Shown here: in pieces, positions 1 through 64,000 of the stretch
Position numbering within the stretch: position 1 is the stretch's first letter
Layout of the letters: every line of letters starts with the position of its first letter
DNA from: Nocardioides flavus (ex Wang et al. 2016)
GTDB taxonomy: Bacteria; Actinomycetota; Actinomycetes; Propionibacteriales; Nocardioidaceae
NCBI RefSeq assembly: GCF_014653115.1
Contig: NZ_BNAD01000004.1
Span: 1-64,000 of the forward strand
DNA length: 64,000 nucleotides
Direction: 5' to 3'
Program-made: the position numbers and the translations under genes
The notes under the pieces: model-generated
What the model saw: the letters and a program-made list of their open reading frames with translations, nothing else
Database searches by the model: none
Told to the model about the DNA's origin: nothing

Positions 1-96
1 CGCCTGCGGCAACCCCGCCATGTACGCCCGCTCAATCACCAACCGCTGATCCGCGGTCAACCTCACACCCGGCACGCGCCGCAACCTCTCACTCAC
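1..96 (-). CDS. Transposase-like protein, N-terminal fragment (runs off window)
   Basis: Reading leftwards from a GTG at 96, 32 codons are open to the window edge. The peptide contains LTADQRLVIERAYMAG, a helix-turn-helix opening like those at the start of IS30-type transposases. Only the first 32 residues are visible, so the family is a guess and no terminal inverted repeat can be checked. It lies beside a block of repeats, which fits a mobile-element-rich spot. It could also be another HTH regulator. Confidence 0.35.
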   Translation of the reverse strand, partial: MSERLRRVPGVRLTADQRLVIERAYMAGLPQA

Positions 97-149
97 GATC
101 GAGTTGCAACAACCGGTTGAGTTCGCCGGCTGTGGACGGTAGGTGGCCC

Positions 150-480
150 ACGACTTCTGGGGGGTCTCGTGACGCGACTTCGTCGCTCCTCGACCGGCCG
201 GGGGCGGGGGTCTTGTGACGCGACTTCGTCCCTCCTCGACCAGCGAGCCCGGTGGTTGAGGAGGTCGCGCAGCGACCGTCACGAAGCCGGGGTCAGGGGT
301 CTCGTGACGCGACTCCGTCGCTCCTCGACCAGCGGGCTTCGATGGTTGAGGGGTCGCGCAGCGACCGTCACGAAACAAGGTCGGGGAGGTCTCGTGACGG
401 GACTTCGTCCCTCCTCGACCAGCAGGGCGGTCGGTCTCGTGACGCGACTCCGTCGCTCCTCGACCAACGGGGGCCGGTCG
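150..480. repeat. Cluster of five degenerate REP-like repeats
   Basis: A unit reading GTCTCGTGACGCGACTTCGT followed by CGCTCCTCGACC recurs near 165, 213, 300, 388 and 438 with small changes. Between copies 2-3 and 3-4 lie partly inverted versions (GGTTGAGG...CGCGCAGCGACCGTCACGA), so direct and inverted units alternate as in bacterial interspersed mosaic elements. The block fills the non-coding gap between the transposase-like fragment and patB. Its open frames are low-complexity by-products of the repeat and are not called as genes. Confidence 0.75.
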
Positions 481-497
481 GCGGAGGCGAGGCGTCC

Positions 498-1655
498 TCA
501 GGCCCAGGCCCGCGCCAGCCGCTCGACGACCTCGGTGAGCCTCTCGGGCGAGGTGGCGAAGTTGAGCCGGACGTGGCCGGTGGTGCCGGGGGCGTACGAC
601 TCCCCCGGGCTGACCTTCACCCGGCCACGCTCCAGAGCGACCGCGGCGGCGTCGTCATGTCCGTAGGCGGACGCGTCGAGCCAGGCGAGGTAGGTCGCCT
701 CGACCGGACGCATCCGCACGAGCGGGAGGTGGGTGGCGAGCAGGTCGCCGAGCAGGGCACGCTGCTGGTCCAGGCGCTCGACGAGCGAGGCGAGCCACGG
801 GTCGCCCTCGGCGTACGCCGTGCGCGCGGCGATGGCGCCCAGCGGCGAGTGCGAGTCGTTGCGCGCCATCGGCTGGTCGGCGAGCAGCCGCCGGGACGCG
901 GCGTCGGGGACGACCAGCTGCGCGCACCGGAGCCCAGCGGTGTTGAACGCCTTGGACGCCGCGACGACGGCCACGGCGTGGTCGTGGGTCCCCTCGATGG
1001 CGAGGTAGGAGACGTGCTCGACACCAGGGAGTGCGAGCGGGGCGTGGATCTCGTCGCTGACGACACGCGCACCGTGCCGCACCACCACGTCGCGGATGCC
1101 TTCGAGCTCCGCGCGGGTGAAGACTCGACCCCACGGGTTGTGCGGCTGGGTCAGCAGCAGCGTCTGCGCGCCCTCGGCGAACATCCTGTCGAGCCGGTCG
1201 AGATCGATCTCCGCGCGCTCGGCGGAGGCAGGCACCTCCAGGCGCACCTCGTCCCGACCTGTGATGCTCGCGAGCCCGAGCTGGGCGTTGTAGCCGGGCG
1301 TGGGGAAGACGACGCCGCCCGGGCCGGAGAAGACGTCGATCGCCACTCGGACCCCGGCCGTCACGTCGACGACGGGGATCACGGCCTCGGGCTCGGGCGC
1401 CCACCCGAAGTGGCGGTCGGCCCAGCCGGCGTACGCCTCGGCGAGCGCGGGGTCATGGCCGAACAGCGGGTAGCCGGTGATCCCGTCGGCGAGGGCCCGC
1501 TGCACGGCCTCCAGGACGACCGGGTCGAGGGCGTAGTCCATCTCCGCGACCCACGCCGGGATCACGTCACGCGGGACGGTGCCCCACTTGAGCGGCAGGG
1601 CACGCCGCGCCTGCTCGTCGGTGAGGTCGACGACCGGGCGGCGCTCGCCCGACAC
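498..1655 (-). CDS. PatB/MalY-type PLP-dependent C-S lyase (aminotransferase class I fold)
   Basis: This 385-residue protein belongs to the PatB/MalY branch of fold-type I PLP enzymes, which cleave C-S bonds in cystathionine or cysteine conjugates. The order of motifs is standard: WVAEMDYALDP near the N terminus, GITGYP, LTQPHNPWGRVF, the DEIHAPL aspartate motif and ASKAFNTAGLRCA, whose lysine should form the Schiff base. The start lies 7 bp after the thrS stop, so the gene is probably cotranscribed with thrS. The actual substrate (cystathionine, cysteine or an aminotransferase substrate) cannot be told from sequence. Confidence 0.85.
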   Translation of the reverse strand: MSGERRPVVDLTDEQARRALPLKWGTVPRDVIPAWVAEMDYALDPVVLEAVQRALADGITGYPLFGHDPALAEAYAGWADRHFGWAPEPEAVIPVVDVTAGVRVAIDVFSGPGGVVFPTPGYNAQLGLASITGRDEVRLEVPASAERAEIDLDRLDRMFAEGAQTLLLTQPHNPWGRVFTRAELEGIRDVVVRHGARVVSDEIHAPLALPGVEHVSYLAIEGTHDHAVAVVAASKAFNTAGLRCAQLVVPDAASRRLLADQPMARNDSHSPLGAIAARTAYAEGDPWLASLVERLDQQRALLGDLLATHLPLVRMRPVEATYLAWLDASAYGHDDAAAVALERGRVKVSPGESYAPGTTGHVRLNFATSPERLTEVVERLARAWA

Positions 1656-1662
1656 CGCCGGC

Positions 1663-3660
1663 TCAGACCTGCTCGCGTGAGGCCACCGCAGCGGCGACCC
1701 GCTCGATCGCCTCGGCGAGCGGCACGCCGTTGTCCTGGCGGCCGTCGCGGTAGCGGAAGCTCACGGCACCCTTCTCGACGTCGTCGTCGCCGGCGATCAT
1801 CATGAACGGCACCTTCTGCAGCTGCGCGTTGCGGATCTTCTTCTGCATCCGGTCGTCGGAGTCGTCGACCTCGACCCGTAGGCCCTGGGCCTTCATCTGC
1901 CGGGCGATGTCGAAGAGGTAGTCGTGGTGGCGCTCCGCGATCGGGATGCCCTGGACCTGGATGGGCGCGAGCCACGGGGGGAAGGCGCCGGCATAGTGCT
2001 CGACGAGGACGCCGAAGAACCGCTCCAGCGAGCCGAACTTCGCCGAGTGGATCATCACCGGCTGCTGGCGCGAGCCGTCAGCGGCGGCGAACTCGAGCTC
2101 GAAGCCCTTCGGCTGGTTGAAGTCGTACTGGATGGTCGACATCTGCCAGGTGCGGCCGATGGCGTCGCGCGCCTGCACGGAGATCTTCGGACCGTAGAAC
2201 GCAGCGCCGCCCGGGTCCGGCACCAGCTCGAGACCGGACCCGACCGCGACGTCCTCGAGGACCTTGGTCGCGACCTGCCAGTCCTCGTCGGTGCCGACGA
2301 ACTTCTCCGGCTTGGAGTCGTCACGCGTCGACAGCTCGAGGTAGAAGTCGTCGATGCCGAAGTCGCGCAGCAGCCCGAGCACGAAGTCGAGCAGGTGCTT
2401 GACCTCGGCGGGGGCCTGCTCCGGGGTCACGTAGGAGTGCGAGTCGTCCTGGGTGAGACCGCGCACGCGGGTCAGGCCGTGGACGACGCCGGACTTCTCG
2501 TAGCGGTAGACCGACCCGAACTCGAACAGCCGCAGCGGCAGCTCGCGGTAGGACCGTCCGCGCGAGCGGAAGATCAGGTTGTGCATCGGGCAGTTCATCG
2601 CCTTGAGGTAGTAGTCCGAGCCCTCGAACTCCATCGGCGGGAACATCGTGTCCTTGTAGTACGGCAGGTGCCCGGAGGTGTGGAACAACCCCTCCTTGCT
2701 GATGTGAGGGGTGCCGACGTAGTCGAAGCCCTCCTCGATGTGCCGCTGGCGGACGTAGTCCTCCATCACCCTCTTGATCACGCCGCCCTTGGGGTGGAAG
2801 ACCGCCAGGCCGGACCCGATCTCGTCGGGGAAGCTGAACAGGTCGAGGTCGCGACCGAGCTTGCGGTGGTCGCGGCGCTCGGCCTCCTCGATGCGGTGCA
2901 GGTGCTCCTCGAGCGCCTCCTTGGACTCCCACGCGGTGCCGTAGATGCGCTGGAGCTGCTTGTTCTTCTCGTCACCGCGCCAGTACGCCGCGGCGCTGCG
3001 CATCAGCTTGAAGGCGGGGATCCGCTTGGTGGTCGGCAGGTGCGGGCCCCGGCACAGGTCGGACCACTTCGCCTCGCCGTTGCGACCGATGTTGTCGTAG
3101 ATGGTGAGGTCGCCGGCCCCGACCTCGACGCTCGCGCCCTCGGTGTCCGCCGCGCCCGCGCCGCCCTTGAGGCCGATCAGCTCGATCTTGTAGGGCTCGT
3201 CCTTGAGCTCGTCGAGCGCGTCGGCGTCGGTGGTGACGCGGCGCTCGAAGCGCTGGTTCTCCTTGATGATCTTCCGCATCGCGGACTCGATCTTGACCAG
3301 GTCCTCGGGCACGAACGGGGTCTCGACGTCGAAGTCGTAGTAGAACCCGTTCTCGACCGGGGGGCCGATGCCGAGCTTGGCCTCGGGCCAGATCTGCTGC
3401 ACGGCCTGCGCCAGGACGTGCGCGGTCGAGTGGCGCAGGATGTCGCGACCGTCCGCGCTGTCGATGGCCACGCCCTCCACCTCGTCGCCGTCGGTCAGCT
3501 CGTAGGAGAGGTCCTTGAGACTCTGCTGACCGGGGGCGCCCACCCGCGCGGCGATGACGTCGGCGTCGTCGCGGAACAGCTCCCAGGCCTTGGTGCCCGT
3601 CGTGACCGTGGTCTCCGCACGCTGATCGGCGTGGATGCGGACGACCTGGATGTCGGACAC
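1663..3660 (-). CDS. thrS: Threonyl-tRNA synthetase
   Basis: This full-length 665-residue class II synthetase charges tRNA-Thr in the cytoplasm. An N-terminal TGS-like region is followed by the editing domain ([15 protein letters not shown] carries the HxxxH metal motif), the class II catalytic core (motif 2 region [25 protein letters not shown]) and a C-terminal anticodon-binding domain ending [18 protein letters not shown]. The ATG at 3660 is preceded by GGAGCT. An acidic insert near residues 165-180 ([10 protein letters not shown]) is longer than in many orthologs. No T-box leader is visible in the short upstream gap. Confidence 0.97.
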
Positions 3661-3742
3661 GAGAGCTCCTTCGGGAGGTGCGGCTGGGAAGTGTGGCTGA
3701 GTGTGACGACGGGGGACGGGACGTCCCCGGCTGCCGGTGATG

Positions 3743-4738
3743 CTATCGGCCGGCGGCGGCCGCCCTCACCCCGGTTTCGCCGGACCGACGCCCACGCGCC
3801 CGGCGCCGCAGGAGCGCGACGGCGTTGGCACCGACCGCGGCCAGGGCGTTGCCGTACCCGCCGCGCAGCGCGTTGTGGTGCTGGCGGGTGGCGAGCACGT
3901 TGCCGGGCCCGGACGGCGACGGCACGGTCTGGTCCTGGGCAGCGAGCGCGAAGAGCGGCCCGACGAGCCGGTCGTAGGCCCACGGCAGGGCGGTGAAGCC
4001 GAACCGGATGACGTCGTTGGCGAGCCCGACCTGCCCGCCGGACCGTCGACCGTCGGCGACCGCCATCACCCGCGCCGCGACCGCCTCGGGGGTCGCGACC
4101 GGGAACGGCGGGCGACCGACCGATCCGCCGTACGTCGCTGCCTGGCGGTAGATCGGGGTGTCGACGCCGCCGGGCGCCACGTAGGAGACCGCGACCCCGG
4201 GACGGTCGCGGTTGTCGACCCGGAGCTGGCGGGCGAGGGCGCGCACGCCCCACTTGCTGATGACGTAGGGCGCCATGTCCGGCACGGCGATGTGCCCGAT
4301 CAGCGAGCCGACGAGCACCAGGCTGCCGGTTCCCTGAGACCGCAGGGCGGGCAGCACGTGTCGCGCGAGGTTGGCCGAGCCGAGCAGGTTGGTCGACACC
4401 ACCTGGTCGAACACCTCGACCGGCACCTCCTCGACCCGCCCGTACGCCACCACGCCCGCGCTGCCGACGACGACGTCGAGCCATCCGTGGCGCTCCAGCG
4501 TGGCAGCCACCACCGCCGCGACCTCCCGGTCGACGCTCATGTCGCACGGCTCGACCGTCGTGGACGCGGCGCCCAGCCTGTCGCACTCCCCCGCCACCCG
4601 GTCGAGCGCGTCGCGCCCCCGGGCGACGAGCACCAGGTGGTCGCCGCGGCGGGCGGCCGCGTGGGCGGTGGCTTCGCCGATGCCGCTGGAGGCACCTGTG
4701 ACGAGGACGACGCGGGGGAACCTGTCATGGGTGGGCAT
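3743..4738 (-). CDS. Short-chain dehydrogenase/reductase
   Basis: This 331-residue classical-type SDR has the nucleotide-binding [10 protein letters not shown] near residue 15, the GSAGVV segment in place of NNAG, a catalytic Ser in LVGSLIG and the catalytic YVISK tetrad. The C-terminal extension of about 80 residues, rich in Arg and Ala, is longer than in ordinary 250-residue SDRs and resembles the SDRs with an extra hydrophobic tail ([18 protein letters not shown]). The substrate is unknown. It is transcribed toward thrS with about an 80-bp gap and is divergent from the broken P-type ATPase. Confidence 0.85.
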
Positions 4739-4838
4739 GACGGCCCGTACCCCGTCGGCCCGCTCCCAACGCCCCCGGGCGGGCCGTCGGGACGTTCGGC
4801 CCTAGCAGGGAGCCGCCGGCGCGACGGAGCGTGGAGTC

Positions 4839-7368
4839 GTGCAGGGACTCTCTGCGGACGAGGCTGCGCGCCGCCTCGCCACCGACGGACCCAACGTCCT
4901 GCCCGACACCACGCACACGCCGCTGTGGCGTGACTTGGCGCGGCAGCTCACGCACCTGCTCGCGCTGCTGCTCTGGGCGGCCGCCGTCCTCGCCCTCCTC
5001 GCGGGGATGCCCGCGCTGGCCGTGGCCATCGTGGTCGTCGTCCTGCTCAACGGCGTGTTCGCGTTCTGGCAGGAGCACCGCGCCGACCGGTCCACCGAAC
5101 GGCTGGGCGAGCTGCTCCCGGCCGCCACCCGGGTCGTGCGGGACGGCGTGGTGCAGGCGGTCGACGTCTCCTCGCTGGTCGTCGGCGACCTGCTCGTCCT
5201 GCAGGCGGGCGACCGCGTCGGGGCCGATGCGCGCGTCGTGCTCGCCCACGACCTCTCGCTGGACGAGTCGATGGTCACCGGTGAGAGCCGCGCCGTGCCC
5301 CGCGAGGCCGGTGGGCAGCTGCTGGCGGGGACCTTCGTCGTCCGGGGCGAGGGCAGCGCCGTGGTCGAGGCGACCGGCGTCCGCCACGCGGCCGCGCAGC
5401 CCCCTGACGGCCCAGCTCGACCGGGTGGTGCGCATCGTCGCGGTCATCGCCTCGCTGACCGGCGCCGGGCTGGGCGCCGTCGCGCTCGCGCTCGGGCTCG
5501 GGCCGACCGAGGCGTTCCTGTTCGGCGTCGGCGTCGCCGTGGCGCTGGTGCCCGAGGGTCTGCTGCCCACGGTGACGCTCTCGCTGGCCCGCGGGGCCCA
5601 GACGATGGCCGCGCAGCAGGCCCTGGTCCGCCGCCTCGACGCCGTGGAGACCCTCGGCTCGACCACCTTCATCTGCACCGACAAGACCGGCACCCTCACG
5701 CAGAACCGGATGAACGTCGTCGACGTGGTCACCACGGCGGGACGCGTGTCGGTCGAGGGCTCGGGCTACGAGCCCACCGCCCGGCTGGCCGGTCCGGACG
5801 AGGCCCTCGTGCTCGTGCCGGTGATCGCCCGGGCGGCCGCCACGTGCGTCGGGGGCCGCGCGGTGCGCCGCGACGGCGCGTGGCGTGCCGTCGGGGACCC
5901 GACGGAGGCGGCGGTGCACTGCCTGGCACTGCGGACCGCCGAGGACGTCGAGGCCGGGCCGTCGGTGCGTCGACGGCCCTACACGGCCGAGCGGTTGCTC
6001 AGCTCCGCGCTCCGCGGCGACGAGGTCTCGGTCCTGGGTGCACCCGAGGCGGTGTTCCGCCGTTGCGTCTCCGTGCCTGACCTCATGGCGCCCGAGCTGG
6101 TCCGGCTCACGGGCGGCGGGCGTCGGGTGCTCGCCGTCGCCCGGCGCACGTGGCGCGACGACCCGGGCGAGGCGATGGAGCACGACCTGGAGCTCCTCGG
6201 CCTGATCGGCCTCGAGGACCCGCCGCGGGGCGACGTGGGCGAGTCCCTCCGGTCGTGCCGCGACGCCGGAATCCGGGTCGCCATGGTGACCGGGGACCAT
6301 CCCGCGACCGCCGCCGCGATCGGGCGCGAGGTCGGGCTGCTCCGGGAGGGCGGTGTCGTCGTCGACGGGAGCGAGCTGCCGCAGGGCGACGCCGAGCTCG
6401 CCGAGCTGCTCGACAACCCGGCCGGCGCGGTCGTCGCGCGCGTGACGCCGGCAGACAAGCTCCGGATCGCGTACGCGCTGCGCGGGCGCGGCCACGTGGT
6501 CGCCATGACGGGCGACGGCGTCAACGACGCGCCCGCGCTGCGGGAGGCCGACGTCGGCGTCGCGATGGGGGCGAGCGGGAGCGACGTCGCCCGGGAGGCC
6601 GCCGACCTCGTGCTGCTGGACGACCACTTCGGGACGATCGTGACCGCCATCGAGCTCGGGCGCGCGACGTACGCCAACGTGAGGCGGTTCCTGACCTACC
6701 ACCTGACCGACAACGTCGCCGAGCTCACCCCGTTCGCGCTGTGGGCCATGAGCGGCGGGCAGTTCACGCTCGCGCTCACGGTCCTGCAGGTGCTCGCCCT
6801 CGACATCGGGACCGACATGCTGCCTGCGCTCGCGCTGGGCGCCGAGCCCCCGCGGCGCGGCCTGATGGGCAACCGACGGACCCGCTCGCTGGTCGACCGC
6901 GCACTGCTGGCGCGTGCCTTCGCCGTGCTGGGCCTCACCGAGGCCGTGATGGCGATGGCGGCGTTCACCTGGGTGCTCGTGGACGGTGGGTGGTCGTGGG
7001 GCGGGGCCCCGTCGGCCGCGCTGCTGGCGACCGCGTCGGGCACCGCCTTCGCCGCCATCGCGCTCGCGCAGATGGCCAACGCGTTCGCCTGCCGGAGCAC
7101 GGTCTCGCCGGCCTGGAGGATCCGACCCGGCACCAACCGCCTGGTCCTGGCGGCCGTCGCGGTCGAGGTGTTGCTGCTCGTGCTGTTCCTGGGCTTCGCG
7201 CCGCTCGCCCACCTGCTGGGCGGTTCGTGGCCGACCGGCACCGGGTGGCTGGCCGCCGCCGCGGCCGCGGTCGTGCTGGTCGTCGTCGACGGCCTCGTGA
7301 AGGAGGCGCGCGGACTCAGGAGGAGCGGTCGGTCACCGGGGGACGCTCACCGCGCAGCGTCGATGTAG
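4839..7368 (+). pseudogene. P-type cation ATPase (type II), frame-disrupted
   Basis: The N-terminal part, from a GTG at 4839, reads in one frame through the actuator motif DESMVTGESR and then loses similarity near 5395. From about 5400 the protein continues in the next frame with SPLTAQLDRVV, the TM4 motif PEGLLPTVTLSLA, the phosphorylation site DKTGTLTQN, TGDHPAT, TGDGVNDAP and six C-terminal membrane helices. The stretch that normally links EATG to SPLT is about 18 residues short, so a non-triplet deletion as well as a frameshift is implied. PEGLL resembles type IIC-like bacterial ATPases. An assembly error is the alternative. The 3' end overlaps the convergent merR gene by 22 bp. Confidence 0.8.
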
Positions 7369-8189
7369 GCCACCATCCGGTCGAACAGCTCCGAGGCGCG
7401 GCGCAGGTCCTCCGACGCGCCGGTGGGCTCGGGCAGGGGCGCGGCGTCGGCCGTCTCGCGCCACCCGGGTCGCAGCTCGTCCGCGAGCGAGGCCGCGATC
7501 CTGCTGGCGTCTCGCACCACCTGCGGGTCGACCGACCAGACCGCCTCGAAGGTGCGGTCGGACCCCGGCCGCTGGCCCGGCCGCTCGACGGCGGCCAGGC
7601 AGGCGGGCAGGTCGGCGGCGTCGCACACCACCGCCCACTCGCGGTTCAGCGGCGACTCGTGCGGCACCTTGACCTCGATCGGCATCCCGGCCGCCGGACC
7701 GGCCGGCAGGTCGAAGTCGGCGAACACGACGGCCTGGCGGGCCGTACGCGCGAGCTCGCGCCACCGCTCGTAGGAGGCGCGCAGGAAGCGCTCGCGCTGG
7801 AAGGCGCCGAACAGCAACGGGTCGGCGGCCCGCGCGCAGCACTCGTCCTCGATCGCGTGGCTCATCGACACGAGCGTGCGACGCGACAGGACCTGCGGGC
7901 GCAGCTCGGGGTGACGACGACGGAGCTCGGCGAAGATCGAGCCCGAGCGCGTCGGCTGGGTGTCCGCACCCTGGACGGCCGCAGCGAGCGAGAGTCCTCC
8001 CCGGCGGCGCGCGAGCACCTCGAGCACGGCGTCCACGTCGGCCTCGTCGTAGCGGCGGTGCCCACCCCCCTGTCGGGCCGGTTGGGGGAACCCGTAACGC
8101 TTCTCCCAGCTGCGGAGCGTCGAGATGGGTACTCCAGTCCTGTCGGCCAGGTCGCCGATCGACAGGGTGGCGCGGGAACTGGGGTCCAA
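7347..8189 (-). CDS. MerR-family regulator with DICT-like sensory domain
   Basis: The 280-residue protein opens with a MerR winged helix (LSIGDLADRTGVPISTLRSWEKRYGFPQP, broken here only by prose limits of family comparison; recognition WEKRYGFPQP) and then has a region of about 120 residues resembling DICT (HAIEDECCARA, ..QAVVFADFD.., ..NREWAVVCDA..). DICT domains have been proposed to take part in light responses. MerR regulators such as LitR control light-induced carotenogenesis in Streptomyces, but those use a B12-binding domain, which is absent here. The gene is divergent from crtE with 92 bp between, so it most likely regulates the carotenoid operon. Inference: light or redox input. Confidence 0.82.
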   Translation of the reverse strand: MDPSSRATLSIGDLADRTGVPISTLRSWEKRYGFPQPARQGGGHRRYDEADVDAVLEVLARRRGGLSLAAAVQGADTQPTRSGSIFAELRRRHPELRPQVLSRRTLVSMSHAIEDECCARAADPLLFGAFQRERFLRASYERWRELARTARQAVVFADFDLPAGPAAGMPIEVKVPHESPLNREWAVVCDAADLPACLAAVERPGQRPGSDRTFEAVWSVDPQVVRDASRIAASLADELRPGWRETADAAPLPEPTGASEDLRRASELFDRMVAYIDAAR

Positions 8190-8281
8190 ATTCGTCCACT
8201 CCTCGACATCGTGCGTAGATTTAGTTGGAAGTGTTGCATAGATTCGGTGACAACGAACGGCGAGCTCGCGGGAGGTACCAG
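8190..8281. promoter_or_regulatory. Divergent merR/crtE promoter region with direct repeats
   Basis: The 92-bp gap holds two direct copies of TGCRTAGATT, at 8212-8221 and 8235-8244, 23 bp apart (about two helical turns). They overlap TAGATT elements that could serve as the -10 of the crt promoter. A GGGAGGT ribosome site at 8270-8276 fixes the crtE start at 8282. The repeats are the best candidates for the MerR/DICT operator. Confidence 0.55.
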
Positions 8282-9343
8282 ATGGTCGACACGGACGACG
8301 GCACAGGGGCGGACACGAATGCGGCCCTCAGCCGCATCCTCGAGGACGGGCGCAGGCGGGCGGGGACGGTCGACGCCCACCACGCCCTGATGTGGGAGGC
8401 GCTGTGCGCCGCCACGGAGGGCGGCAAGCGGTTCCGCCCCGCGCTGGTGGTCGCCACGCACGCCGCCCTGGGCGGTGACAGCCACGGCCCGGCCGCGGAG
8501 GTGGGCGCCGCCGTCGAGCTCCTGCACACCGCGTTCGTCATCCACGACGACGTGATCGACGACGACCACGTACGGCGCGGACGCCCCAACGTCAGCGGCA
8601 CCTTCCGCGCCCTGGCGCGCATCGACGGTGCCCGCGCCGACGCCAGCGCCGGCTACGGGCTCACCGCGGCGATCCTCGCCGGCGACCTGGCCCTGGCCGC
8701 CGCCGTCCGCGCGGTCGCCCTCTGCGGTGCACCGGCGCCGGCCGTGGCGCGCCTGCTCGACCTGTTCGACGTCGCACTGCACCGGACCGCGTCCGGCGAG
8801 CTGGCCGACGTACGGCTCTCGCTCGACCTCACCCACGCCTCCCTCGTGCAGAGCCTGGAGATGGAGGCGCAGAAGACCAGCGCCTACTCGTTCTCCCTCC
8901 CGCTGCAGGCCGGCGCGGTGCTCGCCGGCGCCGACGAGCACACCATCGCCCGGCTCGGCGACGCCGGCCGTGCGATGGGCATCGCCTTCCAGCTCGCCGA
9001 CGACCTGATCGGGGTGTTCGGCGACCCCGCCCGCTCTGGCAAGAGCACGACCTGCGACCTGCGCACCCGCAAGCAGACCCCGCTCCTGGTGCACGCCCGC
9101 ACCACCCCCGAGTGGGAGCAGGTCCGCACCTTCCTCGGTCGCGAGCTCGACGCCACCGAGCTCGCCGAGGTGCGCGAGCTGCTCACCGCGTCGGGGTCGC
9201 GCCGCTTCGTCGAGGACCTCGCCGAGCGACACCTCGAGCAGGCACGCTCCGTGCTCGACGGGCTCGGCATCCCGGCCGACCTCGTCGACGGGCTGGGCGT
9301 ACGCCCGCGGGTGCTCGCCGACGGCAACGGGGTCGCGGCATGA
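8282..9343 (+). CDS. crtE: Geranylgeranyl diphosphate synthase (polyprenyl synthetase)
   Basis: This 353-residue trans-isoprenyl diphosphate synthase makes the C20 precursor for phytoene. The first aspartate-rich motif is HDDVIDDD (D89-D93), followed by RRG, the conserved K198 and the second motif FQLADDLIG (D240, D241). The ATG at 8282 is preferred over one at 8225 because it has GGGAGGT six bases upstream and the extra N terminus is not conserved-looking. It is the first gene of a 15-gene operon, and the next gene overlaps its stop as ATGA. Chain length (C20 rather than C15 or C25) is inferred from context. Confidence 0.93.
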   Translation: MVDTDDGTGADTNAALSRILEDGRRRAGTVDAHHALMWEALCAATEGGKRFRPALVVATHAALGGDSHGPAAEVGAAVELLHTAFVIHDDVIDDDHVRRGRPNVSGTFRALARIDGARADASAGYGLTAAILAGDLALAAAVRAVALCGAPAPAVARLLDLFDVALHRTASGELADVRLSLDLTHASLVQSLEMEAQKTSAYSFSLPLQAGAVLAGADEHTIARLGDAGRAMGIAFQLADDLIGVFGDPARSGKSTTCDLRTRKQTPLLVHARTTPEWEQVRTFLGRELDATELAEVRELLTASGSRRFVEDLAERHLEQARSVLDGLGIPADLVDGLGVRPRVLADGNGVAA

Positions 9344-10224
9344 CGCTCTTCGTGGGCCGGGGCGCCCCTCGCAGCCTCTACGACTCGGTGTCCGAGGCCA
9401 GCTCGGCCGTCGTGATCCGGGAGTACTCCAGCTCCTTCGGGCTCGCCTCGCGGCTGCTCGCCGAGCCGGTACGCACCCAGGTCCGCAACATCTACGCCCT
9501 CGTCCGGGTGGCCGACGAGATCGTCGACAACCCCGACCCCGCGCTCGACCGCTCCGCCCGTGCCACGATGCTCGACTGGCTCGAGGGCGACGTGGCCCAC
9601 GCCCTGCGCACCGGCTACAGCGGCAACCTGGTCGTGCACGCCTTCGCCCGGACCGCCATCGCGGTCGGGATCGAGACCGACATCGTCACGCCCTTCTTCG
9701 ACTCGATGCGCACCGACCTCGACACCCGCACCCACACCCAGGAGAGCCTCGACCGCTACGTCTACGGCTCGGCCGAGGTCGTCGGCCTGATGTGCCTGCG
9801 CGCCTTCCTCGCCGCCCCCGACGCCGGCCCCGACCGCCAGGGACAGTACGAGCGGCTCACCCCGGGCGCGCGCAGCCTCGGCGCCGCCTTCCAGAAGCTC
9901 AACTTCCTGCGCGACCTCTCCGACGACCACGACCTGCTGCGCCGCGACTACTTCCCCGGCCTGACCGTCGAGGCCTTCTGCGACGCCGACCGCGACCGGA
10001 TCCTCGACGACATCGACGCCGACCTCCGCGCGGCCGCGGCCGTCGTGCCCGACCTCCCGCCCAGCAGCCGCCGGGCCGTCCGGGCCGCGCACGCCACCTT
10101 CGCCGAGCTGGCCAGCCGGCTGCGTGCCGCGCCCGCCAGCGAGATCCGTCGCACGCGCGTCCGCGTGCCCGCGCCGGTCAAGCTGCGGCTCGCCGCGAGC
10201 GCGCTGCGGGAGGCACGCTCATGA
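9340..10224 (+). CDS. crtB: Phytoene synthase
   Basis: This 294-residue squalene/phytoene synthase condenses two GGPP to phytoene. Both metal-binding motifs are present: VADEIVDN (D59 to D63) and FQKLNFLRDLSDD near residues 186-198, with RRDYFPG after it. The start overlaps the crtE stop by four bases (ATGA), which implies translational coupling. The length is normal for bacterial CrtB. Confidence 0.95.
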   Translation: MTLFVGRGAPRSLYDSVSEASSAVVIREYSSSFGLASRLLAEPVRTQVRNIYALVRVADEIVDNPDPALDRSARATMLDWLEGDVAHALRTGYSGNLVVHAFARTAIAVGIETDIVTPFFDSMRTDLDTRTHTQESLDRYVYGSAEVVGLMCLRAFLAAPDAGPDRQGQYERLTPGARSLGAAFQKLNFLRDLSDDHDLLRRDYFPGLTVEAFCDADRDRILDDIDADLRAAAAVVPDLPPSSRRAVRAAHATFAELASRLRAAPASEIRRTRVRVPAPVKLRLAASALREARS

Positions 10225-11840
10225 CGCTGCGACTCCCTGAGCGACTGAGCCGCATCGGCTCCGCGCCGCGCCACACCGGCGACGGCAGCCCGCGCAACGT
10301 GGTCGTCGTCGGCGGCGGCATCGCCGGGCTCGCCACGGCGGCCCTGCTCGCCTCACGTGGCCACTCCGTGGACCTGCTCGAGAAGAACGACGACCTCGGC
10401 GGGCGCGTCGGCAGCGTCGAACGCGACGGCTTCCGCTTCGACACCGGCGCGTCGTGGTACCTCATGCCCGAGGTCTTCGAGCACTTCTTCGAGCTCCTCG
10501 GCACCACCGCCGAGGCCGAGCTCGACCTCGTGCAGCTCGACCCGAGCTACCGGGTGTTCTTCGAGGGCCACCCCGACCCGGTCGACGTACGTCCCGACGT
10601 GGCGCACAACCGCGCGCTGTTCGAGTCCCTCGAGCCCGGTGCCGGGGAGCGCTTCGACGCCTACATGGCCAGCGCCGCCGAGACCTACGACGTCGCCCTC
10701 CAGCGCTTCCTCTACACCAACTTCGACTCCGCCTCGGCGTTCCTCCACCCGGCCGTCGTCCGCCGCACACCGACGCTCGGCCGGCTGCTGACGCGTTCGC
10801 TGGAGTCGCACGTCGCCGCCCGGTTCACCGACCCGCGGATCCGCCAGATCCTCGGCTACCCCGCGGTCTTCCTCGCCTCCTCGCCCGACCGGGCGCCGAG
10901 CATGTACCACCTGATGAGCCACCTCGACCTCGGCGACAAGGTGCTCTACCCACAGGGTGGGTTCACCACCCTGATCGCGGCGATCGCCGACGTGGCCCGC
11001 CGACATGGCGCACGCCTGCACACCGGCACCGAGGTGCGCCGGATCCTCACCTCCGAGCGCGAGGGCCGCGCGGTCGTCACCGGCGTCGAGCACGACACCC
11101 CCGAGGGGCCGCGCACCCTGGACGCCGACGTCGTCGTCGGCGCCGGCGACCTCCACCACCTCGAGACCACGATGCTGCCGCGCGAGCTGCAGACCCACCC
11201 CGAGCCAGCCTGGAAGGACCGCTCCCCCGGCACCGGCGTGGTGCTGGCGATGCTCGGCGTCGAGGGCGAGCTGCCGCAGCTGCCGCACCACTCGCTGTTC
11301 TTCACCTCCGACTGGAAGGCCAACTTCGGCTCGATCTTCGGCGACGACGCCCGGATCCCCGACCCGGCGTCGGTCTACGTCTGCAAGCCGTCGGAGACCG
11401 ACCCCTCGGTCGCGCCCGCCGGCCACGAGAACCTCTTCGTCCTCGTGCCGGTGCCGGCCGACGTGAGCATCGGCGCCGGTGGCGACGACGGCCGGGGCGC
11501 CGAGCAGGTCGAGCGGGCTGCGGACGCCGCGATCGACCAGGTCGCCGCATGGGCCGGCATCCCCGACCTGCGCGAGCGGATCCGGGTGCGCCACACCGTC
11601 GGACCGCAGGACTTCGCCGCGCGCTACCACGCGTGGCGCGGCGGAGCTCTGGGCCTCGAGCACACCCTGCGCCAGAGCGCCTTCTTCCGTCCCGGCAACA
11701 CCTCGTCCAAGGTCGACGGCCTCTACTACGCCGGCGCGACCACCGTGCCGGGCGTGGGGCTGCCGATGTGCCTGATCAGCGCCGAGCTCGTGCTCAAGCG
11801 GATCAGCGGCGACCGCTCGGTCCTCCCGGTGGGCGGATGA
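10221..11840 (+). CDS. crtI: Phytoene desaturase
   Basis: This 539-residue FAD-dependent CrtI-family desaturase starts with the dinucleotide fold VVVVGGGIAGLATAA (G31-G36) and EKNDDLGGRVGS. It ends with the family signature GLYYAGATTVPGVGLPMCLISAELV. The length fits four-step desaturases giving lycopene. It is coupled to crtB by an ATGA overlap and followed by the split cyclase genes, so lycopene is the expected product. Confidence 0.94.
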   Translation: MTLRLPERLSRIGSAPRHTGDGSPRNVVVVGGGIAGLATAALLASRGHSVDLLEKNDDLGGRVGSVERDGFRFDTGASWYLMPEVFEHFFELLGTTAEAELDLVQLDPSYRVFFEGHPDPVDVRPDVAHNRALFESLEPGAGERFDAYMASAAETYDVALQRFLYTNFDSASAFLHPAVVRRTPTLGRLLTRSLESHVAARFTDPRIRQILGYPAVFLASSPDRAPSMYHLMSHLDLGDKVLYPQGGFTTLIAAIADVARRHGARLHTGTEVRRILTSEREGRAVVTGVEHDTPEGPRTLDADVVVGAGDLHHLETTMLPRELQTHPEPAWKDRSPGTGVVLAMLGVEGELPQLPHHSLFFTSDWKANFGSIFGDDARIPDPASVYVCKPSETDPSVAPAGHENLFVLVPVPADVSIGAGGDDGRGAEQVERAADAAIDQVAAWAGIPDLRERIRVRHTVGPQDFAARYHAWRGGALGLEHTLRQSAFFRPGNTSSKVDGLYYAGATTVPGVGLPMCLISAELVLKRISGDRSVLPVGG

Positions 11841-12190
11841 CGCTCCAGAGCTGGGCCTACGTCGCCATGCTGGCCTTCTGCCTGGCGGGCACGTTGCCGC
11901 TGGTGCCGGCGTTCCGGTTGCAGGTCCTGCGACAGCCGCGGCGGCTGCTGCTCACCATCGCGCTGGCCGGCACCCCCTTCCTCCTGTGGGACCTGTGGGC
12001 GACGCACGTCGGACACTGGTGGTTCGACGAGGACCAGACGCTGCCGTGGCGCGTCGCCGGGCTGCCCCTGGAGGAGATCGGCTTCTTCGTGGTCATCCCG
12101 GTCGTCTCGGTGCTGACCCTCGAGGGCGTACGGGCGGCACGCCGCGGGGTGCGACCGGGTGCACCGCGACGGCGCGAGGAGGCCCGATGA
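11837..12190 (+). CDS. crtYc: Lycopene cyclase subunit (CrtYc type)
   Basis: This 117-residue membrane protein has three predicted hydrophobic segments and the conserved WDLWATHVGHWWFDE and LPLEEIGFF motifs of the heterodimeric cyclase CrtYc/CarRA domain. It pairs with the next gene to form one active cyclase. In actinobacteria such pairs make beta-ends on C40 carotenoids or gamma/epsilon-ends on C50 carotenoids. The sequence alone does not separate these. ATGA overlaps at both ends. Confidence 0.88.
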   Translation: MTLQSWAYVAMLAFCLAGTLPLVPAFRLQVLRQPRRLLLTIALAGTPFLLWDLWATHVGHWWFDEDQTLPWRVAGLPLEEIGFFVVIPVVSVLTLEGVRAARRGVRPGAPRRREEAR

Positions 12191-12528
12191 CGTACACCGC
12201 GCTCGCCGTTCTCTGCGTCGTCCTCGCCCTCGTGCTCGACCGCTGGATCGCCCGCACGCGGGTGACCGCGACCCGCGACTGGTGGCTCGCCTACGCGATC
12301 ATCGTGTTCTTCCAGCTCCTCACCAACGGTTGGCTCACCGGACGCGGCATCGTGCGCTACTCCGGCGACGCGATCCTCGGCAGCGGTGAGATCCGCTTCC
12401 TCGGCGACGGTCGGCTCGTCTTCGCCCCGGTCGAGGACCTGATGTTCGGCTTCGGGCTGGTGCTGTGCAGCTGCGTGGCCTGGACGTGGCTGGGTCGCCG
12501 CAGGGCGCCGGACGAGGCGGGAGCATGA
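12187..12528 (+). CDS. crtYd: Lycopene cyclase subunit (CrtYd type)
   Basis: This 113-residue membrane protein is the partner of CrtYc. Hydrophobic helices flank WWLAYAIIVFFQLLTNGWLTG, and the family motif APVEDLMFGFGLVL lies near the C terminus. If the product is beta-carotene, it would also be the retinal precursor for the heliorhodopsin in the island. No carotene oxygenase (blh/brp) lies in the window. Coupled to neighbours by ATGA overlaps. Confidence 0.88.
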   Translation: MTYTALAVLCVVLALVLDRWIARTRVTATRDWWLAYAIIVFFQLLTNGWLTGRGIVRYSGDAILGSGEIRFLGDGRLVFAPVEDLMFGFGLVLCSCVAWTWLGRRRAPDEAGA

Positions 12529-13940
12529 GCGTCGCGACCCGCCTGCAGGCCATGCAGCCGACGGACGTCGGCGTGCCCGGCCCCACGCCGCGGGACATGG
12601 CGCGCGCGTTCCGGTCGGTCCGTGCCGACCCGCTCACCTTCCTCGGCCGGGTCGCCGAACACTATGGCGACACCGTCTCCTTCCCGGTGCCCGGTGCGCC
12701 CGCACTGCTGCTCAACGACCCCGCCGACGTACGGCACGTGCTCCAGACCTCGGCGCGCAGCTGGGGCAAGGACACCGTGCAGTACGCCGCGCTGGCGAGG
12801 GTCACGGGTCCCGGCCTGCTGGCCTCCGCGGAGCCGAGCTGGATCGAGCACCGCCGGCTCGCGGCGCCGGCCTTCCACCACCAACGCCTCGAGGCCGTGG
12901 GCGAGGAGGTGCGGGCCGCGGCCCGTACGGCGATCGACGCTCGGCTCGGCCCCCACCGCGACCGCGACCGCCCGACCGTGGGCGGCGAGGTCGTCGACGT
13001 CGCGTCCCTGACGCACACCATCGGCCTCGACGCCGTCGGTCGCGCGCTCTTCAGCACCGATCTCTCCGACCACGCCCAGGACCTGCTCCGGGCGACGAGC
13101 GAGTCCGCGGACCTGGTGGTGCGGCTCGGCCGCTCGATCCTCCCTCGCGCTGAGTGGACGCCCACGCGCACCAACCTCCGGCTGCGCGCCGCGCGCCGAC
13201 GCCTCGACACGGGTGCGGCCGCGATCATCGCCGAGCGTCGCGCCCGCAACGCCCGCTCGGCGACGGGCACTGCGCACGGGGACGACCTGCTCGGCCTCCT
13301 GCTCGACAGCGGGCTGCGCGACGACGAGGTCCGCGACGAGCTCGTCACCATGGTCATCGCCGGCCACGAGACCGTCGCCGCGGCGCTGGCCTGGACCCTG
13401 ATGCTGCTGGCCGAGCACCCCGACGCGCAGGAGCGGGTGCGCGCCGAGCTCGACGCCCACGCCGGTCCCGTCCCGCTCGTCGGCAACCGCGACCGACTCC
13501 CTTGGACGCGCGCGGTCGTCGACGAGGCCCTGCGGCTCTACCCGCCGGCCTGGGCGATCTCGCGGCGCTCGCACCGCGACGACGTCGTGGGCGGGCGCAC
13601 GGTGCCTGCCGGCACCCTGGCGATCATCAGCCCGTGGCTGGTCCACCGCCGCCCCGACCTCTGGCCCGAGCCCGAGTCGTTCCGGCCCGAGCGCTTCCTC
13701 GACACCGGCGCCCGCACCGGCTACCTGCCCTTCGGCCAGGGGCCGCGGCTGTGCATCGGGAGGGAGTTCGCGCTGGGCGAGATGGTGCTCGTCCTGGCCG
13801 AGCTGCTGCGCGACCACCGCATCGACCTGCCGGCCGGCTGGGCTCGTCCCGTCGCCCAGGCCAAGGTCGCGGTGCACCCCCGCGGCGGGATGCCCCTCGT
13901 CGTGCGACGGCTGTCCACGCAGTCCCTGGGCCCGCGATGA
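12525..13940 (+). CDS. Cytochrome P450, probable carotenoid oxygenase
   Basis: This 471-residue P450 has all diagnostic motifs: I-helix AGHETVAAAL, ExxR in DEALRLYP, and the heme loop FGQGPRLCIGREFALGE with the proximal Cys near residue 410. Its position directly after the lycopene cyclase suggests ring or end-group hydroxylation of the carotenoid, as CYP175 does for beta-carotene. The hydroxyl would provide the attachment point for the next gene, a glycosyltransferase. Substrate and regiochemistry are inference. It uses external electron donors, and no ferredoxin gene is adjacent. Confidence 0.88.
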   Translation: MSVATRLQAMQPTDVGVPGPTPRDMARAFRSVRADPLTFLGRVAEHYGDTVSFPVPGAPALLLNDPADVRHVLQTSARSWGKDTVQYAALARVTGPGLLASAEPSWIEHRRLAAPAFHHQRLEAVGEEVRAAARTAIDARLGPHRDRDRPTVGGEVVDVASLTHTIGLDAVGRALFSTDLSDHAQDLLRATSESADLVVRLGRSILPRAEWTPTRTNLRLRAARRRLDTGAAAIIAERRARNARSATGTAHGDDLLGLLLDSGLRDDEVRDELVTMVIAGHETVAAALAWTLMLLAEHPDAQERVRAELDAHAGPVPLVGNRDRLPWTRAVVDEALRLYPPAWAISRRSHRDDVVGGRTVPAGTLAIISPWLVHRRPDLWPEPESFRPERFLDTGARTGYLPFGQGPRLCIGREFALGEMVLVLAELLRDHRIDLPAGWARPVAQAKVAVHPRGGMPLVVRRLSTQSLGPR

Positions 13941-15115
13941 ACGGTCTCGCGGTCGACCTCGTCCTCGCGCTGCTGCTGCTCCTCGCGGCCGTGTGCGCGC
14001 AGCGGCTGGTCGCCGACCTCCGGACGCTCCCTCGCGCCGGCTCCGGTCCCGGTGCACGCCCGCGCACCGTGTCGGTCGTCGTTCCCGCCCGCGACGAGGC
14101 CGAGACCCTGCCGCACCTGCTGGCCGCCGTCCGTGACCAGGACCCGGCCCCGCTCGAGGTCGTCGTGGTCGACGACGCGTCACGCGACGCGACGGCGGAG
14201 GTCGCCCGTACGGGCGGCGCCGAGGTGGTGCCCGCCGGGAGCCCGCCGCCGGGCTGGACCGGCAAGGCCTGGGCCTGCCGCACCGGCGTCGACGCGACGA
14301 CGGGCGACCTGCTGCTCTTCCTCGACGCCGACACCGTCCTCGCCGCGGACGCTCTGGCCGGCCTGCTCGACGTGCACGCCCGGCACGGAGGGCTGGTCTC
14401 GGTGCAGCCGCACCACGCCGTCGTGCGCCCCTACGAGCAGCTCTCGGCCTACTTCAACGTCGTCGCCGTGATGGCCAGCGGCGCCTTCACCCGCGCGGCC
14501 GGCACTGCCCGGCAGCGCCACGTCCCGATGGCGTTCGGGCCCTGCCTGCTGACCTCGCGCGCCGACTACGAGGCGGTCGGCGGCCACGCGGCCGTACGCG
14601 CCGAGATCCTCGACGACGCGGCGCTCGCCGCGGCCTACGACCGCGCGGGCCTTCCCGTCCGGTGCGCGATCGGCGGCGACGCGGTGCGGATGCGCAGCTA
14701 TCCCGGCGGGCTGCGGCAGCTCGTCGCCGGCTGGACCAAGAACATCGCCTCGGGGGCGTCGTCCGCGGCCCCCGCCGCCACCGCGGCGACGGTCGGGTGG
14801 ATCAGCGCCCACCACGCCGTCGCCGTCGGCGCCCTCGGCTCGCTCGTCGCGGCGACCACCGGCAGCGGCTCCGGCCTCGTGGCTGGGAGCGCCCTGCTGT
14901 GGGCGGTGGCCTACGTCGCCACAGCCCTCCACCTGCGCTGGGTGCTGCGCCGCACCGGGTCCTTCCGGTGGTGGGCGTGGGCGCTGTTCCCCGTCCCGCT
15001 CCTGGCCTTCGACCTGGTCTTCGCCCGCTCGCTCGCCCTCACTGTCGTGCGAGGCTCGGTGTCGTGGCGCGGTCGCGACGTCCCGCTCGCCGAGGCGCCG
15101 GAAGGGGTGGGCTGA
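13937..15115 (+). CDS. Family 2 glycosyltransferase, CrtQ-like
   Basis: The 392-residue protein has an N-terminal membrane anchor, a GT-A core (VSVVVPARDEAETLPHLL, VVVDDASRDAT, LFLDADTVLA, the DXD-like site) and C-terminal hydrophobic helices. This architecture matches CrtQ, which glycosylates the carotenoid acid in staphyloxanthin synthesis. The next gene is the matching CrtO-type acyltransferase, which strengthens the assignment. The acceptor here would be a hydroxylated C40 or C50 carotenoid rather than a C30 acid. Overlaps the P450 by ATGA. Confidence 0.82.
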   Translation: MNGLAVDLVLALLLLLAAVCAQRLVADLRTLPRAGSGPGARPRTVSVVVPARDEAETLPHLLAAVRDQDPAPLEVVVVDDASRDATAEVARTGGAEVVPAGSPPPGWTGKAWACRTGVDATTGDLLLFLDADTVLAADALAGLLDVHARHGGLVSVQPHHAVVRPYEQLSAYFNVVAVMASGAFTRAAGTARQRHVPMAFGPCLLTSRADYEAVGGHAAVRAEILDDAALAAAYDRAGLPVRCAIGGDAVRMRSYPGGLRQLVAGWTKNIASGASSAAPAATAATVGWISAHHAVAVGALGSLVAATTGSGSGLVAGSALLWAVAYVATALHLRWVLRRTGSFRWWAWALFPVPLLAFDLVFARSLALTVVRGSVSWRGRDVPLAEAPEGVG

Positions 15116-15615
15116 TGCTCAGTCTCGCGATGCCGCAGACCGTGACGATCGTGGTCGACGTCCTCGCGTGGGGTGTCGTCCACGCCTCCACGGGGTACGC
15201 CGCGCACCGGTTGCGCGACGAGCGCCTGGCCCGCGACGGCTGGGGCCTCCGCGCCCGCCGCTTCGAGACCGGCGGCCACTGGTACCGCCGCCGCCTGCGG
15301 ATCCACCGGTGGAAGGACCGGGTGCCCGAGGCGGGGGCGCTGTTCGACGGAGGCATCAGCAAGCGGGAGCTGCCGGCCCTCGACGCCGACGGGCTGCAGG
15401 TCTTCGTGCGGGAGACCCGCCGCGCGGAGCTGGCGCACTGGTGGGCGCTGTGGTGCAGCCCGCTCTTCGTCCTCTGGAACCCGCCGCTGGCATCGGCCCT
15501 GCTGGTCGCCTACGGCGTGCTGGTCAACCTCCCCTTCATCGCGATCCAGCGCTACAACCGCTTCCGCACCCAGGCGGTGCTCGAGCGGCTGTCCCGTCGA
15601 CGGAGCACCGCGTGA
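15115..15615 (+). CDS. CrtO-like glycosyl-carotenoid acyltransferase
   Basis: This 166-residue protein shows the signature of the staphyloxanthin acyltransferase family: IHRWKDRVPEAGALFDGG followed by SKREL, then a pair of hydrophobic helices (WWALWCSPLFVLWNPP) and YNRFRTQAVLER at the end. In the family it esterifies the sugar of a carotenoid glycoside with a fatty acid. The start ATG overlaps the GT stop by one base (TGATG). Together with the GT it predicts an acylated glycosyl carotenoid. Confidence 0.8.
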   Translation: MLSLAMPQTVTIVVDVLAWGVVHASTGYAAHRLRDERLARDGWGLRARRFETGGHWYRRRLRIHRWKDRVPEAGALFDGGISKRELPALDADGLQVFVRETRRAELAHWWALWCSPLFVLWNPPLASALLVAYGVLVNLPFIAIQRYNRFRTQAVLERLSRRRSTA

Positions 15616-16469
15616 GCAGTGCAACGACGGCCACCGATCGGGCTGCCGAGCCCGTCGTCACCGACGACGCGTCGGGGCAGTCCCGGCACGGTCCCGTCGC
15701 GCAGCTGCTCATCGCCTGGTCGCCGCTGAGCACCATCCTCGTCGCCTACTGGATCGCGCAGTGGATCACCGCGCCGCTCGGGACCGGGGACGGTGCTGGG
15801 ACCAACCGCCTGGGCGCGCCGCTGCACGTGCTGGGGCCGGCGCGCGGCGACGAGGCGCTCGCCGGGACCGTGCCCACCGTCTGGCTGCAGGCCCGCCTCG
15901 TCGACGGGTCGCCCGACTGGTACGACGCGGTCGCCGCGCTGGTCTACGTCACCCACTTCGTGACGATCCCGCTCATCACCGCCGTGGTCTGGTTCCGGGT
16001 GCGCGACCGGTTCGGCGAGTGGCTCGCCGCCGTGCTGACCATGTCACTGGTCGGGATCGCGGGCTACCTGGCCTACCCGGCCGCGCCCCCGTGGCTCGCC
16101 GCCGAGCGCGGCGACATCGGCGCCGTCGACCGGATCTCCCACCTCGGGTGGGAGGCGCTGGGGCTCGCCCCGGTCGGCCGGCTCGTCGAGCTGGGCCAGG
16201 GCGGGAGCAACCCGGTCGCGGCGATGCCGTCCCTCCACGCCGGCGCCGCGCTCCTGGCGGCCGCCTTCCTCTTGCCGTCGGTGTCGCGGGTCTCGCGCGT
16301 GCTCCTCGCGGCGTACGCCCTCGCGATGGCCCTCACCCTCGTCTACACCGGCGAGCACTACGTCGTCGACGTGCTCGCCGGCTGGCTCGTCGCCACCGTC
16401 GGCGTGACTGCGGCGCGGCTGGTCCGCCGCGGTCCGCGGCGTCCTACGGACCGCGAGGTCGCGCGATGA
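15612..16469 (+). CDS. PAP2/AUR1-like membrane phosphatase
   Basis: The 285-residue protein has about six membrane helices and the phosphatidic acid phosphatase type 2 motifs, PSLHAGAALL and TGEHYVVDVLAGW, with the catalytic His in each. The layout resembles the inositol-phosphorylceramide-synthase-like PAP2 branch. In this operon it might hydrolyse a prenyl diphosphate, a lipid phosphate or a glycolipid intermediate, and the substrate is not determined. A GTG start overlaps the acyltransferase stop. Confidence 0.78.
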   Translation: MSSATTATDRAAEPVVTDDASGQSRHGPVAQLLIAWSPLSTILVAYWIAQWITAPLGTGDGAGTNRLGAPLHVLGPARGDEALAGTVPTVWLQARLVDGSPDWYDAVAALVYVTHFVTIPLITAVVWFRVRDRFGEWLAAVLTMSLVGIAGYLAYPAAPPWLAAERGDIGAVDRISHLGWEALGLAPVGRLVELGQGGSNPVAAMPSLHAGAALLAAAFLLPSVSRVSRVLLAAYALAMALTLVYTGEHYVVDVLAGWLVATVGVTAARLVRRGPRRPTDREVAR

Positions 16470-17290
16470 CCGGCCCTGCGACCGTCGGCACACCGGCCAC
16501 GGGGGTCGCCCGCACCCTCGTCGCGGCGTCCCACGCGGGGCCCGCCCTCGCTGTCACCGTCCTGACCGGCCTGCTCGCCGCGGCCCAGGGCCTGGCGCCG
16601 GCCACGGCCGTCCTCGTGGTGGCGGCGGTGCTCACCGGCCAGCTGACCGTGGGGTGGAGCAACGACCTCCTGGACCGCTCGCGCGACCGAGCCGCGGGGC
16701 GCACCGACAAGCCCCTGGCGGCCGACGGGTCTCCCGTCACCGTCGTACGCGTCGCCTGCGGCGTGGCGGTCGTGGCGTGCGCCGTGCTGTCCCTGGCCCT
16801 CGGCGTTGCGGCGGGCCTCGTCCACCTGGCGACCGTCGCCTCGGCGTGGGCCTACAACCTCGGGCTCAAGGCCACGGCCTGGTCGTGGGTGCCCTACGCA
16901 CTGTCCTTCGGCGGCCTCACCGCCGTGGTGACGCTGGCCGACGGACAGGCCCCGCCCTGGTGGTGGCCCGTCGGCGCCGCGCTCCTGGGCGTCGGGGCCC
17001 ACCTGCTCAACGTGCTGCCCGACCTCGCCGACGACGCCGCCACGGGCGTCCGCGGCCTGCCGCACCGGCTGGGTCCGCGGCGCATCGCCCCGGTCGCGGC
17101 GGCCGTGCTGGTCGTGGCGTCCGCGGTCGTCCTCCTCGGCGCCGCTCCCCCGCTCGCCCTCAGCCTCGCGGCCGGTGCGGCGGTGCTCGTGCTCGCCGCT
17201 GTCGTCGTCGCGGGCTCGGGGCGGGCGCCCTTCGTCGCCGCGGTCGGCATCGCGCTGGTCGACGCCGTGCTGCTGGTGGTGGCCCGATGA
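16466..17290 (+). CDS. UbiA-family prenyltransferase
   Basis: This 274-residue membrane prenyltransferase has the first aspartate motif NDLLDRSRD followed by RTDKPLA, and a second site at LPDLADD. UbiA enzymes transfer a prenyl chain to an aromatic or isoprenoid acceptor. The RTDKPLA context is closer to aromatic (quinone-type) UbiA members than to lycopene elongases, but an elongase making a C50 carotenoid is the main alternative. The downstream reductase, type III PKS and hydroxylase favour a phenolic acceptor. ATGA-coupled to neighbours. Confidence 0.82.
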   Translation: MTGPATVGTPATGVARTLVAASHAGPALAVTVLTGLLAAAQGLAPATAVLVVAAVLTGQLTVGWSNDLLDRSRDRAAGRTDKPLAADGSPVTVVRVACGVAVVACAVLSLALGVAAGLVHLATVASAWAYNLGLKATAWSWVPYALSFGGLTAVVTLADGQAPPWWWPVGAALLGVGAHLLNVLPDLADDAATGVRGLPHRLGPRRIAPVAAAVLVVASAVVLLGAAPPLALSLAAGAAVLVLAAVVVAGSGRAPFVAAVGIALVDAVLLVVAR

Positions 17291-18528
17291 GCGCGGCGCT
17301 CGAGCACTGGGACCTGGTCGTCGTGGGCGCCGGCCCGGCCGGCTCCGCGACCGCCCTCGGGGCTCTCGCGGAGGACCCGGGCCTGCGGGTGCTGCTGCTC
17401 GACCGCAGCGAGTTCCCTCGGGACAAGTCCTGCGGCGACGGCATCGCCCCGCACGTGCTGGACGCCCTCGCGCCGGTCGGTGCCGCCGACGTCGTCGACG
17501 GGTGGGCGCCGCTGCGCGACCTCGAGCTCTCGCACGGCGACGTCACCGTCAGCGGTCCGATGCGACGCGAGGTGCACGTCGTCCCCCGCGCGGTCCTCGA
17601 CGCCCGTCTGGTCCAGCGTGCGGTCGCCGCCGGGGCGGTCCTGCGGACCCACCGCGTGACGTCCCTCGCCAACCTCCACGCACCCCGGGTCCCCGGCCTG
17701 CCCGTCGTGTCGGGGTCGGTGTCGGCCTCCGTGCTGGTCGGGGCGGACGGCGCCCACTCACTGGTGCGCACGGCGCTGCTGGGACCGCGCCGCCAGACGC
17801 GCGCCATCGCGATCCGCGGCTACGCCCCCACCACGCCGGAGCTCGCCGGTCGTCAGGTCATCCGCTACGGCACCCGCCGCCAGCCCTCGTACGCCTGGGC
17901 CTTCGACCGCGGCGACGGGCTGGCCAACGTCGGCTACGGCGAGCTGCTGCCCGGCGAGCGCGACGGGACGGGCACGCCGAGCCGCCGGCTGCTCCTCAAG
18001 CAGCTCGAGGAGCTCGTGCCCGGCGCCGCCAGCACCGGCGGCGACTGGCGCGGCCACCACCTCCCCCTCAGCTCGTGGCGCTGGGACCAGCCCGACGGAC
18101 CGGTCCTGCTGGTCGGCGACGCCGCCGGCCTGGTCAACCCGATGACCGGTGAGGGCATCTACTACGCCGTCGCCACGGGCATCTCGGCCGGCCGCGCGGC
18201 CGCCCGTGCCGTGGCCGCAGGTCGCCCGGGGGACGCGGGTGCCCGGCACCGCCGCGCGGTGCGTGCCCTGCTCGGCACACACCTGCGGCACACATGGGCG
18301 GCCTCCCGCCTCGCGCAGTCACCGCGCATCGTCGACGCCGGCATCCGCGCAGCCGGCCGCGACCGCCACGCCTTCGACACACTGGTCGAGCTCGGCCTCG
18401 GCGACGGCCGCATCGACGCCCGGCTGGCCGGCGGCCTGCTCCGCAGCATGGCTCGACCCAGACCGACCCCACCAACCGAACCGTCCCGCGAACCGCTCCC
18501 CGACCCCGACCAGAGGTGGCTGACATGA
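17287..18528 (+). CDS. Geranylgeranyl reductase-family flavoprotein
   Basis: This 413-residue FAD protein has the Rossmann motif [13 protein letters not shown] near residue 11, [14 protein letters not shown] (typical of geranylgeranyl reductases) and the second FAD motif [18 protein letters not shown]. It would saturate double bonds of a geranylgeranyl chain, either free or attached. Next to UbiA, this suggests that a reduced prenyl side chain is made. The C-terminal 25 residues are a Pro/Asp-rich tail. Confidence 0.83.
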
Positions 18529-19580
18529 GGATCCTCTCCGCACGAGGCGCACTGCCCGCGCACTCCCACCCGCAGGCCGAGATCACCGAGGCGTTCGCGG
18601 AGTTCATCTCCGAGCGCAGCCTCGACCGGTCGCTGCTGCGCCGCTTCCACGCCAACGCGGGCGTCGAACGGCGCCACACGGTGCTGCCGCTCGACGAGTA
18701 CGCCGGCCTCGGCGACTTCGGTCACGCCAACGACCTGTTCATCGAGCACGCGGTCGAGCTCGGGTCCCGCGCCCTCGTCGACGCCCTCAAGGCCGCCGAC
18801 CTGACCCCCTCCGACGTCGACCTCGTCGTCACCGCGACGGTGACCGGCCTGGCCGTGCCGTCCCTCGACGCCCGCATCGCCGCCCAGGTCGGCCTGCGCG
18901 AGGACGTACGCCGCATGCCGCTCGTCGGGCTGGGGTGCGTGGCCGGGGCGGCCGGCATCGCCCGCGTCCACGACTACCTCCTCGGCCACCCCGGCCACAC
19001 CGCGGTCCTGGTCGCGGTCGAGCTGTGCTCGCTCACCGTGCAGCGCGACGACGCCTCCGTGCCCAACCTCGTCGCGAGCGGACTGTTCGGCGACGGCGCC
19101 TCGGCCGTCGTCGCCGTCGGGTCGTCCGGACGCCCCGGACCCGTCGAGGTCCTCGACTCGCGCAGCCGGCTCTATCCCGACAGCGAGCGCACGATGGGCT
19201 TCGACGTCACCGGCAACGGCCTGCGCATCGTGCTCGACGCCGAGGTCCCGACACTCGTGGGCCGCTTCGTGCGCGGGGACGTCGACGCCTTCCTTGCCGA
19301 CCACGGTCTCACCCGCGACGACATCGGCTGGTGGGTCTGCCACCCCGGGGGACCGAAGGTGATCGAGGCGCTCGAGGACGCGCTGGAGGTGCCGCGGGAG
19401 GCCGTGCAGCTCACGTGGGACTCGCTGGCCCGCGTCGGCAACCTGTCGTCGGTGTCGGTGCTCCACGTCCTCGAGGACACGCTGCGCGAGCGCCCGCCCG
19501 CACCCGGCAGCCACGGCGTGCTGATGGCGATGGGGCCGGGCTTCTGCTCCGAGCTCGTGCTGCTGCGGGCGGCGTCGTGA
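18525..19580 (+). CDS. Type III polyketide synthase (SrsA/alkylresorcinol-synthase-like)
   Basis: This 351-residue chalcone-synthase-fold protein carries the full triad: C138 in GLGCVAG, H273 in VCHPGGPK and N306 in RVGNLSS. Type III PKSs extend an acyl starter with malonyl units and cyclise it to resorcinols or pyrones. The next two genes are an ICMT-family methyltransferase and an FAD hydroxylase, the same order as srsA-srsB-srsC of Streptomyces phenolic-lipid operons. This supports an alkylresorcinol-type product, and starter length is unknown. Confidence 0.9.
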
Positions 19581-20116
19581 CCGGGCTGGTGGCCTTCACG
19601 GTCCTCGTCGCGCTGGTCGGCCTCGAGCGGGTCGCCGAGCTCGTCGTGTCCACCCGCAACGCGCGGTGGAGCATGGAGCGCGGCGGCGTCGAGCACGGGC
19701 TGGGCCACTTCCCGTTCATGGTCGTGTTGCACACCGCGTTGCTCGTCGGCGCGCTCGCCGAGGCCTGGATCCGACAGCCGCAGGTGCCGTCGGTGCTCGC
19801 GTGGTCGATGCTGGCGGTCGTCGTGGCCTCGCAGGCGCTGCGCTGGTGGTGCATCGCTACCCTCGGGCGACGCTGGAACACCCGGGTGATCGTGGTGCCC
19901 GGCCTGCCGCCCGTCCGCTCCGGCCCCTACCGCTTCCTGCGCCACCCCAACTACGTCGCAGTGGTCGTCGAGGGCATCGCCCTGCCCCTCGTGCACGCCG
20001 CCTGGATCACCGCCGTCGTCTTCACCGTCCTCAACGCCGCGCTGCTCACCGTGCGCATCCGGGTCGAGGACGCGGCGCTCGCCACCCTGCCCGACACGGA
20101 GACGGCCCGTGCCTGA
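19577..20116 (+). CDS. Isoprenylcysteine carboxyl methyltransferase-family protein (SrsB-like)
   Basis: The 179-residue membrane methyltransferase contains the ICMT signature [18 protein letters not shown] near residues 115-132 and four to five hydrophobic helices. In srs-type operons this family O-methylates the alkylresorcinol hydroxyl rather than a protein. A GTG start overlaps the PKS stop, and the gene ends 8 bp inside the next one. Confidence 0.85.
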
Positions 20117-21161
20117 CGTCGTGCATGACGTGGTGGTGGCCGGCGGCGGCCCGGTCGGCCTCGCCGCCGCGCTCCACGCCCACCGCGCCGGCCTGTCGGT
20201 GGTGGTGCGCGAGCCCCGCACCGGCCCGATCGACAAGGCGTGCGGCGAGGGCCTCATGCCCGGTGCCCTCGCCGAGCTCGCCGCCCTCGGGGTGCACCCG
20301 CGCGGGCACGACCTCGCCGGGATCCGCTACCTCGACGGCTCGGGCGCGGGGCGCGCCGCGACGGCCCGCTTCACCCGCGGACCGGGCCGAGGCGTACGCC
20401 GCACCGTGCTGCACGACGCGCTCGCCGAGCAGGTCACCGCTGCCGGCATCCCCCTCGACCCGCGGCCGGTGACCGCCGTCGTCGACCGCGGCGACCACCT
20501 GCTCGTCGACGGCGAGCCCACTCGGCACCTCCTCGGCGCGGACGGGCTGCACTCCCCCGTACGACACCTCGTGGGCCTGGACGCCCCCGCGGCCGGCCGG
20601 CGCCGCTTCGGCCTGCGCTGCCACGTGCAGCAGGCGCCCTGGACGCCCTACGTCGAGGTGCACTGGTCGCCGCGTGCCGAGGCCTACGTGACCCCGGTCG
20701 ACGACGACCTCGTCGGCGTCGCGGTGCTCGCGGAAGCGGGCTCGCGCTTCGAGGACCTGCTCGACGACTTCCCGGTGCTGCAGGAGCGGCTCACCGGGGA
20801 CCGCACACGGGTCCGGGGTGCGGGGCCGCTGCGCCAGCGCTCGCGCTCGCGCTCGGCCGGGCGGGTGCTGCTGGTCGGCGACGCCGGAGGCTACGTCGAC
20901 GCCCTCACCGGCGAGGGGCTCGCGCTCGGGCTGGCGCAGGCGCGCGTGGCCGTGGAGTGCCTGGCCGCCGGCCGGCCCGAGCGCTACGACCGCCTCGCAC
21001 GCCGACTCGGCCTGCGCCACGAGCTGCTCACCCACGCGCTGCTGCGCGCCACCGCCCACGCACCCGTGCGCCGCCGGCTCGTCCCCGCGGCGGCCCGCCT
21101 GCCGTGGCTGTTCGACACCGCCGTCAACCAGCTCGCCCGACCCGTGGGGAGGCCCGCATGA
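20109..21161 (+). CDS. FAD-dependent monooxygenase/oxidoreductase (SrsC-like)
   Basis: The 350-residue flavoprotein has an N-terminal VVVAGGGPVGLAAALHA fold, ACGEGLMPGAL and VLLVGDAGGYVDALTGEGLALGL, the layout of aromatic hydroxylases and the geranylgeranyl reductase superfamily. By synteny with srsC it would hydroxylate the resorcinol ring toward a quinone. A GTG start at 20109 overlaps the methyltransferase by 8 bp. It could alternatively reduce a prenyl chain. Confidence 0.82.
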   Translation: MPDVVHDVVVAGGGPVGLAAALHAHRAGLSVVVREPRTGPIDKACGEGLMPGALAELAALGVHPRGHDLAGIRYLDGSGAGRAATARFTRGPGRGVRRTVLHDALAEQVTAAGIPLDPRPVTAVVDRGDHLLVDGEPTRHLLGADGLHSPVRHLVGLDAPAAGRRRFGLRCHVQQAPWTPYVEVHWSPRAEAYVTPVDDDLVGVAVLAEAGSRFEDLLDDFPVLQERLTGDRTRVRGAGPLRQRSRSRSAGRVLLVGDAGGYVDALTGEGLALGLAQARVAVECLAAGRPERYDRLARRLGLRHELLTHALLRATAHAPVRRRLVPAAARLPWLFDTAVNQLARPVGRPA

Positions 21162-21757
21162 CCGACACCCGACCGATCGAGACCGGCACAGCCGAGCTCG
21201 TCGTCCTGCTCGACGAGGAGGGCCGGGCCACCGGAACCGCCGACAAGGCCGGTGTGCACCACGGTGACACCCCGCTCCACCTGGCATTCTCCTGCTACCT
21301 CTTCGACGACCGCGGCAACGTCCTCGTCACGCAGCGCGCGCTCCACAAGCGCACCTTCCCGGGTGTGTGGACCAACAGCTGCTGCGGACACCCCGCGCCG
21401 GGCGAGTCGCTCGAGGACGCCGTGCGCCGTCGGGTCACCCAGGAGCTCGGCACCACCGTGGGTGACCTGCGCCTGGTGCTGCCGCGCTTCCGCTACCGCG
21501 CCGAGCAGGACGGTGTCGTCGAGAACGAGATGTGCCCGGTCTTCGTCGGAACGGCGCACGGGGACGTACGCCGCGACCCCGATGAGGTGGAGGCGGCTCG
21601 GTGGGAGCCGTGGGCGGCGTTCCGCGAGGACGTGCTCGCAGGGCGCCGGACCGTCTCGGTGTGGTGCCGCGAGCAGGTCGCCCAGCTGCCGGCCGACCCG
21701 ACGGCCGCCGCAGCTGCGGACGCGGCCGACCTCCCGCCGGCGGCGCGGTCGGCCTGA
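21158..21757 (+). CDS. idi: Isopentenyl-diphosphate delta-isomerase, type I
   Basis: The 199-residue Nudix-fold isomerase balances IPP and DMAPP for the whole operon. Type I hallmarks are visible: LHLAFSCYLFD, RALHKRTFPGVWTNSCCGHP (catalytic Cys), a Nudix-like GESLEDAVRRRVTQELG and ENEMCPVFVG. The C-terminal Ala/Asp-rich tail is variable. It is the last gene of the operon, followed at once by a strong hairpin. Confidence 0.95.
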   Translation: MTDTRPIETGTAELVVLLDEEGRATGTADKAGVHHGDTPLHLAFSCYLFDDRGNVLVTQRALHKRTFPGVWTNSCCGHPAPGESLEDAVRRRVTQELGTTVGDLRLVLPRFRYRAEQDGVVENEMCPVFVGTAHGDVRRDPDEVEAARWEPWAAFREDVLAGRRTVSVWCREQVAQLPADPTAAAAADAADLPPAARSA

Positions 21758-21775
21758 CAGTGGCTTGACGACGAC

Positions 21776-21803
21776 AGAGCCGCGCTGGCGACAGCGCGGC
21801 TCT
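21776..21803 (+). terminator. Hairpin terminator after the crt operon
   Basis: An 11-bp perfect stem (AGAGCCGCGCT / AGCGCGGCTCT) around a 6-base loop starts 19 bp after the idi stop. No T-run follows, which is common in high-GC actinobacteria. Confidence 0.75.
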
Positions 21804-21813
21804 GGATGATCTC

Positions 21814-21835
21814 GGTGGGCGATACTGGGTTCGAA
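21814..21835. repeat. attL: 22-bp copy of the tRNA-Val 3' end
   Basis: The segment from GGTGGGCGATACTGG to TTCGAA is identical to 57037-57058. Beyond 21835 the sequence (TCTTACTTC) does not continue as a tRNA, so only the T-arm and acceptor part is duplicated. Confidence 0.92.
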
Positions 21836-21951
21836 TCTTACTTCAGCACATGCGGCGATACTGGACACAGGTGGACAGAACGGCCCTGACCTGCGAAGAC
21901 ACCGTCCAGCATCGCTCGGGCGCGTGGACAGAACCACACATGTTTTGCCAT

Positions 21952-21974
21952 CCTTGTTGCACGTTGTTGCACGA
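21952..21974 (+). promoter_or_regulatory. Integrase arm-type site, left end
   Basis: Two adjacent TTGTTGCACG units lie 15 bp upstream of the integrase start. A near-identical pair (one has two extra bases between units) lies at 56966-56989, just inside the other end. Paired short repeats at both ends of an element are the expected layout for integrase N-terminal-domain binding. Confidence 0.65.
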
Positions 21975-21988
21975 AATAGGGAGCGGAC

Positions 21989-23089
21989 ATGCCACGCAGG
22001 CGCGGATTCGGTGCGATCAGGAAGCTTCCCAGCAAGCGCTACCAAGCGTCCTACCTCGGTCCGGACACCCTCCGACACATGGCCCCCTTCACGTTTGAGA
22101 CGGCAGAGGATGCCGAGGCGTGGCTCACGGATCGACGTCGAGAGATCAAGAACGAGGACTGGACACCGCCGACCACGAAGAAGCCACTCACCTTCGGCGA
22201 GCACGCCGAGCGCTGGCTCACGCACCGCCAGTTGAAGCCGCGCACGCGCTACCACTACCGCAAGATTCTCGACGCGCGGATCTTGCCGACCTTCGGCGAC
22301 GTCGCCTTGAAGCACGTCACCGCCGACCTGATCGACGACTGGTACTACCGGATGGGCGAGACCACCCCGACCGCCAACGCACACGCCTACGGCCTCATGA
22401 GGACGATCCTCAGCGACGCCGTGCAACGCCGACTGATCGATTACAACCCCTGCCACATTCGAGGCGCGGGCAACACCAAACGGGTCAAACAGATTGGCCC
22501 CGCCACCTTGCCCGAGCTTGAGGCCCTGACCCTGGCAATGCCCGAGCGCTACCAACTCATGATCCTTCTGGCCGCCTGGTGCGGACTCCGCTTCGGTGAG
22601 ATCACCGAACTACGCCGCCACGACCTCGACATGACCAACGGCGTCGTGAAGATCCGCCGAGCCGTGGTCCGCGTCGACGGTGAGGTCATCATCGGTGCGC
22701 CGAAGTCCGACGCAGGCAGCCGCGACGTCGCGATCCCGCCGCACCTGTGCCCCGTCGTGAAGGCGCACCTGGCCGACAACATCACCGGCGGTCGAGACGG
22801 TCTGCTCTTCCCGTCCGCAGGCGACCCGACCAAACACCTGGCTCCGGCCACGCTTTACCGCGTCTTCTACAAGGCACGCGAAGAGGCAGGCAGACCCGAT
22901 CTTCGGTTCCACGACCTACGCCACACCGGCGCCGTCCTGGCCGCGAGCACCGGAGCCACCCTGGCCGAACTCATGGCCCGCCTCGGACACTCCACTGCCG
23001 GCGCAGCCCTGCGGTACCAACACGCCGCACAAGACCGCGACAAGGTCATCGCCCAGGCCCTGTCGAACCTGGCAACCAAAAGCCGCTGA
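21989..23089 (+). CDS. int: Tyrosine site-specific integrase
   Basis: This 366-residue phage-type integrase has an AP2-like arm-binding N terminus, a SAM-like core-binding domain (about residues 68-150) and a catalytic domain with R201 (CGLRFGE), H308 and R311 (HDLRHTG), H334 (LGHS) and the nucleophile Y343 (RYQHA). All catalytic residues are intact. The position beside attL and the tRNA-derived repeat indicates it integrates this island at tRNA-Val. Its GC content and codon use are less extreme than those of the crt operon. Confidence 0.95.
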   Translation: MPRRRGFGAIRKLPSKRYQASYLGPDTLRHMAPFTFETAEDAEAWLTDRRREIKNEDWTPPTTKKPLTFGEHAERWLTHRQLKPRTRYHYRKILDARILPTFGDVALKHVTADLIDDWYYRMGETTPTANAHAYGLMRTILSDAVQRRLIDYNPCHIRGAGNTKRVKQIGPATLPELEALTLAMPERYQLMILLAAWCGLRFGEITELRRHDLDMTNGVVKIRRAVVRVDGEVIIGAPKSDAGSRDVAIPPHLCPVVKAHLADNITGGRDGLLFPSAGDPTKHLAPATLYRVFYKAREEAGRPDLRFHDLRHTGAVLAASTGATLAELMARLGHSTAGAALRYQHAAQDRDKVIAQALSNLATKSR

Positions 23090-23200
23090 CCGACAGCCAA
23101 CGTCAGGGCGCCAAGAAGACACGCCCCCGCGCCGTCCCGCACGTGGTGACGCCACGCAAGCGCTCGCCCCAACTTTGCAACACGGAAGCGGCTGTCCGTC

Positions 23201-23238
23201 CCCTCTATGGATCGGCACGCGGAGCGTGCCACAGAGGG
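23201..23238 (+). terminator. Stem-loop after the integrase
   Basis: An outer CCCTCT/AGAGGG pair and an inner 7-bp stem GGCACGC/GCGTGCC around GGA form a bulged hairpin about 110 bp after the int stop. No T-run is seen. A terminator is the simplest reading. Confidence 0.45.
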
Positions 23239-23271
23239 ATGGGCTCGCGGAGCGACCCGGTGCGGGATCGC

Positions 23272-23739
23272 TCATCGGGACAGTTCCAGCTGGAACGGCG
23301 GTGGGCGCCGGTCAGTGGCGCCAGCGCCTGAAGAGGAACTAGGAGCCCGCGGACGAGAGTGACCGCGATGCCGTCCGAGCAACTGTTGCGGCTCTGGGTG
23401 CTGGACGAGTTCCTCCAGGAAGCGCACCACCAGCACAAGCACCAAAGTTCCGGCGACCTTGGCTTCTAGTTCGTCGAAGGTGTGGGTTGCCAGACTCTCC
23501 GGCAAAACCAGGTCGCCGACACAGAGCTCCCACAATCCCAAGCCCACTTGGAGCAGCACAACACCGGCGAGGACCGTGTCGATGCTCTCGAAGAGGTAGA
23601 CCAAGGGGTCCTCCCGTGGGCCAGTGCGAAGTTCACGGCTGCCATGAACTGGATGGCCTTCCGCCTGCTCAAGCGAAAATGGCCAGATACTGCGTCGATT
23701 CCAGGACGCGCCGCAGGGCTGGAGGTTGGTCATGCCTGG
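23272..23739 (-). pseudogene. YqhA/UPF0114-family membrane protein, decayed
   Basis: Similarity to the UPF0114 (YqhA) membrane family is spread over three frames. ALRRVLESTQYLAIFA ends at a stop, RRKAIQFMAAVNFALAHG lies in a second frame, and EDPLVYLFESIDTVLAGVVLLQ through FDELEAKVAGTLVLVLVVRFLEELV lies in a third. At least two non-triplet lesions and a missing start codon are implied. The last frameshift can be explained by one lost G in a GGG run. It is the distal remnant of the leftward operon. Confidence 0.7.
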
Positions 23740-23839
23740 CGGCTGATCAGTGGGTGCGGATGTCTCGTGGGCCCTGGCGTTCCGTCTGCGGCGGGTGGGC
23801 TGTCCCCGGCGATCAGCAATGCGTGGGCCTTGCGTGAGC

Positions 23840-24262
23840 TTAACGCGTTCCGGGGGCGTGACGAACCTGCATGATCGCGCCCACGACGATGCCGGCGCCA
23901 CCGCCCACCATGGTGACGGTGACGGAGGTGGGGTAGTCGCGAAGCGCGCCAAGGAGTAGCAGTGTTCCACCTGCTAGCGCCGTGACTGCTACTGCCGACG
24001 AGGCGTCGGTCGCGCGCAACCACATGGTGCCGATGATGGCGATGGTCGTTGCGGCGGAGACCCAATACCCAGCGGCGTTACCCACCGGATCGTTGGGGAA
24101 CAGCCCCCACGAGGACCACAGCGCTCCCACTGCGCTCAGCAGGGTCAACAGCCATCCGATGTCTCGAGATGGTTCCAGTGGTGGGAAGTCCTCGCGTGCC
24201 GTGGACTGCCGTCGGGGGTCGGTGGGGTGACTGCCATCAGCTCCCGATCGGCTGACGCTCAC
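23840..24262 (-). CDS. Small membrane protein of unknown function
   Basis: The 140-residue protein has a polar N terminus of about 45 residues and then four hydrophobic segments (WLLTLLSAVGALWSSWGLF, YWVSAATTIAIIGTMWL, a VTALAGGTLLLLGAL segment and VTMVGGGAGIVVGAIM). The GTG at 24262 is chosen because AGGAGG lies five bases upstream, whereas the upstream ATG has no ribosome site. I do not recognise the family. It follows the baeRF gene in the same direction and may share its riboswitch-controlled transcript. Confidence 0.6.
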   Translation of the reverse strand: MSVSRSGADGSHPTDPRRQSTAREDFPPLEPSRDIGWLLTLLSAVGALWSSWGLFPNDPVGNAAGYWVSAATTIAIIGTMWLRATDASSAVAVTALAGGTLLLLGALRDYPTSVTVTMVGGGAGIVVGAIMQVRHAPGTR

Positions 24263-24359
24263 GTGGCCTCCTGTTCGTGTGGCATGTCGGATGTAGGCGC
24301 ACGTGTGTCGCACCTCGTGCGCTGCGTTCGTGACGGGCGAACACCGTTGCGGCCTCCAT

Positions 24360-25538
24360 TCACCTGGACCTCAGGAGGGCGATTCCCCCGAACTCATGCA
24401 GCTGTGCGTCGTCGACGAAGGCGATGAGGTTGCCGGCTTGAATTGCGTGCTCGATGAGGTCGTCAATCAGGTCGTGGGACACAGGCCCCCCACCTTCTCC
24501 GGGCGGTCGAGGGTGGACGTAGCCCTGCTCGACGACAAGGGTGCCCGGGGTCCGGCTTGCCACGGCCGTCCAGCACTGGTCCAGCCCGGCCACTACCTGT
24601 TCGGGATCGTTGACGGCAGCCTCGCGCAGAGTCTCCAGAGTCTGCTGACCCCGTCGGTGCAGGTAGTCCTCCAGACACAATGCTGTCGCTGTGAACAGCT
24701 GGTCAGGTTTGTTGGCCGTGGGGCCGACGACGGCCCCCGCGAGCCGATGCAGCCACCGCGCACTGCTCCTCAGCTCGTTCACGAGCACCGCGTCGCCGGC
24801 CAGGACGAGCGGAGCCGGGCGCTCTGCTCGCAGGCCTGCCATCCAGGGGTCGATCCGGGCGAGCAGGTCGCTGCGGTCGTCGGCCTCGCGCTCCGCGCCG
24901 AGCCCGAGCCCCGACTCCGGGTAGGGCCTTTCGAGATTCGGCGAGGCCACCAGCCGCGCACTGCCTACGGGGAGACGCTCAATCGTGTCGAGCAGCGTGA
25001 CGCGTGCGGCAACCCAGTACACGCGAGCTCCGAATTCGTCGACGCGTAGGACCAGGTGCGGTGGGGTCCGGTGCAGCGCCCGGAGCAGGTCACGGGTGGC
25101 GAAGGTGGACTCGACCACGACCTTCTGGTGGACCGCCACCGGAAGCGTCCAGGCTCGCGACACGCTGTGGCTGACGAAGAGCGCGAGAGCGTTCTGCGTG
25201 CTCGAGTCCTGGGCGATGCGGGCCTGTCGTCGCAGTTCGTACATCAACCGCTCGCGGTCGCCCAACGGTTGGTCGTCGAGGCGTCGCTCGGCGTCGAGGA
25301 GCAGGCCTTCGAGGCGTTCGCGGTCTGCGATCGCCATCCGTGCAGCCGGGGTCGTCGGCATCAGCACGGAGATGCAGGGGTAACCACCGGCCGCGGTCAA
25401 ATGCGCGGCAGCCTCCGGTGTGAGGTCCCGGGGAATGGCTCGGCCGCCCCCGCCGACGTGGTCGGCATCCGTGGTGAGGGGCGAATCCTCCATATCGGGA
25501 GCGTGGACTGAGGCGCCGCGCCGGTCACTATGGATCAT
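24360..25538 (-). CDS. Bacterial release-factor-like (baeRF) family protein, copy 1
   Basis: The 392-residue protein resembles the bacterial archaeo-eukaryotic release factor (baeRF/Vms1-like) families, to which mycobacterial Rv2629 belongs. Landmarks are GGYPCISVLMPTTP, VVVESTFATRDLLRALHRTPPHLVLRVDE and a C-terminal LDQCWTAVASRTPGTLVVEQG followed by a short TM-free tail. Family roles proposed are ribosome rescue or peptidyl-tRNA handling under stress. AGGAG nine bases upstream supports the ATG at 25538. A second paralog sits at 38809-39942 in the same island, and both are downstream of Mn riboswitches. Confidence 0.7.
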   Translation of the reverse strand: MIHSDRRGASVHAPDMEDSPLTTDADHVGGGGRAIPRDLTPEAAAHLTAAGGYPCISVLMPTTPAARMAIADRERLEGLLLDAERRLDDQPLGDRERLMYELRRQARIAQDSSTQNALALFVSHSVSRAWTLPVAVHQKVVVESTFATRDLLRALHRTPPHLVLRVDEFGARVYWVAARVTLLDTIERLPVGSARLVASPNLERPYPESGLGLGAEREADDRSDLLARIDPWMAGLRAERPAPLVLAGDAVLVNELRSSARWLHRLAGAVVGPTANKPDQLFTATALCLEDYLHRRGQQTLETLREAAVNDPEQVVAGLDQCWTAVASRTPGTLVVEQGYVHPRPPGEGGGPVSHDLIDDLIEHAIQAGNLIAFVDDAQLHEFGGIALLRSR

Positions 25539-25590
25539 GATCCTTCTCCTTCCGGACCTTGCACTGCGGCGGTACGCCGCTCGCTGACCG

Positions 25591-26370
25591 TCATGGCGTC
25601 CGCCGGGCGAACCGGCGTGCCCTTCGAACGCGGCCCGCGGTGGGGTGGGTCCTGACGATGTCGATCCGCACGAGCGGGGTTCCCGGCCACAGCTGGGCAA
25701 TCTCCCCTTCGCGGTCGGCGACGTCGAGTGTCATGCGTCGTTCCCACAGGAGGTGGAGGTCTGGGTCGCGCGAGACCGGGGAGTGGGGCACCGTCAGCAC
25801 CAGGTGGGCTTCGTCGCCGACGGACACCCAGCGGTGGAGCTCATCGACGACGTCCCATGACAGTGGCATTCCTGCGTCGGCGCGCACGTGGGGCCTGCCC
25901 TCGCAGCGTCGATTCGCCCGATGGGCCGTCGTTTCAGCGGGGTGGGGCTCGGCCGGAGCCAGGAGTGTGTCGAGCGCACATTCGTTCGAGCGCGTGTGTC
26001 CAGGTCCTCCGATGCCGCGCCGCCATGCCCAAGCCCCCCAGGCCCCCCAGGCCCCCCTCAACGCGCTCGGCTCGTGTTCGAACCTCACCGTCACGCGACT
26101 CGCGTCGGGTCCCGCAACCCCCGCGAGGTCTTCGAGACGGTCGCGAAGGTTGCTGTCCGCCGTGGCAGTGCTGCGCCGTCGCACGAACGAGAGCAGTCTG
26201 CGGTGCGGGATCGTCAGGGTCACGTGCACGCAGCACCCTGCCTGGAGATGACGTACGACCTCGTCGAGATCCGTGCGCGACCAGGCACCCGAGACAGGGA
26301 GTCGCACGTGGGGGTGGAACGGGTCGCCGCTCTCGGGCATCGCAGCAACCGGCAGCCTGAGGAGCATCAT
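25591..26370 (-). CDS. Uncharacterised protein with internal duplication
   Basis: This 259-residue protein contains two similar halves: CVHVTLTIPHRRLLSFVRRRS near residue 50 and AHLVLTVPHSPVSRD near residue 180, each followed by a charged helix and a strand (VTVRFEHEP / VRIDIVRTHP). This looks like a tandem beta-alpha-beta duplication. GGGGAGG before the ATGATG at 26370 supports this start over the one at 26493. It overlaps the upstream small membrane gene by four bases. No family is recognised. It belongs to the operon under riboswitch 1. Confidence 0.55.
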   Translation of the reverse strand: MMLLRLPVAAMPESGDPFHPHVRLPVSGAWSRTDLDEVVRHLQAGCCVHVTLTIPHRRLLSFVRRRSTATADSNLRDRLEDLAGVAGPDASRVTVRFEHEPSALRGAWGAWGAWAWRRGIGGPGHTRSNECALDTLLAPAEPHPAETTAHRANRRCEGRPHVRADAGMPLSWDVVDELHRWVSVGDEAHLVLTVPHSPVSRDPDLHLLWERRMTLDVADREGEIAQLWPGTPLVRIDIVRTHPTAGRVRRARRFARRTP

Positions 26371-26564
26371 GGACGCCTCCCCGCCGCGTCGACGTACGGG
26401 CCGTCGGAGCCACCCTCGGGCACGGACCCGTGGGACGAGTGTCGCCGGTTGCGACGTGCCGCTGCGCTCGCCTGCCCGCGCCTGACACCGCACCAGCCGA
26501 GCTCGCGCGCCGCCCAGAGGCCGAGCCAGAGAGCCAGTCCGAGGAGGATGAGTAGGTCGTCCAT
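26367..26564 (-). CDS. Small single-pass membrane protein
   Basis: About 65 residues: MDDLLILLGLALWLGLWAAREL forms one membrane helix, followed by a basic, low-complexity cytoplasmic tail. The gene is the first behind riboswitch 1 and overlaps the next gene as ATGA. A start four codons earlier (26576) is possible. No homology is recognised. Confidence 0.5.
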   Translation of the reverse strand: MDDLLILLGLALWLGLWAARELGWCGVRRGQASAAARRNRRHSSHGSVPEGGSDGPYVDAAGRRP

Positions 26565-26614
26565 GCTGATCACCACCGTTGTCGTCGGTCCGGGCCTCGT
26601 TGCCCGGAATGGTG

Positions 26615-26726
26615 ATCAGGAGTGGTCTCTCCCGTCCCGGTTATGGGACCCGGTCGCCGGGCCGATCAGTCGGGGTGACAGCCGTGGTGACGTGCGACCG
26701 GAGGTGGGGTACTCCCCAACCCTGAT
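26615..26726 (-). promoter_or_regulatory. yybP-ykoY Mn2+ riboswitch 1
   Basis: On the minus strand the leader contains GGGGAGTA (26717-26710) and, 83 bases on, GGGAGAGACC ending at 26624. Supporting helices are ATCAGG/CCTGAT closing the element, CGGTCGC/GCGACCG (26700-26694 with 26657-26651) and GTCCC/GGGAC just before the AGACC loop. These are the L1 and L3 hallmarks of the yybP-ykoY family, in which Mn2+ bridges the two loops. The first gene starts about 50 bases later. Confidence 0.85.
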
Positions 26727-26734
26727 GTACGTAG

Positions 26735-26765
26735 ATCGTATCACGAAGTTTTCTTCGCATGTCAA
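26735..26765 (-). promoter_or_regulatory. Promoter 1 with inverted-repeat operator
   Basis: TTGACA (26765-26760) and a TGATACGAT -10 region ending at 26735 read leftwards into riboswitch 1. Between them is a perfect CGAAG-N4-CTTCG repeat (26744-26757). The -35 overlaps the stop codon of the upstream winged-helix gene. The same operator shape recurs at 41083-41096 and 45616-45629. Confidence 0.7.
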
Positions 26766-27055
26766 GGGGTGGCGGTGGTCTTGTTGACGAGGTCGACGAA
26801 GGCGCCGATGGTGACTCCGGACTCGAGGTCGTGGCGGAAGTGGGAGTCGCGGGTGACCCGGTACCGGTTGCGCCGACCCACCTTCTCCTTGTCCACGTAG
26901 CCGTGCTCGACCAGGTCCGCGACGATCTGCTGCACCGCCCTCTCGGTGATGCCGACGGCGTCGGCGATGTCGCGGGTCCGCGCGTCCGGGTCGCGCGCGA
27001 GGGCGACCAGGACGTGGCCGTGGTTGGAGAGGAAGGTCCAGTCGTCGCGGGTCAT
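26762..27055 (-). CDS. Winged-helix DNA-binding regulator
   Basis: This 97-residue protein is a single winged helix: TFLSNHGHVLVALARDPDAR, then the recognition segment DIADAVGITERAVQQIVADL and the wing GYVDKEKVGRRNRYRV. It resembles MarR/ArsR-like single-domain regulators without a visible metal-binding cysteine set. It follows the P-type ATPase by 47 bp in the same direction, and promoter 1 begins inside its stop codon. This makes it the best local candidate for the protein that binds the CGAAN-N4-NTTCG operators (inference). Confidence 0.82.
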   Translation of the reverse strand: MTRDDWTFLSNHGHVLVALARDPDARTRDIADAVGITERAVQQIVADLVEHGYVDKEKVGRRNRYRVTRDSHFRHDLESGVTIGAFVDLVNKTTATP

Positions 27056-27102
27056 GACGAGCCATGGTACGCGATTCTGGTTTCGTATGTCCCGGGTCGT
27101 CC

Positions 27103-29826
27103 TCAGCCTTCTCGTCGACGCGTGCCCCAGCGGTGGCCGAGCTTGACGAGCTCCTCGACCAACAGCACGCACAGCGCCACTCCGATGCAGATTCCCCACT
27201 GCTCGGGTGTGAGGGCGACGGTGTCGAAGATCGCCTGGCCCCACGTCGTGTGCACGGCTGCGATGTGCAGCAGGGCCACCGTCGTCAGGGACACCCACAG
27301 CCACCGGTTGGTGAAGGTGTGCGGTGCGAACACGGTGACGTGCTCCGCGCGTGCGTTGAGCGCGTTGACGAGCTGGAAGAGCACGAAGGTGGTGAAGGCC
27401 ATGGTCAGGCTGACGGCCTCGCCCCACTCCTCGCGGGCGAGGATGAGGACCGCGAGGGTGCCGATCGCCATCACCAGGCCCACGCGGGCCAGCCTGATCA
27501 GTCGCGCCGGGGAGAGGATCTGATCGCCGCTGCGTCGCGGGGGCTCGGACATGATCCCCGGCCGGGCCGGGTCCACGCCCAGCGCCATTGCGGGCGGGCC
27601 GTCCATGATGATGTTGACCCACAGGATCTGCACGGCCGTCAACGGGGCCGGCAGCCCCATCACCGAGGCGCCGAGGAAGGTCGAGATGGCGCCCATGTTG
27701 GTGGAGAGCTGAAAGCGCACGAACTTCACCACGTTGTCGTAGATCGAGCGACCCTCCTCGACGGCGCCGACGATGGTGGTGAAGTTGTCGTCGGTGAGGA
27801 TGAGGTCGCCCGCCTCCTTGGTGACCTCGGTTCCCGTCAGACCCATGGCCACGCCGATGTGCGCCGAGCGCAGCGCCGCGGCGTCGTTGACGCCATCACC
27901 AGTCATGGCCACGACATGGCCCCGCGCGGTGAGCGCCTTCACGATGGCGACCTTGTGCTCGGGAGACACCCGGGCGAACACCGCCACCTCGTCGACGACG
28001 TCGGCCAGCTCCTCGGTCGACAGCTCGGAGAGCTCGGCGCCGGTCATCGCGCGGCCCTCGATGCCGAGCTCGCGGGCGATGGCGACGGCGGTCGCGACGT
28101 GGTCGCCGGTGATCATCTTCACCCCCACACCGGCCCGGTGGCACAGGGCCACCGCCGAGGTCGCCTCGGGCCGCGGTGGGTCGGCGATCCCGAGCAGGCC
28201 GAGCAGGGTCAGCGACGCAACGTCGGAGTGTGGCTCGGATGACGGTGACTCGACCAGGCGGGTGGCCACGGCCAGCACGCGCAGTCCGCGCTCGCCCATT
28301 GCCGCGATGGCGTCGTCGAGTCGCTCTCGGTCGGACGCGGTGAGCGCAACCTCCTCGCCGCCGAGCAGCCACGAGTCGCAACGCCGCAGCAGCACGTCGG
28401 CCGCGCCCTTGGCCAGCACGCGGGAAGCGGGACCCTCGTCGTGGTAGGTGACCATGTACTTGTAGTCGGCGTCGAAGGGGATCTCCGCCGATCGCGGCCA
28501 CTCCTGACGGCGCGCCGTCACGTCGAGCCCCGCCTTGGCCGCCAGCACGACCAGCGCACCCTCGGTCGGGTCGCCGATGATGCCGGCGCTATCCCCATCC
28601 CCGTCGCCGTCCGCCTTGAGTTCGGCGTCGCTGCACAGGGCGAGTGCGTCGAGCAGCAGCGGCGGCAGGCTTGCTTGCGCGCCGTCGGAGTAGAGGATTT
28701 CGCCGTCGGTGTCGTATCCCTGGCCGTGGACCGTGAGCACGTTCTCGCCCACGCGTACCTCGCGGACCGTCATCTCGTTGAGGGTCAGGGTGCCGGTCTT
28801 GTCGCTGCAGATGACGGTGGCCGAGCCCAGTGTCTCGACCGAGGCCAGCCGCTTGACGATCGCGTTGCGGCCCGCCATCCGGTGCACGCCGAGCGCGAGC
28901 GTCAGCGCCAGTACGGCCGGCAGGCCCTCCGGGACGGTCGCCACCGCGAGCGCCACGGCTCGCAGGGCGATCTCGGAGGGGGCCTCGCCCCGCGCCAGGG
29001 CCAGCGCGACGTACACCGTCACGGCGACGAGCCCGATCACGGCCAGCCGCTTGCCCAGGGTGTCGAGCTGCCGCTGCAGGGGGGTCTGCGGCTCCTCGCC
29101 AGTGGCGAGCATCTCGGCGATGGCGCCGACGGAGGTCTCCATGCCGGTGGCGGTCACGACCGCTTCGGCCCGTCCGCGGGTGAGCGCGGTGTTCATGTGG
29201 ACCATGCCGTCGCGATCTGCGAGGGGGGCGTCGTGTTCTACGGTCGAGTTGGCCCGTTTGGGGACGGGCTGGGACTCACCGGTCAGGGCCGATTCGTCGA
29301 CCTCCACCGAGGAGGCGAGGATTAGGCGCGCGTCCGCGGGCACCCGGTCGCCCGCCTCGAGCAGGACGACGTCGCCGGGCACGAGGTCGCCGGCGTCGAC
29401 GACGAGGGTTCGCCCGTCGCGCCGGATCCGCGCCGAGGGGCTCAGCATGTTGCGTAGCGCCTCGAGGCTCTTCTCGGCTCGCTGCTCTTGGAAGAACCCG
29501 ATGCTGGCGTTGATGAGGAGCACCACGGCGATGACGATGGTGTCCTTGATCTCACCCACGAGGCCCGCGAGGACCGCGGCACCGATGAGCACCAGGATCA
29601 GGACGCTGCGGAACTGGTCGAGGAAGCGCAGCAGCACCGGTCGGCGTACGGGCTCGGCCAGCTGGTTGGGGCCGAACCGGTCGAGCCGTGTCCGGGCCTC
29701 CTCGCTGCTCAGGCCTTGGGCGGGGTCGACCTCCAGTGTCATGGCCACTTCCTCGGCGCTGGCGGCGTGCGGGTTGCTGAGTGGGGTGCTGTGCGGGGTG
29801 GTGCTGGGGACGGGTGCCGCGGTCAT
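27103..29826 (-). CDS. P-type cation ATPase, Ca2+/Mn2+-type (IIA-like)
   Basis: The intact 907-residue pump has an N-terminal cation-ATPase domain, DESALTGES, the TM4 motif VATVPEGLPAVLAL, the phosphorylation site SDKTGTLT, the hinge TGDGVNDAAAL and NIIMDGPPAMALGVDPA in TM6. PEGLPA plus the TM6 Asp pattern is that of SERCA/PMR1-like and bacterial Ca2+ pumps, some of which carry Mn2+. The start overlaps the V-ATPase B gene stop by four bases, so it is translated from the Mn-riboswitch-controlled V-ATPase transcript. Mn2+ export is therefore an attractive, unproven substrate assignment. Confidence 0.9.
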   Translation of the reverse strand: MTAAPVPSTTPHSTPLSNPHAASAEEVAMTLEVDPAQGLSSEEARTRLDRFGPNQLAEPVRRPVLLRFLDQFRSVLILVLIGAAVLAGLVGEIKDTIVIAVVLLINASIGFFQEQRAEKSLEALRNMLSPSARIRRDGRTLVVDAGDLVPGDVVLLEAGDRVPADARLILASSVEVDESALTGESQPVPKRANSTVEHDAPLADRDGMVHMNTALTRGRAEAVVTATGMETSVGAIAEMLATGEEPQTPLQRQLDTLGKRLAVIGLVAVTVYVALALARGEAPSEIALRAVALAVATVPEGLPAVLALTLALGVHRMAGRNAIVKRLASVETLGSATVICSDKTGTLTLNEMTVREVRVGENVLTVHGQGYDTDGEILYSDGAQASLPPLLLDALALCSDAELKADGDGDGDSAGIIGDPTEGALVVLAAKAGLDVTARRQEWPRSAEIPFDADYKYMVTYHDEGPASRVLAKGAADVLLRRCDSWLLGGEEVALTASDRERLDDAIAAMGERGLRVLAVATRLVESPSSEPHSDVASLTLLGLLGIADPPRPEATSAVALCHRAGVGVKMITGDHVATAVAIARELGIEGRAMTGAELSELSTEELADVVDEVAVFARVSPEHKVAIVKALTARGHVVAMTGDGVNDAAALRSAHIGVAMGLTGTEVTKEAGDLILTDDNFTTIVGAVEEGRSIYDNVVKFVRFQLSTNMGAISTFLGASVMGLPAPLTAVQILWVNIIMDGPPAMALGVDPARPGIMSEPPRRSGDQILSPARLIRLARVGLVMAIGTLAVLILAREEWGEAVSLTMAFTTFVLFQLVNALNARAEHVTVFAPHTFTNRWLWVSLTTVALLHIAAVHTTWGQAIFDTVALTPEQWGICIGVALCVLLVEELVKLGHRWGTRRREG

Positions 29827-31373
29827 GGCTGGCTCCAGGTGGTGCTCTTGGCGGTGCTCTCGGTGCGCTCGGTGGTGGTGGTGGTGCGGTGGTGCTGGGC
29901 GACGTGGTCGGCCCCGACCCGGCCTAGCTCGTCGGGCTCGAAGTCGCCGAGCAGTTCCCAGCCCAGGTCCAGGGTCTGGGTGATGGTCCGCCGGGCCTCG
30001 CCCTGGCCGACGAACTCCTCCTCGAAGCGACGGGCGAACGCGAGGTAGCGGCGGTCCTCGGCCGTCAGGCCGCTCTCGCCGACGATCGAGACCAGGCGCC
30101 GTACCTCGACGCCGCGGGCGTAGCAGGCGTAGAGCTGGTCGGCCAGACCCCGGTGGTCGGCCCGCGTACGCCCCGCGCCGACGCCGGCGTTCATCAGCCG
30201 CGACAGCGACGGCAGGACGTCGAAGGGCGGGTCGACGCCGCGTCCGGCCATGTCGCGCGAGAGGACCACCTGTCCCTCGGTGATGTAGCCGGTGAGGTCC
30301 GGGATCGGGTGGGTGATGTCGCCGTCGGGCATGGTCAGCAGCGACAGCTGGGTCAAGGAGCCGGTCGAGCCGTGCACCCGTCCCGCCCGCTCGAAGAGGG
30401 AGGCCAGATCGGTGTACATGTAGCCGGGGTAGCCGCGCCGCCCCGGCATCTCCTCGCGGGCCGCGGCGATCTCGCGCAGCGCCTCGCAGTACGCGGTGAT
30501 GTCGGTGAGGATCACCAGGACGTGCAGGTGCTTCTCGAAGGCGAGGTACTCGGCCAGCGTCAGCGCCACCCGGGGGGTGAGCAACCGCTCGATGGTGGGG
30601 TCGTCGGCCAGGTTGAGCAACAGCACATTGCGGTGCCCTGATGCGCTGGTGGCGAACTGGTCCCGGAAGAAGTCGGCCTCGCGGCGCGTGACGCCCATCG
30701 CTGCGAAGACGACCACTACTCCCTCGGTCCCGTCGGCCTGGTTGTCGTGTCTGGCCTCGCCGGGCACCCGGGCCTGGATGGCGATCCGGGCGGCCACCTC
30801 AGCGGCGGGCAGCCCGGCCGCGGTGAAGACGGGCAGCTTCTGCCCACGGACCAGGGTGTTGAGGCCATCGATGGCCGAGAAGCCGGTCTCGATGAACTGG
30901 TCGGGGTGGATCCGCGCGACGGGGTTGAGCGGCAGCCCGTTCACCGGCCGGTACGCCTCGGCGGTGGGCTCCGGCCGGCCGTCCCGCGGACGCCCGGCAC
31001 CGTCGAGGACGCGTCCCAGTACGTCGGTCCCGACGCCGGTGACCGCTGCGCGGAACCGCGCGCGCACGGCGACGTTGGCCCGGCCCATGCCCTCGGTGCC
31101 GCCGAGCACCTGAACCACCGCGCGGGAGCGGTCCACCTCGAGGACCTGGCCGTCGCGTTCCGTGCCGTCGTCGGTGACGACGGTGACGACGTCGCCGAAC
31201 GCTACGGCCTCGGCGCCCTCGACCAGCAGCAGCGGCCCGGCCACCCGGCGTACGTCGCGCATCTCGATCGTGGGCAGGATGCCCACGGGTGCGACGGCGA
31301 CGGCGTCCCGCGCGCGGGTGATCGTGTCCGCGGTGTCTTCCGGGCTGTCTTTGGAGCTGTCCAGCGTGGTCAT
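29823..31373 (-). CDS. ntpB: V/A-type ATPase subunit B
   Basis: This 516-residue non-catalytic nucleotide-binding subunit of the V1/A1 head has the N-terminal barrel (EMRDVRRVAGPLLLVEG), GFSAIDGLNTLVRGQKLP, FFRDQFATSASGHRNVLLLN and GYPGYMYTDLASLFERAG. As expected for B, it lacks a canonical P-loop. The C-terminal ~30 residues are a Thr/Glu-rich extension (HHRTTTTTERTESTAKS). It is coupled to subunit A upstream and to the P-type ATPase downstream by ATGA overlaps. Confidence 0.95.
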   Translation of the reverse strand: MTTLDSSKDSPEDTADTITRARDAVAVAPVGILPTIEMRDVRRVAGPLLLVEGAEAVAFGDVVTVVTDDGTERDGQVLEVDRSRAVVQVLGGTEGMGRANVAVRARFRAAVTGVGTDVLGRVLDGAGRPRDGRPEPTAEAYRPVNGLPLNPVARIHPDQFIETGFSAIDGLNTLVRGQKLPVFTAAGLPAAEVAARIAIQARVPGEARHDNQADGTEGVVVVFAAMGVTRREADFFRDQFATSASGHRNVLLLNLADDPTIERLLTPRVALTLAEYLAFEKHLHVLVILTDITAYCEALREIAAAREEMPGRRGYPGYMYTDLASLFERAGRVHGSTGSLTQLSLLTMPDGDITHPIPDLTGYITEGQVVLSRDMAGRGVDPPFDVLPSLSRLMNAGVGAGRTRADHRGLADQLYACYARGVEVRRLVSIVGESGLTAEDRRYLAFARRFEEEFVGQGEARRTITQTLDLGWELLGDFEPDELGRVGADHVAQHHRTTTTTERTESTAKSTTWSQP

Positions 31374-33220
31374 CGCTGCTCCTCCTCGTCGGTGGTGAGT
31401 GCCGCGCGCTCCTCAGTAGCGCGCTCTTTGGTGGTGAGTGCGGCGTGCATGGTCGAGACGGCGTCGTCGAGGTGTCGCTCGAGCGTGTCGTCGACCGGCC
31501 AGCCACGTGCTGCGGCGACCGTGCGCAGGACGGGGTGGGCGACGACGTCGGCGACGGGTCGCCCGGCGGTGACCGCAGCGGTCATGGCCTCCTCGGCCGA
31601 CTTGATCAGTCGCAGCATCGTGACCTGCTTGGCCGGCGGACAGCTGGCGTCGGCGGGGTCGAAGGAGTTCTGCTGCAGGTAGTCCTCGCGGAGCATGCGA
31701 CCCACGCGCAGGGTGACTCGCTGGGGCGGCGCTACCGCCTCCACGCCCAGGAGGCTGACCACCTCCTGCAGGCTCCCTTCCTCCTGCAGCGTGCGGACGG
31801 CCCAGGCGCTGAGGCGCGACCAGTCCTCGGCGACGTGCTCGTCGAACCACTCGCCCAGCCGGTAGGTGGTGTAGCTGCGTGTCCAGTTGATCGACGGGAA
31901 GTGGCGGCTGCGGGCCAGGCTCGCATCGAGCGCCCAGAAGCATCCGGCCACGCGCAGGCTGTTCTGGGTGACCGGCTCGGAGAAGTCCCCGCCTGCGGGC
32001 GACACGGCGCCGACGACGGTGACCGACCCGCTACGCGGGGTGGAGCCGAGGCAGTCGACGAGCCCGGCGCGCTCATAGAAGGCCGCGAGGCGGGTGGCGA
32101 GGTAGGCGGGGTAGCCGTCCTCGGCCGGGATCTCGCCGAGACGACCCGACACCTCGCGCAGTGCCTCGCCCCAGCGGCTGGTGGAGTCGGCGAGCAGGAC
32201 GGCGTGCAGGCCTTGGTCGCGGTAGTACTCGGCCATCGTGATGCCGAGGTAGACGCTGGCCTCCCGGGCCGCGACCGGCATGTTGGAGGTGTTGGCCACG
32301 AGCACGGTCCGCTCCATCAGGGGGCGACCGGTGCGCGGGTCAGAGAGCTGTGGGAACTCCTCGAGCACCTCGGTCAGCTCGTTGCCCCGCTCGCCGCAGC
32401 CGACGTAGACCACCACGTCGGCCTCGGCGTGCTTGGCGATCGCCTGCTCGAGCACCGTCTTGCCGGTGCCGAATCCGCCGGGGATGATGCCGGCACCGCC
32501 GAGGGCGATCGGGAAGAGGCTGTCGAGGACCCGCTGGCCGGTGAGCAGCGGGCGGTGCAGGGCCTGGTGTCCCCGCACGGGACGGGGCCTGCGGATCGGC
32601 CAGCGTTGCAGCATTTGCACGTCGTGGCCCTGGACGCGGGCGATGACCTCGTCGACGCGGTGCGACCCCTCCGCGACGTGCTCCACCACGCCGCGGACGC
32701 CCGGCGGCACCAGGACGCGGTGGCGCAGCGCTGTGGTCTCCTGCACGGTCCCGAGCTCGTCGCCCGCCTCCACGCGGTCGCCCGCCACCACGGACGGCAC
32801 GAACTCCCAGGTCCGGGAGCGGTCGAGGCCGGGCAGGTCGGCGCCGCGCGGGATGTAGATGCCGTGTTCGGCGTTCAGGGCGGCGAGCGGGCGCTGGGTG
32901 CCGTCGAACACGGTGCCGAGCAGCCCGGGGCCGAGTTCGATGGTCAGCGGTCCCCCGGTGCCGGTCACGGGGTCGCCGACGCGCAGCCCCGAGGTGTCCT
33001 CGAAGACCTGTACCGTGGCCAGGGCGCCGTCGAGGCGGATCACCTCCCCGGGCAGGTCCTGCGGGCCGACCTTGACCACGTCGTAGAGCCGGCACGCGGG
33101 TAGGCCAGCGACCTCGAGGACTGGGCCCGAGACCCGCACCACCGTCCCGACCTGGTCGCCGGAACCGGCCGGCGCGCCGCCGTGTGTCGTGCTCGGCATC
33201 GTGGTGGGTGTCGTGCTCAT
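31370..33220 (-). CDS. ntpA: V/A-type ATPase catalytic subunit A
   Basis: This 616-residue catalytic subunit has the P-loop GGFGTGKT at residues 248-255, GCGERGNEL, the A-type bulge domain (residues about 110-190, GIYIPRGADLP..) and YPAYLATRLAAFYERAG. The ATG at 33220 overlaps the F-subunit stop. An N-terminal Thr/Ser-rich stretch of about 20 residues is extra. The length is slightly above the usual 580-600. A key catalytic Glu is present in the GERGNE segment, so it should be active. Confidence 0.96.
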   Translation of the reverse strand: MSTTPTTMPSTTHGGAPAGSGDQVGTVVRVSGPVLEVAGLPACRLYDVVKVGPQDLPGEVIRLDGALATVQVFEDTSGLRVGDPVTGTGGPLTIELGPGLLGTVFDGTQRPLAALNAEHGIYIPRGADLPGLDRSRTWEFVPSVVAGDRVEAGDELGTVQETTALRHRVLVPPGVRGVVEHVAEGSHRVDEVIARVQGHDVQMLQRWPIRRPRPVRGHQALHRPLLTGQRVLDSLFPIALGGAGIIPGGFGTGKTVLEQAIAKHAEADVVVYVGCGERGNELTEVLEEFPQLSDPRTGRPLMERTVLVANTSNMPVAAREASVYLGITMAEYYRDQGLHAVLLADSTSRWGEALREVSGRLGEIPAEDGYPAYLATRLAAFYERAGLVDCLGSTPRSGSVTVVGAVSPAGGDFSEPVTQNSLRVAGCFWALDASLARSRHFPSINWTRSYTTYRLGEWFDEHVAEDWSRLSAWAVRTLQEEGSLQEVVSLLGVEAVAPPQRVTLRVGRMLREDYLQQNSFDPADASCPPAKQVTMLRLIKSAEEAMTAAVTAGRPVADVVAHPVLRTVAAARGWPVDDTLERHLDDAVSTMHAALTTKERATEERAALTTDEEEQR

Positions 33221-33633
33221 GGGTGGTCTCCTTCGGGGACGAAGCTGATCTCGTAGCCGACCGCTCGTCCGAGCAGTCGCTGGAGCTGGTCGTGGGGCTC
33301 GGTGTCCACGGCCGGGGCGTCGGGCGGGAGGCCGACCACGAGGACGTCGGTGCGCTCGGCCCAGGCATCGCGGGCGGCGAGTGGCAGTCGAGTCCACGCG
33401 TCGTGGTGCACCAAGACCACCGCGCGGCCGTCGCCGGGCAGGCGCACAGCTGTCTCGACAGCTCTGTTGACGGCGTCGGCTCCGATCTCCCCGTCCGGGC
33501 CGGGCTCGGGCACCACCGTCGCGGCGCCCGCGAGGCGGAAGCCCGCGTCGACGTCTCGCGGAGCCACCACGACGACCTCCGAGTCCACTTCTGAGTCCAT
33601 CCGTGGCGCTGAGGGGGTAAGCGCGTTCGTCAC
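33217..33633 (-). CDS. V/A-type ATPase subunit F
   Basis: The 138-residue subunit of the central stalk carries a Rossmann-like F-subunit core (VVVVAPRDVDAGFRLAGAATV, AVVLVHHDAW and a C-terminal LLGRAVGYEISF). Function is inferred chiefly from operon position between C and A. A GTG start at 33633 overlaps the C-subunit stop. The first 17 residues (TNALTPSAPRM..) are a non-conserved lead. Confidence 0.8.
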   Translation of the reverse strand: MTNALTPSAPRMDSEVDSEVVVVAPRDVDAGFRLAGAATVVPEPGPDGEIGADAVNRAVETAVRLPGDGRAVVLVHHDAWTRLPLAARDAWAERTDVLVVGLPPDAPAVDTEPHDQLQRLLGRAVGYEISFVPEGDHP

Positions 33634-34514
33634 GGGGTCCTCCGGTCCGCTCCGCCGGTGACGAGGATCAGTCCGGCTCGGCGGTGTCGGCGCGCGCGCT
33701 CCTCGAGCAGCAGCACGTAGCCCACCAGCGGGTCGGCGCTCTCGGCGTCGCCGCGGCGCAGCCGCGCGGCGGCGCCGGCGGTGGCCTCGTCGTGCAGGTC
33801 CCGGTCGACATGGCCGAGATCCCCGTGCAACTCGTACGCCGCTGCGGCGGCCCGCCAGCGTGGGTAGACGCCGAGAACGGGAGCCCAGCGGCCAGTGATC
33901 GCGTGCTCCAGGTCGCGGACGCCGAGGCGCCCGAGCGGCATCAGCCGGCCGGGGTCGACGTCCGACCGGGCCAGCGCGATGAGCAGGTTGCGCTGGTCCC
34001 GCTCGCGGGCGAGGAGGTCCGCGACGGGACGCGAACGCGGGTGGGCCGCGCGTTCGCCCCACTCGGCGTGCGCCGTGGCCGTCACTGCGAGCTCGAGCTC
34101 CTCGACGTCGCGGTGCAGCTCGAAGCGTGACCACAGCCGAGGCAGGGCCGCCGCCGTGATCGGCGTCGGCAGCCGCAGCCGTTCGAGGAGGGCCACGACG
34201 CCCGCCTCGTCCCGCGTGTGGGCGAGCTCGGCGGCCCGCTCGGGGGTGATGGCACCGACCGCGCGCACCCCCCGGAGCCGGTCTTCAGGCGGGAGGCCCG
34301 AGGCCGCGCCGCGCAGCAGCGCGAGGGCGTCGCGCAGGTCGTGTCGTCCCGTCAGCACCTGTGCCACCGCGCGTGCCTCGCCCACGAACAGCTGCGGCAG
34401 CCGACGCATCTCCTCGCTCTCCTCGCGATCACCCTGGCCTGCTCCGTCCGGGGTCAGGCGCGACATCCGGGCCCGCAGGGCCGTCGAGCCGGCGACGTAC
34501 AGCGGTGCCGTCAT
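33630..34514 (-). CDS. ntpC: V/A-type ATPase subunit C (AC39/d-like)
   Basis: The 294-residue mostly helical protein starts APLYVAGSTALRARMSRL and matches the AC39/C subunit that links the rotor to the head. It has LRRG-type helix repeats (DLEHAITGRWAPVLGVYPRWRA) and the VGYVLLLEERARRHRRAGLILV C-terminal helix typical of the family. It is a little shorter than archaeal C (about 330). ATGA overlaps with E upstream and with F (GTGA) downstream. Confidence 0.85.
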   Translation of the reverse strand: MTAPLYVAGSTALRARMSRLTPDGAGQGDREESEEMRRLPQLFVGEARAVAQVLTGRHDLRDALALLRGAASGLPPEDRLRGVRAVGAITPERAAELAHTRDEAGVVALLERLRLPTPITAAALPRLWSRFELHRDVEELELAVTATAHAEWGERAAHPRSRPVADLLARERDQRNLLIALARSDVDPGRLMPLGRLGVRDLEHAITGRWAPVLGVYPRWRAAAAAYELHGDLGHVDRDLHDEATAGAAARLRRGDAESADPLVGYVLLLEERARRHRRAGLILVTGGADRRTP

Positions 34515-35143
34515 CGCGGGTCCACCTCCGGGACCACTTCCGCGTCAGCTTTCGCGTCCGCTTCGGGGTCCACTTCCGGGTGCGGTTCGCACACCGCGTC
34601 GCGCAGCACCGGGCGCAGCAGCGGCCACGCCGCGTCAAGGCGTCCTTCGGCGGTGTTGTGCACCGCTCGCCCCTGGGCGTCGCGCAGCACGACGCCGACC
34701 CCCACGGGTCCAGTCTCCACGACGAGGCAGGGCCGGTGGCGGCGTACGGCGTCCAGGTGGGCCGGATCGACCGTGCAGGAGGTGGCCGAGGGCAGGAGAG
34801 CCATCGCCTCGTCGAGGAGGTCGAGCGTGGCCGCAGTCCCGTGGCCTGTGCCGACCAGTTCCTGCAGCTCCTTTCCGGCAGCCGTGCGCACCCGTTCGAG
34901 CTCGGCGTCGACCACCTCGCGAACGTGGGCGCGGGACGCGGCTGCCCCGGTGGAGCGGACGCGGAGCGCCTGGTCGCGGGCGGTCGACTCGGCTCGGGTG
35001 AGGATGCCGAGGCGGTCGCGCTCGGCCGCCTGGTGGGCTTCCCGGAGGATCTCGCGGGCGCGATGTTCGTCCCGGGCGAGCACGTCGGCCAGGTCGCGAC
35101 GACCGTCGTGCTCCATGGTCTCGAGCAGCGCCTGGAGGGTCAT
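34511..35143 (-). CDS. ntpE: V/A-type ATPase subunit E (peripheral stalk)
   Basis: This 210-residue protein has a long charged N-terminal coiled coil (residues about 15-100, RDLADVLARDEHRAREILR..) and a globular C-terminal part with VGVGVVLRDAQGRAVHNTAEGRLD, the E-subunit core. The tail is a repetitive acidic stretch (DPEADAKADAEVVPEVDP). It starts one base after the K gene stop. Confidence 0.85.
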   Translation of the reverse strand: MTLQALLETMEHDGRRDLADVLARDEHRAREILREAHQAAERDRLGILTRAESTARDQALRVRSTGAAASRAHVREVVDAELERVRTAAGKELQELVGTGHGTAATLDLLDEAMALLPSATSCTVDPAHLDAVRRHRPCLVVETGPVGVGVVLRDAQGRAVHNTAEGRLDAAWPLLRPVLRDAVCEPHPEVDPEADAKADAEVVPEVDPR

Positions 35144-35144
35144 G

Positions 35145-35366
35145 TCAGCCGCCCAGCAGGAGCACGATCATGGCCGCGACCGCGAAGCCCAGGATGACGA
35201 GCGTCTCGGGGATGGCCACGAGCAGGATGGCCCGACCGGCGAGCTCGGGCTTCTCGGCGATGGCTCCCATGGCCGCCGCGCCGATCCGCGCCTGGGCGTA
35301 GCCGGTGGCGAGGGCGGCGAGGCCGACGGCGAGTCCTGCTCCGAGGGCGATGAGTCCGGTTTCCAT
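35145..35366 (-). CDS. ntpK: V/A-type ATPase rotor subunit K (c)
   Basis: This 73-residue hairpin of two membrane helices forms the ion-binding rotor ring: GAGLAVGLAALATGYAQARIG, a polar loop (EKPELAGR) and AIPETLVILGFAVAAMI with the carboxylate E54 followed by T55. It is a single-hairpin proteolipid, unlike the four-helix Enterococcus NtpK. The PET motif is typical of A/V-type rings. Whether it carries H+ or Na+ cannot be settled from the sequence. It lies 5 bp after the I gene. Confidence 0.93.
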   Translation of the reverse strand: METGLIALGAGLAVGLAALATGYAQARIGAAAMGAIAEKPELAGRAILLVAIPETLVILGFAVAAMIVLLLGG

Positions 35367-35371
35367 GTGTG

Positions 35372-37465
35372 TCACCTTTCGTGGGTGGCGTCGGCGATGC
35401 GGACGCCGTTGGTGGTGCCGTGCGGCGGGACGCCGACCGGGTCGAAGGTTGGGGTGAGGAGTGGGCCGAGCGGTCGGTCGCGGGGTGGGGTCAGGAGTGC
35501 GCGGGGGTTGAGGGCCCCGTGGGCGCCGAGGGGTTGGAAGGCCTGGCCCTCGCCGTCGTGGAACTTGCTGAAGAACTCGACGTAGTGCAGTCGCAGGGCC
35601 TGGACCATCGGGCTGAACGCCGCCAGACCCAGGTTGAGCAGGTGCAGCAGGACGGCGACGAACAGTCCGATGAGGAGGGGCAGCTCGGTGGCGAGCTCGT
35701 TGGCGACGTTGGCGAGGTAGACCGAGGCGAGTCCCACCGCGGCGACCCGGAGGTAGGACAAGACGTTGCCGACCGTGCCGATGAGCTCGAGTGGGCCGAG
35801 GAGGGCGCCGATGGGGCCGTGCACGGAGCTGGTGGCCACGAGTCCCACGACGGCGGGGACCAGCGCGGCGAGGGTGACCCACGAGGGGGCGTTCAGGATG
35901 GTGGCCGCGATGGCCGCGGTCGCGCCGAGCAGGACGGCCAGGGTGCCGCCCACCTCGAGGGTGCGGTGCCGGTCGCCACGGCGCAGCGCGGTCACCAGGC
36001 CGAGGGTCAGGCCGAGCACGATGTGGGACCAGCCGAGGGCGACGGCGAAGAGCAGGAGGGGCTCGAGGGCCTCGGGTCCGCCGCGGTAGAACCACAGCGC
36101 CGGCATCCCCCACATGTTGCCGAGGCTGCCGAGCGCCTCGCCGAACATCACGCCCCACAGCACCGCCCACGCACCGCCGGCGATCAGGACGCGGCCGGCG
36201 TCGTCCATCACCCCGCCTTCCACACCGCCGCGGTCGTGCGTGCGTGCCCGGTGGCGCAGCCACCAGCCGATGCCGGCGAGCGCGGCGCCGTAGACGACGT
36301 CGCCGACCATGACACCGAAGAGGAACGGCAAGAAGATCGCCATCAGTCCGGTCGGGTCCAGCCCGTTCGGGGAGGGCCAGGAGAGGAACCCGACCAGGCG
36401 GCGGTAGGGGGACCATGCGGCGCGTCCGGTCAGCTCCACCGGGGAGGGGCCGGGGACCTCGCCCGCCGGGGCGTCGACGACGGCCACGTCGGCGAGGCCG
36501 TCGCGGTCGAGCTGCTCGCGCACCTCGCGGCGACGGTCTGCCCGCACCCAGCAGCGCAGGAGGAAGGTGCGCTCGGAGAGCGCGGCGGCCGCGACCGCGG
36601 CGTCGCGTTCGGTCAGCACGAGCAGCGCACGCGCGGCGGCGCGCAGCCCGGGGGCCTCGCGGAGCCAGAGCGCGTCGAGGTCGGCGCGGACGGCGTCGAG
36701 GTCGGCCTGGAGGTCGACGAGCCGGGCGCGCATCCGCACGAGCGTGGTGTGCAGGGACAGGTGGGCGTAGTCCTCGGGTACCTCGACCCGGCTGATCTCA
36801 TCCGCGCCCATGAGACCGAGGACCTCGGGCAGCCGGTCGCGGGCCACCACCAGGAGGCAGCCGCGGGCGCGGCCGGCGTCCGTACTGCGGAGCATGAACC
36901 CGTTGCCGGCGAGCTGCCGCAGCTGGGTCTCGAGCAGTCCGACCACGGCCCCGGCCGGGTCGTCGAGCACCAGCGCGGTCATCGCCAGTCCCAGCAGCTC
37001 GAGCTCGGCATCGGAGAGCGAGGTCAGCTCCGGCACGAGGGTCTCGAGCTGGGCGAGGACGTCCACGTAGCGCGCCAGCGCGTCGCGCTCCTCCTCCAGC
37101 GAGGCCTGGGCCCCGCGCAGGGACTCGACCTCGAGCTCGAGCGTCGCGATGTTGACGTCGGCGTCGCGCGGGTCCACCGGTGCGGCGTCCGCGCTCCGGC
37201 GTGGCGACTCGCGTGCCAACGAGGCATCTGACGGCGCCCACTCCAGCAGGCGTTGCACCCGGGCCAGCAGGTCCCGCCTGGCCATACGGTCCTCACCCTT
37301 GTTCGCAGCCGGGTCTGCAACCGGGTCCGCAGCCTTGTCCGCACTGCCGGTCGGCGCCCCGGATGGCGTCACCTCGGCGACCCCGGCTCGCTGGAGCGAC
37401 TCGACCGTCTCGAGCAGCTGCTCGCGTCGGCCCAGGAGCTGGACGTGGTGCAGTCGGCGGATCAT
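35372..37465 (-). CDS. ntpI: V/A-type ATPase subunit I (stator a subunit)
   Basis: This 697-residue protein has an N-terminal cytoplasmic half with coiled coils (LELEVESLRGAQASLEEERDALARYVDVL) and a C-terminal half with seven to eight membrane helices beginning PTGLMAIFLPFLFGVMVGDVVYG. It forms the ion half-channels facing the K ring. The family signature GTVGNVLSYLRVAAVGLASVYLANVAN is present and includes the essential Arg. The ATG at 37465 overlaps the stalk-subunit stop. Residues about 40-60 are a short Asp/Ala repeat (ADKAADPVADPAAN). Confidence 0.93.
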   Translation of the reverse strand: MIRRLHHVQLLGRREQLLETVESLQRAGVAEVTPSGAPTGSADKAADPVADPAANKGEDRMARRDLLARVQRLLEWAPSDASLARESPRRSADAAPVDPRDADVNIATLELEVESLRGAQASLEEERDALARYVDVLAQLETLVPELTSLSDAELELLGLAMTALVLDDPAGAVVGLLETQLRQLAGNGFMLRSTDAGRARGCLLVVARDRLPEVLGLMGADEISRVEVPEDYAHLSLHTTLVRMRARLVDLQADLDAVRADLDALWLREAPGLRAAARALLVLTERDAAVAAAALSERTFLLRCWVRADRRREVREQLDRDGLADVAVVDAPAGEVPGPSPVELTGRAAWSPYRRLVGFLSWPSPNGLDPTGLMAIFLPFLFGVMVGDVVYGAALAGIGWWLRHRARTHDRGGVEGGVMDDAGRVLIAGGAWAVLWGVMFGEALGSLGNMWGMPALWFYRGGPEALEPLLLFAVALGWSHIVLGLTLGLVTALRRGDRHRTLEVGGTLAVLLGATAAIAATILNAPSWVTLAALVPAVVGLVATSSVHGPIGALLGPLELIGTVGNVLSYLRVAAVGLASVYLANVANELATELPLLIGLFVAVLLHLLNLGLAAFSPMVQALRLHYVEFFSKFHDGEGQAFQPLGAHGALNPRALLTPPRDRPLGPLLTPTFDPVGVPPHGTTNGVRIADATHER

Positions 37466-37869
37466 CGGCTCGCCTTCGGGGTCCGGTCGGCCCGCTGGGC
37501 CACGGTCGGGGCCACGGTCGGGGCCACGGGCGGGGTCACGGTCGGGGCGACGGTCAGGACGGCGGCGACGGTGGCGGCGACGAGCTCCTCCCGCAGGCGC
37601 ACGGCCCGCTGCGTCACCTCGACGCCGATCCGCTGCTGTTCGGCCTCGTCGGCCTGTACCCATTCGCGTGCCTCCTGCAAGATACGCGCGGACAGGCGGT
37701 CGGCTTCCGCGGCGGCTTCCGCGGCGAACTCCCCCACGAGGAGCTCCGCCTGCTCCCGGGCCGCGACAACGCGGGCGTTGCTCTGCCGCGCCTCCTCGAG
37801 ACGGGCCTCGATAAGCCGCTCTAGCTCGCGCACCTGGCGCATCGCGGCCGGATCCTGCATCTGCGTCAT
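37462..37869 (-). CDS. V/A-type ATPase peripheral-stalk subunit (G/H-like)
   Basis: The 135-residue, almost wholly helical protein (RELERLIEARLEEARQSNARVVAAREQAELLVGEF, broken only for length) is rich in Ala/Glu/Arg, as stalk subunits that pair with E are. The C-terminal part carries a three-copy PTVAP/PPVAP repeat before the end. The identification rests on composition and on operon position between D and I. Confidence 0.75.
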   Translation of the reverse strand: MTQMQDPAAMRQVRELERLIEARLEEARQSNARVVAAREQAELLVGEFAAEAAAEADRLSARILQEAREWVQADEAEQQRIGVEVTQRAVRLREELVAATVAAVLTVAPTVTPPVAPTVAPTVAQRADRTPKASR

Positions 37870-38552
37870 CGCCGTTCCTCCTCGTCGGGTCGCGGCACGG
37901 GAGGATGGTCCGGTGCCGGTCGGTCCTGCGGGACGCGACGTCGCTCCCGCGCCCGCTTCAGGCGGGAGTGCTCCTCACGCTCGCGCTCCTCGAGGACCGC
38001 GGTGATGTGGGCGGCCTCCTCCTCGAGTCCGGGGATGACGACGTTCTCGAGCGCGTTGACCTGGCGCGTGGTGCGGGCCACTTCCTCGGTGAGCCGGCGC
38101 ACCGTGGCCTCGAGGGCCACGAAGCGCAGGACGTGCTCGAGGTACCGCTCGTAGGCCTCCGCCGCCGCCTCGATCGACGGGGCCACCAGCACCGGTGCCG
38201 CGCCGCGCTCCTCGGCCGTCCGTCGCAGGTCGTTGGCCTGCACCGTCACGACCCGCACGCCGACCACCATGCGGTCCTCGCGCTCGGCGACGACGCCGTT
38301 GGCCGCACCCGACGCGACCGCCGCGACGGCGGCCGGGCCCTCGTCGGCGGTGCTCTCGGCGAGCAGCGCGCGAGCCTCCCGGGCGAGGACGGCGGCGGCC
38401 TCACGCTGGGCGGACACGTCTGCGTCGAGACGGTGCAACTCGCGCACCAGGGCCATCCGCTTGTCGACCAGAAGGTCACGGCCCTGGGCCGCGAAGGCGA
38501 TCGCCGAGCGACGCCGCAGCAGCTCGGTCCGGGTCGCGGTCAGGGCCGTCAT
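37866..38552 (-). CDS. ntpD: V/A-type ATPase subunit D (central stalk)
   Basis: The 228-residue protein begins MTALTATRTELLRRRSAI, typical of D, continues as two long antiparallel helices and has TTRQVNALENVVIPGLEEEAAHI, the strongest D-subunit signature. The C terminus is a basic then Pro-rich tail. An in-frame GTG at 38561 exists, but the ATG at 38552 has GGGGTGG at good spacing. D is normally last in ntp operons; here it is first, directly behind riboswitch 2. Confidence 0.92.
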   Translation of the reverse strand: MTALTATRTELLRRRSAIAFAAQGRDLLVDKRMALVRELHRLDADVSAQREAAAVLAREARALLAESTADEGPAAVAAVASGAANGVVAEREDRMVVGVRVVTVQANDLRRTAEERGAAPVLVAPSIEAAAEAYERYLEHVLRFVALEATVRRLTEEVARTTRQVNALENVVIPGLEEEAAHITAVLEEREREEHSRLKRARERRRVPQDRPAPDHPPVPRPDEEERR

Positions 38553-38652
38553 CGCCGCCACCCCGCAGGGCCGACCCGCCCGGGCGGACGGCGCCGATCC
38601 TTCAGCCGGTCACGAAGTAGCTGAGTATTCACGGAGAATGCCTCCCGACAGT

Positions 38653-38756
38653 GGTCGGAAGGTCTTCCCCGCCACACCCCGGGAGGTGTGGTCGGCCACC
38701 GGGTCGCAGGACGACCGGAGTGACGATGGCCGGTTGGTGGGGTACTCCCCTTCAAG
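38653..38756 (-). promoter_or_regulatory. yybP-ykoY Mn2+ riboswitch 2 (V-ATPase leader)
   Basis: On the minus strand GGGGAGTACCCCACC starts at 38750 and GGGGAAGACC ends at 38661. Closing pairs GAAGG/CCTTC, P2-like CGGCCA/TGGCCG (38732-38727 with 38698-38693) and a 7-bp hairpin CCACACC/GGTGTGG immediately before the AGACC loop reproduce the family fold with different sequence from copies 1, 3 and 4. The aptamer ends about 100 bases before the ntpD start. Confidence 0.85.
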
Positions 38757-38771
38757 GGTTTCTTACGCATC

Positions 38772-38800
38772 AGATTACGTGAATCGTGCTGCGGTGTCAA
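38772..38800 (-). promoter_or_regulatory. Promoter 2 (V-ATPase operon)
   Basis: TTGACA (38800-38795), a 17-bp spacer and TAATCT (38777-38772) form a near-ideal housekeeping-type promoter reading into riboswitch 2. Unlike promoters 1, 3 and 5, its spacer has no perfect CGAAN-N4-NTTCG repeat. It starts within 10 bp of the upstream baeRF stop. Confidence 0.78.
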
Positions 38801-38808
38801 GGTTGGCA

Positions 38809-39942
38809 CTAGCGCCGCAGGACCAGCGCAATCCGGTCATGGTTCGCGAGGTCGCCGTCGGCCACCAGCGCCAGCTGGCCGCCCATCAAGATCACCTGCT
38901 CCATCAGGTCGTCCACCAAGTCATGCACGTCGCCGGCCCCGGAGGCATCCCCGGAGGCGTTCCCTGAGGAGTTCGCAGGAGCCCCGCGTCCGGGTGCCGT
39001 CGTGCCTGGACTGATGAAGTTCTCCTCGACCAGCAGCATCGCGGGCAGGCGTCGCCCGAGGGCCCGCCAGCACTGCTCGATGCCCGAGGCCACGTCCGTG
39101 GGTCGATCCGACTCTGCCTGGCGCAGCAGCGCGAGTGCGTCGTCGCGTCGTGTCCGCAGGTACGCCTCGACGGACGTGATGCCGGCCAGGGCCAGGTCGA
39201 GGGCCGTGGCGCAGTCGCGGTCATCAACCCGCCCGGCGAGCCGCTCCAGATTGGCACTGAGGGAGCAGAACTCCTCGAGCAACCGCGGCGGACCCACCAG
39301 CACGAGCGGGCTCGGGTGGTCGGCCCGGTAGTCGCCCAGCATCCGGTCGACCTTGCGCAGGAACCTGGCCATCAGCTCCGTTCGGGCCTCGGCGGCGCCC
39401 GGCTGTCCGGCACCCGGCACCCGGATCGGCCGCCCCGAGCCAAACGGCTCGGACCGTCCCACTGGGCGCAGTCCGCCGTCCTCGGAGGCGTACAGGTGGG
39501 CGCACGTGGGGTGTAGCAGCAGCACGGCGTGGGGTGGCATGCGGTGCAGGGCCGCGATGAGCGGCCGAGTGGCGAAGGTGCTCTCCACCACCGCCCGGGC
39601 GGTCACCGACTGTGGCAGCCGGAACGAGCGGGCGACGGCCCGGTTCACGTAGATGCACAGCCCCAGGTCGGTCGGCTGGTCTCCCGCGCGGTCGACCTGC
39701 TCGGCCAGCTTGTCCAGCAGCGCGGACCGGTTCATCACGCCACGCTCGGCGAGCGTGTGTTCCACGTCTCGGACCAGGTCGTCCAACCTCGACCGGTCCT
39801 CCCTGGTCATGCGCGGGGACGGCTTCGTCGGCAGGAGGACCGAGATGCACGGAAAGCCGGAGGTGATCGCCAGGTCGGCGATGTCCCTGGTCCTCAGCGC
39901 CACCGGCGAACCGCCCGCCTTGGGACGCGTGCGGGGGCTCAT
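38809..39942 (-). CDS. Bacterial release-factor-like (baeRF) family protein, copy 2
   Basis: This 377-residue paralog of the protein at 24360-25538 shares SGFPCISVLLPTKPSPRM, VVESTFATRPLIAALHRMPPHAVLLLHP, SANLERLAGRVDD and IEQCWRALGRRLPAMLLVEENF. It carries an extra Gly/Ser/Asp-rich insert near residue 325. The start overlaps the terC stop (ATGA), so it is the second gene of the terC operon under riboswitch 3. Molecular role unknown; ribosome-associated stress function is inferred from the family. Confidence 0.72.
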   Translation of the reverse strand: MSPRTRPKAGGSPVALRTRDIADLAITSGFPCISVLLPTKPSPRMTREDRSRLDDLVRDVEHTLAERGVMNRSALLDKLAEQVDRAGDQPTDLGLCIYVNRAVARSFRLPQSVTARAVVESTFATRPLIAALHRMPPHAVLLLHPTCAHLYASEDGGLRPVGRSEPFGSGRPIRVPGAGQPGAAEARTELMARFLRKVDRMLGDYRADHPSPLVLVGPPRLLEEFCSLSANLERLAGRVDDRDCATALDLALAGITSVEAYLRTRRDDALALLRQAESDRPTDVASGIEQCWRALGRRLPAMLLVEENFISPGTTAPGRGAPANSSGNASGDASGAGDVHDLVDDLMEQVILMGGQLALVADGDLANHDRIALVLRR

Positions 39943-40910
39943 CGCAGCACCTCGTCCTCGTCGGACGCGTGGGCCGGCGTCGCGTGGGGGGCGACGGTGG
40001 CCTGGTCACGAGTCGCGCGGAGACTGGCGATGACCGCAACGGCGATGCAGCTGGCGATCACGCCGAGGGAGAGCCAGATCGGAACCTTGTAGACGTCGAG
40101 GAGCAGCATCTTGATGCCGACGAAGACCAAGATCGCGGCGAGGCCGGCCTTGAGGTAGATGAAGCGGTCGATGAGATCGGCGAGCAGGAAGTACATCGCT
40201 CGAAGGCCCAGGATGGCGAAGGCGTTGCTGGTGAAGACCAGGAACGGGTCCTGGGTGACGGCGAAGATCGCGGGGATGGAGTCGACGGCGAAGATGATGT
40301 CAGTGGTCTCGACCATGATGAGGACGAAGAACAGCGGCGTGGCCACCCACTTGCCCGCCTGCTTCACCCAGAACTTCTGCCCGTGGTACTCCTCCGTCGA
40401 GGGGATCTTCCTCTTGGCCAGTGCCAGCAGCTTGTTGCGCGAGAGGTCCATCTGGTCGTCGCGGTGGCGGAACATCTTCCAGCCCGTGTATACGAGGAAG
40501 GCGCCGAAGAGGTAGAGGATCCAGGCGAAGTTCTCGATCAGGACCGCGCCACCGGCGATGAAGATCGCCCGGAAGACCAGTGCCCCGAGGACGCCGTAGA
40601 ACAGGACCCGGTGCTGGTACTCCCGCGGCACGGCGAAGTAGGTGAAGATCAGCGCGAAGACGAAGACGTTGTCGACCGCCAGCGACTTCTCGATCAGGTA
40701 CCCGGCGTAGTACTCGCCGCCGGCCTGGGCGCCGTAGGCCCACCAGACGATGCCGCCGAACGTCAGGCCGAGGCTGACCCAGACCGCGGACCAGGCGGCA
40801 GCCTCCTTGACACCGACGACGTGAGCGGTGCGGTGGGCGAACAGGTCGATCGCCAGCATCACGACGATGACGCCCAGCACCGCCGCCCAGGCCCAGAAGG
40901 GAACATCCAT
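39939..40910 (-). CDS. terC: TerC/Alx-family membrane protein (Mn2+ efflux-associated)
   Basis: The 323-residue protein has about nine membrane helices with the family acidic motifs: EKSLAVDNVFVFALIF, GWKMFRHRDDQMDL and ETTDIIFAVDSIPAIFAVTQDPFLVFTSN. TerC/Alx proteins export or handle Mn2+, and E. coli alx is under a yybP-ykoY riboswitch. The same arrangement here (riboswitch 3 upstream) strongly supports a role in Mn2+ homeostasis. First gene of a two-gene operon with baeRF copy 2. Confidence 0.93.
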   Translation of the reverse strand: MDVPFWAWAAVLGVIVVMLAIDLFAHRTAHVVGVKEAAAWSAVWVSLGLTFGGIVWWAYGAQAGGEYYAGYLIEKSLAVDNVFVFALIFTYFAVPREYQHRVLFYGVLGALVFRAIFIAGGAVLIENFAWILYLFGAFLVYTGWKMFRHRDDQMDLSRNKLLALAKRKIPSTEEYHGQKFWVKQAGKWVATPLFFVLIMVETTDIIFAVDSIPAIFAVTQDPFLVFTSNAFAILGLRAMYFLLADLIDRFIYLKAGLAAILVFVGIKMLLLDVYKVPIWLSLGVIASCIAVAVIASLRATRDQATVAPHATPAHASDEDEVLR

Positions 40911-40950
40911 GACAGCTATACCTCCAGCGTGACCACTCGACCAACAGCCG

Positions 40951-41072
40951 AGCGTGACGTTGGAGGTCTCCCCCGCCGCCCGGTCCGTGGACCTGGCGAC
41001 CGCCGCACCGGACCGGGCAGGGCCGGTCGAACTGTCGATGTCAGCGAGGGTGGGGTACTCCCCTCATGCGCT
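40951..41072 (-). promoter_or_regulatory. yybP-ykoY Mn2+ riboswitch 3 (terC leader)
   Basis: On the minus strand GGGGAGTACCCCACC starts at 41063 and GGGGGAGACC ends at 40965. Closing pairs include AGCG/CGCT at the ends and GAGG/CCTC next to the loops, and GGTCC/GGACC forms a hairpin shortly before the AGACC loop. A terC gene downstream is a classic partner of this riboswitch class, which anchors the identification of the other three copies. Confidence 0.88.
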
Positions 41073-41104
41073 ACAGTATTCACGAAGCACACTTCGGAAG
41101 TCAA
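41073..41104 (-). promoter_or_regulatory. Promoter 3 with inverted-repeat operator (terC/heliorhodopsin gap)
   Basis: TTGACT (41104-41099) and an AATACTGT -10 region read leftwards to riboswitch 3. The spacer holds the perfect CGAAG-N4-CTTCG repeat (41083-41096). The heliorhodopsin gene starts only 23 bp to the right in the other direction, so the same operator could control both. Confidence 0.68.
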
Positions 41105-41126
41105 GTCCCGCACACGAGGAGCGACC

Positions 41127-41927
41127 ATGTCCGGCCAGCACCGCGAACCATCTCCCGATCCGCTTGCTCCCGAGGTGGAAGCCTTGGCTCCGAAACTGCG
41201 ACGCGACAACCTGGTAGCAGCCGTGCTCCACCTCGCCCAGGCCGTCGCGGTCCTCGCCCTGGCCACCAGCTTCGCACTCCCAGTCACCGGGACCTACCTC
41301 GCCGGCCCACCCGGAACGACGCCGGAGGAGCAGGTCGTTCTCTTCGACGTCCCAACCGGTGCCGCGGTGGCAGCGTTCCTCCTGTTGTCCGCGCTGGCCC
41401 ACGTCGTCGTCACCACCACCTGGGGGGCCGGCTACCGGGCCGACCTCGCCCGACGCCGCAACCGGGCTCGCTGGATCGAGTACTCCGTGTCCTCGTCGCT
41501 GATGATCGTGCTGATCGCCCAGCTGGTCGGGATCTCCGACGTCGCGGCCCTGCTGGCGCTGTTCGGCGTCAACGCCTCGATGATCCTGTTCGGGTGGCTC
41601 CAAGAGCACTACGAGGACCCGGGCTCGCGCGGCTGGCTGCCGTTCATCTTCGGGTGTGCCGCCGGGATCGTGCCGTGGCTCGCGATCACGGTCTACCTGG
41701 TGTCACCGCAGTCCACCTCCGGGGCCGAGCCGCCCGCCTTCGTCTACGGCATCTTCGTGTCGCTCTTCGCCTTCTTCAACGTCTTCGCCCTCAACCAATG
41801 GCTGCAGTACCGCGGCCTCGGACGGTGGCGCGACTACCTGTTCGGCGAACGGGTCTACATCCTGCTCAGCCTCGTCGCGAAGTCAGCGCTGTCCTGGCAG
41901 GTGTTCGCCGGCACCCTTGCCAGCTGA
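41127..41927 (+). CDS. Heliorhodopsin
   Basis: This 266-residue seven-helix protein matches the heliorhodopsin family rather than type 1 rhodopsins. It has ARWIEYSVSSSLMIVLIAQL (E118, the counterion position), LFGVNASMILFGWLQE and a last helix GERVYILLSLVAKSALSWQVF with the retinal-binding K252. H35 and H92 lie where the family has two conserved internal His. Family members bind all-trans retinal, do not pump ions strongly and have an inverted topology. A GAGGAG ribosome site precedes the ATG. It is the only rightward cargo gene between terC and the right-end mobility genes. No retinal-forming oxygenase is in the window. Confidence 0.93.
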   Translation: MSGQHREPSPDPLAPEVEALAPKLRRDNLVAAVLHLAQAVAVLALATSFALPVTGTYLAGPPGTTPEEQVVLFDVPTGAAVAAFLLLSALAHVVVTTTWGAGYRADLARRRNRARWIEYSVSSSLMIVLIAQLVGISDVAALLALFGVNASMILFGWLQEHYEDPGSRGWLPFIFGCAAGIVPWLAITVYLVSPQSTSGAEPPAFVYGIFVSLFAFFNVFALNQWLQYRGLGRWRDYLFGERVYILLSLVAKSALSWQVFAGTLAS

Positions 41928-41942
41928 CCTCACCACTGGAGC

Positions 41943-43511
41943 TCACCACTGGCTGCTGCCGCAGTTCGGAGCGTCGGCGAGTCGCCGTTCGACGTCGGCG
42001 CGGACCAGGACGTTGTACCCGCAGATCGTGGCGGCCGGCTCGTAGTGCTCCTCGATCATGGAGCGGAGTCGGCCGTCGTCATCGATGTCCCACGAGTTCA
42101 CCCCGTTCAACACGACGAACCAGGTCGGCCGCGAGGGTCCGTCGAGCAGGCGCTCGAGGCGCTGCTGGTCCGGGTCGAGGGTCCGCATCGGCAGGCTCCA
42201 GAGGTAGGGGTAGGGAGTGGGCAGGTCGGCCGCCTCCACGACCTGCGAGTTCCCGTACGCGACCACCATCGTGTCGCCCTCCTCGGCGGAGTCGGCCACC
42301 CACCCGCCGATGAGCTGGGGGTACCACAGCCGCGGCGAGGCCTGGTAGGCGAGCGTGGTGGTGGCCACTGCCCCCAGCGACGCGACCGCCGCCCACAGCG
42401 CCAAGCCGCGCATCAGCCGCCGCCCGGCGCCACGGCCGGCGCTCACCAGACCCGCCGCGAGGCCCGCAGCGGGAGCCAACGCCTGCAGGTAGTCCAGCCA
42501 GTAGCTCCCCCCGACCACGATGCCGATCGCGCTCCACCCGAGCAGGGCGAGCAATGCCCACTGCTCGGCCGCGAGAGGGCGAGGCCGACGCAGCAACCCA
42601 ACCAGCCAGGTCATCACGACAGGCACAGCCGCACTGGCCACGGCGGCGAGCACGAGGAGCCGAGCGCGCTCCATCGGTGCCGAGTGGTGGGACGCGGCCA
42701 GCACCTGTCCCGCCTCGACACGGAAGGCGATCACGTCCTCCCACATCACGTCCATCGCGACCCCCTTGAGGTGGGCCCACGCCGCCAGCGCTGCGACGAC
42801 GACGACGGTGCCCGCACCGAAGCCGGCGGCCAGCGTGCCGAGCCGCGTCCGAGACCCCGGATGCCGCAGCGCCGAGACCGCGATCAGCACCCCGGCGAAG
42901 GCGAACGCGTCGACGAAGTTCTGCTTCGCCAACGGCGCAGCGGCAGCGAGCACACCGGCGACCAGCCCCCAGCCGACGGTCGTGCGGAGGTCACCGGCTC
43001 GCCAACCGTGCAGAATCGCGGCGATGCTACCCGTGACGAAGAGGAGCGCGAACATCACGCCGTCGGCCTGATCGGCCGCCAGCGCCGGGGAGCACATCAG
43101 AGCCGCCGTCACCACCGCTGCCCACCTCGCCGCGACCGGGCCGGCCAGCAGGCCGGCGGCGCGAGCGGTCGCCAGCACGATCGCCACGACCACCGGGATC
43201 GTGATGACCCGGATCGCCGCGTCGGTGTCCCACAGGGCCGCCAGGCGGAAGAACGCCATCAGCAACGGCGGCCGGTCGACGTGGAAGTCGCCGTAGATGA
43301 ACTCGCCCTCGCCCGGCGCCCAGTGGCGCGCAGCATGCAGGTACCCACCCTCATCGGAACGAATCGGCTGGGCCACGAAGACCGAGCGAACCGCCACTAC
43401 AGCCGCACAGGTCAGCCACAGGACACGCGTGGTGACGCGCTCGTCGTACGAACGACCGGGCCGATTCGCGGGACCGGGCGCTGCCGGGCGGTCCGCCAGC
43501 GCGGTGTCCAT
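41943..43511 (-). CDS. GT39-like integral membrane glycosyltransferase
   Basis: This 522-residue membrane protein has an early luminal-type acidic motif (FVAQPIRSDEGGYLHAARHW), about ten helices and a soluble C-terminal domain of about 130 residues (DTMVVAYGNSQVVEAADLPTPYPYLWS). This is the layout of dolichyl-phosphate-mannose/ArnT-like (GT39/GT83) transferases that use polyprenyl-phosphate sugars. The start ATG shares one base with the stop of the DUF2784 gene. Target is unknown. Confidence 0.75.
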   Translation of the reverse strand: MDTALADRPAAPGPANRPGRSYDERVTTRVLWLTCAAVVAVRSVFVAQPIRSDEGGYLHAARHWAPGEGEFIYGDFHVDRPPLLMAFFRLAALWDTDAAIRVITIPVVVAIVLATARAAGLLAGPVAARWAAVVTAALMCSPALAADQADGVMFALLFVTGSIAAILHGWRAGDLRTTVGWGLVAGVLAAAAPLAKQNFVDAFAFAGVLIAVSALRHPGSRTRLGTLAAGFGAGTVVVVAALAAWAHLKGVAMDVMWEDVIAFRVEAGQVLAASHHSAPMERARLLVLAAVASAAVPVVMTWLVGLLRRPRPLAAEQWALLALLGWSAIGIVVGGSYWLDYLQALAPAAGLAAGLVSAGRGAGRRLMRGLALWAAVASLGAVATTTLAYQASPRLWYPQLIGGWVADSAEEGDTMVVAYGNSQVVEAADLPTPYPYLWSLPMRTLDPDQQRLERLLDGPSRPTWFVVLNGVNSWDIDDDGRLRSMIEEHYEPAATICGYNVLVRADVERRLADAPNCGSSQW

Positions 43512-43930
43512 CACCCGGGCTCGGCTCCTGGTGAGCTCGCGCTCGCCGTCGCGGCTCGTTCGCCGGCACCCTGCTCCGCACGCCGTCGGAGCCGCAACAC
43601 CACGTAGGCGTACGTCGCGAGGATGACCACCAGGTGGGTCGCGTACACGAAGGTCTGGGTGCCGTCGGGGAGCAGGATCCCGAAGACGTAGTGGTCGAGG
43701 AAGGAACCGGAGTACGGCGTGCCACCGGCGCGTTCGACCAGGTCCTTCTCGAGCACCGTCAGGGGACAGCTGCCCTGAGTGATGACGATGCCGACCCCCC
43801 ACGACACCACGGCGAGGTGCGGGACGAACCACACCCGCGACACGAGGGCAAGCAGGGCGCCGAGCATCTGGAAGACCAGGAACGCCAGGTGCAGGAGGAC
43901 GACGGCCCACGCCATCAGGGTCCAGGCCAT
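43511..43930 (-). CDS. DUF2784-family membrane protein
   Basis: The 139-residue protein has four membrane helices and the family features HLAVVSWGVGIVITQGSCPLTVLEKDL and SGSFLDHYVFGILLP. Function of the family is unknown. The tail is Ala/Ser/Glu-rich. It is overlapped by the GT39-like gene and preceded by a long leader that contains riboswitch 4. Confidence 0.8.
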   Translation of the reverse strand: MAWTLMAWAVVLLHLAFLVFQMLGALLALVSRVWFVPHLAVVSWGVGIVITQGSCPLTVLEKDLVERAGGTPYSGSFLDHYVFGILLPDGTQTFVYATHLVVILATYAYVVLRLRRRAEQGAGERAATASASSPGAEPG

Positions 43931-43997
43931 CGCAGTACCCCTCTCGGCCCTCGCCCGCCAGTGACGCCAAGGATGACGGAGCCGCTCGCCGGGGCGG

Positions 43998-44141
43998 TCA
44001 CATCCACCGCTGGCGGGGCGTCCGCGGTTTGGTCGCTACGACCATGCGTCGGACCGCACTGACGAGACGACCACCTGGAGAGGCGAACCAGGTTGGCCAC
44101 GCCCCTTGGGTCCGACCGGAGACCTGAATCTTGAACATCAT
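43998..44141 (-). CDS. Possible 47-residue leader ORF behind riboswitch 4
   Basis: ATGATGTTC at 44141 is preceded by GGGGGGCGTCC, which nearly repeats the GGGGAGGCGTCC before the ATGATG of the gene at 26370. It lies 42 bases after the aptamer, the distance at which the other riboswitch-controlled genes start. The peptide is basic with no recognised motif. It could be a small gene, a decayed first gene, or chance. Confidence 0.3.
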   Translation of the reverse strand: MMFKIQVSGRTQGAWPTWFASPGGRLVSAVRRMVVATKPRTPRQRWM

Positions 44142-44182
44142 GGACGCCCCCCGAATCTCGGCGAGCCGTTCCTACGTCTCGC

Positions 44183-44276
44183 TGCGGATGGTCTCTCCCG
44201 TCCCTGGCGGGACCGGGCTCCGGGAGCCGTTGGCACCGTGTTGACGAAGCCCGCCACGGGGATACTCCCCATTGCA
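44183..44276 (-). promoter_or_regulatory. yybP-ykoY Mn2+ riboswitch 4 (DUF2784/GT39 leader)
   Basis: On the minus strand GGGGAGTATCCCC starts at 44270 and GACGGGAGAGACC ends at 44190. TGC..ATGG/CCAT..GCA close the element, GGGCT/AGCCC forms a P2-like helix (44252-44248 with 44219-44215) and GTCCC/GGGAC the hairpin before the AGACC loop. The DUF2784 start is 253 bases further on, so the expression platform may act on the small ORF at 44141 or by transcription termination. Confidence 0.83.
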
Positions 44277-44281
44277 CGAAC

Positions 44282-44311
44282 CAGTATTCATGCTTTCGTC
44301 ATCGTTTTCAA
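44282..44311 (-). promoter_or_regulatory. Promoter 4
   Basis: TTGAAA (44311-44306), 17 bp and AATACT (44288-44283) read leftwards into riboswitch 4. The -10 context TGAATACTG is nearly the same as in promoter 3. No perfect inverted repeat is present in the spacer. Confidence 0.6.
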
Positions 44312-44678
44312 GGGTTCGGCACGGAAGGATTCGACCTGAGGACGACTCGAAACCAGGGGTTGAGGATGGTGCGGCGGAATACGGACTGCTGCAAAGGGGT
44401 GCGCCGTGGATCGGCTTGACGGTGCCGCCGTGCGACGACGCACTTGCCACCGCATCATCGGCGAAAGGCCTTCAATGACCACAGGGGCCGCGAGAGCACT
44501 GAGCGGCGCCAGAAGCCTGCCAGCGTATCGGGCGGCTTGTCGTGGGTCGGAGAAATCTCATCATGCCAGCGGGACGTCGCTGCACGGACAGATCAAGTCG
44601 AGAGACGCGCGCCGGCCTCGGGACGCAGCCCACGCGCCAATCCAGGGGGTCACCGGTCGCACCCCCATCCCAAGCGGC
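44312..44678. other. Non-coding stretch between promoter 4 and the USP gene end
   Basis: About 370 bp with no convincing gene in any frame. The open frames here have no ribosome site, no family resemblance and Arg/Pro-rich translation. I see no further structured element. Confidence 0.5.
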
Positions 44679-45365
44679 CTACCCCAAGCGACCTCGACGA
44701 GCACCCCCCGGCCGCTGCCGTTGCCAGCGGGCGCGGCCTGCCTGTGAGCGAGACTCGACCACCAGGACCGGCAGACGGGAGTGGCGAACCAACCACGACG
44801 AGACGCTGCCGAGCAGGCGTGTGGACAGTCCACGACCCCGGCGTCCCACCACGATCAGATCCATGCCCCGGTCCTCGGCAAACCACAGCAGGGCTTCACC
44901 AGGCGGACCGGCCAACACCGCGAAACCTACCTGGCCACCGACGCCGCGGACCCGTGCGGCTGACGACCTCAACCGATGCGTTGCGGCATCGATGTCTGCG
45001 TAGCTGGCATCCTCGGTCGCGTCGTGGCACACCACCTCCGCCAGCACGAGCAGTCCGAGATGAGACCCGAGGAGATCGTTCGCCCGGTCGAGAGCCGCTT
45101 GCGCCTCCACCGAGCCATCCAGACCGATTAGCACCCGGGGCCCGTCCGCGGCCTCAGCCTCCTGTCCGGGTGACGCCGGGCCCGGCACGACCAGACGGGG
45201 ACGCCGTTCGACCCGCTCGAACGCGATCGGGACGAAGATCGGACCGAACGCCACCGCGATGACCGCCCACCTGGGGTCGTGTCCGCGACGAGCCATCCAC
45301 AGCCCGACGGCGAGCCCGAAGAGCACCCAGCCCACGGCGACCATCAGAACTTCGTCTGTGCTCAT
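44679..45365 (-). CDS. Membrane-anchored universal stress protein
   Basis: The 228-residue protein has an N-terminal pair of hydrophobic segments (VLMVAVGWVLFGLAVGLWMA, WAVIAVAFGPIFVPIAF) and then a single UspA-like domain with VLIGLDGSVEAQAALDRA and the ATP-site signature VVGRRGRGLSTRLLGSVSSWLVRHS. G-rGrg-G-x9-GS(V/S) suggests an ATP-binding type. The start at 45365 is chosen because upstream sequence is not membrane- or USP-like. Tail Arg/Gly-rich. Role inferred: stress response tied to the ion module. Confidence 0.8.
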   Translation of the reverse strand: MSTDEVLMVAVGWVLFGLAVGLWMARRGHDPRWAVIAVAFGPIFVPIAFERVERRPRLVVPGPASPGQEAEAADGPRVLIGLDGSVEAQAALDRANDLLGSHLGLLVLAEVVCHDATEDASYADIDAATHRLRSSAARVRGVGGQVGFAVLAGPPGEALLWFAEDRGMDLIVVGRRGRGLSTRLLGSVSSWLVRHSRLPVLVVESRSQAGRARWQRQRPGGARRGRLG

Positions 45366-45606
45366 GTCAGGTCCATCCCCGCCCAACACCAAGGACACGA
45401 GCAGACCACCGACGAGACCGGATCGCTCGCCAGCCGAGGACACGAAGGTCAACCATGCAGATCACCACCGTCGCAGTAGGCGCGGGCGCCGGCCGGGAAC
45501 CGGATCAACGGGTCGAGCCGCCACCGGAGTGAAGCCCGAGCCGGGCACGTTCAACGCGTCAGGAGCGTCTCATCCAGCGATGGACCCCCCAAGCCCACAT
45601 GCGACA

Positions 45607-45634
45607 ACGTTATCACGAACTCTGGTTCGTTCAA
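45607..45634 (-). promoter_or_regulatory. Promoter 5 with inverted-repeat operator (USP gene)
   Basis: TTGAAC (45634-45629), 16 bp and TAACGT (45612-45607) read leftwards. A perfect CGAAC-N4-GTTCG repeat (45616-45629) sits in the spacer, as in promoters 1 and 3 but with both half-sites changed in step (G to C). Downstream, a GGGGGG stretch remains but there is no AGACC element, so this leader is not called a riboswitch. The rest of the 45366-45809 gap holds nothing else recognisable. Confidence 0.6.
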
Positions 45635-45809
45635 AATCGTGCTCTCCGTCCTGGCCGCCGAAAGGACTCGGCTGTCGTACCCAACCTGACCCAGGTCAGC
45701 GATTGACGGCCAAGTCATCACGGCACTCCGCGAGCGTGGCTACGTCAGTTCCCGCGCTGGCCCACTCGCTCGTCGACCACCAACTCGCCCCTCACGGGCT
45801 GCACGACCT

Positions 45810-46136
45810 TCAGGGTGGAGATTCGAGCTCGTCCTGGGTGCTTGGTGTCCGAGGGGCTCTCGAGAGCCAGGCCGCCTCGGCGATGGCGATGCCGGCAATA
45901 GGCACGGTGAGCAGCTGTAGCACGATCGCGAGGCTGAGAGTGATCACCGAGGCCGGACTCGGGTCGAGGATCAGGACACCGAGCAACACACTGACCACGC
46001 CAAGTCCGGCGGCCTTCGCGGCCGCGTTGATTCGGGCGTATACGTCGGGCAGCCACAGCAGTCCTACCGCGGCGCTCGCGAACAGCGCGACGCCCACGAG
46101 CACCAGCACTCCAGCGGCCAGCTCCTGGGCACTCAC
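45810..46136 (-). CDS. mrpG: Mrp antiporter subunit G
   Basis: This 108-residue membrane protein has three helices and the MnhG/PhaG core ELAAGVLVLVGVALFASAAVGLLWLPDVYARINAAAKAAGLG. It is the last gene of the Mrp operon and is coupled to mrpF by ATGA. All Mrp subunits are needed for Na+/H+ antiport in the family. Confidence 0.92.
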   Translation of the reverse strand: MSAQELAAGVLVLVGVALFASAAVGLLWLPDVYARINAAAKAAGLGVVSVLLGVLILDPSPASVITLSLAIVLQLLTVPIAGIAIAEAAWLSRAPRTPSTQDELESPP

Positions 46137-46414
46137 GGCGAACGCCGATCGACCAGCCGCGCAAGCGCGACGGTGGTGAGAAATCCGGCCAGGGTTGCCA
46201 CCATGACGAGGCTGTAGAGGGTCGGCTCGTCGAGTCGCGCCGCCAGGAGCGCCACGGCGGCGATGAGAACCGCGAAGCCAACGTCGGCCGCCAGTGCCCG
46301 GTCGGCGTCGGTGGGGCCGCGCACCATCCGCACCATGGCCGCGACGAGCGTGCCTGCGAGCACCAACAGCGCAAGGTCCAGCACCGAGCCCAGAGACGGC
46401 TCCACGTCACTCAC
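46133..46414 (-). CDS. mrpF: Mrp antiporter subunit F
   Basis: This 93-residue protein with three helices has the MnhF signature VRMVRGPTDADRALAADV. ATGA overlaps on both sides. Confidence 0.92.
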   Translation of the reverse strand: MSDVEPSLGSVLDLALLVLAGTLVAAMVRMVRGPTDADRALAADVGFAVLIAAVALLAARLDEPTLYSLVMVATLAGFLTTVALARLVDRRSP

Positions 46415-46794
46415 CCTTCTTCCATTCCGTTGGGGGCCGTGCCGCCCCGCTCCAGCCGGCGGACGGCGTCAAGCAGCTCCGCCTCGAGCCGCGCCAGGTC
46501 TGCGCGAAATGCCGTCGTGTCGGAGGCGTGCATGCCGTGCACGATCAGCCGCGCGCGGTCAGGACTGAGGGAGACGGCCATAGTGCCGGGAGTCAGGGTG
46601 ATCAAGCCCATGTAGGCGGCCACCTCTGCGTCGGTCCGGCACCGCAGCCGCACCTCGACCAGGGCCGGCGCGAGCCGGGGCCGGCCCGTCAGGATGGTCG
46701 CTGCGACCTGCACGTTGGCCTTCAGGTAGCGCCACCCGTAGACCACCACGAACAGAGCCATGCGGACAGGACGAGGAGCACGGGCCCCGGTCAT
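46411..46794 (-). CDS. mrpE: Mrp antiporter subunit E
   Basis: The 127-residue protein carries an N-terminal hydrophobic segment and the MnhE core (LVEVRLRCRTDAEVAAYMGLITLTPGTMAVSLSPD with the usual RLIVHGMH). It is shorter than many MrpE (about 160) because the first membrane helix pair is reduced. Start overlaps mrpD by ATGA. Confidence 0.88.
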   Translation of the reverse strand: MTGARAPRPVRMALFVVVYGWRYLKANVQVAATILTGRPRLAPALVEVRLRCRTDAEVAAYMGLITLTPGTMAVSLSPDRARLIVHGMHASDTTAFRADLARLEAELLDAVRRLERGGTAPNGMEEG

Positions 46795-48365
46795 GGCGAG
46801 GTCACCGCCTCGACATACGTTCCGACGTCGACCAGACCATCGGCCGCCCGCTCGCAGACAACGAGCAGCGGCTCCGCAGCGAGGCCGAGCGACACCGCCA
46901 CCCCGGCCAGGACGACCGCGGGGGCCAGCAGCAGCGGCCGCGACGCGATCGCACCGGCCGGGGGCAGGATCGGACCAGAGCGCGACGGGACCACCATGAT
47001 CGTTGCTTCGGTCGACGGGCCAGCACCCGGTCTCGTCACGGGCTGGGACTCGGGCTGGGGCTCGGGCTGGGTGAAGATGGCGTTCCACAACTTCAGCATC
47101 GAGACCAAGGTGAGCAGGCTGACGACCGCCACCGCTGCCACTGCGGCGTACTGGTGCTCGGCGACGGCTGCCTGCACGAGTTTCAGCTTGGCGACGAAGC
47201 CGGAGAGCGGCGGGACACCGACCAGTGCCAGTGCGGAGATCCCGAATGCCCCCGCGAGCACGGGTTCCGTGCGGCCGATTCCGCCCAAGAGACGCAGCTC
47301 GTCGGTGCCGTGGCGGACCTCGATGGCGCCGGCGCACATCAGTAGCGCTGCCTTGACCAGGACGTACTGGACGAGGAAGAAGATGCCGGCCGCCAACCCG
47401 GCGGTGGTGAACAACCCCAGGCCGAGCAGCATGTAGCCGATCTGGCTGACCATGTGAAAGGTCAACACAGATCGAACGGAGCGCTCCCCCAGTGCAGCGA
47501 GGACGCCGACCACCATGGTGAGCAGCCCGAGGACGAGGAAGATCCACAACCAGCGTCGGTCGCCGTCGAACACGACGGCATAGATCCGGAACAGCGCATA
47601 GACACCAACCTTGGTGAGAAGACCGGAGAAGAGTACGACCACGGCGGGGCCGGCTACGGCGTAGCTGCTCGGGAGCCAGCTGTGCAGGGGCACGATCGCG
47701 GCCTTGATCCCCAGGGCCAACAGCACCACTGCGGTCGCGAGCGCAGCCGCCGGGTTGCGGGCAGCACCTGCCAGCTCGCCGAGGTCGACGGTGCCTGTGA
47801 CGCCGTAGAGCAGGCCGACGCCAGCCAGGAACAGGGTGGAGGCGAGCAGGTTGACGCTGACGTAGCGTTGTCCGGCCGCCAGCCGACGCCGCCCTCCGGA
47901 TCGGATCAGGAGCACGTAGCTCGGAACCAGCATCACCTCGACGAACACGAACAACGAGAACAGGTCGCCGGTGAGCATCGCGCCGTACACACCGGTGGAG
48001 AGCACCAGGGCCAACGCGACGAAGTGGCCGTCGTCCTCGCCTGTCGCAGCCGCGAAAACGAGGCTCAGCAGCACCAGCAGCGACGTGACCGCCATCATGA
48101 GGGCGCCGAGGACATCGGCGACGAGCACGATCGCGATGCCGGACGGCCAGCCCCCGAGCCGCAGGGTCGCTATGTCCCCGTCGAGGGCGGAGGTCAGCAA
48201 CACCATGGACGCCACCAGCACAACGACCGTGACGCCCCACCCGACCGCTCGAGCGATCCTTGGCGGGGCACCCGCCGAGCCCGCGCCGCGTCGGGACAGG
48301 AGCAGGACCATTCCGACGCCTGCCAAGGGAGCGAAGACCGGCAGCGCCAGCAGCATCGGGCTCAT
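46791..48365 (-). CDS. mrpD: Mrp antiporter subunit D
   Basis: This 524-residue protein of the proton-translocating NADH-quinone-oxidoreductase/Mrp family has about 14 helices. It has a Lys in the discontinuous helix region (VVVLFSGLLTKVGVYALFR) and FVEVMLVPSYVLLI with the key Glu. It works with MrpA in cation/proton exchange. A loop near residue 430 carries a PEPQPESQPVT repeat. Confidence 0.93.
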   Translation of the reverse strand: MSPMLLALPVFAPLAGVGMVLLLSRRGAGSAGAPPRIARAVGWGVTVVVLVASMVLLTSALDGDIATLRLGGWPSGIAIVLVADVLGALMMAVTSLLVLLSLVFAAATGEDDGHFVALALVLSTGVYGAMLTGDLFSLFVFVEVMLVPSYVLLIRSGGRRRLAAGQRYVSVNLLASTLFLAGVGLLYGVTGTVDLGELAGAARNPAAALATAVVLLALGIKAAIVPLHSWLPSSYAVAGPAVVVLFSGLLTKVGVYALFRIYAVVFDGDRRWLWIFLVLGLLTMVVGVLAALGERSVRSVLTFHMVSQIGYMLLGLGLFTTAGLAAGIFFLVQYVLVKAALLMCAGAIEVRHGTDELRLLGGIGRTEPVLAGAFGISALALVGVPPLSGFVAKLKLVQAAVAEHQYAAVAAVAVVSLLTLVSMLKLWNAIFTQPEPQPESQPVTRPGAGPSTEATIMVVPSRSGPILPPAGAIASRPLLLAPAVVLAGVAVSLGLAAEPLLVVCERAADGLVDVGTYVEAVTSP

Positions 48366-48718
48366 CGGCCCGCGCTCGGTTCGTCCGTCTCGTCCATGTC
48401 ATCTGCTGCGCTCACGTCCGGGTCTTCGACGGACTCCGCGCGCAGGATCGCCAGCAGATAGACGCTGACCCCGAACGTGATCACCACGGCGGTCAGGACG
48501 AAGGCCTGGGGCAGCGGGTCCGCCAAGGCGGCGGGGTCCCCGGCACCATCGCCGACGAAGGGCGCCCGGCGGCGATCGAGACCACCCGACGCCAGCAACA
48601 GCACGTTGACGCCATGGCCCAGGAGCACGAATCCGAGGATCACGCGCAGGAGCCCGGGCTGTGCGAGGAACCACACCCCGCCGGCCACCAGCAGGCCGAC
48701 GATGATCGCCGCGGTCAC
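48362..48718 (-). CDS. mrpC: Mrp antiporter subunit C
   Basis: This 118-residue NuoK-like subunit with three helices has LGHGVNVLLLASGG and ADPLPQAFVLTAVVITFGVSVYLLAI, both diagnostic of MnhC. The C-terminal tail is acidic (DVSAADDMDETDEP). A GTG start overlaps the mrpA stop. Confidence 0.93.
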   Translation of the reverse strand: MTAAIIVGLLVAGGVWFLAQPGLLRVILGFVLLGHGVNVLLLASGGLDRRRAPFVGDGAGDPAALADPLPQAFVLTAVVITFGVSVYLLAILRAESVEDPDVSAADDMDETDEPSAGR

Positions 48719-51453
48719 GGGTGCACCCTTGACGACTCGGGCCGGTGGGTGCGCGCCGCGAAGCGGTCGAGGGCGGCCGTCAGCATACCGAGGACCATGA
48801 GCATGACACCGATGTCGAACAGCAGTGCCGAGCCGACACCGACCGCGTCCAGTCCGGGCAGCTTGAACGGCGCCAGCACAGCCTCGCCCTTGGCGCTCGC
48901 CAGCAGTCCGGTGCCGAGGGAGACCAAGATCCCACTCCCGACTAGCAGCTCAGGTCGCGACCACCTCGGTAGCCGTCCGTGTGCGATCTGGTGGGTCGCG
49001 GCCGCGGCGCCTGCGACGAGGGCGGCGATGAATCCTCCGCCGGGGGCGTCGTGGCCGACGTAGAGCAGGTAGGCAGCCACCAGCGCCGCGCCCGGCACGA
49101 CCAGCCGTGCGCTCACTTGGAGGAACACCGATGCGGCGGCGCTGAGATGGTCGGCGTCGGCGGGTGGCTCCGGGGTGTGATCATCTGCGGCGGTGGAGCC
49201 GAGCAGAGCGAGCAGCCCGAGCGCGACCGCGCCGAGAACGACTGCCTCGCCAAGGGTGTCCATCGCCCGGAAGTCCACCAGGATGGTGTTGACCACGTTG
49301 GTGCCTCCGGTCGCCGCCTCGGCGTTGTCGAGAAAGAACGACGAGGCGGTTGACGGACCTCGCCGCCCGGTCAGGGCGTACGTCGCCGATGCGGCGGCGA
49401 GCCCGCAGGCGAGCGCGAGCAGCACCGACCACGGCACTCGCGGCCCGTCCCCGGTGGGCAACCGCGCCGGCAGCCGACGCAGCACCCAGACCACGACGAC
49501 GGCGGTCAACACCTCGACCAGCACGAGGGTCAGCGCGACGTCCGGCGCGCCAGCGGTCACGAACAGGGCCGCCATCAGCAAGCCGACGAACCCGAGCGCA
49601 GCAACGGCCGCGAGGGTGTCACGGGCGACCACGGCGGCCGCGACGCCGAGAGCGAACAAGCCGACCACCACCCAGTCACCCACCGTGTCGGCGGGTCGCA
49701 CCGGCGGGAGGTTGCGCAGCGTCACGAATCCGACTGCCGCGAGAAAAACGACGCCACCAAGGGGCCGGACAAGGTGGCTCATCGTCCCGCCCGCGCGGTC
49801 CGGCTGCCCGACCCGGTATCCGAACGCAATCAGTCCGGCGTGGGCCCGGTCGAACGCTGCCCCGGCGTCGGGAACCACGACCCGGTCGAGCAGTCGGTCC
49901 ACCTGGTGTCGACGCAGGAAGAGCATCAGCCCAGAGCTGAATGCGATGACGGACATGACGATCTCAGGACTGAGTCCGTGCCAGAACTGGAACGCCCCCA
50001 ATGGCTCGCCAGGCACGACATCGGCGCCGGCTCGTGCCACGAGCGGGTTCAACAAGTCGATGCCGGCGCCCAGGACCAACCCGGCCAACGCCGCGATCGC
50101 CGCAGGGGCCAGGAACGCCGGCGACGGCTCGTAGAGGCCGGGTTGGTGAATGCTGCCGCCGAAAGCGCCGTAGACGATGCGCAGCCCGTAGGCCGTGGTC
50201 AGCGCCGATGCGGCGACTGCGATCGAGCCGGCGACCAGCCCCGCCGCTGGGGCGAAGTCGGCCTGGAAGATTCCTTGGAAGAGGTATTCCTTGCTCACGA
50301 AGCCGAGCATCGGCACGATGCCGGCCATCGAGAGTCCGGCCAGCGCTGTCATCGTCGCGGTCACCGGCATCACCCGCCACAGCCCGGACAGCTCCCGGAT
50401 GTCGCGACTACCTGCCTCCTTGTCGATGATTCCGACGAGCATGAACAACGTCGCCTTGAACAGCGCGTGGGCGATGGTGTGGAGCATAGCGGCGGCAAGA
50501 GCGATCGGGGTGCCGACGCCGATGGCGGCAACCAGCAGCCCGAGCTGGCTGACGGTCGAGTGGGCGAGGATGGCCTTCAGATCGTGCTGGCGCAGGGCCA
50601 TGAAGGCGCCCCACAACGCCGAGGTCAATCCGATCGAGACCAGGAGCGCCGACCATGCGGGCACGCCCGAGAAGATGGGCGAGACCAGCATCAGCAGGTA
50701 CACACCGGCCTTGACCATCGTCGCCGCATGCAGGAAGGCGCTGACCGGGGTCATCGCCACCATCGCACCGGGTAGCCAGAAATGCAGCGGCACCTGGGCC
50801 GACTTGGTAAACGCGGCGAACGCGATCAGGGCGCCGATCGGCAATGCCAGCGGTGACGCGAGGATCACCTCGCGGTCGGCCAGGATGTCGCTGATTGCCG
50901 TGCTCCCGGTGACCACGGTGAGGAGCACCACGGCTACCAGCAGGGCCAGACCGCCGGCTGCGGTGATCAGCAGAGCCCGCCGGGCCGGCCGGGTGGCCCG
51001 GCCCCCGGCCAGCCCGAGCAGCAGGAAGGAACAGTAGGTGGTGGCCTCCCAGAACACGAAGAGGAGCACAACATCGGCGGCAAGCACCAGCCCCAGCATG
51101 GCGGCCGCGAACAGCGTGAGCAGTCCGTAGATGGCCCCATGGGGATCGTGCGAGCTCAAGTAGCGAGGGCAGTAGGCCATGATCAAGGCGCCTACGCCGA
51201 GCACCATCAACGCGAACAGCGACGAGAGTCCGTTGAGCCGCAGGGCGAACGAGACCCCCAACGACGGCAACCAGTCCATGGAGGTCTCGACCGTGCCCCC
51301 GTCAAGGATCTGCGGCACGTGGAACGCGATCAGGATCGCGACCCCCGCGAAACCAGCGGCGAACACGTAGCCGAGCTCCCGGCCCAAGCCCAAGCGGGCA
51401 AGGAGCGGAGCCAGGACGGCCAAGACCGTCAAGGCGCTCAGGGCGAGCAGCAC
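48715..51453 (-). CDS. mrpA: Mrp antiporter subunit A with fused subunit B domain
   Basis: The 912-residue protein has an MrpA core (about 14 helices, KSAQVPLHFWLPGAMVAMTPVSAFLHAATMVKAG split here only in description), a DUF4040/MbhE-like region and, after residue 780, the MnhB signature HDAPGGGFIAALVAGAA. MrpB is thus fused rather than separate. GTG at 51453 is chosen for its GAGGAGG ribosome site and lies 43 bp after the CaCA stop. With C-G downstream the antiporter set is complete. Confidence 0.92.
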   Translation of the reverse strand: MLLALSALTVLAVLAPLLARLGLGRELGYVFAAGFAGVAILIAFHVPQILDGGTVETSMDWLPSLGVSFALRLNGLSSLFALMVLGVGALIMAYCPRYLSSHDPHGAIYGLLTLFAAAMLGLVLAADVVLLFVFWEATTYCSFLLLGLAGGRATRPARRALLITAAGGLALLVAVVLLTVVTGSTAISDILADREVILASPLALPIGALIAFAAFTKSAQVPLHFWLPGAMVAMTPVSAFLHAATMVKAGVYLLMLVSPIFSGVPAWSALLVSIGLTSALWGAFMALRQHDLKAILAHSTVSQLGLLVAAIGVGTPIALAAAMLHTIAHALFKATLFMLVGIIDKEAGSRDIRELSGLWRVMPVTATMTALAGLSMAGIVPMLGFVSKEYLFQGIFQADFAPAAGLVAGSIAVAASALTTAYGLRIVYGAFGGSIHQPGLYEPSPAFLAPAAIAALAGLVLGAGIDLLNPLVARAGADVVPGEPLGAFQFWHGLSPEIVMSVIAFSSGLMLFLRRHQVDRLLDRVVVPDAGAAFDRAHAGLIAFGYRVGQPDRAGGTMSHLVRPLGGVVFLAAVGFVTLRNLPPVRPADTVGDWVVVGLFALGVAAAVVARDTLAAVAALGFVGLLMAALFVTAGAPDVALTLVLVEVLTAVVVVWVLRRLPARLPTGDGPRVPWSVLLALACGLAAASATYALTGRRGPSTASSFFLDNAEAATGGTNVVNTILVDFRAMDTLGEAVVLGAVALGLLALLGSTAADDHTPEPPADADHLSAAASVFLQVSARLVVPGAALVAAYLLYVGHDAPGGGFIAALVAGAAAATHQIAHGRLPRWSRPELLVGSGILVSLGTGLLASAKGEAVLAPFKLPGLDAVGVGSALLFDIGVMLMVLGMLTAALDRFAARTHRPESSRVHP

Positions 51454-51496
51454 GTCGGCCTCCTCGGGTCGTGACGCTCGTCGGACATCCGGAGCC

Positions 51497-52585
51497 TCAG
51501 GACGGCGCCAGCGGCTCGCGAGCCGCGCGACGCCGACCAATCTCGTAGGCCCCGAGGACGACCAAGGTGATCGCGACCAACGGCAAGGTGAACCAGATCA
51601 TCACGGCCGTGAAGCCCCCGAGCGCGTCGTGCTCGGTGGCTGCCAGCACCACGTAAGCGGTGAACGCGGCGTACAACCCGACGAACAGCGCGCCCTCCCA
51701 ACGGGCGATAGCCATCCCGGTGAAAGCCACGGGCAGCAGCGCGACCGCTGCGGCGATCATGAGCGGGATGTCGAGGGCCACGGCCGCGTCTGCGACCGGT
51801 ACCCCGTCATCGGCCACCAAGGCGGCGACGCCCAGCACAGCAGCGATGTTGAAGATGTTGCTGCCGACGATGTTGCCGACCGCCAGGTCGCGCTCACCGC
51901 GTCGAACAGCAATGAGGGACGTCGCCAGCTCAGGGAGCGAGGTACCTACCGCAACCACCGTGAGCCCGACCACCAGGCCACTCACCCCAAACCCCTCAGC
52001 GATGCCGACCGCACCCTCGACCAGCAGCTGCGCTCCGACGACCAACAGCGCCACCCCGCCGAGCACCGCCAGGAGGAGCAGCCACACCGGTCGTTCCTTC
52101 TCGCCCACTGTTGACTCGCGGACATACGGCGCACTGCGTCGCCCCACAACGACCGACACCGCGGTGTAGACGACTATCACCGTGACCAGAAAGAACCCGT
52201 CAGCAAGGCTCAGGCGGCCGTCCAGCGACAGCAGCAACAAGCACATTGACACCCCGACCATCACCGGCACGTCCAGACGAATCAACTGTGCGCGCACCGT
52301 CAACGGTAGGAGCAGCGCGGAGGCACCCAGGATCAGTAGGACGTTCACGATGTTGCTGCCCACAACGTTGCCGACCGCCAGGTCGGGTTGCCCTTCCAAG
52401 ACCGCGCCGACAGTGACGGCCATCTCTGGCGACGACGTGGAGAAGGCCACCACCGTCAACCCGATGACCAGCGAGGAGAGGCCGACACGAGCCGCGAGAT
52501 CCGATGCCCCCCTCACCAGAAGCTCACCGCCACCGACCAAGATGACCAGCCCGATCGCCACAAGAGCGACGTCGACTGCGCTCAC
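51497..52585 (-). CDS. CaCA-family cation exchanger (YrbG-like)
   Basis: The protein of about 362 residues has two inverted alpha-repeats: FSTSSPEMAVTVGAVLEG..GNVVGSNIVN and AVGTSLPELATSLIAVRRG..GNIVGSNIFN, with five helices around each. Family members exchange Ca2+ (or other divalent cations) for Na+ or H+. The GTG start at 52585 fits the usual N terminus; a TTG at 52630 is possible, and neither has a strong ribosome site. It heads the Mrp operon, which would replenish the Na+ gradient it may use. Confidence 0.87.
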   Translation of the reverse strand: MSAVDVALVAIGLVILVGGGELLVRGASDLAARVGLSSLVIGLTVVAFSTSSPEMAVTVGAVLEGQPDLAVGNVVGSNIVNVLLILGASALLLPLTVRAQLIRLDVPVMVGVSMCLLLLSLDGRLSLADGFFLVTVIVVYTAVSVVVGRRSAPYVRESTVGEKERPVWLLLLAVLGGVALLVVGAQLLVEGAVGIAEGFGVSGLVVGLTVVAVGTSLPELATSLIAVRRGERDLAVGNIVGSNIFNIAAVLGVAALVADDGVPVADAAVALDIPLMIAAAVALLPVAFTGMAIARWEGALFVGLYAAFTAYVVLAATEHDALGGFTAVMIWFTLPLVAITLVVLGAYEIGRRRAAREPLAPS

Positions 52586-52859
52586 AGGCTGAGAGCAAGA
52601 CTCTGAGCGCGCCCGGCCGCTGATAGGCAATGGCGGTCCGCGATCAGCGGCGCGGCAAGCTCTGTCCGGGTGCCGATGAGTACTGCCATCCTCGCAGGCA
52701 ACTGGCGCTGCCTGACTGGCCGGATCGAAAAGGACATCGACACTGCTCCTGACGGTCTCGTAAGGTCCTCCCGACGTCGATCGGTCGAGGCGGAAAACTG
52801 GGGCGGAGATGCAGGCCGGAATGATGATGGCACAGTGTTGAACTCACTTCCAATGCGTA

Positions 52860-52891
52860 GCAAATCACGCGAATCCTACCGCGCATGTCAA
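52860..52891 (-). promoter_or_regulatory. Promoter 6 (CaCA-Mrp operon)
   Basis: TTGACA (52891-52886) is preceded on the plus strand by the same GCATGTCAA context as promoter 1. An interrupted CGCG..CGCG repeat replaces the CGAAG one, and GTGATTTGCT gives only a weak -10. The leader to the CaCA start is about 270 bases and has no GGGGAG/AGACC pair. Confidence 0.5.
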
Positions 52892-53399
52892 ATGGACGTG
52901 AGCCAAGTTGCAATCCACGCCACCGCGTCGCCCGGGTCAATCGACCACTCGTAGCCCAGCCATCCTCGCCTCGAGGTACGTCGACCAACGCGGCGCTGCC
53001 GGCGTCGCATACCCACGCATGGAATGACCGCAGCGGGAACCGTATGCGGCGAGCCCTGTTGACCCTGAGTGGCGATGACGGGTTCGTCCCGTTAGCCCTG
53101 TCCGGAGGCGTCCCCGGGACGGGGGCGTCGCGCGGAACATGCAGCAGCGAGAATGCGAGGCCCACCTCTTGGGTCCGCCGCCGGAAATGCGGACTTCCGG
53201 TACTGAACGGTCGAGCCGAACCTCGTCGATGAGATGGAGTACGCAGCCGAGTAGCGAACCCTCGAGCCCGACGTCTCCAGTCAGACTCGTTACCGCTTCA
53301 TTTCCAACCTCATTGTCATGCGATGACGAAGAGTGACGAGTCCAAGATCCGCTCCCCCTGGACGCCTCCGAAGACCTTCAATACTGAGCGGCACGCATG
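52892..53399. other. Non-coding stretch before the relaxase region
   Basis: About 500 bp in which I find no gene with a supported start or recognisable family. Short frames are Arg/Ser-rich and lack ribosome sites. It may hold part of the transfer origin region. Confidence 0.4.
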
Positions 53400-53437
53400 C
53401 TACGAAGGTTCGTAGATCGGTCCGCCCCTCGGGGCGG
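53400..53437. other. Candidate oriT: two adjacent perfect inverted repeats
   Basis: CTACGAA-GG-TTCGTAG (53400-53415) and CCGCCCC-TC-GGGGCGG (53422-53437) lie 53 bp upstream of the relaxase start. Tandem hairpins just upstream of a MobF relaxase are typical of oriT. The second could instead be a terminator. The nick site cannot be placed. Confidence 0.45.
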
Positions 53438-53490
53438 GCCGAGCGTCATTTCGAGGCTAGGTGACGAGTGCTGACGGGAGGTGACGAGGG

Positions 53491-56262
53491 ATGCGCGGTG
53501 GGGTGAAGTTCTACCGCGGATCGGCGTCCGCCGCGCGCTCCTACGTCGAGGCCGACCGTTCCCGAGTCGACGACTACTACCTCGCAGAGGGCACAGGGGT
53601 GGCCGAGCGGTACGTCGCCGCGACTTCGCTGGTAGAGGGGGGACGCGGTGTTACCGCAGTTCAGGGCGGGGGGACGCTCGACGGTGACGCCTACGAACGG
53701 TGGGTCGCCGGCTACGACGTCGAGACAGGCGCAGCGAGGGGTCGGCTGCGCGACGACGCGCGTGCGTTGCGGTTCGTCGAGGTCGTCGTGAACGGGCCGA
53801 AGTCCTGGTCGCTCGCCGCGGCACTCCACCCCGAGATTGCGATGGCGTACGACGCGGCAATGGACCGCGCGACGGGTGAGGTCATCGGGTGGATGGGCGA
53901 GCACGCCACCACCCGCGTCGGGCCACGTGGGCGGCAGGTGCAGGTCCCGGTGGAGAAGCTCGAGGCAGCTGTCGTGCGGCACTACACCTCGCGTGCAGGT
54001 GACCCGCACCGTCACCTGCACGTGCAGATCAACGCTCGCGTGTTCGCGTCCGGGGCGTGGCGTGGTCTGCACTCGGTCGGTGTGGTGGACAGCATCGAGG
54101 CGCTCAACGGGATCGGGCACGCGGCGGTGATGTGCGACCCGGAGTTCCGGACGGCTCTCGCTGCGCGTGGGTACACGCTGGACAACGACGGCGAGATCGA
54201 GCAGCTCGCGCCGTACGTCGGACGGTTCAGCCAGCGCGCCGCGCAGATCGGTCGCAACGTCGACCGCTACGAGGCCGCTTGGCGGGCCGAGCACCCCGTC
54301 CAAGAGCCGGGTCCGCGACTGCGCCAGACGTGGGACCGCTGTGCGTGGGCCGACGCGCGACCGGACAAGGTCGTGCCCCGCAGCGGCGCCGACCTCGTCG
54401 CGGCGTGGAACACCGAGCTGCACGACCTTGGCTTCACCCCGCCCACCGCTTCCGCGACCGAACCAGGGCTACAGATCGGGCGGATCAACCGCGACGCCGC
54501 CGCCGATCTCGTGCTCACCCGGCTCGGGTCCAAGCGGTCGGCGTGGAACGCACCCGACATCCGTGGCGAGGTCGAACGACTGATCGCCTCCGTCGGCGTC
54601 GTCGCCGACCGTGCGGTCCGGCACGAGCTGGTCGAAGACATCGCCGAGCGCGCCCAAACACGATGCGTGCCATTGCTGGAACGCGACGACGCCCCCGAGC
54701 ATGTCCGGAGCCTGACGTCCGAGCGGGTCCTTGCGGTTGAGGCCGACCTTGTCGACAGCATCGACGAGCGCGCAGCGCAGCCAGCCACCGTCGCCGTCGG
54801 ACTCCGGGGCATCGACCACCTCGACCCCGCACAACAGCACGTCGTCGCCGCCCTGGCCAGCGACACCAGTCTGATCGTCATCGAGGGCGCCGCCGGCACC
54901 GGGAAGACCACCACGCTGGCCGCAGCACGCGACGTACTCGACGCGTACGACCGTCGACTCGTGGTCGTCACCCCCACCCTCAAGGCCGCTCAGGCGGCGC
55001 AGGATCAGGTCGGTGCCGACGCGTTCTCCGCAGCCTGGATGGTCCACCAGCACGGGTACCGGTGGGATGAGGACGGCCGCTGGACGCGAGTCGACACTGG
55101 CCCGGACGCCGTACCCGAGCTTCGTAATGCGCTGCGTGCGCGGTTGTCTCCCGGTGACGTGCTGCTCGTCGACGAGGCTGGGATGCTGGACCAGGACACC
55201 GCTCGCGCACTGTTCGCGATCGCCGACCGAGCACACGCCAGGGTGGCGCTTCTTGGTGACCGCCACCAGCTCCCAGCTGTTGGGCGTGGCGGCGTCCTCG
55301 ACCTCGCAATAAGGTGGGTGTCACCCGCAGCCCACCTGGAGCTCGAGTCGGTCCACCGGTTCACCGACCCCGCATACGCCGACCTTTCGCTTCTCATGCG
55401 CACCGGCGAGCGCTCTGGTGAAGTTTTCGACGACCTTCTGGAGCGAGGCCAGATCGTCCTCCACGCCAGCGAGGTCGAACGCACCGCAGCCCTGGCCGAC
55501 ATTGGCGCCGACCGTGCCAATGTCAGTAGCGGTGATGGTGACCGACTCGTTATCGCTGACACCCGCGACCAAGTGAGTGCCCTGAACGCAGCCATCCGCG
55601 ACCGGCGGCACGACTCTGACGCACGATTTGGTGAGCCATCTGGTGAGCGGGCTGGGGACAGCGCTGGCGAGCCTGTCACGCGTCGTGGTGAGCGGATCGG
55701 TCTCGGCGACCGAGTCGCGACCCGACGCAACGACCGCGACCTCGAGGTCGCCAACCGCGACACCTGGACCGTCGCCGGTGTCGGTGAGGACGGCAGCCTC
55801 TTGGTGGTCGGTCGCGCCGGGCAGCGCGCGCTTCCCGCCGAGTACGTCCGCAAGCACGTCGAGCTGGCGTTCACCACCACTGCCTACGGGGCTCAGGGCG
55901 AGACCGTCGACTCGGCACACTTCGCCCTCGGTGAGACCACCGGCGCGGCGTCGGCGTACGTCGCTATGACCCGGGGCCGTCACAACAACGTCGCCCACCT
56001 CGTCGCCGCGACGATCGACGACGCCCGCAGCCAGTGGGTTGAGGTCTTCAGCCGTGACCGTGCCGACCTCGGACCCGCCCACGCCGCCCAGAGGGCCGCG
56101 GAAAACATCGACCGGTATGGACCGAACACGCCCCCACCCGCAACCACACCGGCGCCCTCACCCGCGGCCGCACTGCAGGCTGCGGCACTGCGCGACGGGC
56201 CGCGGCGCCCAACCCCGCCGGTCCCATCCACCGTGCCGCCGTCCCGCGGGATCGGTCGCTGA
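53491..56262 (+). CDS. MobF-family relaxase/helicase (TrwC/TraI-like)
   Basis: The 923-residue protein has an N-terminal TrwC relaxase domain with Tyr-rich start (MRGGVKFYRGSASAARSYVEA in shortened form; Y17-Y30 region), the HUH metal motif HRHLH (H173, H175, H177) and a RecD-like helicase with Walker A GAAGTGKTTTL (G466-T473), Walker B LLVDEAGM and the C-terminal AFTTTAYGAQGETVDSA and YVAMTRGR. It would nick oriT and unwind the strand. A Pro-rich tail follows. With no T4SS genes nearby it implies mobilization by a helper. Confidence 0.92.
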   Translation: MRGGVKFYRGSASAARSYVEADRSRVDDYYLAEGTGVAERYVAATSLVEGGRGVTAVQGGGTLDGDAYERWVAGYDVETGAARGRLRDDARALRFVEVVVNGPKSWSLAAALHPEIAMAYDAAMDRATGEVIGWMGEHATTRVGPRGRQVQVPVEKLEAAVVRHYTSRAGDPHRHLHVQINARVFASGAWRGLHSVGVVDSIEALNGIGHAAVMCDPEFRTALAARGYTLDNDGEIEQLAPYVGRFSQRAAQIGRNVDRYEAAWRAEHPVQEPGPRLRQTWDRCAWADARPDKVVPRSGADLVAAWNTELHDLGFTPPTASATEPGLQIGRINRDAAADLVLTRLGSKRSAWNAPDIRGEVERLIASVGVVADRAVRHELVEDIAERAQTRCVPLLERDDAPEHVRSLTSERVLAVEADLVDSIDERAAQPATVAVGLRGIDHLDPAQQHVVAALASDTSLIVIEGAAGTGKTTTLAAARDVLDAYDRRLVVVTPTLKAAQAAQDQVGADAFSAAWMVHQHGYRWDEDGRWTRVDTGPDAVPELRNALRARLSPGDVLLVDEAGMLDQDTARALFAIADRAHARVALLGDRHQLPAVGRGGVLDLAIRWVSPAAHLELESVHRFTDPAYADLSLLMRTGERSGEVFDDLLERGQIVLHASEVERTAALADIGADRANVSSGDGDRLVIADTRDQVSALNAAIRDRRHDSDARFGEPSGERAGDSAGEPVTRRGERIGLGDRVATRRNDRDLEVANRDTWTVAGVGEDGSLLVVGRAGQRALPAEYVRKHVELAFTTTAYGAQGETVDSAHFALGETTGAASAYVAMTRGRHNNVAHLVAATIDDARSQWVEVFSRDRADLGPAHAAQRAAENIDRYGPNTPPPATTPAPSPAAALQAAALRDGPRRPTPPVPSTVPPSRGIGR

Positions 56263-56453
56263 CCCGGTTCCCCCAGGGTGATCGCTCAAGGGACCAGCGA
56301 CGACATAGGTGACTACGGAGACGCCGACCTCGACACGGATGACCATCGCATGACCAACGGATGGCCAGCAGATGTCCGATCCGCACAGCAGGCCGTTGCT
56401 TTTCCGGGAGAAGGCCCTCGAATCCGTCGACGGCCACGACGAGAGGCGACGTG

Positions 56454-56693
56454 ATGGTGACACCCATCGGCATCCCCGACGACTGGGACGACAACAACCT
56501 GATCCTGTTCGAAGAGTTCTGCGACCTCATCCGCACACCCCAACGCACCGTCCGCGACTGGCGCCGACGTGGCGTCGGCCCCAGGTGGACCCGCTTCCAA
56601 GGCGTCGGGCGGCTCTACATAACCGTCGCCGAAGCCCGACGCTTCCTCGCCTCAGCCACCGTCACGCACACGGAGGTGGGCTCCGATGGCTGA
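56454..56693 (+). CDS. AlpA/MerR-like small HTH protein
   Basis: The 79-residue protein has one DNA-binding unit (FCDLIRTPQRTVRDWRRRGVGP, then RLYITVAEARRFLAS), like helix-turn-helix proteins of actinobacterial integrative elements. The ATG at 56454 is preferred to an upstream frame start. It ends eight bases inside the excisionase gene. Confidence 0.7.
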   Translation: MVTPIGIPDDWDDNNLILFEEFCDLIRTPQRTVRDWRRRGVGPRWTRFQGVGRLYITVAEARRFLASATVTHTEVGSDG

Positions 56694-56883
56694 ACGACGC
56701 ACCATCCCCGTCTACCTCAGCCTCGAGGAAGCCGCCGAGGCCATGTCGGTCTCGACCAAGACCATTCGCCGCTGGATCGCCGCCGGCACCCTCCCGGCGT
56801 ACCGCTGTGGCAAGCGCGCCATCCGGATCAAGCTCGAGGACCTCGAGGCCACCCCTCGGCAAATTCCCGCCGGGCATTCCTGA
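56686..56883 (+). CDS. xis: Excisionase-family DNA-binding protein
   Basis: The 65-residue protein matches the excisionase/MerR-like HTH: YLSLEEAAEAMSVSTKTIRRWIAAGTLPAYR, with IRIKLEDLEA as the wing. Such proteins bend the attachment DNA so that integrase excises the element. It lies about 150 bp from attR. Confidence 0.85.
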   Translation: MAERRTIPVYLSLEEAAEAMSVSTKTIRRWIAAGTLPAYRCGKRAIRIKLEDLEATPRQIPAGHS

Positions 56884-56965
56884 CGATCGGTGGGCCCCGC
56901 TGAAAGCGGCCGGACCGCCGAACGACACAACAAGTCATGCCAATCATCGGCCGGATCAGCGTCGG

Positions 56966-56989
56966 CCTTGTTGCACGTATGTTGCACGA
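56966..56989 (+). promoter_or_regulatory. Integrase arm-type site, right end
   Basis: Two GTTGCACG units separated by two bases more than in the left copy (21952-21974), within a shared CCTTGTTGCACG context. It lies 48 bp inside attR. Confidence 0.65.
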
Positions 56990-57020
56990 GAGGCCCTTCC
57001 CCAGATGGGAAAGGGCCTCT
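56989..57020 (+). terminator. Strong hairpin before attR
   Basis: AGAGGCCCTT pairs perfectly with AAGGGCCTCT, with three further G-C pairs inside. It would end rightward transcription from the mobility genes before the tRNA. Confidence 0.75.
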
Positions 57021-57036
57021 CACCTGCAGTTACTCG

Positions 57037-57058
57037 GGTGGGCGATACTGGGTTCGAA
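57037..57058. repeat. attR: 22-bp repeat at the tRNA-Val 3' end
   Basis: Identical to 21814-21835. It includes the 3' acceptor strand and T-arm of the tRNA, so insertion leaves an intact tRNA on this side. Confidence 0.92.
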
Positions 57059-57110
57059 CCAGTGACCTCTTCGGTGTGAACGAAGCGCGCTACCACTGCG
57101 CCAATCGCCC
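57039..57110 (-). tRNA. tRNA-Val (anticodon CAC)
   Basis: A full cloverleaf reads leftwards from 57110. The acceptor stem is GGGCGAT/ATCGCCC, the D-arm is GCGCAGTGGTAGCGC, the anticodon stem CTTCG/CGAAG encloses TTCACAC, and the T-loop is GGTTCGAACC. Discriminator A; CCA not encoded. It is the integration target of the island. Confidence 0.95.
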
Positions 57111-57158
57111 GAGCTCGGCAGAACCGTATCCCATCCCCTGCTGCGATCCGGAATCGGG

Positions 57159-57662
57159 TCAGGTGTCGGCCCCGATGCCGGGCCGGTCCTCGCTGGTCCG
57201 GTCGCCCTTGATCTCGCGCCGGAGCTCGTCGGCCTTCTCGGGGTGACCGTGGAAGCGCCGGTAGCTGTACACGATGAGCGCGACGGCGATGAACGCCGAG
57301 GCGACCTGGGTGACTCCCGTCCACACACCGCCGGGCAGCCACCACGCCTCGTCGAAGGGCCACCACCCGGGCGCCGGCGGCTTGATGATCCACAGCACCC
57401 CGCAGGCGGCCAGCACGACGGCCCCGAGGACCGAGGCGACGATCCGTGGCCAGGTCTCGACACCCTCCGCGGCGCCGAGCAGGGCGCGCAGCCGGACCGG
57501 CTCGACCCGCTTCTCCGCCCAGTCGTACTGCTGGGACAGCAGCGCGAGGCCGGCGAAGATCCCGAGGAGGCCCGGCCCCGGCAGGAAGATCGCGGCCACG
57601 CCGAGCAGCAGCAGGGTCCACCCCAGGATCTCGAGACCGATGCGCTTGGCTGCCCCCGTCAT
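57159..57662 (-). CDS. PGPGW-type putative transmembrane protein
   Basis: The 167-residue protein begins with the motif region GWTLLLLGVAAIFLPGPGLLGIFAGLALLS and has four hydrophobic segments, matching the family of putative transmembrane proteins named for PGPGW. The C terminus is charged (HPEKADELRREIKGDRTSED). Function unknown. It is the first host gene right of the island on the minus strand. Confidence 0.7.
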   Translation of the reverse strand: MTGAAKRIGLEILGWTLLLLGVAAIFLPGPGLLGIFAGLALLSQQYDWAEKRVEPVRLRALLGAAEGVETWPRIVASVLGAVVLAACGVLWIIKPPAPGWWPFDEAWWLPGGVWTGVTQVASAFIAVALIVYSYRRFHGHPEKADELRREIKGDRTSEDRPGIGADT

Positions 57663-57871
57663 GGGAAGAACCTATCGGGCCGCACCAGAGACTTCGCGAC
57701 CGGCGAAGGCACGGGTTACCGTCAAGTCCGCCATGAGCGGGGCTCAAGATCCGGTCTGGACCGGTTCGGGTCATATTTTGCCGTTTGGCATCACGGTCGG
57801 GTCCGGATGCCGTCTCATGAGCAACGCAACCCGGGGATTCCCCCGCCCCGGGCGACCCGAAGGAGCTCTCG

Positions 57872-58306
57872 ATGAACCTGTCCGGTAGCGGGCACACCCT
57901 GTCCGACGTGGCGTTGGACGTCACCGTCGAGTGCCTGGACGACCGCGGTATCCGCCACGAGATCGACACCGTCCTCAGCTATGCCGGCTCCGACCCCTTC
58001 GCCGTGGCCATGACCTTCGTCACGTCCGACGGGGACCTGGTGTGGACCTTCGGGCGCGACCTGCTGATCCGCGGGGCCGAGGCGCCCGTCGGCGACGGTG
58101 ACGTGCACGTCTCGCCGGCCATCGGCCTGAGCGGCCGCGCGATGGTCGCCATCGAGCTCACCTCGCCCGACGGACACCTCGTGCTGATGGCGCGCGCGGG
58201 CGACGTCAGCGACTTCCTCGCCCGCACCGCGGCCGTGGTGGCACCCGGTGCGGAGTCCGACGCCTTCGACGCCGACCTCCTGATCACCCAGCTCCTGGCA
58301 TCCTGA
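57872..58306 (+). CDS. SsgA-family sporulation/cell-division regulator
   Basis: The 144-residue protein has the SsgA fold: YAGSDPFAVAMTFVTSDGDLVWTFGRDLL in family-typical order and a C-terminal VLMARAGDVSDFLARTAAVV. The family is restricted to actinobacteria and controls division site selection. AAGGAGCTC before the ATG is a good ribosome site. The 208-bp gap on its left shows nothing else. Confidence 0.9.
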   Translation: MNLSGSGHTLSDVALDVTVECLDDRGIRHEIDTVLSYAGSDPFAVAMTFVTSDGDLVWTFGRDLLIRGAEAPVGDGDVHVSPAIGLSGRAMVAIELTSPDGHLVLMARAGDVSDFLARTAAVVAPGAESDAFDADLLITQLLAS

Positions 58307-58337
58307 GGCCCCGCCTGCGGCAGCCGTACGGGGTGTC

Positions 58338-60158
58338 TCAGGCCCGCGAGTGCTGGGACACCCAGCTGGCGTGCAGGCCTGCGTAGACGCTGCCCGCCTG
58401 GGTGACGAGCTCGCTGTGGGGGCCGCGCTGCACGACGCGACCCTTGTCGACCACGATCACCTCGTCGGCGCTCTCGGCCGTCGAGAGCCGGTGCGCGATG
58501 GTCACCGACGTGCGCGACTGCATCAGTCGCTCGAGCGCGCGACCGATCTGCATCTCCAGGGCCGGGTCGACCGCGCTCGTGGCCTCGTCGAGCACGAGCA
58601 GGTCGGGGTCGGCCAGGTGCGCGCGCAGCAGGGCGACGAGCTGGCGCTCACCCGCCGAGAGTGACTCGCCGCGCTGGCCCACCTGGGTGTGCAGGCCCTT
58701 CGGGAGCGCTGCGAGCCAGTCGTCGACGCCGAGCTCGACCGCCGAGGCGCGGATCTCGTCCTCGGAGGCGTCCAGCCGGCCGTAGCGCACGTTGGCCGCG
58801 ATGGTGTCGTCGAACAGGAAGCCCTCCTGCGGCACCAGCACCACGCTGCGACGCAGCGAACGGGCGTCGATGCGGCGCACGTCGACACCGTCGAGCAGCA
58901 CGGCGCCGTCGACGGGGTCCATCAGGCGGGTCAGCAGCTTGGCGAAGGTGGACTTGCCGGAGCCGGTCTCGCCGACGATCGCGACGCGGGTGCCGGCACC
59001 GATGGTGAGGTCGATCTCGCGGAGCACCGGCGGTCCGTCGGGGTAGGAGAAGCCGACGTCGGCGAACCTGACGTCGATCGGCCCCCGCGGCAGCACCTCC
59101 CCGTCCGGGCCGGGGTCGACGAGGTCGGCCGGGGTCTCCAGGATGCCGAGGACGCGACGCCAGCTGGCGATCGCGTTCTGGGCGTCGGTGAGGATCTGGG
59201 TGCCCATCTGCACCGGCCCGACGAACAGCGTGACGAGGAACGCGAAGGCGAGGACCTTGCCGGGCGTCATGTCGCCGGTGAACCCGAGCAGCACGCCGAT
59301 CACGATCACGCCGGCGTTGGCCAGTCCGGCCGACAGGCCGCCGAGGGAGAACGAGGTGACCGTGTAGGTCTGGGCGTGGGTGTAGGCGTCCTGCCAGTCC
59401 TGGATCGCGGTGTCGATGCGCTCCTGGGTGCGGGCCTCGACGCCGTAGGTGCGGACCACCGCCGCGCCGACGACGGGCTCGGAGATGGCTCCCAGCAGGA
59501 CGCCGACCTGGCGGCGCACGACGGTGTAGGCGGCCGACAGCTTGCGCTGGAACCACCGGATCGACACGAACAGCGGGGCGAAGGCCAGCCAGACGACGAG
59601 CGCGAGCTGCCAGCTGTAGACCACCATCAGGACGGTGGCCACCAGCATCTGGCCGATGCTCACCACGAAGATCAGCCCGCCGAACACCAGGAACTGGCTG
59701 ACCTGGTCGACGTCGCTGGTCACGCGCGAGACCAAGGCGCCGCGGCGCTCGGTGTTCTGGGTGAGGAGCGGCAGGTCGTGCACGTGGCGGAACGCCTTGG
59801 TGCGCAGCGTCGCGAGCCCGCGCTCGGAGGTGGTGAAGAGGCGCGCGGTCATGAGGTAGGAGGCCCAGCTCGTGACGGCGATGGCGAGCGCCGCCAGCAC
59901 CCCCATCCAGAGCACGTAGTCCAGGCGGGGCCCGCCGGGGGCGTTGAGCCCGCGGTCGAGGGTCTGCTGCACCGCGATCGGCACGACGATCTGGCCGCAC
60001 GAGGCCAGCACGGCCAGCACGAGAGTGGCGCGGAGGCCCTCGCGGAGCTCGGGTGAGTACTTCATGCCGAGGCGGATGGTGGCCATCGCGCCGATGGTCT
60101 CGCCGGAGTCCATCCGGGTGCCGGACGTCGCGGCGGTGGGGTCGGTCGTGACGGTCAT
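58338..60158 (-). CDS. ABC exporter half-transporter 2 (membrane + ATPase)
   Basis: The 606-residue protein has six membrane helices (residues about 40-330) and an ATPase domain with Walker A GETGSGKSTFAK, signature SAGERQLVALLRA and Walker B LLVLDEATSAVD. Its start overlaps the stop of the next exporter, so the two probably form a heterodimer. Substrate unknown; multidrug- or lipid-type. Confidence 0.93.
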   Translation of the reverse strand: MTVTTDPTAATSGTRMDSGETIGAMATIRLGMKYSPELREGLRATLVLAVLASCGQIVVPIAVQQTLDRGLNAPGGPRLDYVLWMGVLAALAIAVTSWASYLMTARLFTTSERGLATLRTKAFRHVHDLPLLTQNTERRGALVSRVTSDVDQVSQFLVFGGLIFVVSIGQMLVATVLMVVYSWQLALVVWLAFAPLFVSIRWFQRKLSAAYTVVRRQVGVLLGAISEPVVGAAVVRTYGVEARTQERIDTAIQDWQDAYTHAQTYTVTSFSLGGLSAGLANAGVIVIGVLLGFTGDMTPGKVLAFAFLVTLFVGPVQMGTQILTDAQNAIASWRRVLGILETPADLVDPGPDGEVLPRGPIDVRFADVGFSYPDGPPVLREIDLTIGAGTRVAIVGETGSGKSTFAKLLTRLMDPVDGAVLLDGVDVRRIDARSLRRSVVLVPQEGFLFDDTIAANVRYGRLDASEDEIRASAVELGVDDWLAALPKGLHTQVGQRGESLSAGERQLVALLRAHLADPDLLVLDEATSAVDPALEMQIGRALERLMQSRTSVTIAHRLSTAESADEVIVVDKGRVVQRGPHSELVTQAGSVYAGLHASWVSQHSRA

Positions 60159-62017
60159 GCGCGGCCCCCCGGAGCGTCGGCGTCGGTCTCGTAGGCATTG
60201 ACCAGCTGCGCGTAGGCGGGGCTGGAGTCGAGCAGGTCGGCGTGCGTGCCGCGACCGACGACGCGCCCCGCGTCGAGGTGGACGACCTCGTCGGCCAGCG
60301 AGATCGTGGCCTTGCGGTAGGCGACGACCACCAGCGACGCGGCCGCGCCGCCGTCACGGTCGTCGCGCAGCGAGGCGAGGATCCGCGCCTCGACCTCGGG
60401 GTCCACCGCGGAGGTGGCGTCGTCGAGGATCAGCAGGCGGGGGCGGCGTACGAGGGCGCGGGCGAGCGAGAGCCGCTGGCGCTGTCCCCCGGACAGCGAG
60501 GTGCCGCGCTCCCCCAGGCGGGTGTCGAGGCCCTCGGGGAGGGCGGCGACGAACCCGTCGGCCTGCGCGGTGCGCAGCGCGGCCCACACGTCGGCGTCGA
60601 GGACGTCGGCGCCGAGGGTGACGTTGCCCCGGACCGTGTCGTCGAACATGAACGCGGTCTGCGGGACGAGGGCGACGGCGCGCGGCAGCTCGCCCTTGCG
60701 CAGCCCCTTGACGTCGTGGCCGTCGACGCGGATCACGCCGGAGTCGGGGTCGACGAGCCGCGTCATCAGGCTGGTCAGCGTGCTCTTGCCGGAGGCGGTG
60801 GCGCCGACGAGCGCGACGGTGCGACCGGGCTGGACGTCGAAGTCCACGCCCCGCAGCAGGGGCGCGTCGGGGTCGTAGGAGTAGTGGAGGTCGTCGACCT
60901 CGAGCAGCGCGCCGGTCGTGCTGGGCGGCAGCCGGTCGTCGCCGAACTCCATGCTGCCGGTGGCGTCGAGCACGGCCTTGGCCCTGCGGTAGCCCACGAC
61001 GGAGCGCGGGAACTCGCCCAGCAACCAGCCGATGGCGCGGATCGGGAAGGACACGATGGTCAGGAGGTAGGCGACGGTGACGACGTCGCCGGGCTCCGTC
61101 GCGCCGCTGGCCACGCGGGAGACGCCGACCGCGAGGACGACCAGCACGCCGAGGTTCGGGAGGCTGGCCAGTGCGGGGTCGAACACCGCGCGGATCCGGC
61201 CCGCGCGGATGTTGACGTCGCGCAGCTCGTGGGCCTTGGCGCGGAAGCGGTCGGTCTCCTCGACCTCCCGGCCGAGGGTCTTGACCACCATCGCGCCGTC
61301 GAAGGACTCGTGGGCGATCTCGCTGACCTCGGCGCGCAGGCCCTGCGCGCGCGTCATCAGCGGCGAGGAGTAGTGCTGGTAGAGCAGGTTGACACCGACG
61401 ACCGCCGGGAAGACGAGCAGTCCCACCAGGGCCATGACCACGTCGGCGACGAACATCTGCACCACCGCGATCACCATCATCACGACGGTGCCCAGCGCCA
61501 TCGGCAGCGGCATGATGGGCGACCAAGCCGCCTCGATGTCGGAGGAGGCGTTGGAGAGCAGCTGGCCGGTCGGGTGGCGCTGGTGCCACTCCATCGGCAG
61601 GGTGAGGTACTGGCGGGTGACGCCGCGGCGCGTGTGGGACTGCATCCGGTAGTACATGATGCCGCCGCCGAGACGGCGCGCGACGATGCCGACCGCCCGC
61701 AGGATCGCCACGCCCATGAAGAGCGCGACCACCCACACCAGCAGGCTGGTGCGGACCTCGCCTGTCTCGAAGGCCGGGATCAGGACGTGCTCGGTGGACC
61801 AGCCGAGCACCCAGGCGTCGGCCACGGTGAGCACGCCGAACAGCACCGCGCCCAGCGTGGCGATCGTGAACACCCGCGGCTCGCGCTTGATGCCGACCCA
61901 CAGGACCCGGAAGCCGTCGCGTGTGGTGGTGCCCCGCAGCCCCGCGTCCGTGCCCACAGGTGTCGCCCGCCTCCTCGTCGTACGGCCGGTGACGGCCCCG
62001 TCGGTTGCCGAGCGCAA
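60155..62017 (-). CDS. ABC exporter half-transporter 1 (membrane + ATPase)
   Basis: The 620-residue partner has an N-terminal membrane domain and an ATPase with GATASGKSTLTSL, LSGGQRQRLSLARALV and LLILDDATSAVD. Replacement of the catalytic Glu by Asp after Walker B (LDDATSAVD) and VAYRKAT instead of a canonical H-loop His suggest a degenerate ATP site, as is common in heterodimeric exporters. Confidence 0.92.
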   Translation of the reverse strand: MRSATDGAVTGRTTRRRATPVGTDAGLRGTTTRDGFRVLWVGIKREPRVFTIATLGAVLFGVLTVADAWVLGWSTEHVLIPAFETGEVRTSLLVWVVALFMGVAILRAVGIVARRLGGGIMYYRMQSHTRRGVTRQYLTLPMEWHQRHPTGQLLSNASSDIEAAWSPIMPLPMALGTVVMMVIAVVQMFVADVVMALVGLLVFPAVVGVNLLYQHYSSPLMTRAQGLRAEVSEIAHESFDGAMVVKTLGREVEETDRFRAKAHELRDVNIRAGRIRAVFDPALASLPNLGVLVVLAVGVSRVASGATEPGDVVTVAYLLTIVSFPIRAIGWLLGEFPRSVVGYRRAKAVLDATGSMEFGDDRLPPSTTGALLEVDDLHYSYDPDAPLLRGVDFDVQPGRTVALVGATASGKSTLTSLMTRLVDPDSGVIRVDGHDVKGLRKGELPRAVALVPQTAFMFDDTVRGNVTLGADVLDADVWAALRTAQADGFVAALPEGLDTRLGERGTSLSGGQRQRLSLARALVRRPRLLILDDATSAVDPEVEARILASLRDDRDGGAAASLVVVAYRKATISLADEVVHLDAGRVVGRGTHADLLDSSPAYAQLVNAYETDADAPGGRA

Positions 62018-62091
62018 CCAACCTCCCGGTCAGGCTATTCCTCGGCACCGACAGCGGGCGAATCGCACGGGAGCCCCTGCCCTCGAGCGGC

Positions 62092-62850
62092 TCAGGCGCG
62101 GATGCGGGAGAGGAACGCGCGGGTGCGCTCCTCCTGCGGGTCCCCGAGCACGCGGGCCGGGGGGCCCTGCTCGTGGATCCGGCCGTCGTGCAGGAAGCAG
62201 ACCTGGTCGGCGACGTCGCGGGCGAAGCCCATCTCGTGGGTGTTGAGCAGCATGGTGACCCCCTCGCCCTTCAGCTCGGTGAGCAGGTCGAGGACCTCCC
62301 CGACGAGCTCGGGGTCGAGGGCGCTGGTCACCTCGTCGAGCAGCATCAGCCGCGGGTTGGCCACGAGGGCACGGGCGATGGCGACGCGCTGCTGCTGGCC
62401 GCCGGACAGGTCGTCGGGCCGGGCGCCGGCCTTCTCGGCCAGACCGACGCGGTCGAGCATCGCCAGCCCCCGCGTACGCGCCTCCTCCGCGCCCACGCCG
62501 TGGACGAGGCGCAGCGCGAGGGTCACGTTGCCGATGACGTCGAGGTGGGGGAACAGGTTGTAGGCCTGGAAGACCATGCCCATGCGCGCACGGACCTCGT
62601 CGCCGTCCACCCGCGGGTCGGTGATGTCGCGGCCGTCGAAGGTGATCACGCCGTCGTCGACGACCTCGAGGAGGTTCACGCAGCGCAGCAGCGTCGACTT
62701 GCCCGAGCCCGAGGCGCCGATGAGCACCACGCACTGGCCGGGCTCGACGGTGAGGTCCACCTCGCGCAGCACGACGTTGTCGCCGAAGGACTTGCGCACG
62801 CCCTGGAGGCGCAGCAGCTCGGTCGCGGTGTCGCCGACAGGCTCGTTCAC
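62092..62850 (-). CDS. Polar amino-acid ABC transporter ATP-binding protein
   Basis: The 252-residue GlnQ/HisP-type ATPase has Walker A GASGSGKSTLLRC, Q-loop VFQAYNLFPH, LSGGQQQRVAIARAL, Walker B LMLLDEVTSALD and H-loop NTHEMGFA. GTG start at 62850 overlaps the permease stop. LVHGVGAEEARTRG is a normal helical insertion. Confidence 0.92.
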   Translation of the reverse strand: MNEPVGDTATELLRLQGVRKSFGDNVVLREVDLTVEPGQCVVLIGASGSGKSTLLRCVNLLEVVDDGVITFDGRDITDPRVDGDEVRARMGMVFQAYNLFPHLDVIGNVTLALRLVHGVGAEEARTRGLAMLDRVGLAEKAGARPDDLSGGQQQRVAIARALVANPRLMLLDEVTSALDPELVGEVLDLLTELKGEGVTMLLNTHEMGFARDVADQVCFLHDGRIHEQGPPARVLGDPQEERTRAFLSRIRA

Positions 62851-63710
62851 AGGTGTCCTCCCGCGCCGTGGTAGCCGCGCTTGCGGGCGTACCGGTCGGT
62901 GAGCCGCGCCATCGGGATGGTCAGGCAGCAGAACAGGAAGCCCGCCACGACGTACGGCGTGTAGTTGAAGTCGAGCGACGTCTCGATCTGCGCCCGGCGG
63001 ATCGCGTCGTAGACGCCGAGGACGGCGATGAGGCCGGAGTCCTTCTGCAGCGAGACGAGGTCGTTCATCAGCGGCGGGATGACCCGGCGCCACGCCTGGG
63101 GCATCACCACGTGGCGCAGCGTCTGGCCATACGAGAGCCCGAGCGAGCGTCCCGCGAGGCGCTGGCTGGGGTGCACCGACTCGATGCCGGCGCGGAAGAC
63201 CTCCGCGACGTAGGCGGAGTAGGACAGCACCAGCGCCGCGCCGCCCCAGAACAGCGGCGAGGTCGGCACCCCGCGCAGGCTCAACGCCGGCCCGCCGAAG
63301 CCGAGCAGGAAGATCACCAGCAGCAGCGGCAGGCCGCGGAAGACGTCGACGTACGCCGTGCCGAGCAGGCGCAGCGGGAAGGCCACCGGACCGCGGAGCG
63401 TGCGCACGATCGCGATCGTGAGGCTGAGCAGCAGGATCAACACCCAGCAGACCAGCATCACGCGGATGTTGAGCCAGAGCCCGTCGACGACGGCCGGGAA
63501 GGACGAGACCGCCTTGTCCCAGTCGAAGTAGGTCTCGCGGACCCGCTCCCACCCCGGCGAGCTGACGACCGCCACGGCCAGCGCCCCCACCAGGAGCAGG
63601 GTGCTGACCGCGGCGATCGCCGCGCTGCGGAGCGTACGGCGACGACGCCACTCGTCACGCTCGCGCTGGACCTCCGACGGCTGCCAGGCGGTGTCCAGCT
63701 GGTGCGGCAT
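62847..63710 (-). CDS. Polar amino-acid ABC transporter permease
   Basis: The 287-residue membrane permease has the EAA loop (GRSLGLSYGQTLRHVVMPQAWRRVIPP in family order) and the N-terminal GLWLNIRVMLVCWVLILLLSL. The ATG at 63710 shares a base with the binding-protein stop. A long polar N terminus of about 35 residues precedes the first helix. Confidence 0.92.
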   Translation of the reverse strand: MPHQLDTAWQPSEVQRERDEWRRRRTLRSAAIAAVSTLLLVGALAVAVVSSPGWERVRETYFDWDKAVSSFPAVVDGLWLNIRVMLVCWVLILLLSLTIAIVRTLRGPVAFPLRLLGTAYVDVFRGLPLLLVIFLLGFGGPALSLRGVPTSPLFWGGAALVLSYSAYVAEVFRAGIESVHPSQRLAGRSLGLSYGQTLRHVVMPQAWRRVIPPLMNDLVSLQKDSGLIAVLGVYDAIRRAQIETSLDFNYTPYVVAGFLFCCLTIPMARLTDRYARKRGYHGAGGHL

Positions 63711-64000
63711 CAAGACAGCTCGGGAGCGCCCTGCTGGGCGAGCCACTCCTGGCCGATCTGGTCGAGCACGCCGTCCTCGCGCAGCGTGTCGACGGCCTGC
63801 GAGACGCAGTCGGTGAGGGGGCTGTCCTTGGCCAGGACGGCGCCGAACTGCTCGGGCTCGCCACCGGCGAGCGGCAGCTGGCCGACGATCACGCCGTCGT
63901 CGAGCTGCACGGCGGTCATGAAGTAGGCGGTGGGGAGGTCGACGACGATGCCGTCGATCTGACCGTTCTTGAGTGCCTGGACGGCCTGGTCGTTGGTGTC
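63710..64000 (-). CDS. Amino-acid ABC substrate-binding protein, C-terminal part (runs off window)
   Basis: The last 96 residues of a family-3 solute-binding protein are visible: QALKNGQIDGIVVDLPTAYF, then DDGVIVGQLPLAGGEPEQFG, AVLAKDSPLTDCVSQAVDTLREDGVLDQIGQEWL. The start and lipoprotein signal are outside the window. It heads the importer operon. Confidence 0.9.
   Translation of the reverse strand, partial: DTNDQAVQALKNGQIDGIVVDLPTAYFMTAVQLDDGVIVGQLPLAGGEPEQFGAVLAKDSPLTDCVSQAVDTLREDGVLDQIGQEWLAQQGAPELS

Follow-up and report, generated by a model that had tools for sequence, protein, structure and literature searches.

A 35-kb element inserted at a tRNA-Val gene carries four compact yybP-ykoY-like leaders, which probably switch genes on at high Mn2+. 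The element lies within the window, by which we mean the whole 64-kb stretch of DNA that was analyzed.

Leader motif and predicted fold

The initial annotation described four minus-strand leaders with a common 5' motif, followed further downstream by AGACC. Exact copies of the motif GGGGAGTA occur four times in the window, all on the minus strand and each within one leader, exactly at the claimed positions; 0.65 copies would be expected by chance, and none of 100 shuffles gave four. AGACC follows the motif in all four leaders, and the outer helix varies between copies yet stays paired, as had been described (GAAGG/CCTTC, GAGG/CCTC, ATGG/CCAT). The scores below refer to R1, a covariance model built from seven leaders (the four of the window and three others).

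26616..26724, minus strand: leader A, Mn2+-riboswitch-like RNA (R1 77 bits; three-way junction); GGGGAGTA at 26710-26717
38653..38757, minus strand: leader B, Mn2+-riboswitch-like RNA heading the V-ATPase and P-type ATPase genes (R1 68.5 bits); GGGGAGTA at 38743-38750
40957..41070, minus strand: leader C, Mn2+-riboswitch-like RNA before terC (R1 72.7 bits); GGGGAGTA at 41056-41063
44182..44277, minus strand: leader D, Mn2+-riboswitch-like RNA (R1 72.5 bits); GGGGAGTA at 44263-44270

When only GGAGTA and AGA, which are conserved in the loops, were held unpaired, folding gave a three-way junction common to the four window leaders and the three further leaders; minimum-energy folds without this constraint disagree (z-scores -1.0 to -2.0). 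No P2, the second hairpin between P1.2 and P3.1, is predicted in the leaders, so the junction is three-way, unlike the four-way junction of the crystal structures.

Relationship to the yybP-ykoY family

R1 scores the four leaders, all of them training sequences, at 68.5-77 bits, and its next best match in the window reaches 9.7 bits. It matches in 127 of 147 genomes of the genus (E up to 0.01) and in 150 of the 246 genomes sampled from the class (E up to 0.001), and the host genome has eight matches, four of them beyond the element.

The initial annotation proposed a search with the Rfam model of yybP-ykoY, RF00080, and held that the lack of a match above threshold would refute the assignment. 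RF00080 has no match at its gathering cut-off (45 bits) anywhere in the window, and between 26 and 45 kb even a limit of E up to 10 gives nothing; when the leaders were scanned singly against Rfam, it appeared on leader D alone, at 7.0 bits, with no RF00080 line for leaders A-C. By that standard the assignment would fall. The standard is weak, however, because RF00080 exceeds its cut-off in none of the 246 class genomes, and for this reason we dropped it as the sole test. Weak RF00080 places were found in 3 of 58 relatives and 7 of 246 class genomes, and all ten coincide with R1 matches, one of them (genome G011, 31 bits) being an R1 training sequence.

We aligned 81 leaders and computed covariation on the 74 that are distinct. 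Both-side changes occur in 21 of 26 base pairs with 95.0% of cells paired, and none of 500 shuffles equalled the leaders on any of five covariation measures. Helices P1.1, P1.2, P3.1, P3.2 and P4, all shared with yybP-ykoY, have 89.7-98.9% of cells paired and covariation exceeding all 500 shuffles; the P3.1 pairing was seen although P3.1 is absent from the model behind the alignment. GGGAGTA (columns 9-15) and AGAC (columns 179-182) are invariant in all 81 leaders; in 16 of them GGGGAGTA has A in place of its first G. The leaders share the L1 strands of yybP-ykoY, GGGGAGUA and AGAC(C). The third base of the 7-nt L3 is A in 80 of 81. We equate it with A41/A48, the Mn2+-binding adenosine of the solved Lactococcus lactis and Xanthomonas oryzae structures, where the L3 sequences of both aptamers are given (PMC6754395). 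Among 53 first downstream ORFs, 39 encode GDT1 and 11 TerC, 50 of 53 together; both GDT1 (UPF0016) and TerC are families tied to Mn2+ export (PMC13274385).

Based on the conserved L1 strands, the L3 with its Mn2+-binding A, the covarying helices and the GDT1/TerC genes, we take the leader RNA as most likely being a compact form or relative of the yybP-ykoY Mn2+ riboswitch, with Mn2+ as its putative ligand. The claimed family identity is supported by letters, covariation and gene context; the Rfam threshold was not reached. The leaders differ from described yybP-ykoY members in having no predicted P2, a three-way junction, a score far under that of Rfam and, in part of them, an operator-like dyad just upstream. 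P2 does not define all yybP-ykoY RNAs, as a three-way mgtA aptamer is reported from Streptococcus pneumoniae (PMC9495176). That Mn2+ riboswitch, which we liken to the present leaders by its description, also regulates a P-type Mn2+/Ca2+ ATPase, but it serves a single gene in a Firmicute (PMC9495176). Likewise compared by description, the Corynebacterium glutamicum terC leader is an actinobacterial Mn2+-type leader, seen by RNAseq, that did reach the Rfam yybP-ykoY model, at 49.13 bits (PMC3890552). The Na+-I riboswitch resembles the present case as an ion riboswitch linked to V-ATPase genes (PMC9337991), but it is another RNA class for another ion, and its model RF03071 gives 12.1 bits here (cut-off 40.5), on the opposite strand.

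Gene groups behind the leaders

The leaders head four gene sets: leader A a group with a small-protein gene, leader B the V/A-ATPase and P-type cation ATPase genes, leader C terC and baeRF, and leader D a group that includes DUF2784. Leader C lies directly before a TerC/Alx gene, as the initial annotation had it. Neither the leader-A set nor that of leader D consists of known metal genes.

24360..25700, minus strand: baeRF family 3 protein, second copy, leader-A group (PF18845 1.5e-6, just under cut-off; ribosome hibernation factor family NF052287, below cut-off)
25591..26370, minus strand: 259-aa protein; the 65-aa gene ends in an overlap with its start (reading frames)
26367..26564, minus strand: 65-aa small protein, probably embedded in the membrane and encoded first after leader A (translation; no Pfam match)
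27103..29826, minus strand: P-type cation ATPase, Ca2+-pump-like (PF00689, PF00122)
29823..31373, minus strand: V/A-ATPase subunit B (PF00006)
31370..33397, minus strand: V/A-ATPase subunit A (PF00006, PF16886)
33217..33597, minus strand: probable V/A-ATPase subunit F (PF01990 0.0015, below cut-off; position)
33630..34514, minus strand: V/A-ATPase subunit C, AC39 (PF01992 5e-8)
34511..35143, minus strand: probable V/A-ATPase subunit E (PF01991 3e-4, below cut-off)
35145..35372, minus strand: V/A-ATPase rotor subunit K (c), 75 aa (PF00137 1.5e-17)
35372..37663, minus strand: V/A-ATPase subunit I (PF01496; V-type subunit I models below cut-offs)
37866..38552, minus strand: V/A-ATPase subunit D (PF01813 6e-36)
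38549..38632, minus strand: putative 27-aa open frame that follows leader B and overlaps the subunit D start (sequence reading)
38809..39942, minus strand: baeRF family 3 protein, next after terC (PF18845 8.7e-13)
39939..40910, minus strand: TerC/Alx family protein (TIGR03718 R_switched_Alx 435 bits, cut-off 246)
41943..43496, minus strand: membrane protein that by eye resembles a glycosyltransferase; uncertain start (translation; no Pfam match)
43511..43930, minus strand: DUF2784 membrane protein (PF10861 1.1e-22)
43998..44141, minus strand: 47-aa open frame, the first one after leader D (its protein sequence is conserved in G080, as compared by eye)
44679..45452, minus strand: universal stress protein, dyad upstream, no scoring leader (PF00582)
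45810..52630, minus strand: Mrp cation/proton antiporter genes and Na+/Ca2+ exchanger, cargo without leader (PF03334, PF04066, PF01899, PF00420, PF00361; PF01699)

Contig C9, G080 and G390 also have homologues of the 65-aa protein after a leader of this type, and a large protein database yielded only four homologues among nine candidates, none named. The longer ORF around the 259-aa frame (25591-26493) has no Pfam match. For the P-type ATPase, the best NCBIfam score is that of the PMR1-type TIGR01522 (762 bits, under its cut-off of 798), while the PMCA-type TIGR01517 gives 508.3, barely above its cut-off of 507.05. A fifth leader before the stress-protein gene was rejected: the best R1 score there is 6 bits, so that any copy would have to be a decayed one. 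Among the literature matches listed, none had a Mn2+-type riboswitch ahead of V-ATPase genes.

A candidate operator and its likely winged-helix reader

A dyad, CGAA-N6-TTCGTSA, lies upstream of leaders A and C and of the stress-protein gene, with three exact sites in the window against 0.04 expected. Across 4.18 Mb the pattern has six sites, five of them at this regulon.

26741..26757, minus strand: dyad CGAA-N6-TTCGTGA, likely operator, adjoining leader A upstream (exact-site count)
26762..27061, minus strand: winged-helix protein (MarR-like), 99 aa, likely dyad reader (PF12802 35 bits, cut-off 27)
41080..41096, minus strand: dyad CGAA-N6-TTCGTGA, in the spacer of a promoter-like site before leader C
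45613..45629, minus strand: dyad CGAA-N6-TTCGTGA, upstream of the stress-protein gene

The winged-helix gene is kept beside this leader type. Leaders B and D have no full dyad (B keeps 6 of 8 letters; D has 7 of 8 at a shifted site), and none of 43 GDT1 leaders has it, these retaining the RNA alone. Judged by sequence, the dyad, newly described here, is likely the operator for the element's own winged-helix protein, and it suggests a second, protein-based control layer. An SOS (LexA) box, TCGAAC-N4-GTTCGA, was set aside on its letter pattern, since CGAA..TTCG is flanked in the dyad by A..T or other letters and encloses either G or C.

The mobile element and its copies

The element spans 35.2 kb inside tRNA-Val and is bounded by 22-bp repeats.

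21814..21835, no strand assigned: left attachment repeat, 22 bp, GGTGGGCGATACTGGGTTCGAA, identical to the tRNA-Val 3' end at 57037-57058
21989..23089, plus strand: tyrosine integrase of the element (PF00589 4e-19)
53491..56262, plus strand: TrwC-type relaxase (PF08751 1.1e-52)
57037..57110, minus strand: tRNA-Val (CAC), where the element is integrated; the right repeat, 57037-57058, forms its 3' end

Empty attachment sites exist in 5 of 11 relatives, and together with the boundaries they bear out the claim that four leader-bearing gene sets sit on one mobile element. In a second species (G143) the element is 99.77% identical, against 78.5% and 84.5% for its flanks, and Janibacter terrae, of another order, has 27.9 kb of the cargo (25147-53041) at 99.0-99.9% identity, adjoining a different integrase. 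These copies, 99.8% identical in the second species and 99.0-99.9% in the other order, agree with the earlier view that the set moves as a unit. That its regulon comprises four leaders holds for the element, but the regulon appears wider, with four more R1 matches elsewhere in the host genome and the dyad layer.

Actinobacterial integrative mobilizable elements combine a tRNA site, a tyrosine integrase, a TrwC relaxase and small helix-turn-helix genes. The element here has all of these, including attachment repeats at the tRNA, and differs in its cargo, a four-riboswitch ion-transport regulon that in Janibacter lies beside another integrase. In the element ORFs that were scanned, Pfam recognised no coupling protein or secretion (transfer) apparatus, so the element would need a helper. 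A search for relaxase relatives on plasmids gave no match. The Arthrobacter U41 plasmid has no leader at E up to 0.1, and Arthrobacter plasmid L115 has terC, P-type ATPase and winged-helix kin with neither leader nor exact dyad.

Predicted control mechanism

Each gene group behind a leader would form one operon. Mn2+ would dock L1 onto L3 and so stabilise helix P1.1; without Mn2+, the P1.1 3' strand would pair downstream and mask the ribosome-binding site, so that Mn2+ would turn translation on. The winged-helix protein encoded beside leader A may read the CGAA-N6-TTCG dyad upstream of several genes, which would place protein and RNA in series. The predicted outcome is Mn2+ export, perhaps of Ca2+ too, with possible adjustment of the ion gradient by the V-ATPase and predicted ribosome protection by the baeRF proteins.

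For 39 of the 74 leaders, many of them related GDT1 leaders, the alternative pairing of the P1.1 3' strand is stronger than that of shuffled sequences, with p no higher than 0.05. Taken singly, none of the window leaders is significant (p 0.93 for A, 0.38 for B, 0.22 for C and 1.00 for D), nor are two contig C9 leaders. Forcing P1.1 raises the predicted access of the ribosome-binding region from 0.18 to 0.34 in leader B, the sole clear rise of the four (A 0.05 to 0.06, C 0.24 to 0.28, D unchanged). Terminator control was rejected, as no terminator-like site lies just after any leader; 26.5-44.4 kb holds three such sites against 3.1 expected.

Alternative explanations

The island leaders could belong to the same RNA family and yet mainly report Ca2+ or mixed divalent-ion load, which we consider unlikely. 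The cargo includes a Ca2+-type P-type ATPase and a Ca/Na exchanger, the P2-less shape could shift selectivity, and the three-way mgtA member is reported to bind Ca2+ tighter than Mn2+ (PMC9495176). The same report, however, describes mgtA transcription in vitro as activated more by Mn2+ than by Ca2+, the adenosine whose N7 confers Mn2+ selectivity is present in 80 of 81 leaders, and the relatives' first genes are mostly GDT1 or TerC, of Mn2+-export families (PMC13274385). That the leaders belong to a different ligand class merely resembling the Mn2+ riboswitch is hardly credible: RF00080 does not recognise them and P2 is absent, but the L1 and L3 letters agree with the Mn2+ site, all ten weak RF00080 places are R1 matches, and the downstream genes are chiefly GDT1 and TerC.

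It also seems very improbable that the winged-helix protein at the dyad is the main promoter control and the riboswitches are inherited baggage of little weight for the island. Such an arrangement would fit the concentration of five of the six dyad sites at this regulon and the stress-protein gene, which retains a dyad without a scoring leader. Against this, leaders B and D still carry the RNA without a full dyad, the GDT1 leaders keep it with no dyad at all, and fold and loop letters are intact in all four RNAs.

Implications

We see an even chance that the 28-kb cassette is a complete Mn2+-response program, passed between unrelated integrative vehicles and across orders, and thus an RNA-sensed metal regulon inherited horizontally as a unit. 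The program would comprise four Mn2+ riboswitches, a winged-helix regulator with a dedicated operator, terC, ribosome-protection factors and an operon of V-ATPase and P-type ATPase genes under riboswitch control. A Mn2+-type riboswitch in front of V-ATPase genes would link Mn2+ to cell energetics, and at its cut-off the standard Rfam model misses the likely Mn2+-riboswitch form that occurs in 150 of the 246 sampled class genomes. Descriptions of riboswitches usually place them on the chromosome, operon by operon. Since near-identical DNA with the four leaders and their gene groups is found in two orders, a metal-response circuit would here travel as a package, and because one cassette holds four likely ion-sensing RNAs and the pumps that they apparently control, a recipient would gain sensing and response together.

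Leaders with a common predicted fold

The window contains the motif GGGGAGTA four times, against an expectation of 0.65; each instance lies at one of the leaders described in the initial annotation and is followed by AGACC, as had been reported. These candidate Mn2+-riboswitch-like RNAs are listed with their L3 loops and downstream genes.

Leaders A to D, with L3 as placed by the constrained fold and the genes behind each
Leader A, 26616-26724, minus strand: L3 UCACCAC; 65-aa small protein, 259-aa protein, second baeRF
Leader B, 38653-38757, minus strand: L3 UCACUCC; 27-aa frame, V/A-ATPase D, I, K, E, C, F, A, B, then P-type cation ATPase and 99-aa winged-helix protein
Leader C, 40957-41070, minus strand: L3 ACAGUUC; terC (R_switched_Alx, 435 bits), then baeRF
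Leader D, 44182-44277, minus strand: L3 UCAACAC; 47-aa frame, DUF2784 protein, membrane protein

With only the GGAGTA and AGA letters held unpaired, all seven leaders folded (A-D, two from the same genome's contig C9 and one from a relative, G011) adopted a common shape, consisting of an outer helix P1.1, an internal loop L1, P1.2 and two arms, P3 and P4, with a one-sided 7-nt bulge (L3) in the P3 arm. The unconstrained minimum-energy folds of the window leaders disagree (z-scores -1.0 to -2.0), with GGGG pairing to the next downstream CCCC in A, B and D, and the shared shape therefore rests on comparison and not on energy alone.

Probable kinship with the yybP-ykoY riboswitch

The leaders had been assigned to the yybP-ykoY Mn2+ riboswitch class, and the corresponding Rfam model, RF00080, does not place any of them above its threshold. 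It gave no match in the whole window at the gathering cut-off (45 bits) and none between 26 and 45 kb at E up to 10; when the leaders were scanned singly, D alone was matched, at 7.0 bits. The L3 loop of the solved yybP-ykoY aptamers is ACAUACU in X. oryzae and UCAAUUC in L. lactis, with Mn2+ bound via N7 of the third base, A48 and A41 respectively (PMC6754395); leaders A-D carry the same base at the same place. This position is A in 80 of 81 aligned leaders, and in the exception, L079, the model appears to have misplaced the loop, since a fitting GTCGACATGC stretch comes further along the alignment row. A weak RF00080 match in G011 (31 bits) lies upstream of a GDT1-family gene. Judged from sequence, the leaders are most likely relatives of the yybP-ykoY Mn2+ riboswitch, with Mn2+ as their predicted ligand.

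R1, a covariance model made from seven leaders, was matched in 127 of 147 genus genomes (E up to 0.01) and 150 of 246 class genomes (E up to 0.001), both surveys having been run with stricter filters under which weak matches get lost. RF00080 at E up to 0.001 matched 3/58 relatives and 7/246 class genomes, none over the cut-off; among control genomes it matched 4/14 and 3/14 in the two surveys, two above the cut-off each time. All ten weak RF00080 places overlap R1 matches, one being an R1 training sequence.

In an alignment fitted to R1, which favours P1.1, P1.2, P3.2 and P4, 95.0% of cells are paired and 21 of 26 pairs show changes on both sides; P3.1, absent from R1, nonetheless has six such pairs. 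None of 500 shuffles, which leave kinship between leaders in place, equalled any observed covariation value, and sliding the partners out of register lowers pairing to 35-49%.

Genes behind the leaders

The likeliest coding ORF directly behind each leader was taken at 53 loci, one per locus (L011-L039 and L053-L078 minus the island repeats L014 and L021, from 74 picked ORFs); among these best-scoring loci, which are no random draw, it matched GDT1 in 39 cases, TerC in 11 and baeRF in one. Within the island, terC follows a single leader, C, in agreement with the initial annotation, and no leader precedes the cargo genes for the Mrp antiporter and the Na+/Ca2+ exchanger. Spacing and overlaps suggest that the leader-B genes form a single transcript; the V/A-ATPase E and F assignments are below Pfam cut-offs, and ORF 37462-37869 in this run belongs to no family. 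The rotor subunit (35145-35372) has a glutamine in helix 1 and a PET motif in helix 2, which may accompany Na+ instead of H+ coupling. The 47-aa frame behind leader D (43998-44141) is likely a genuine small protein; by eye, it has protein-level similarity in Nocardioides ferulae. The stretch 41196-41915, upstream of leader C, is conserved and recurs in inverted orientation near a leader in G082.

A Pseudonocardia broussonetiae plasmid carries V-ATPase F, A, B and P-type ATPase genes (about 76% identity across two pieces), with no leader found ahead of them. The same plasmid has a 41-bit leader before genes for a 190-aa protein and baeRF, so the island is not alone in placing baeRF behind this RNA. 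The Arthrobacter sp. U41 conjugative plasmid (L115) encodes a P-type ATPase and a Ca/Na antiporter along with two TerC proteins and three winged-helix kin, and has no R1 leaders.

Mn2+ riboswitches are already reported before terC, UPF0016 (GDT1) and P-type ATPase genes (PMC13274385, PMC9495176), one member with a three-way junction is on record in a review (PMC9495176), an actinobacterial terC leader was detected by RNAseq (PMC3890552), and a survey of 2013 placed the class with the widely distributed motifs (PMC3766115). V-ATPase genes are known with a Na+ riboswitch (PMC9337991). In the part of the open-licence literature surveyed, we found neither V-ATPase genes behind this RNA nor a mobile multi-operon Mn2+-riboswitch regulon.

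Proposed mechanism

Mn2+ stabilises P1.1 in characterised members (PMC6754395, PMC11087558). In the leaders studied here the 3' strand of P1.1 could alternatively pair with a downstream strand, which in leaders B and C includes a likely ribosome-binding site. Across 74 leaders this alternative helix exceeds its shuffled counterparts in length (mean score 7.66 vs 5.49), with p at most 0.05 in 39, many of them related (60 shuffles each). Taken alone, the test is significant for none of the four window leaders, and forcing P1.1 clearly raises predicted ribosome-binding-site access for B only among them; expression ON at high Mn2+ is thus most likely by family precedent.

A mobile element and its copies

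An exact second copy of the tRNA-Val 3' end (57037-57058) stands at 21814-21835, and the interval between the two repeats holds genes for an integrase, a TrwC relaxase and small helix-turn-helix proteins. Of 11 relatives that share the tRNA flank, five (L091, L092, L093, L096, L101) have an empty site, in which sequence like that at about 21771-21835 joins the sequence right of 57037 at a single repeat copy. The left match there covers just 61-68 bases at 82-92% identity, and these short loci did not yield the genes next to the left of the element. G143 has the element at the same tRNA with 99.77% identity over 35.25 kb, its flanks being 78.5% and 84.5% identical. The proposal that the leaders ride on a mobile element is thereby upheld.

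Four copies beyond the window were found, two of them near identical. Janibacter terrae NBRC 107853, of the Micrococcales as against Propionibacteriales for Nocardioides, shares 25147-53041, all four leaders included, at 99.0-99.9% identity; the flanks fetched have no match to the window integrase or relaxase, and another integrase, 28% identical, adjoins the cargo. G390, from another family, has a single contig covering 24342-39827 at about 88%, with A- and B-type leaders, and in N. ferulae (G080) the greater part of the cargo is present in rearranged form at 71-85% identity.

In G138, locus L097 matches 55552-59204 with 88% identity at the same tRNA; this is the right end of the element, with helix-turn-helix genes and the end of the relaxase gene. 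The three R1 matches of this genome are all on other contigs; the same vehicle may bear other cargo there. Left of the element, a type III polyketide synthase-like gene is accompanied at 18294-21161 by one for a flavin-binding protein, in a stretch 78% conserved in G143.

A dyad and the winged-helix protein

An inverted motif, CGAA-N6-TTCGTGA, stands upstream of leader A, leader C and a stress-protein gene at 45.4 kb; the window holds these three exact copies where 0.04 are expected, and the shorter CGAA-N6-TTCG is likewise confined to the same places within it. The 4.18-Mb genome has six CGAA-N6-TTCGTSA sites and none of the reversed control pattern. Five lie at the regulon: three are in the element, and two accompany the leaders of terC and the small protein on C9. 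The sixth precedes an unrelated-looking ORF. Among 76 distinct stretches upstream of leaders, CGAA-N6-TTCG is present in 0/43 before GDT1 and 14/33 others, with terC at 7/16.

We infer that the winged-helix protein binds this dyad; its gene adjoins leader-A-type leaders in further genomes too. Against this reading, however, winged-helix kin in L113, L114/L115 and L073 occur without the exact dyad, and leaders D and B keep at best 7/8 and 6/8 of its letters. Upstream of the stress-protein gene (45430-45640), GGCTTGGGGGGTCC behind the dyad and later GGTGGTGATCTGCATG recur as behind leader A; the region looks like a decayed fifth leader, and R1 scores it at 6 bits only. The host's chromosomal contig C9 carries a separate locus (109195-110867, L008) with terC, winged-helix and small-protein genes, two leaders and two dyads, from which part of the island likely descends or to which it corresponds.
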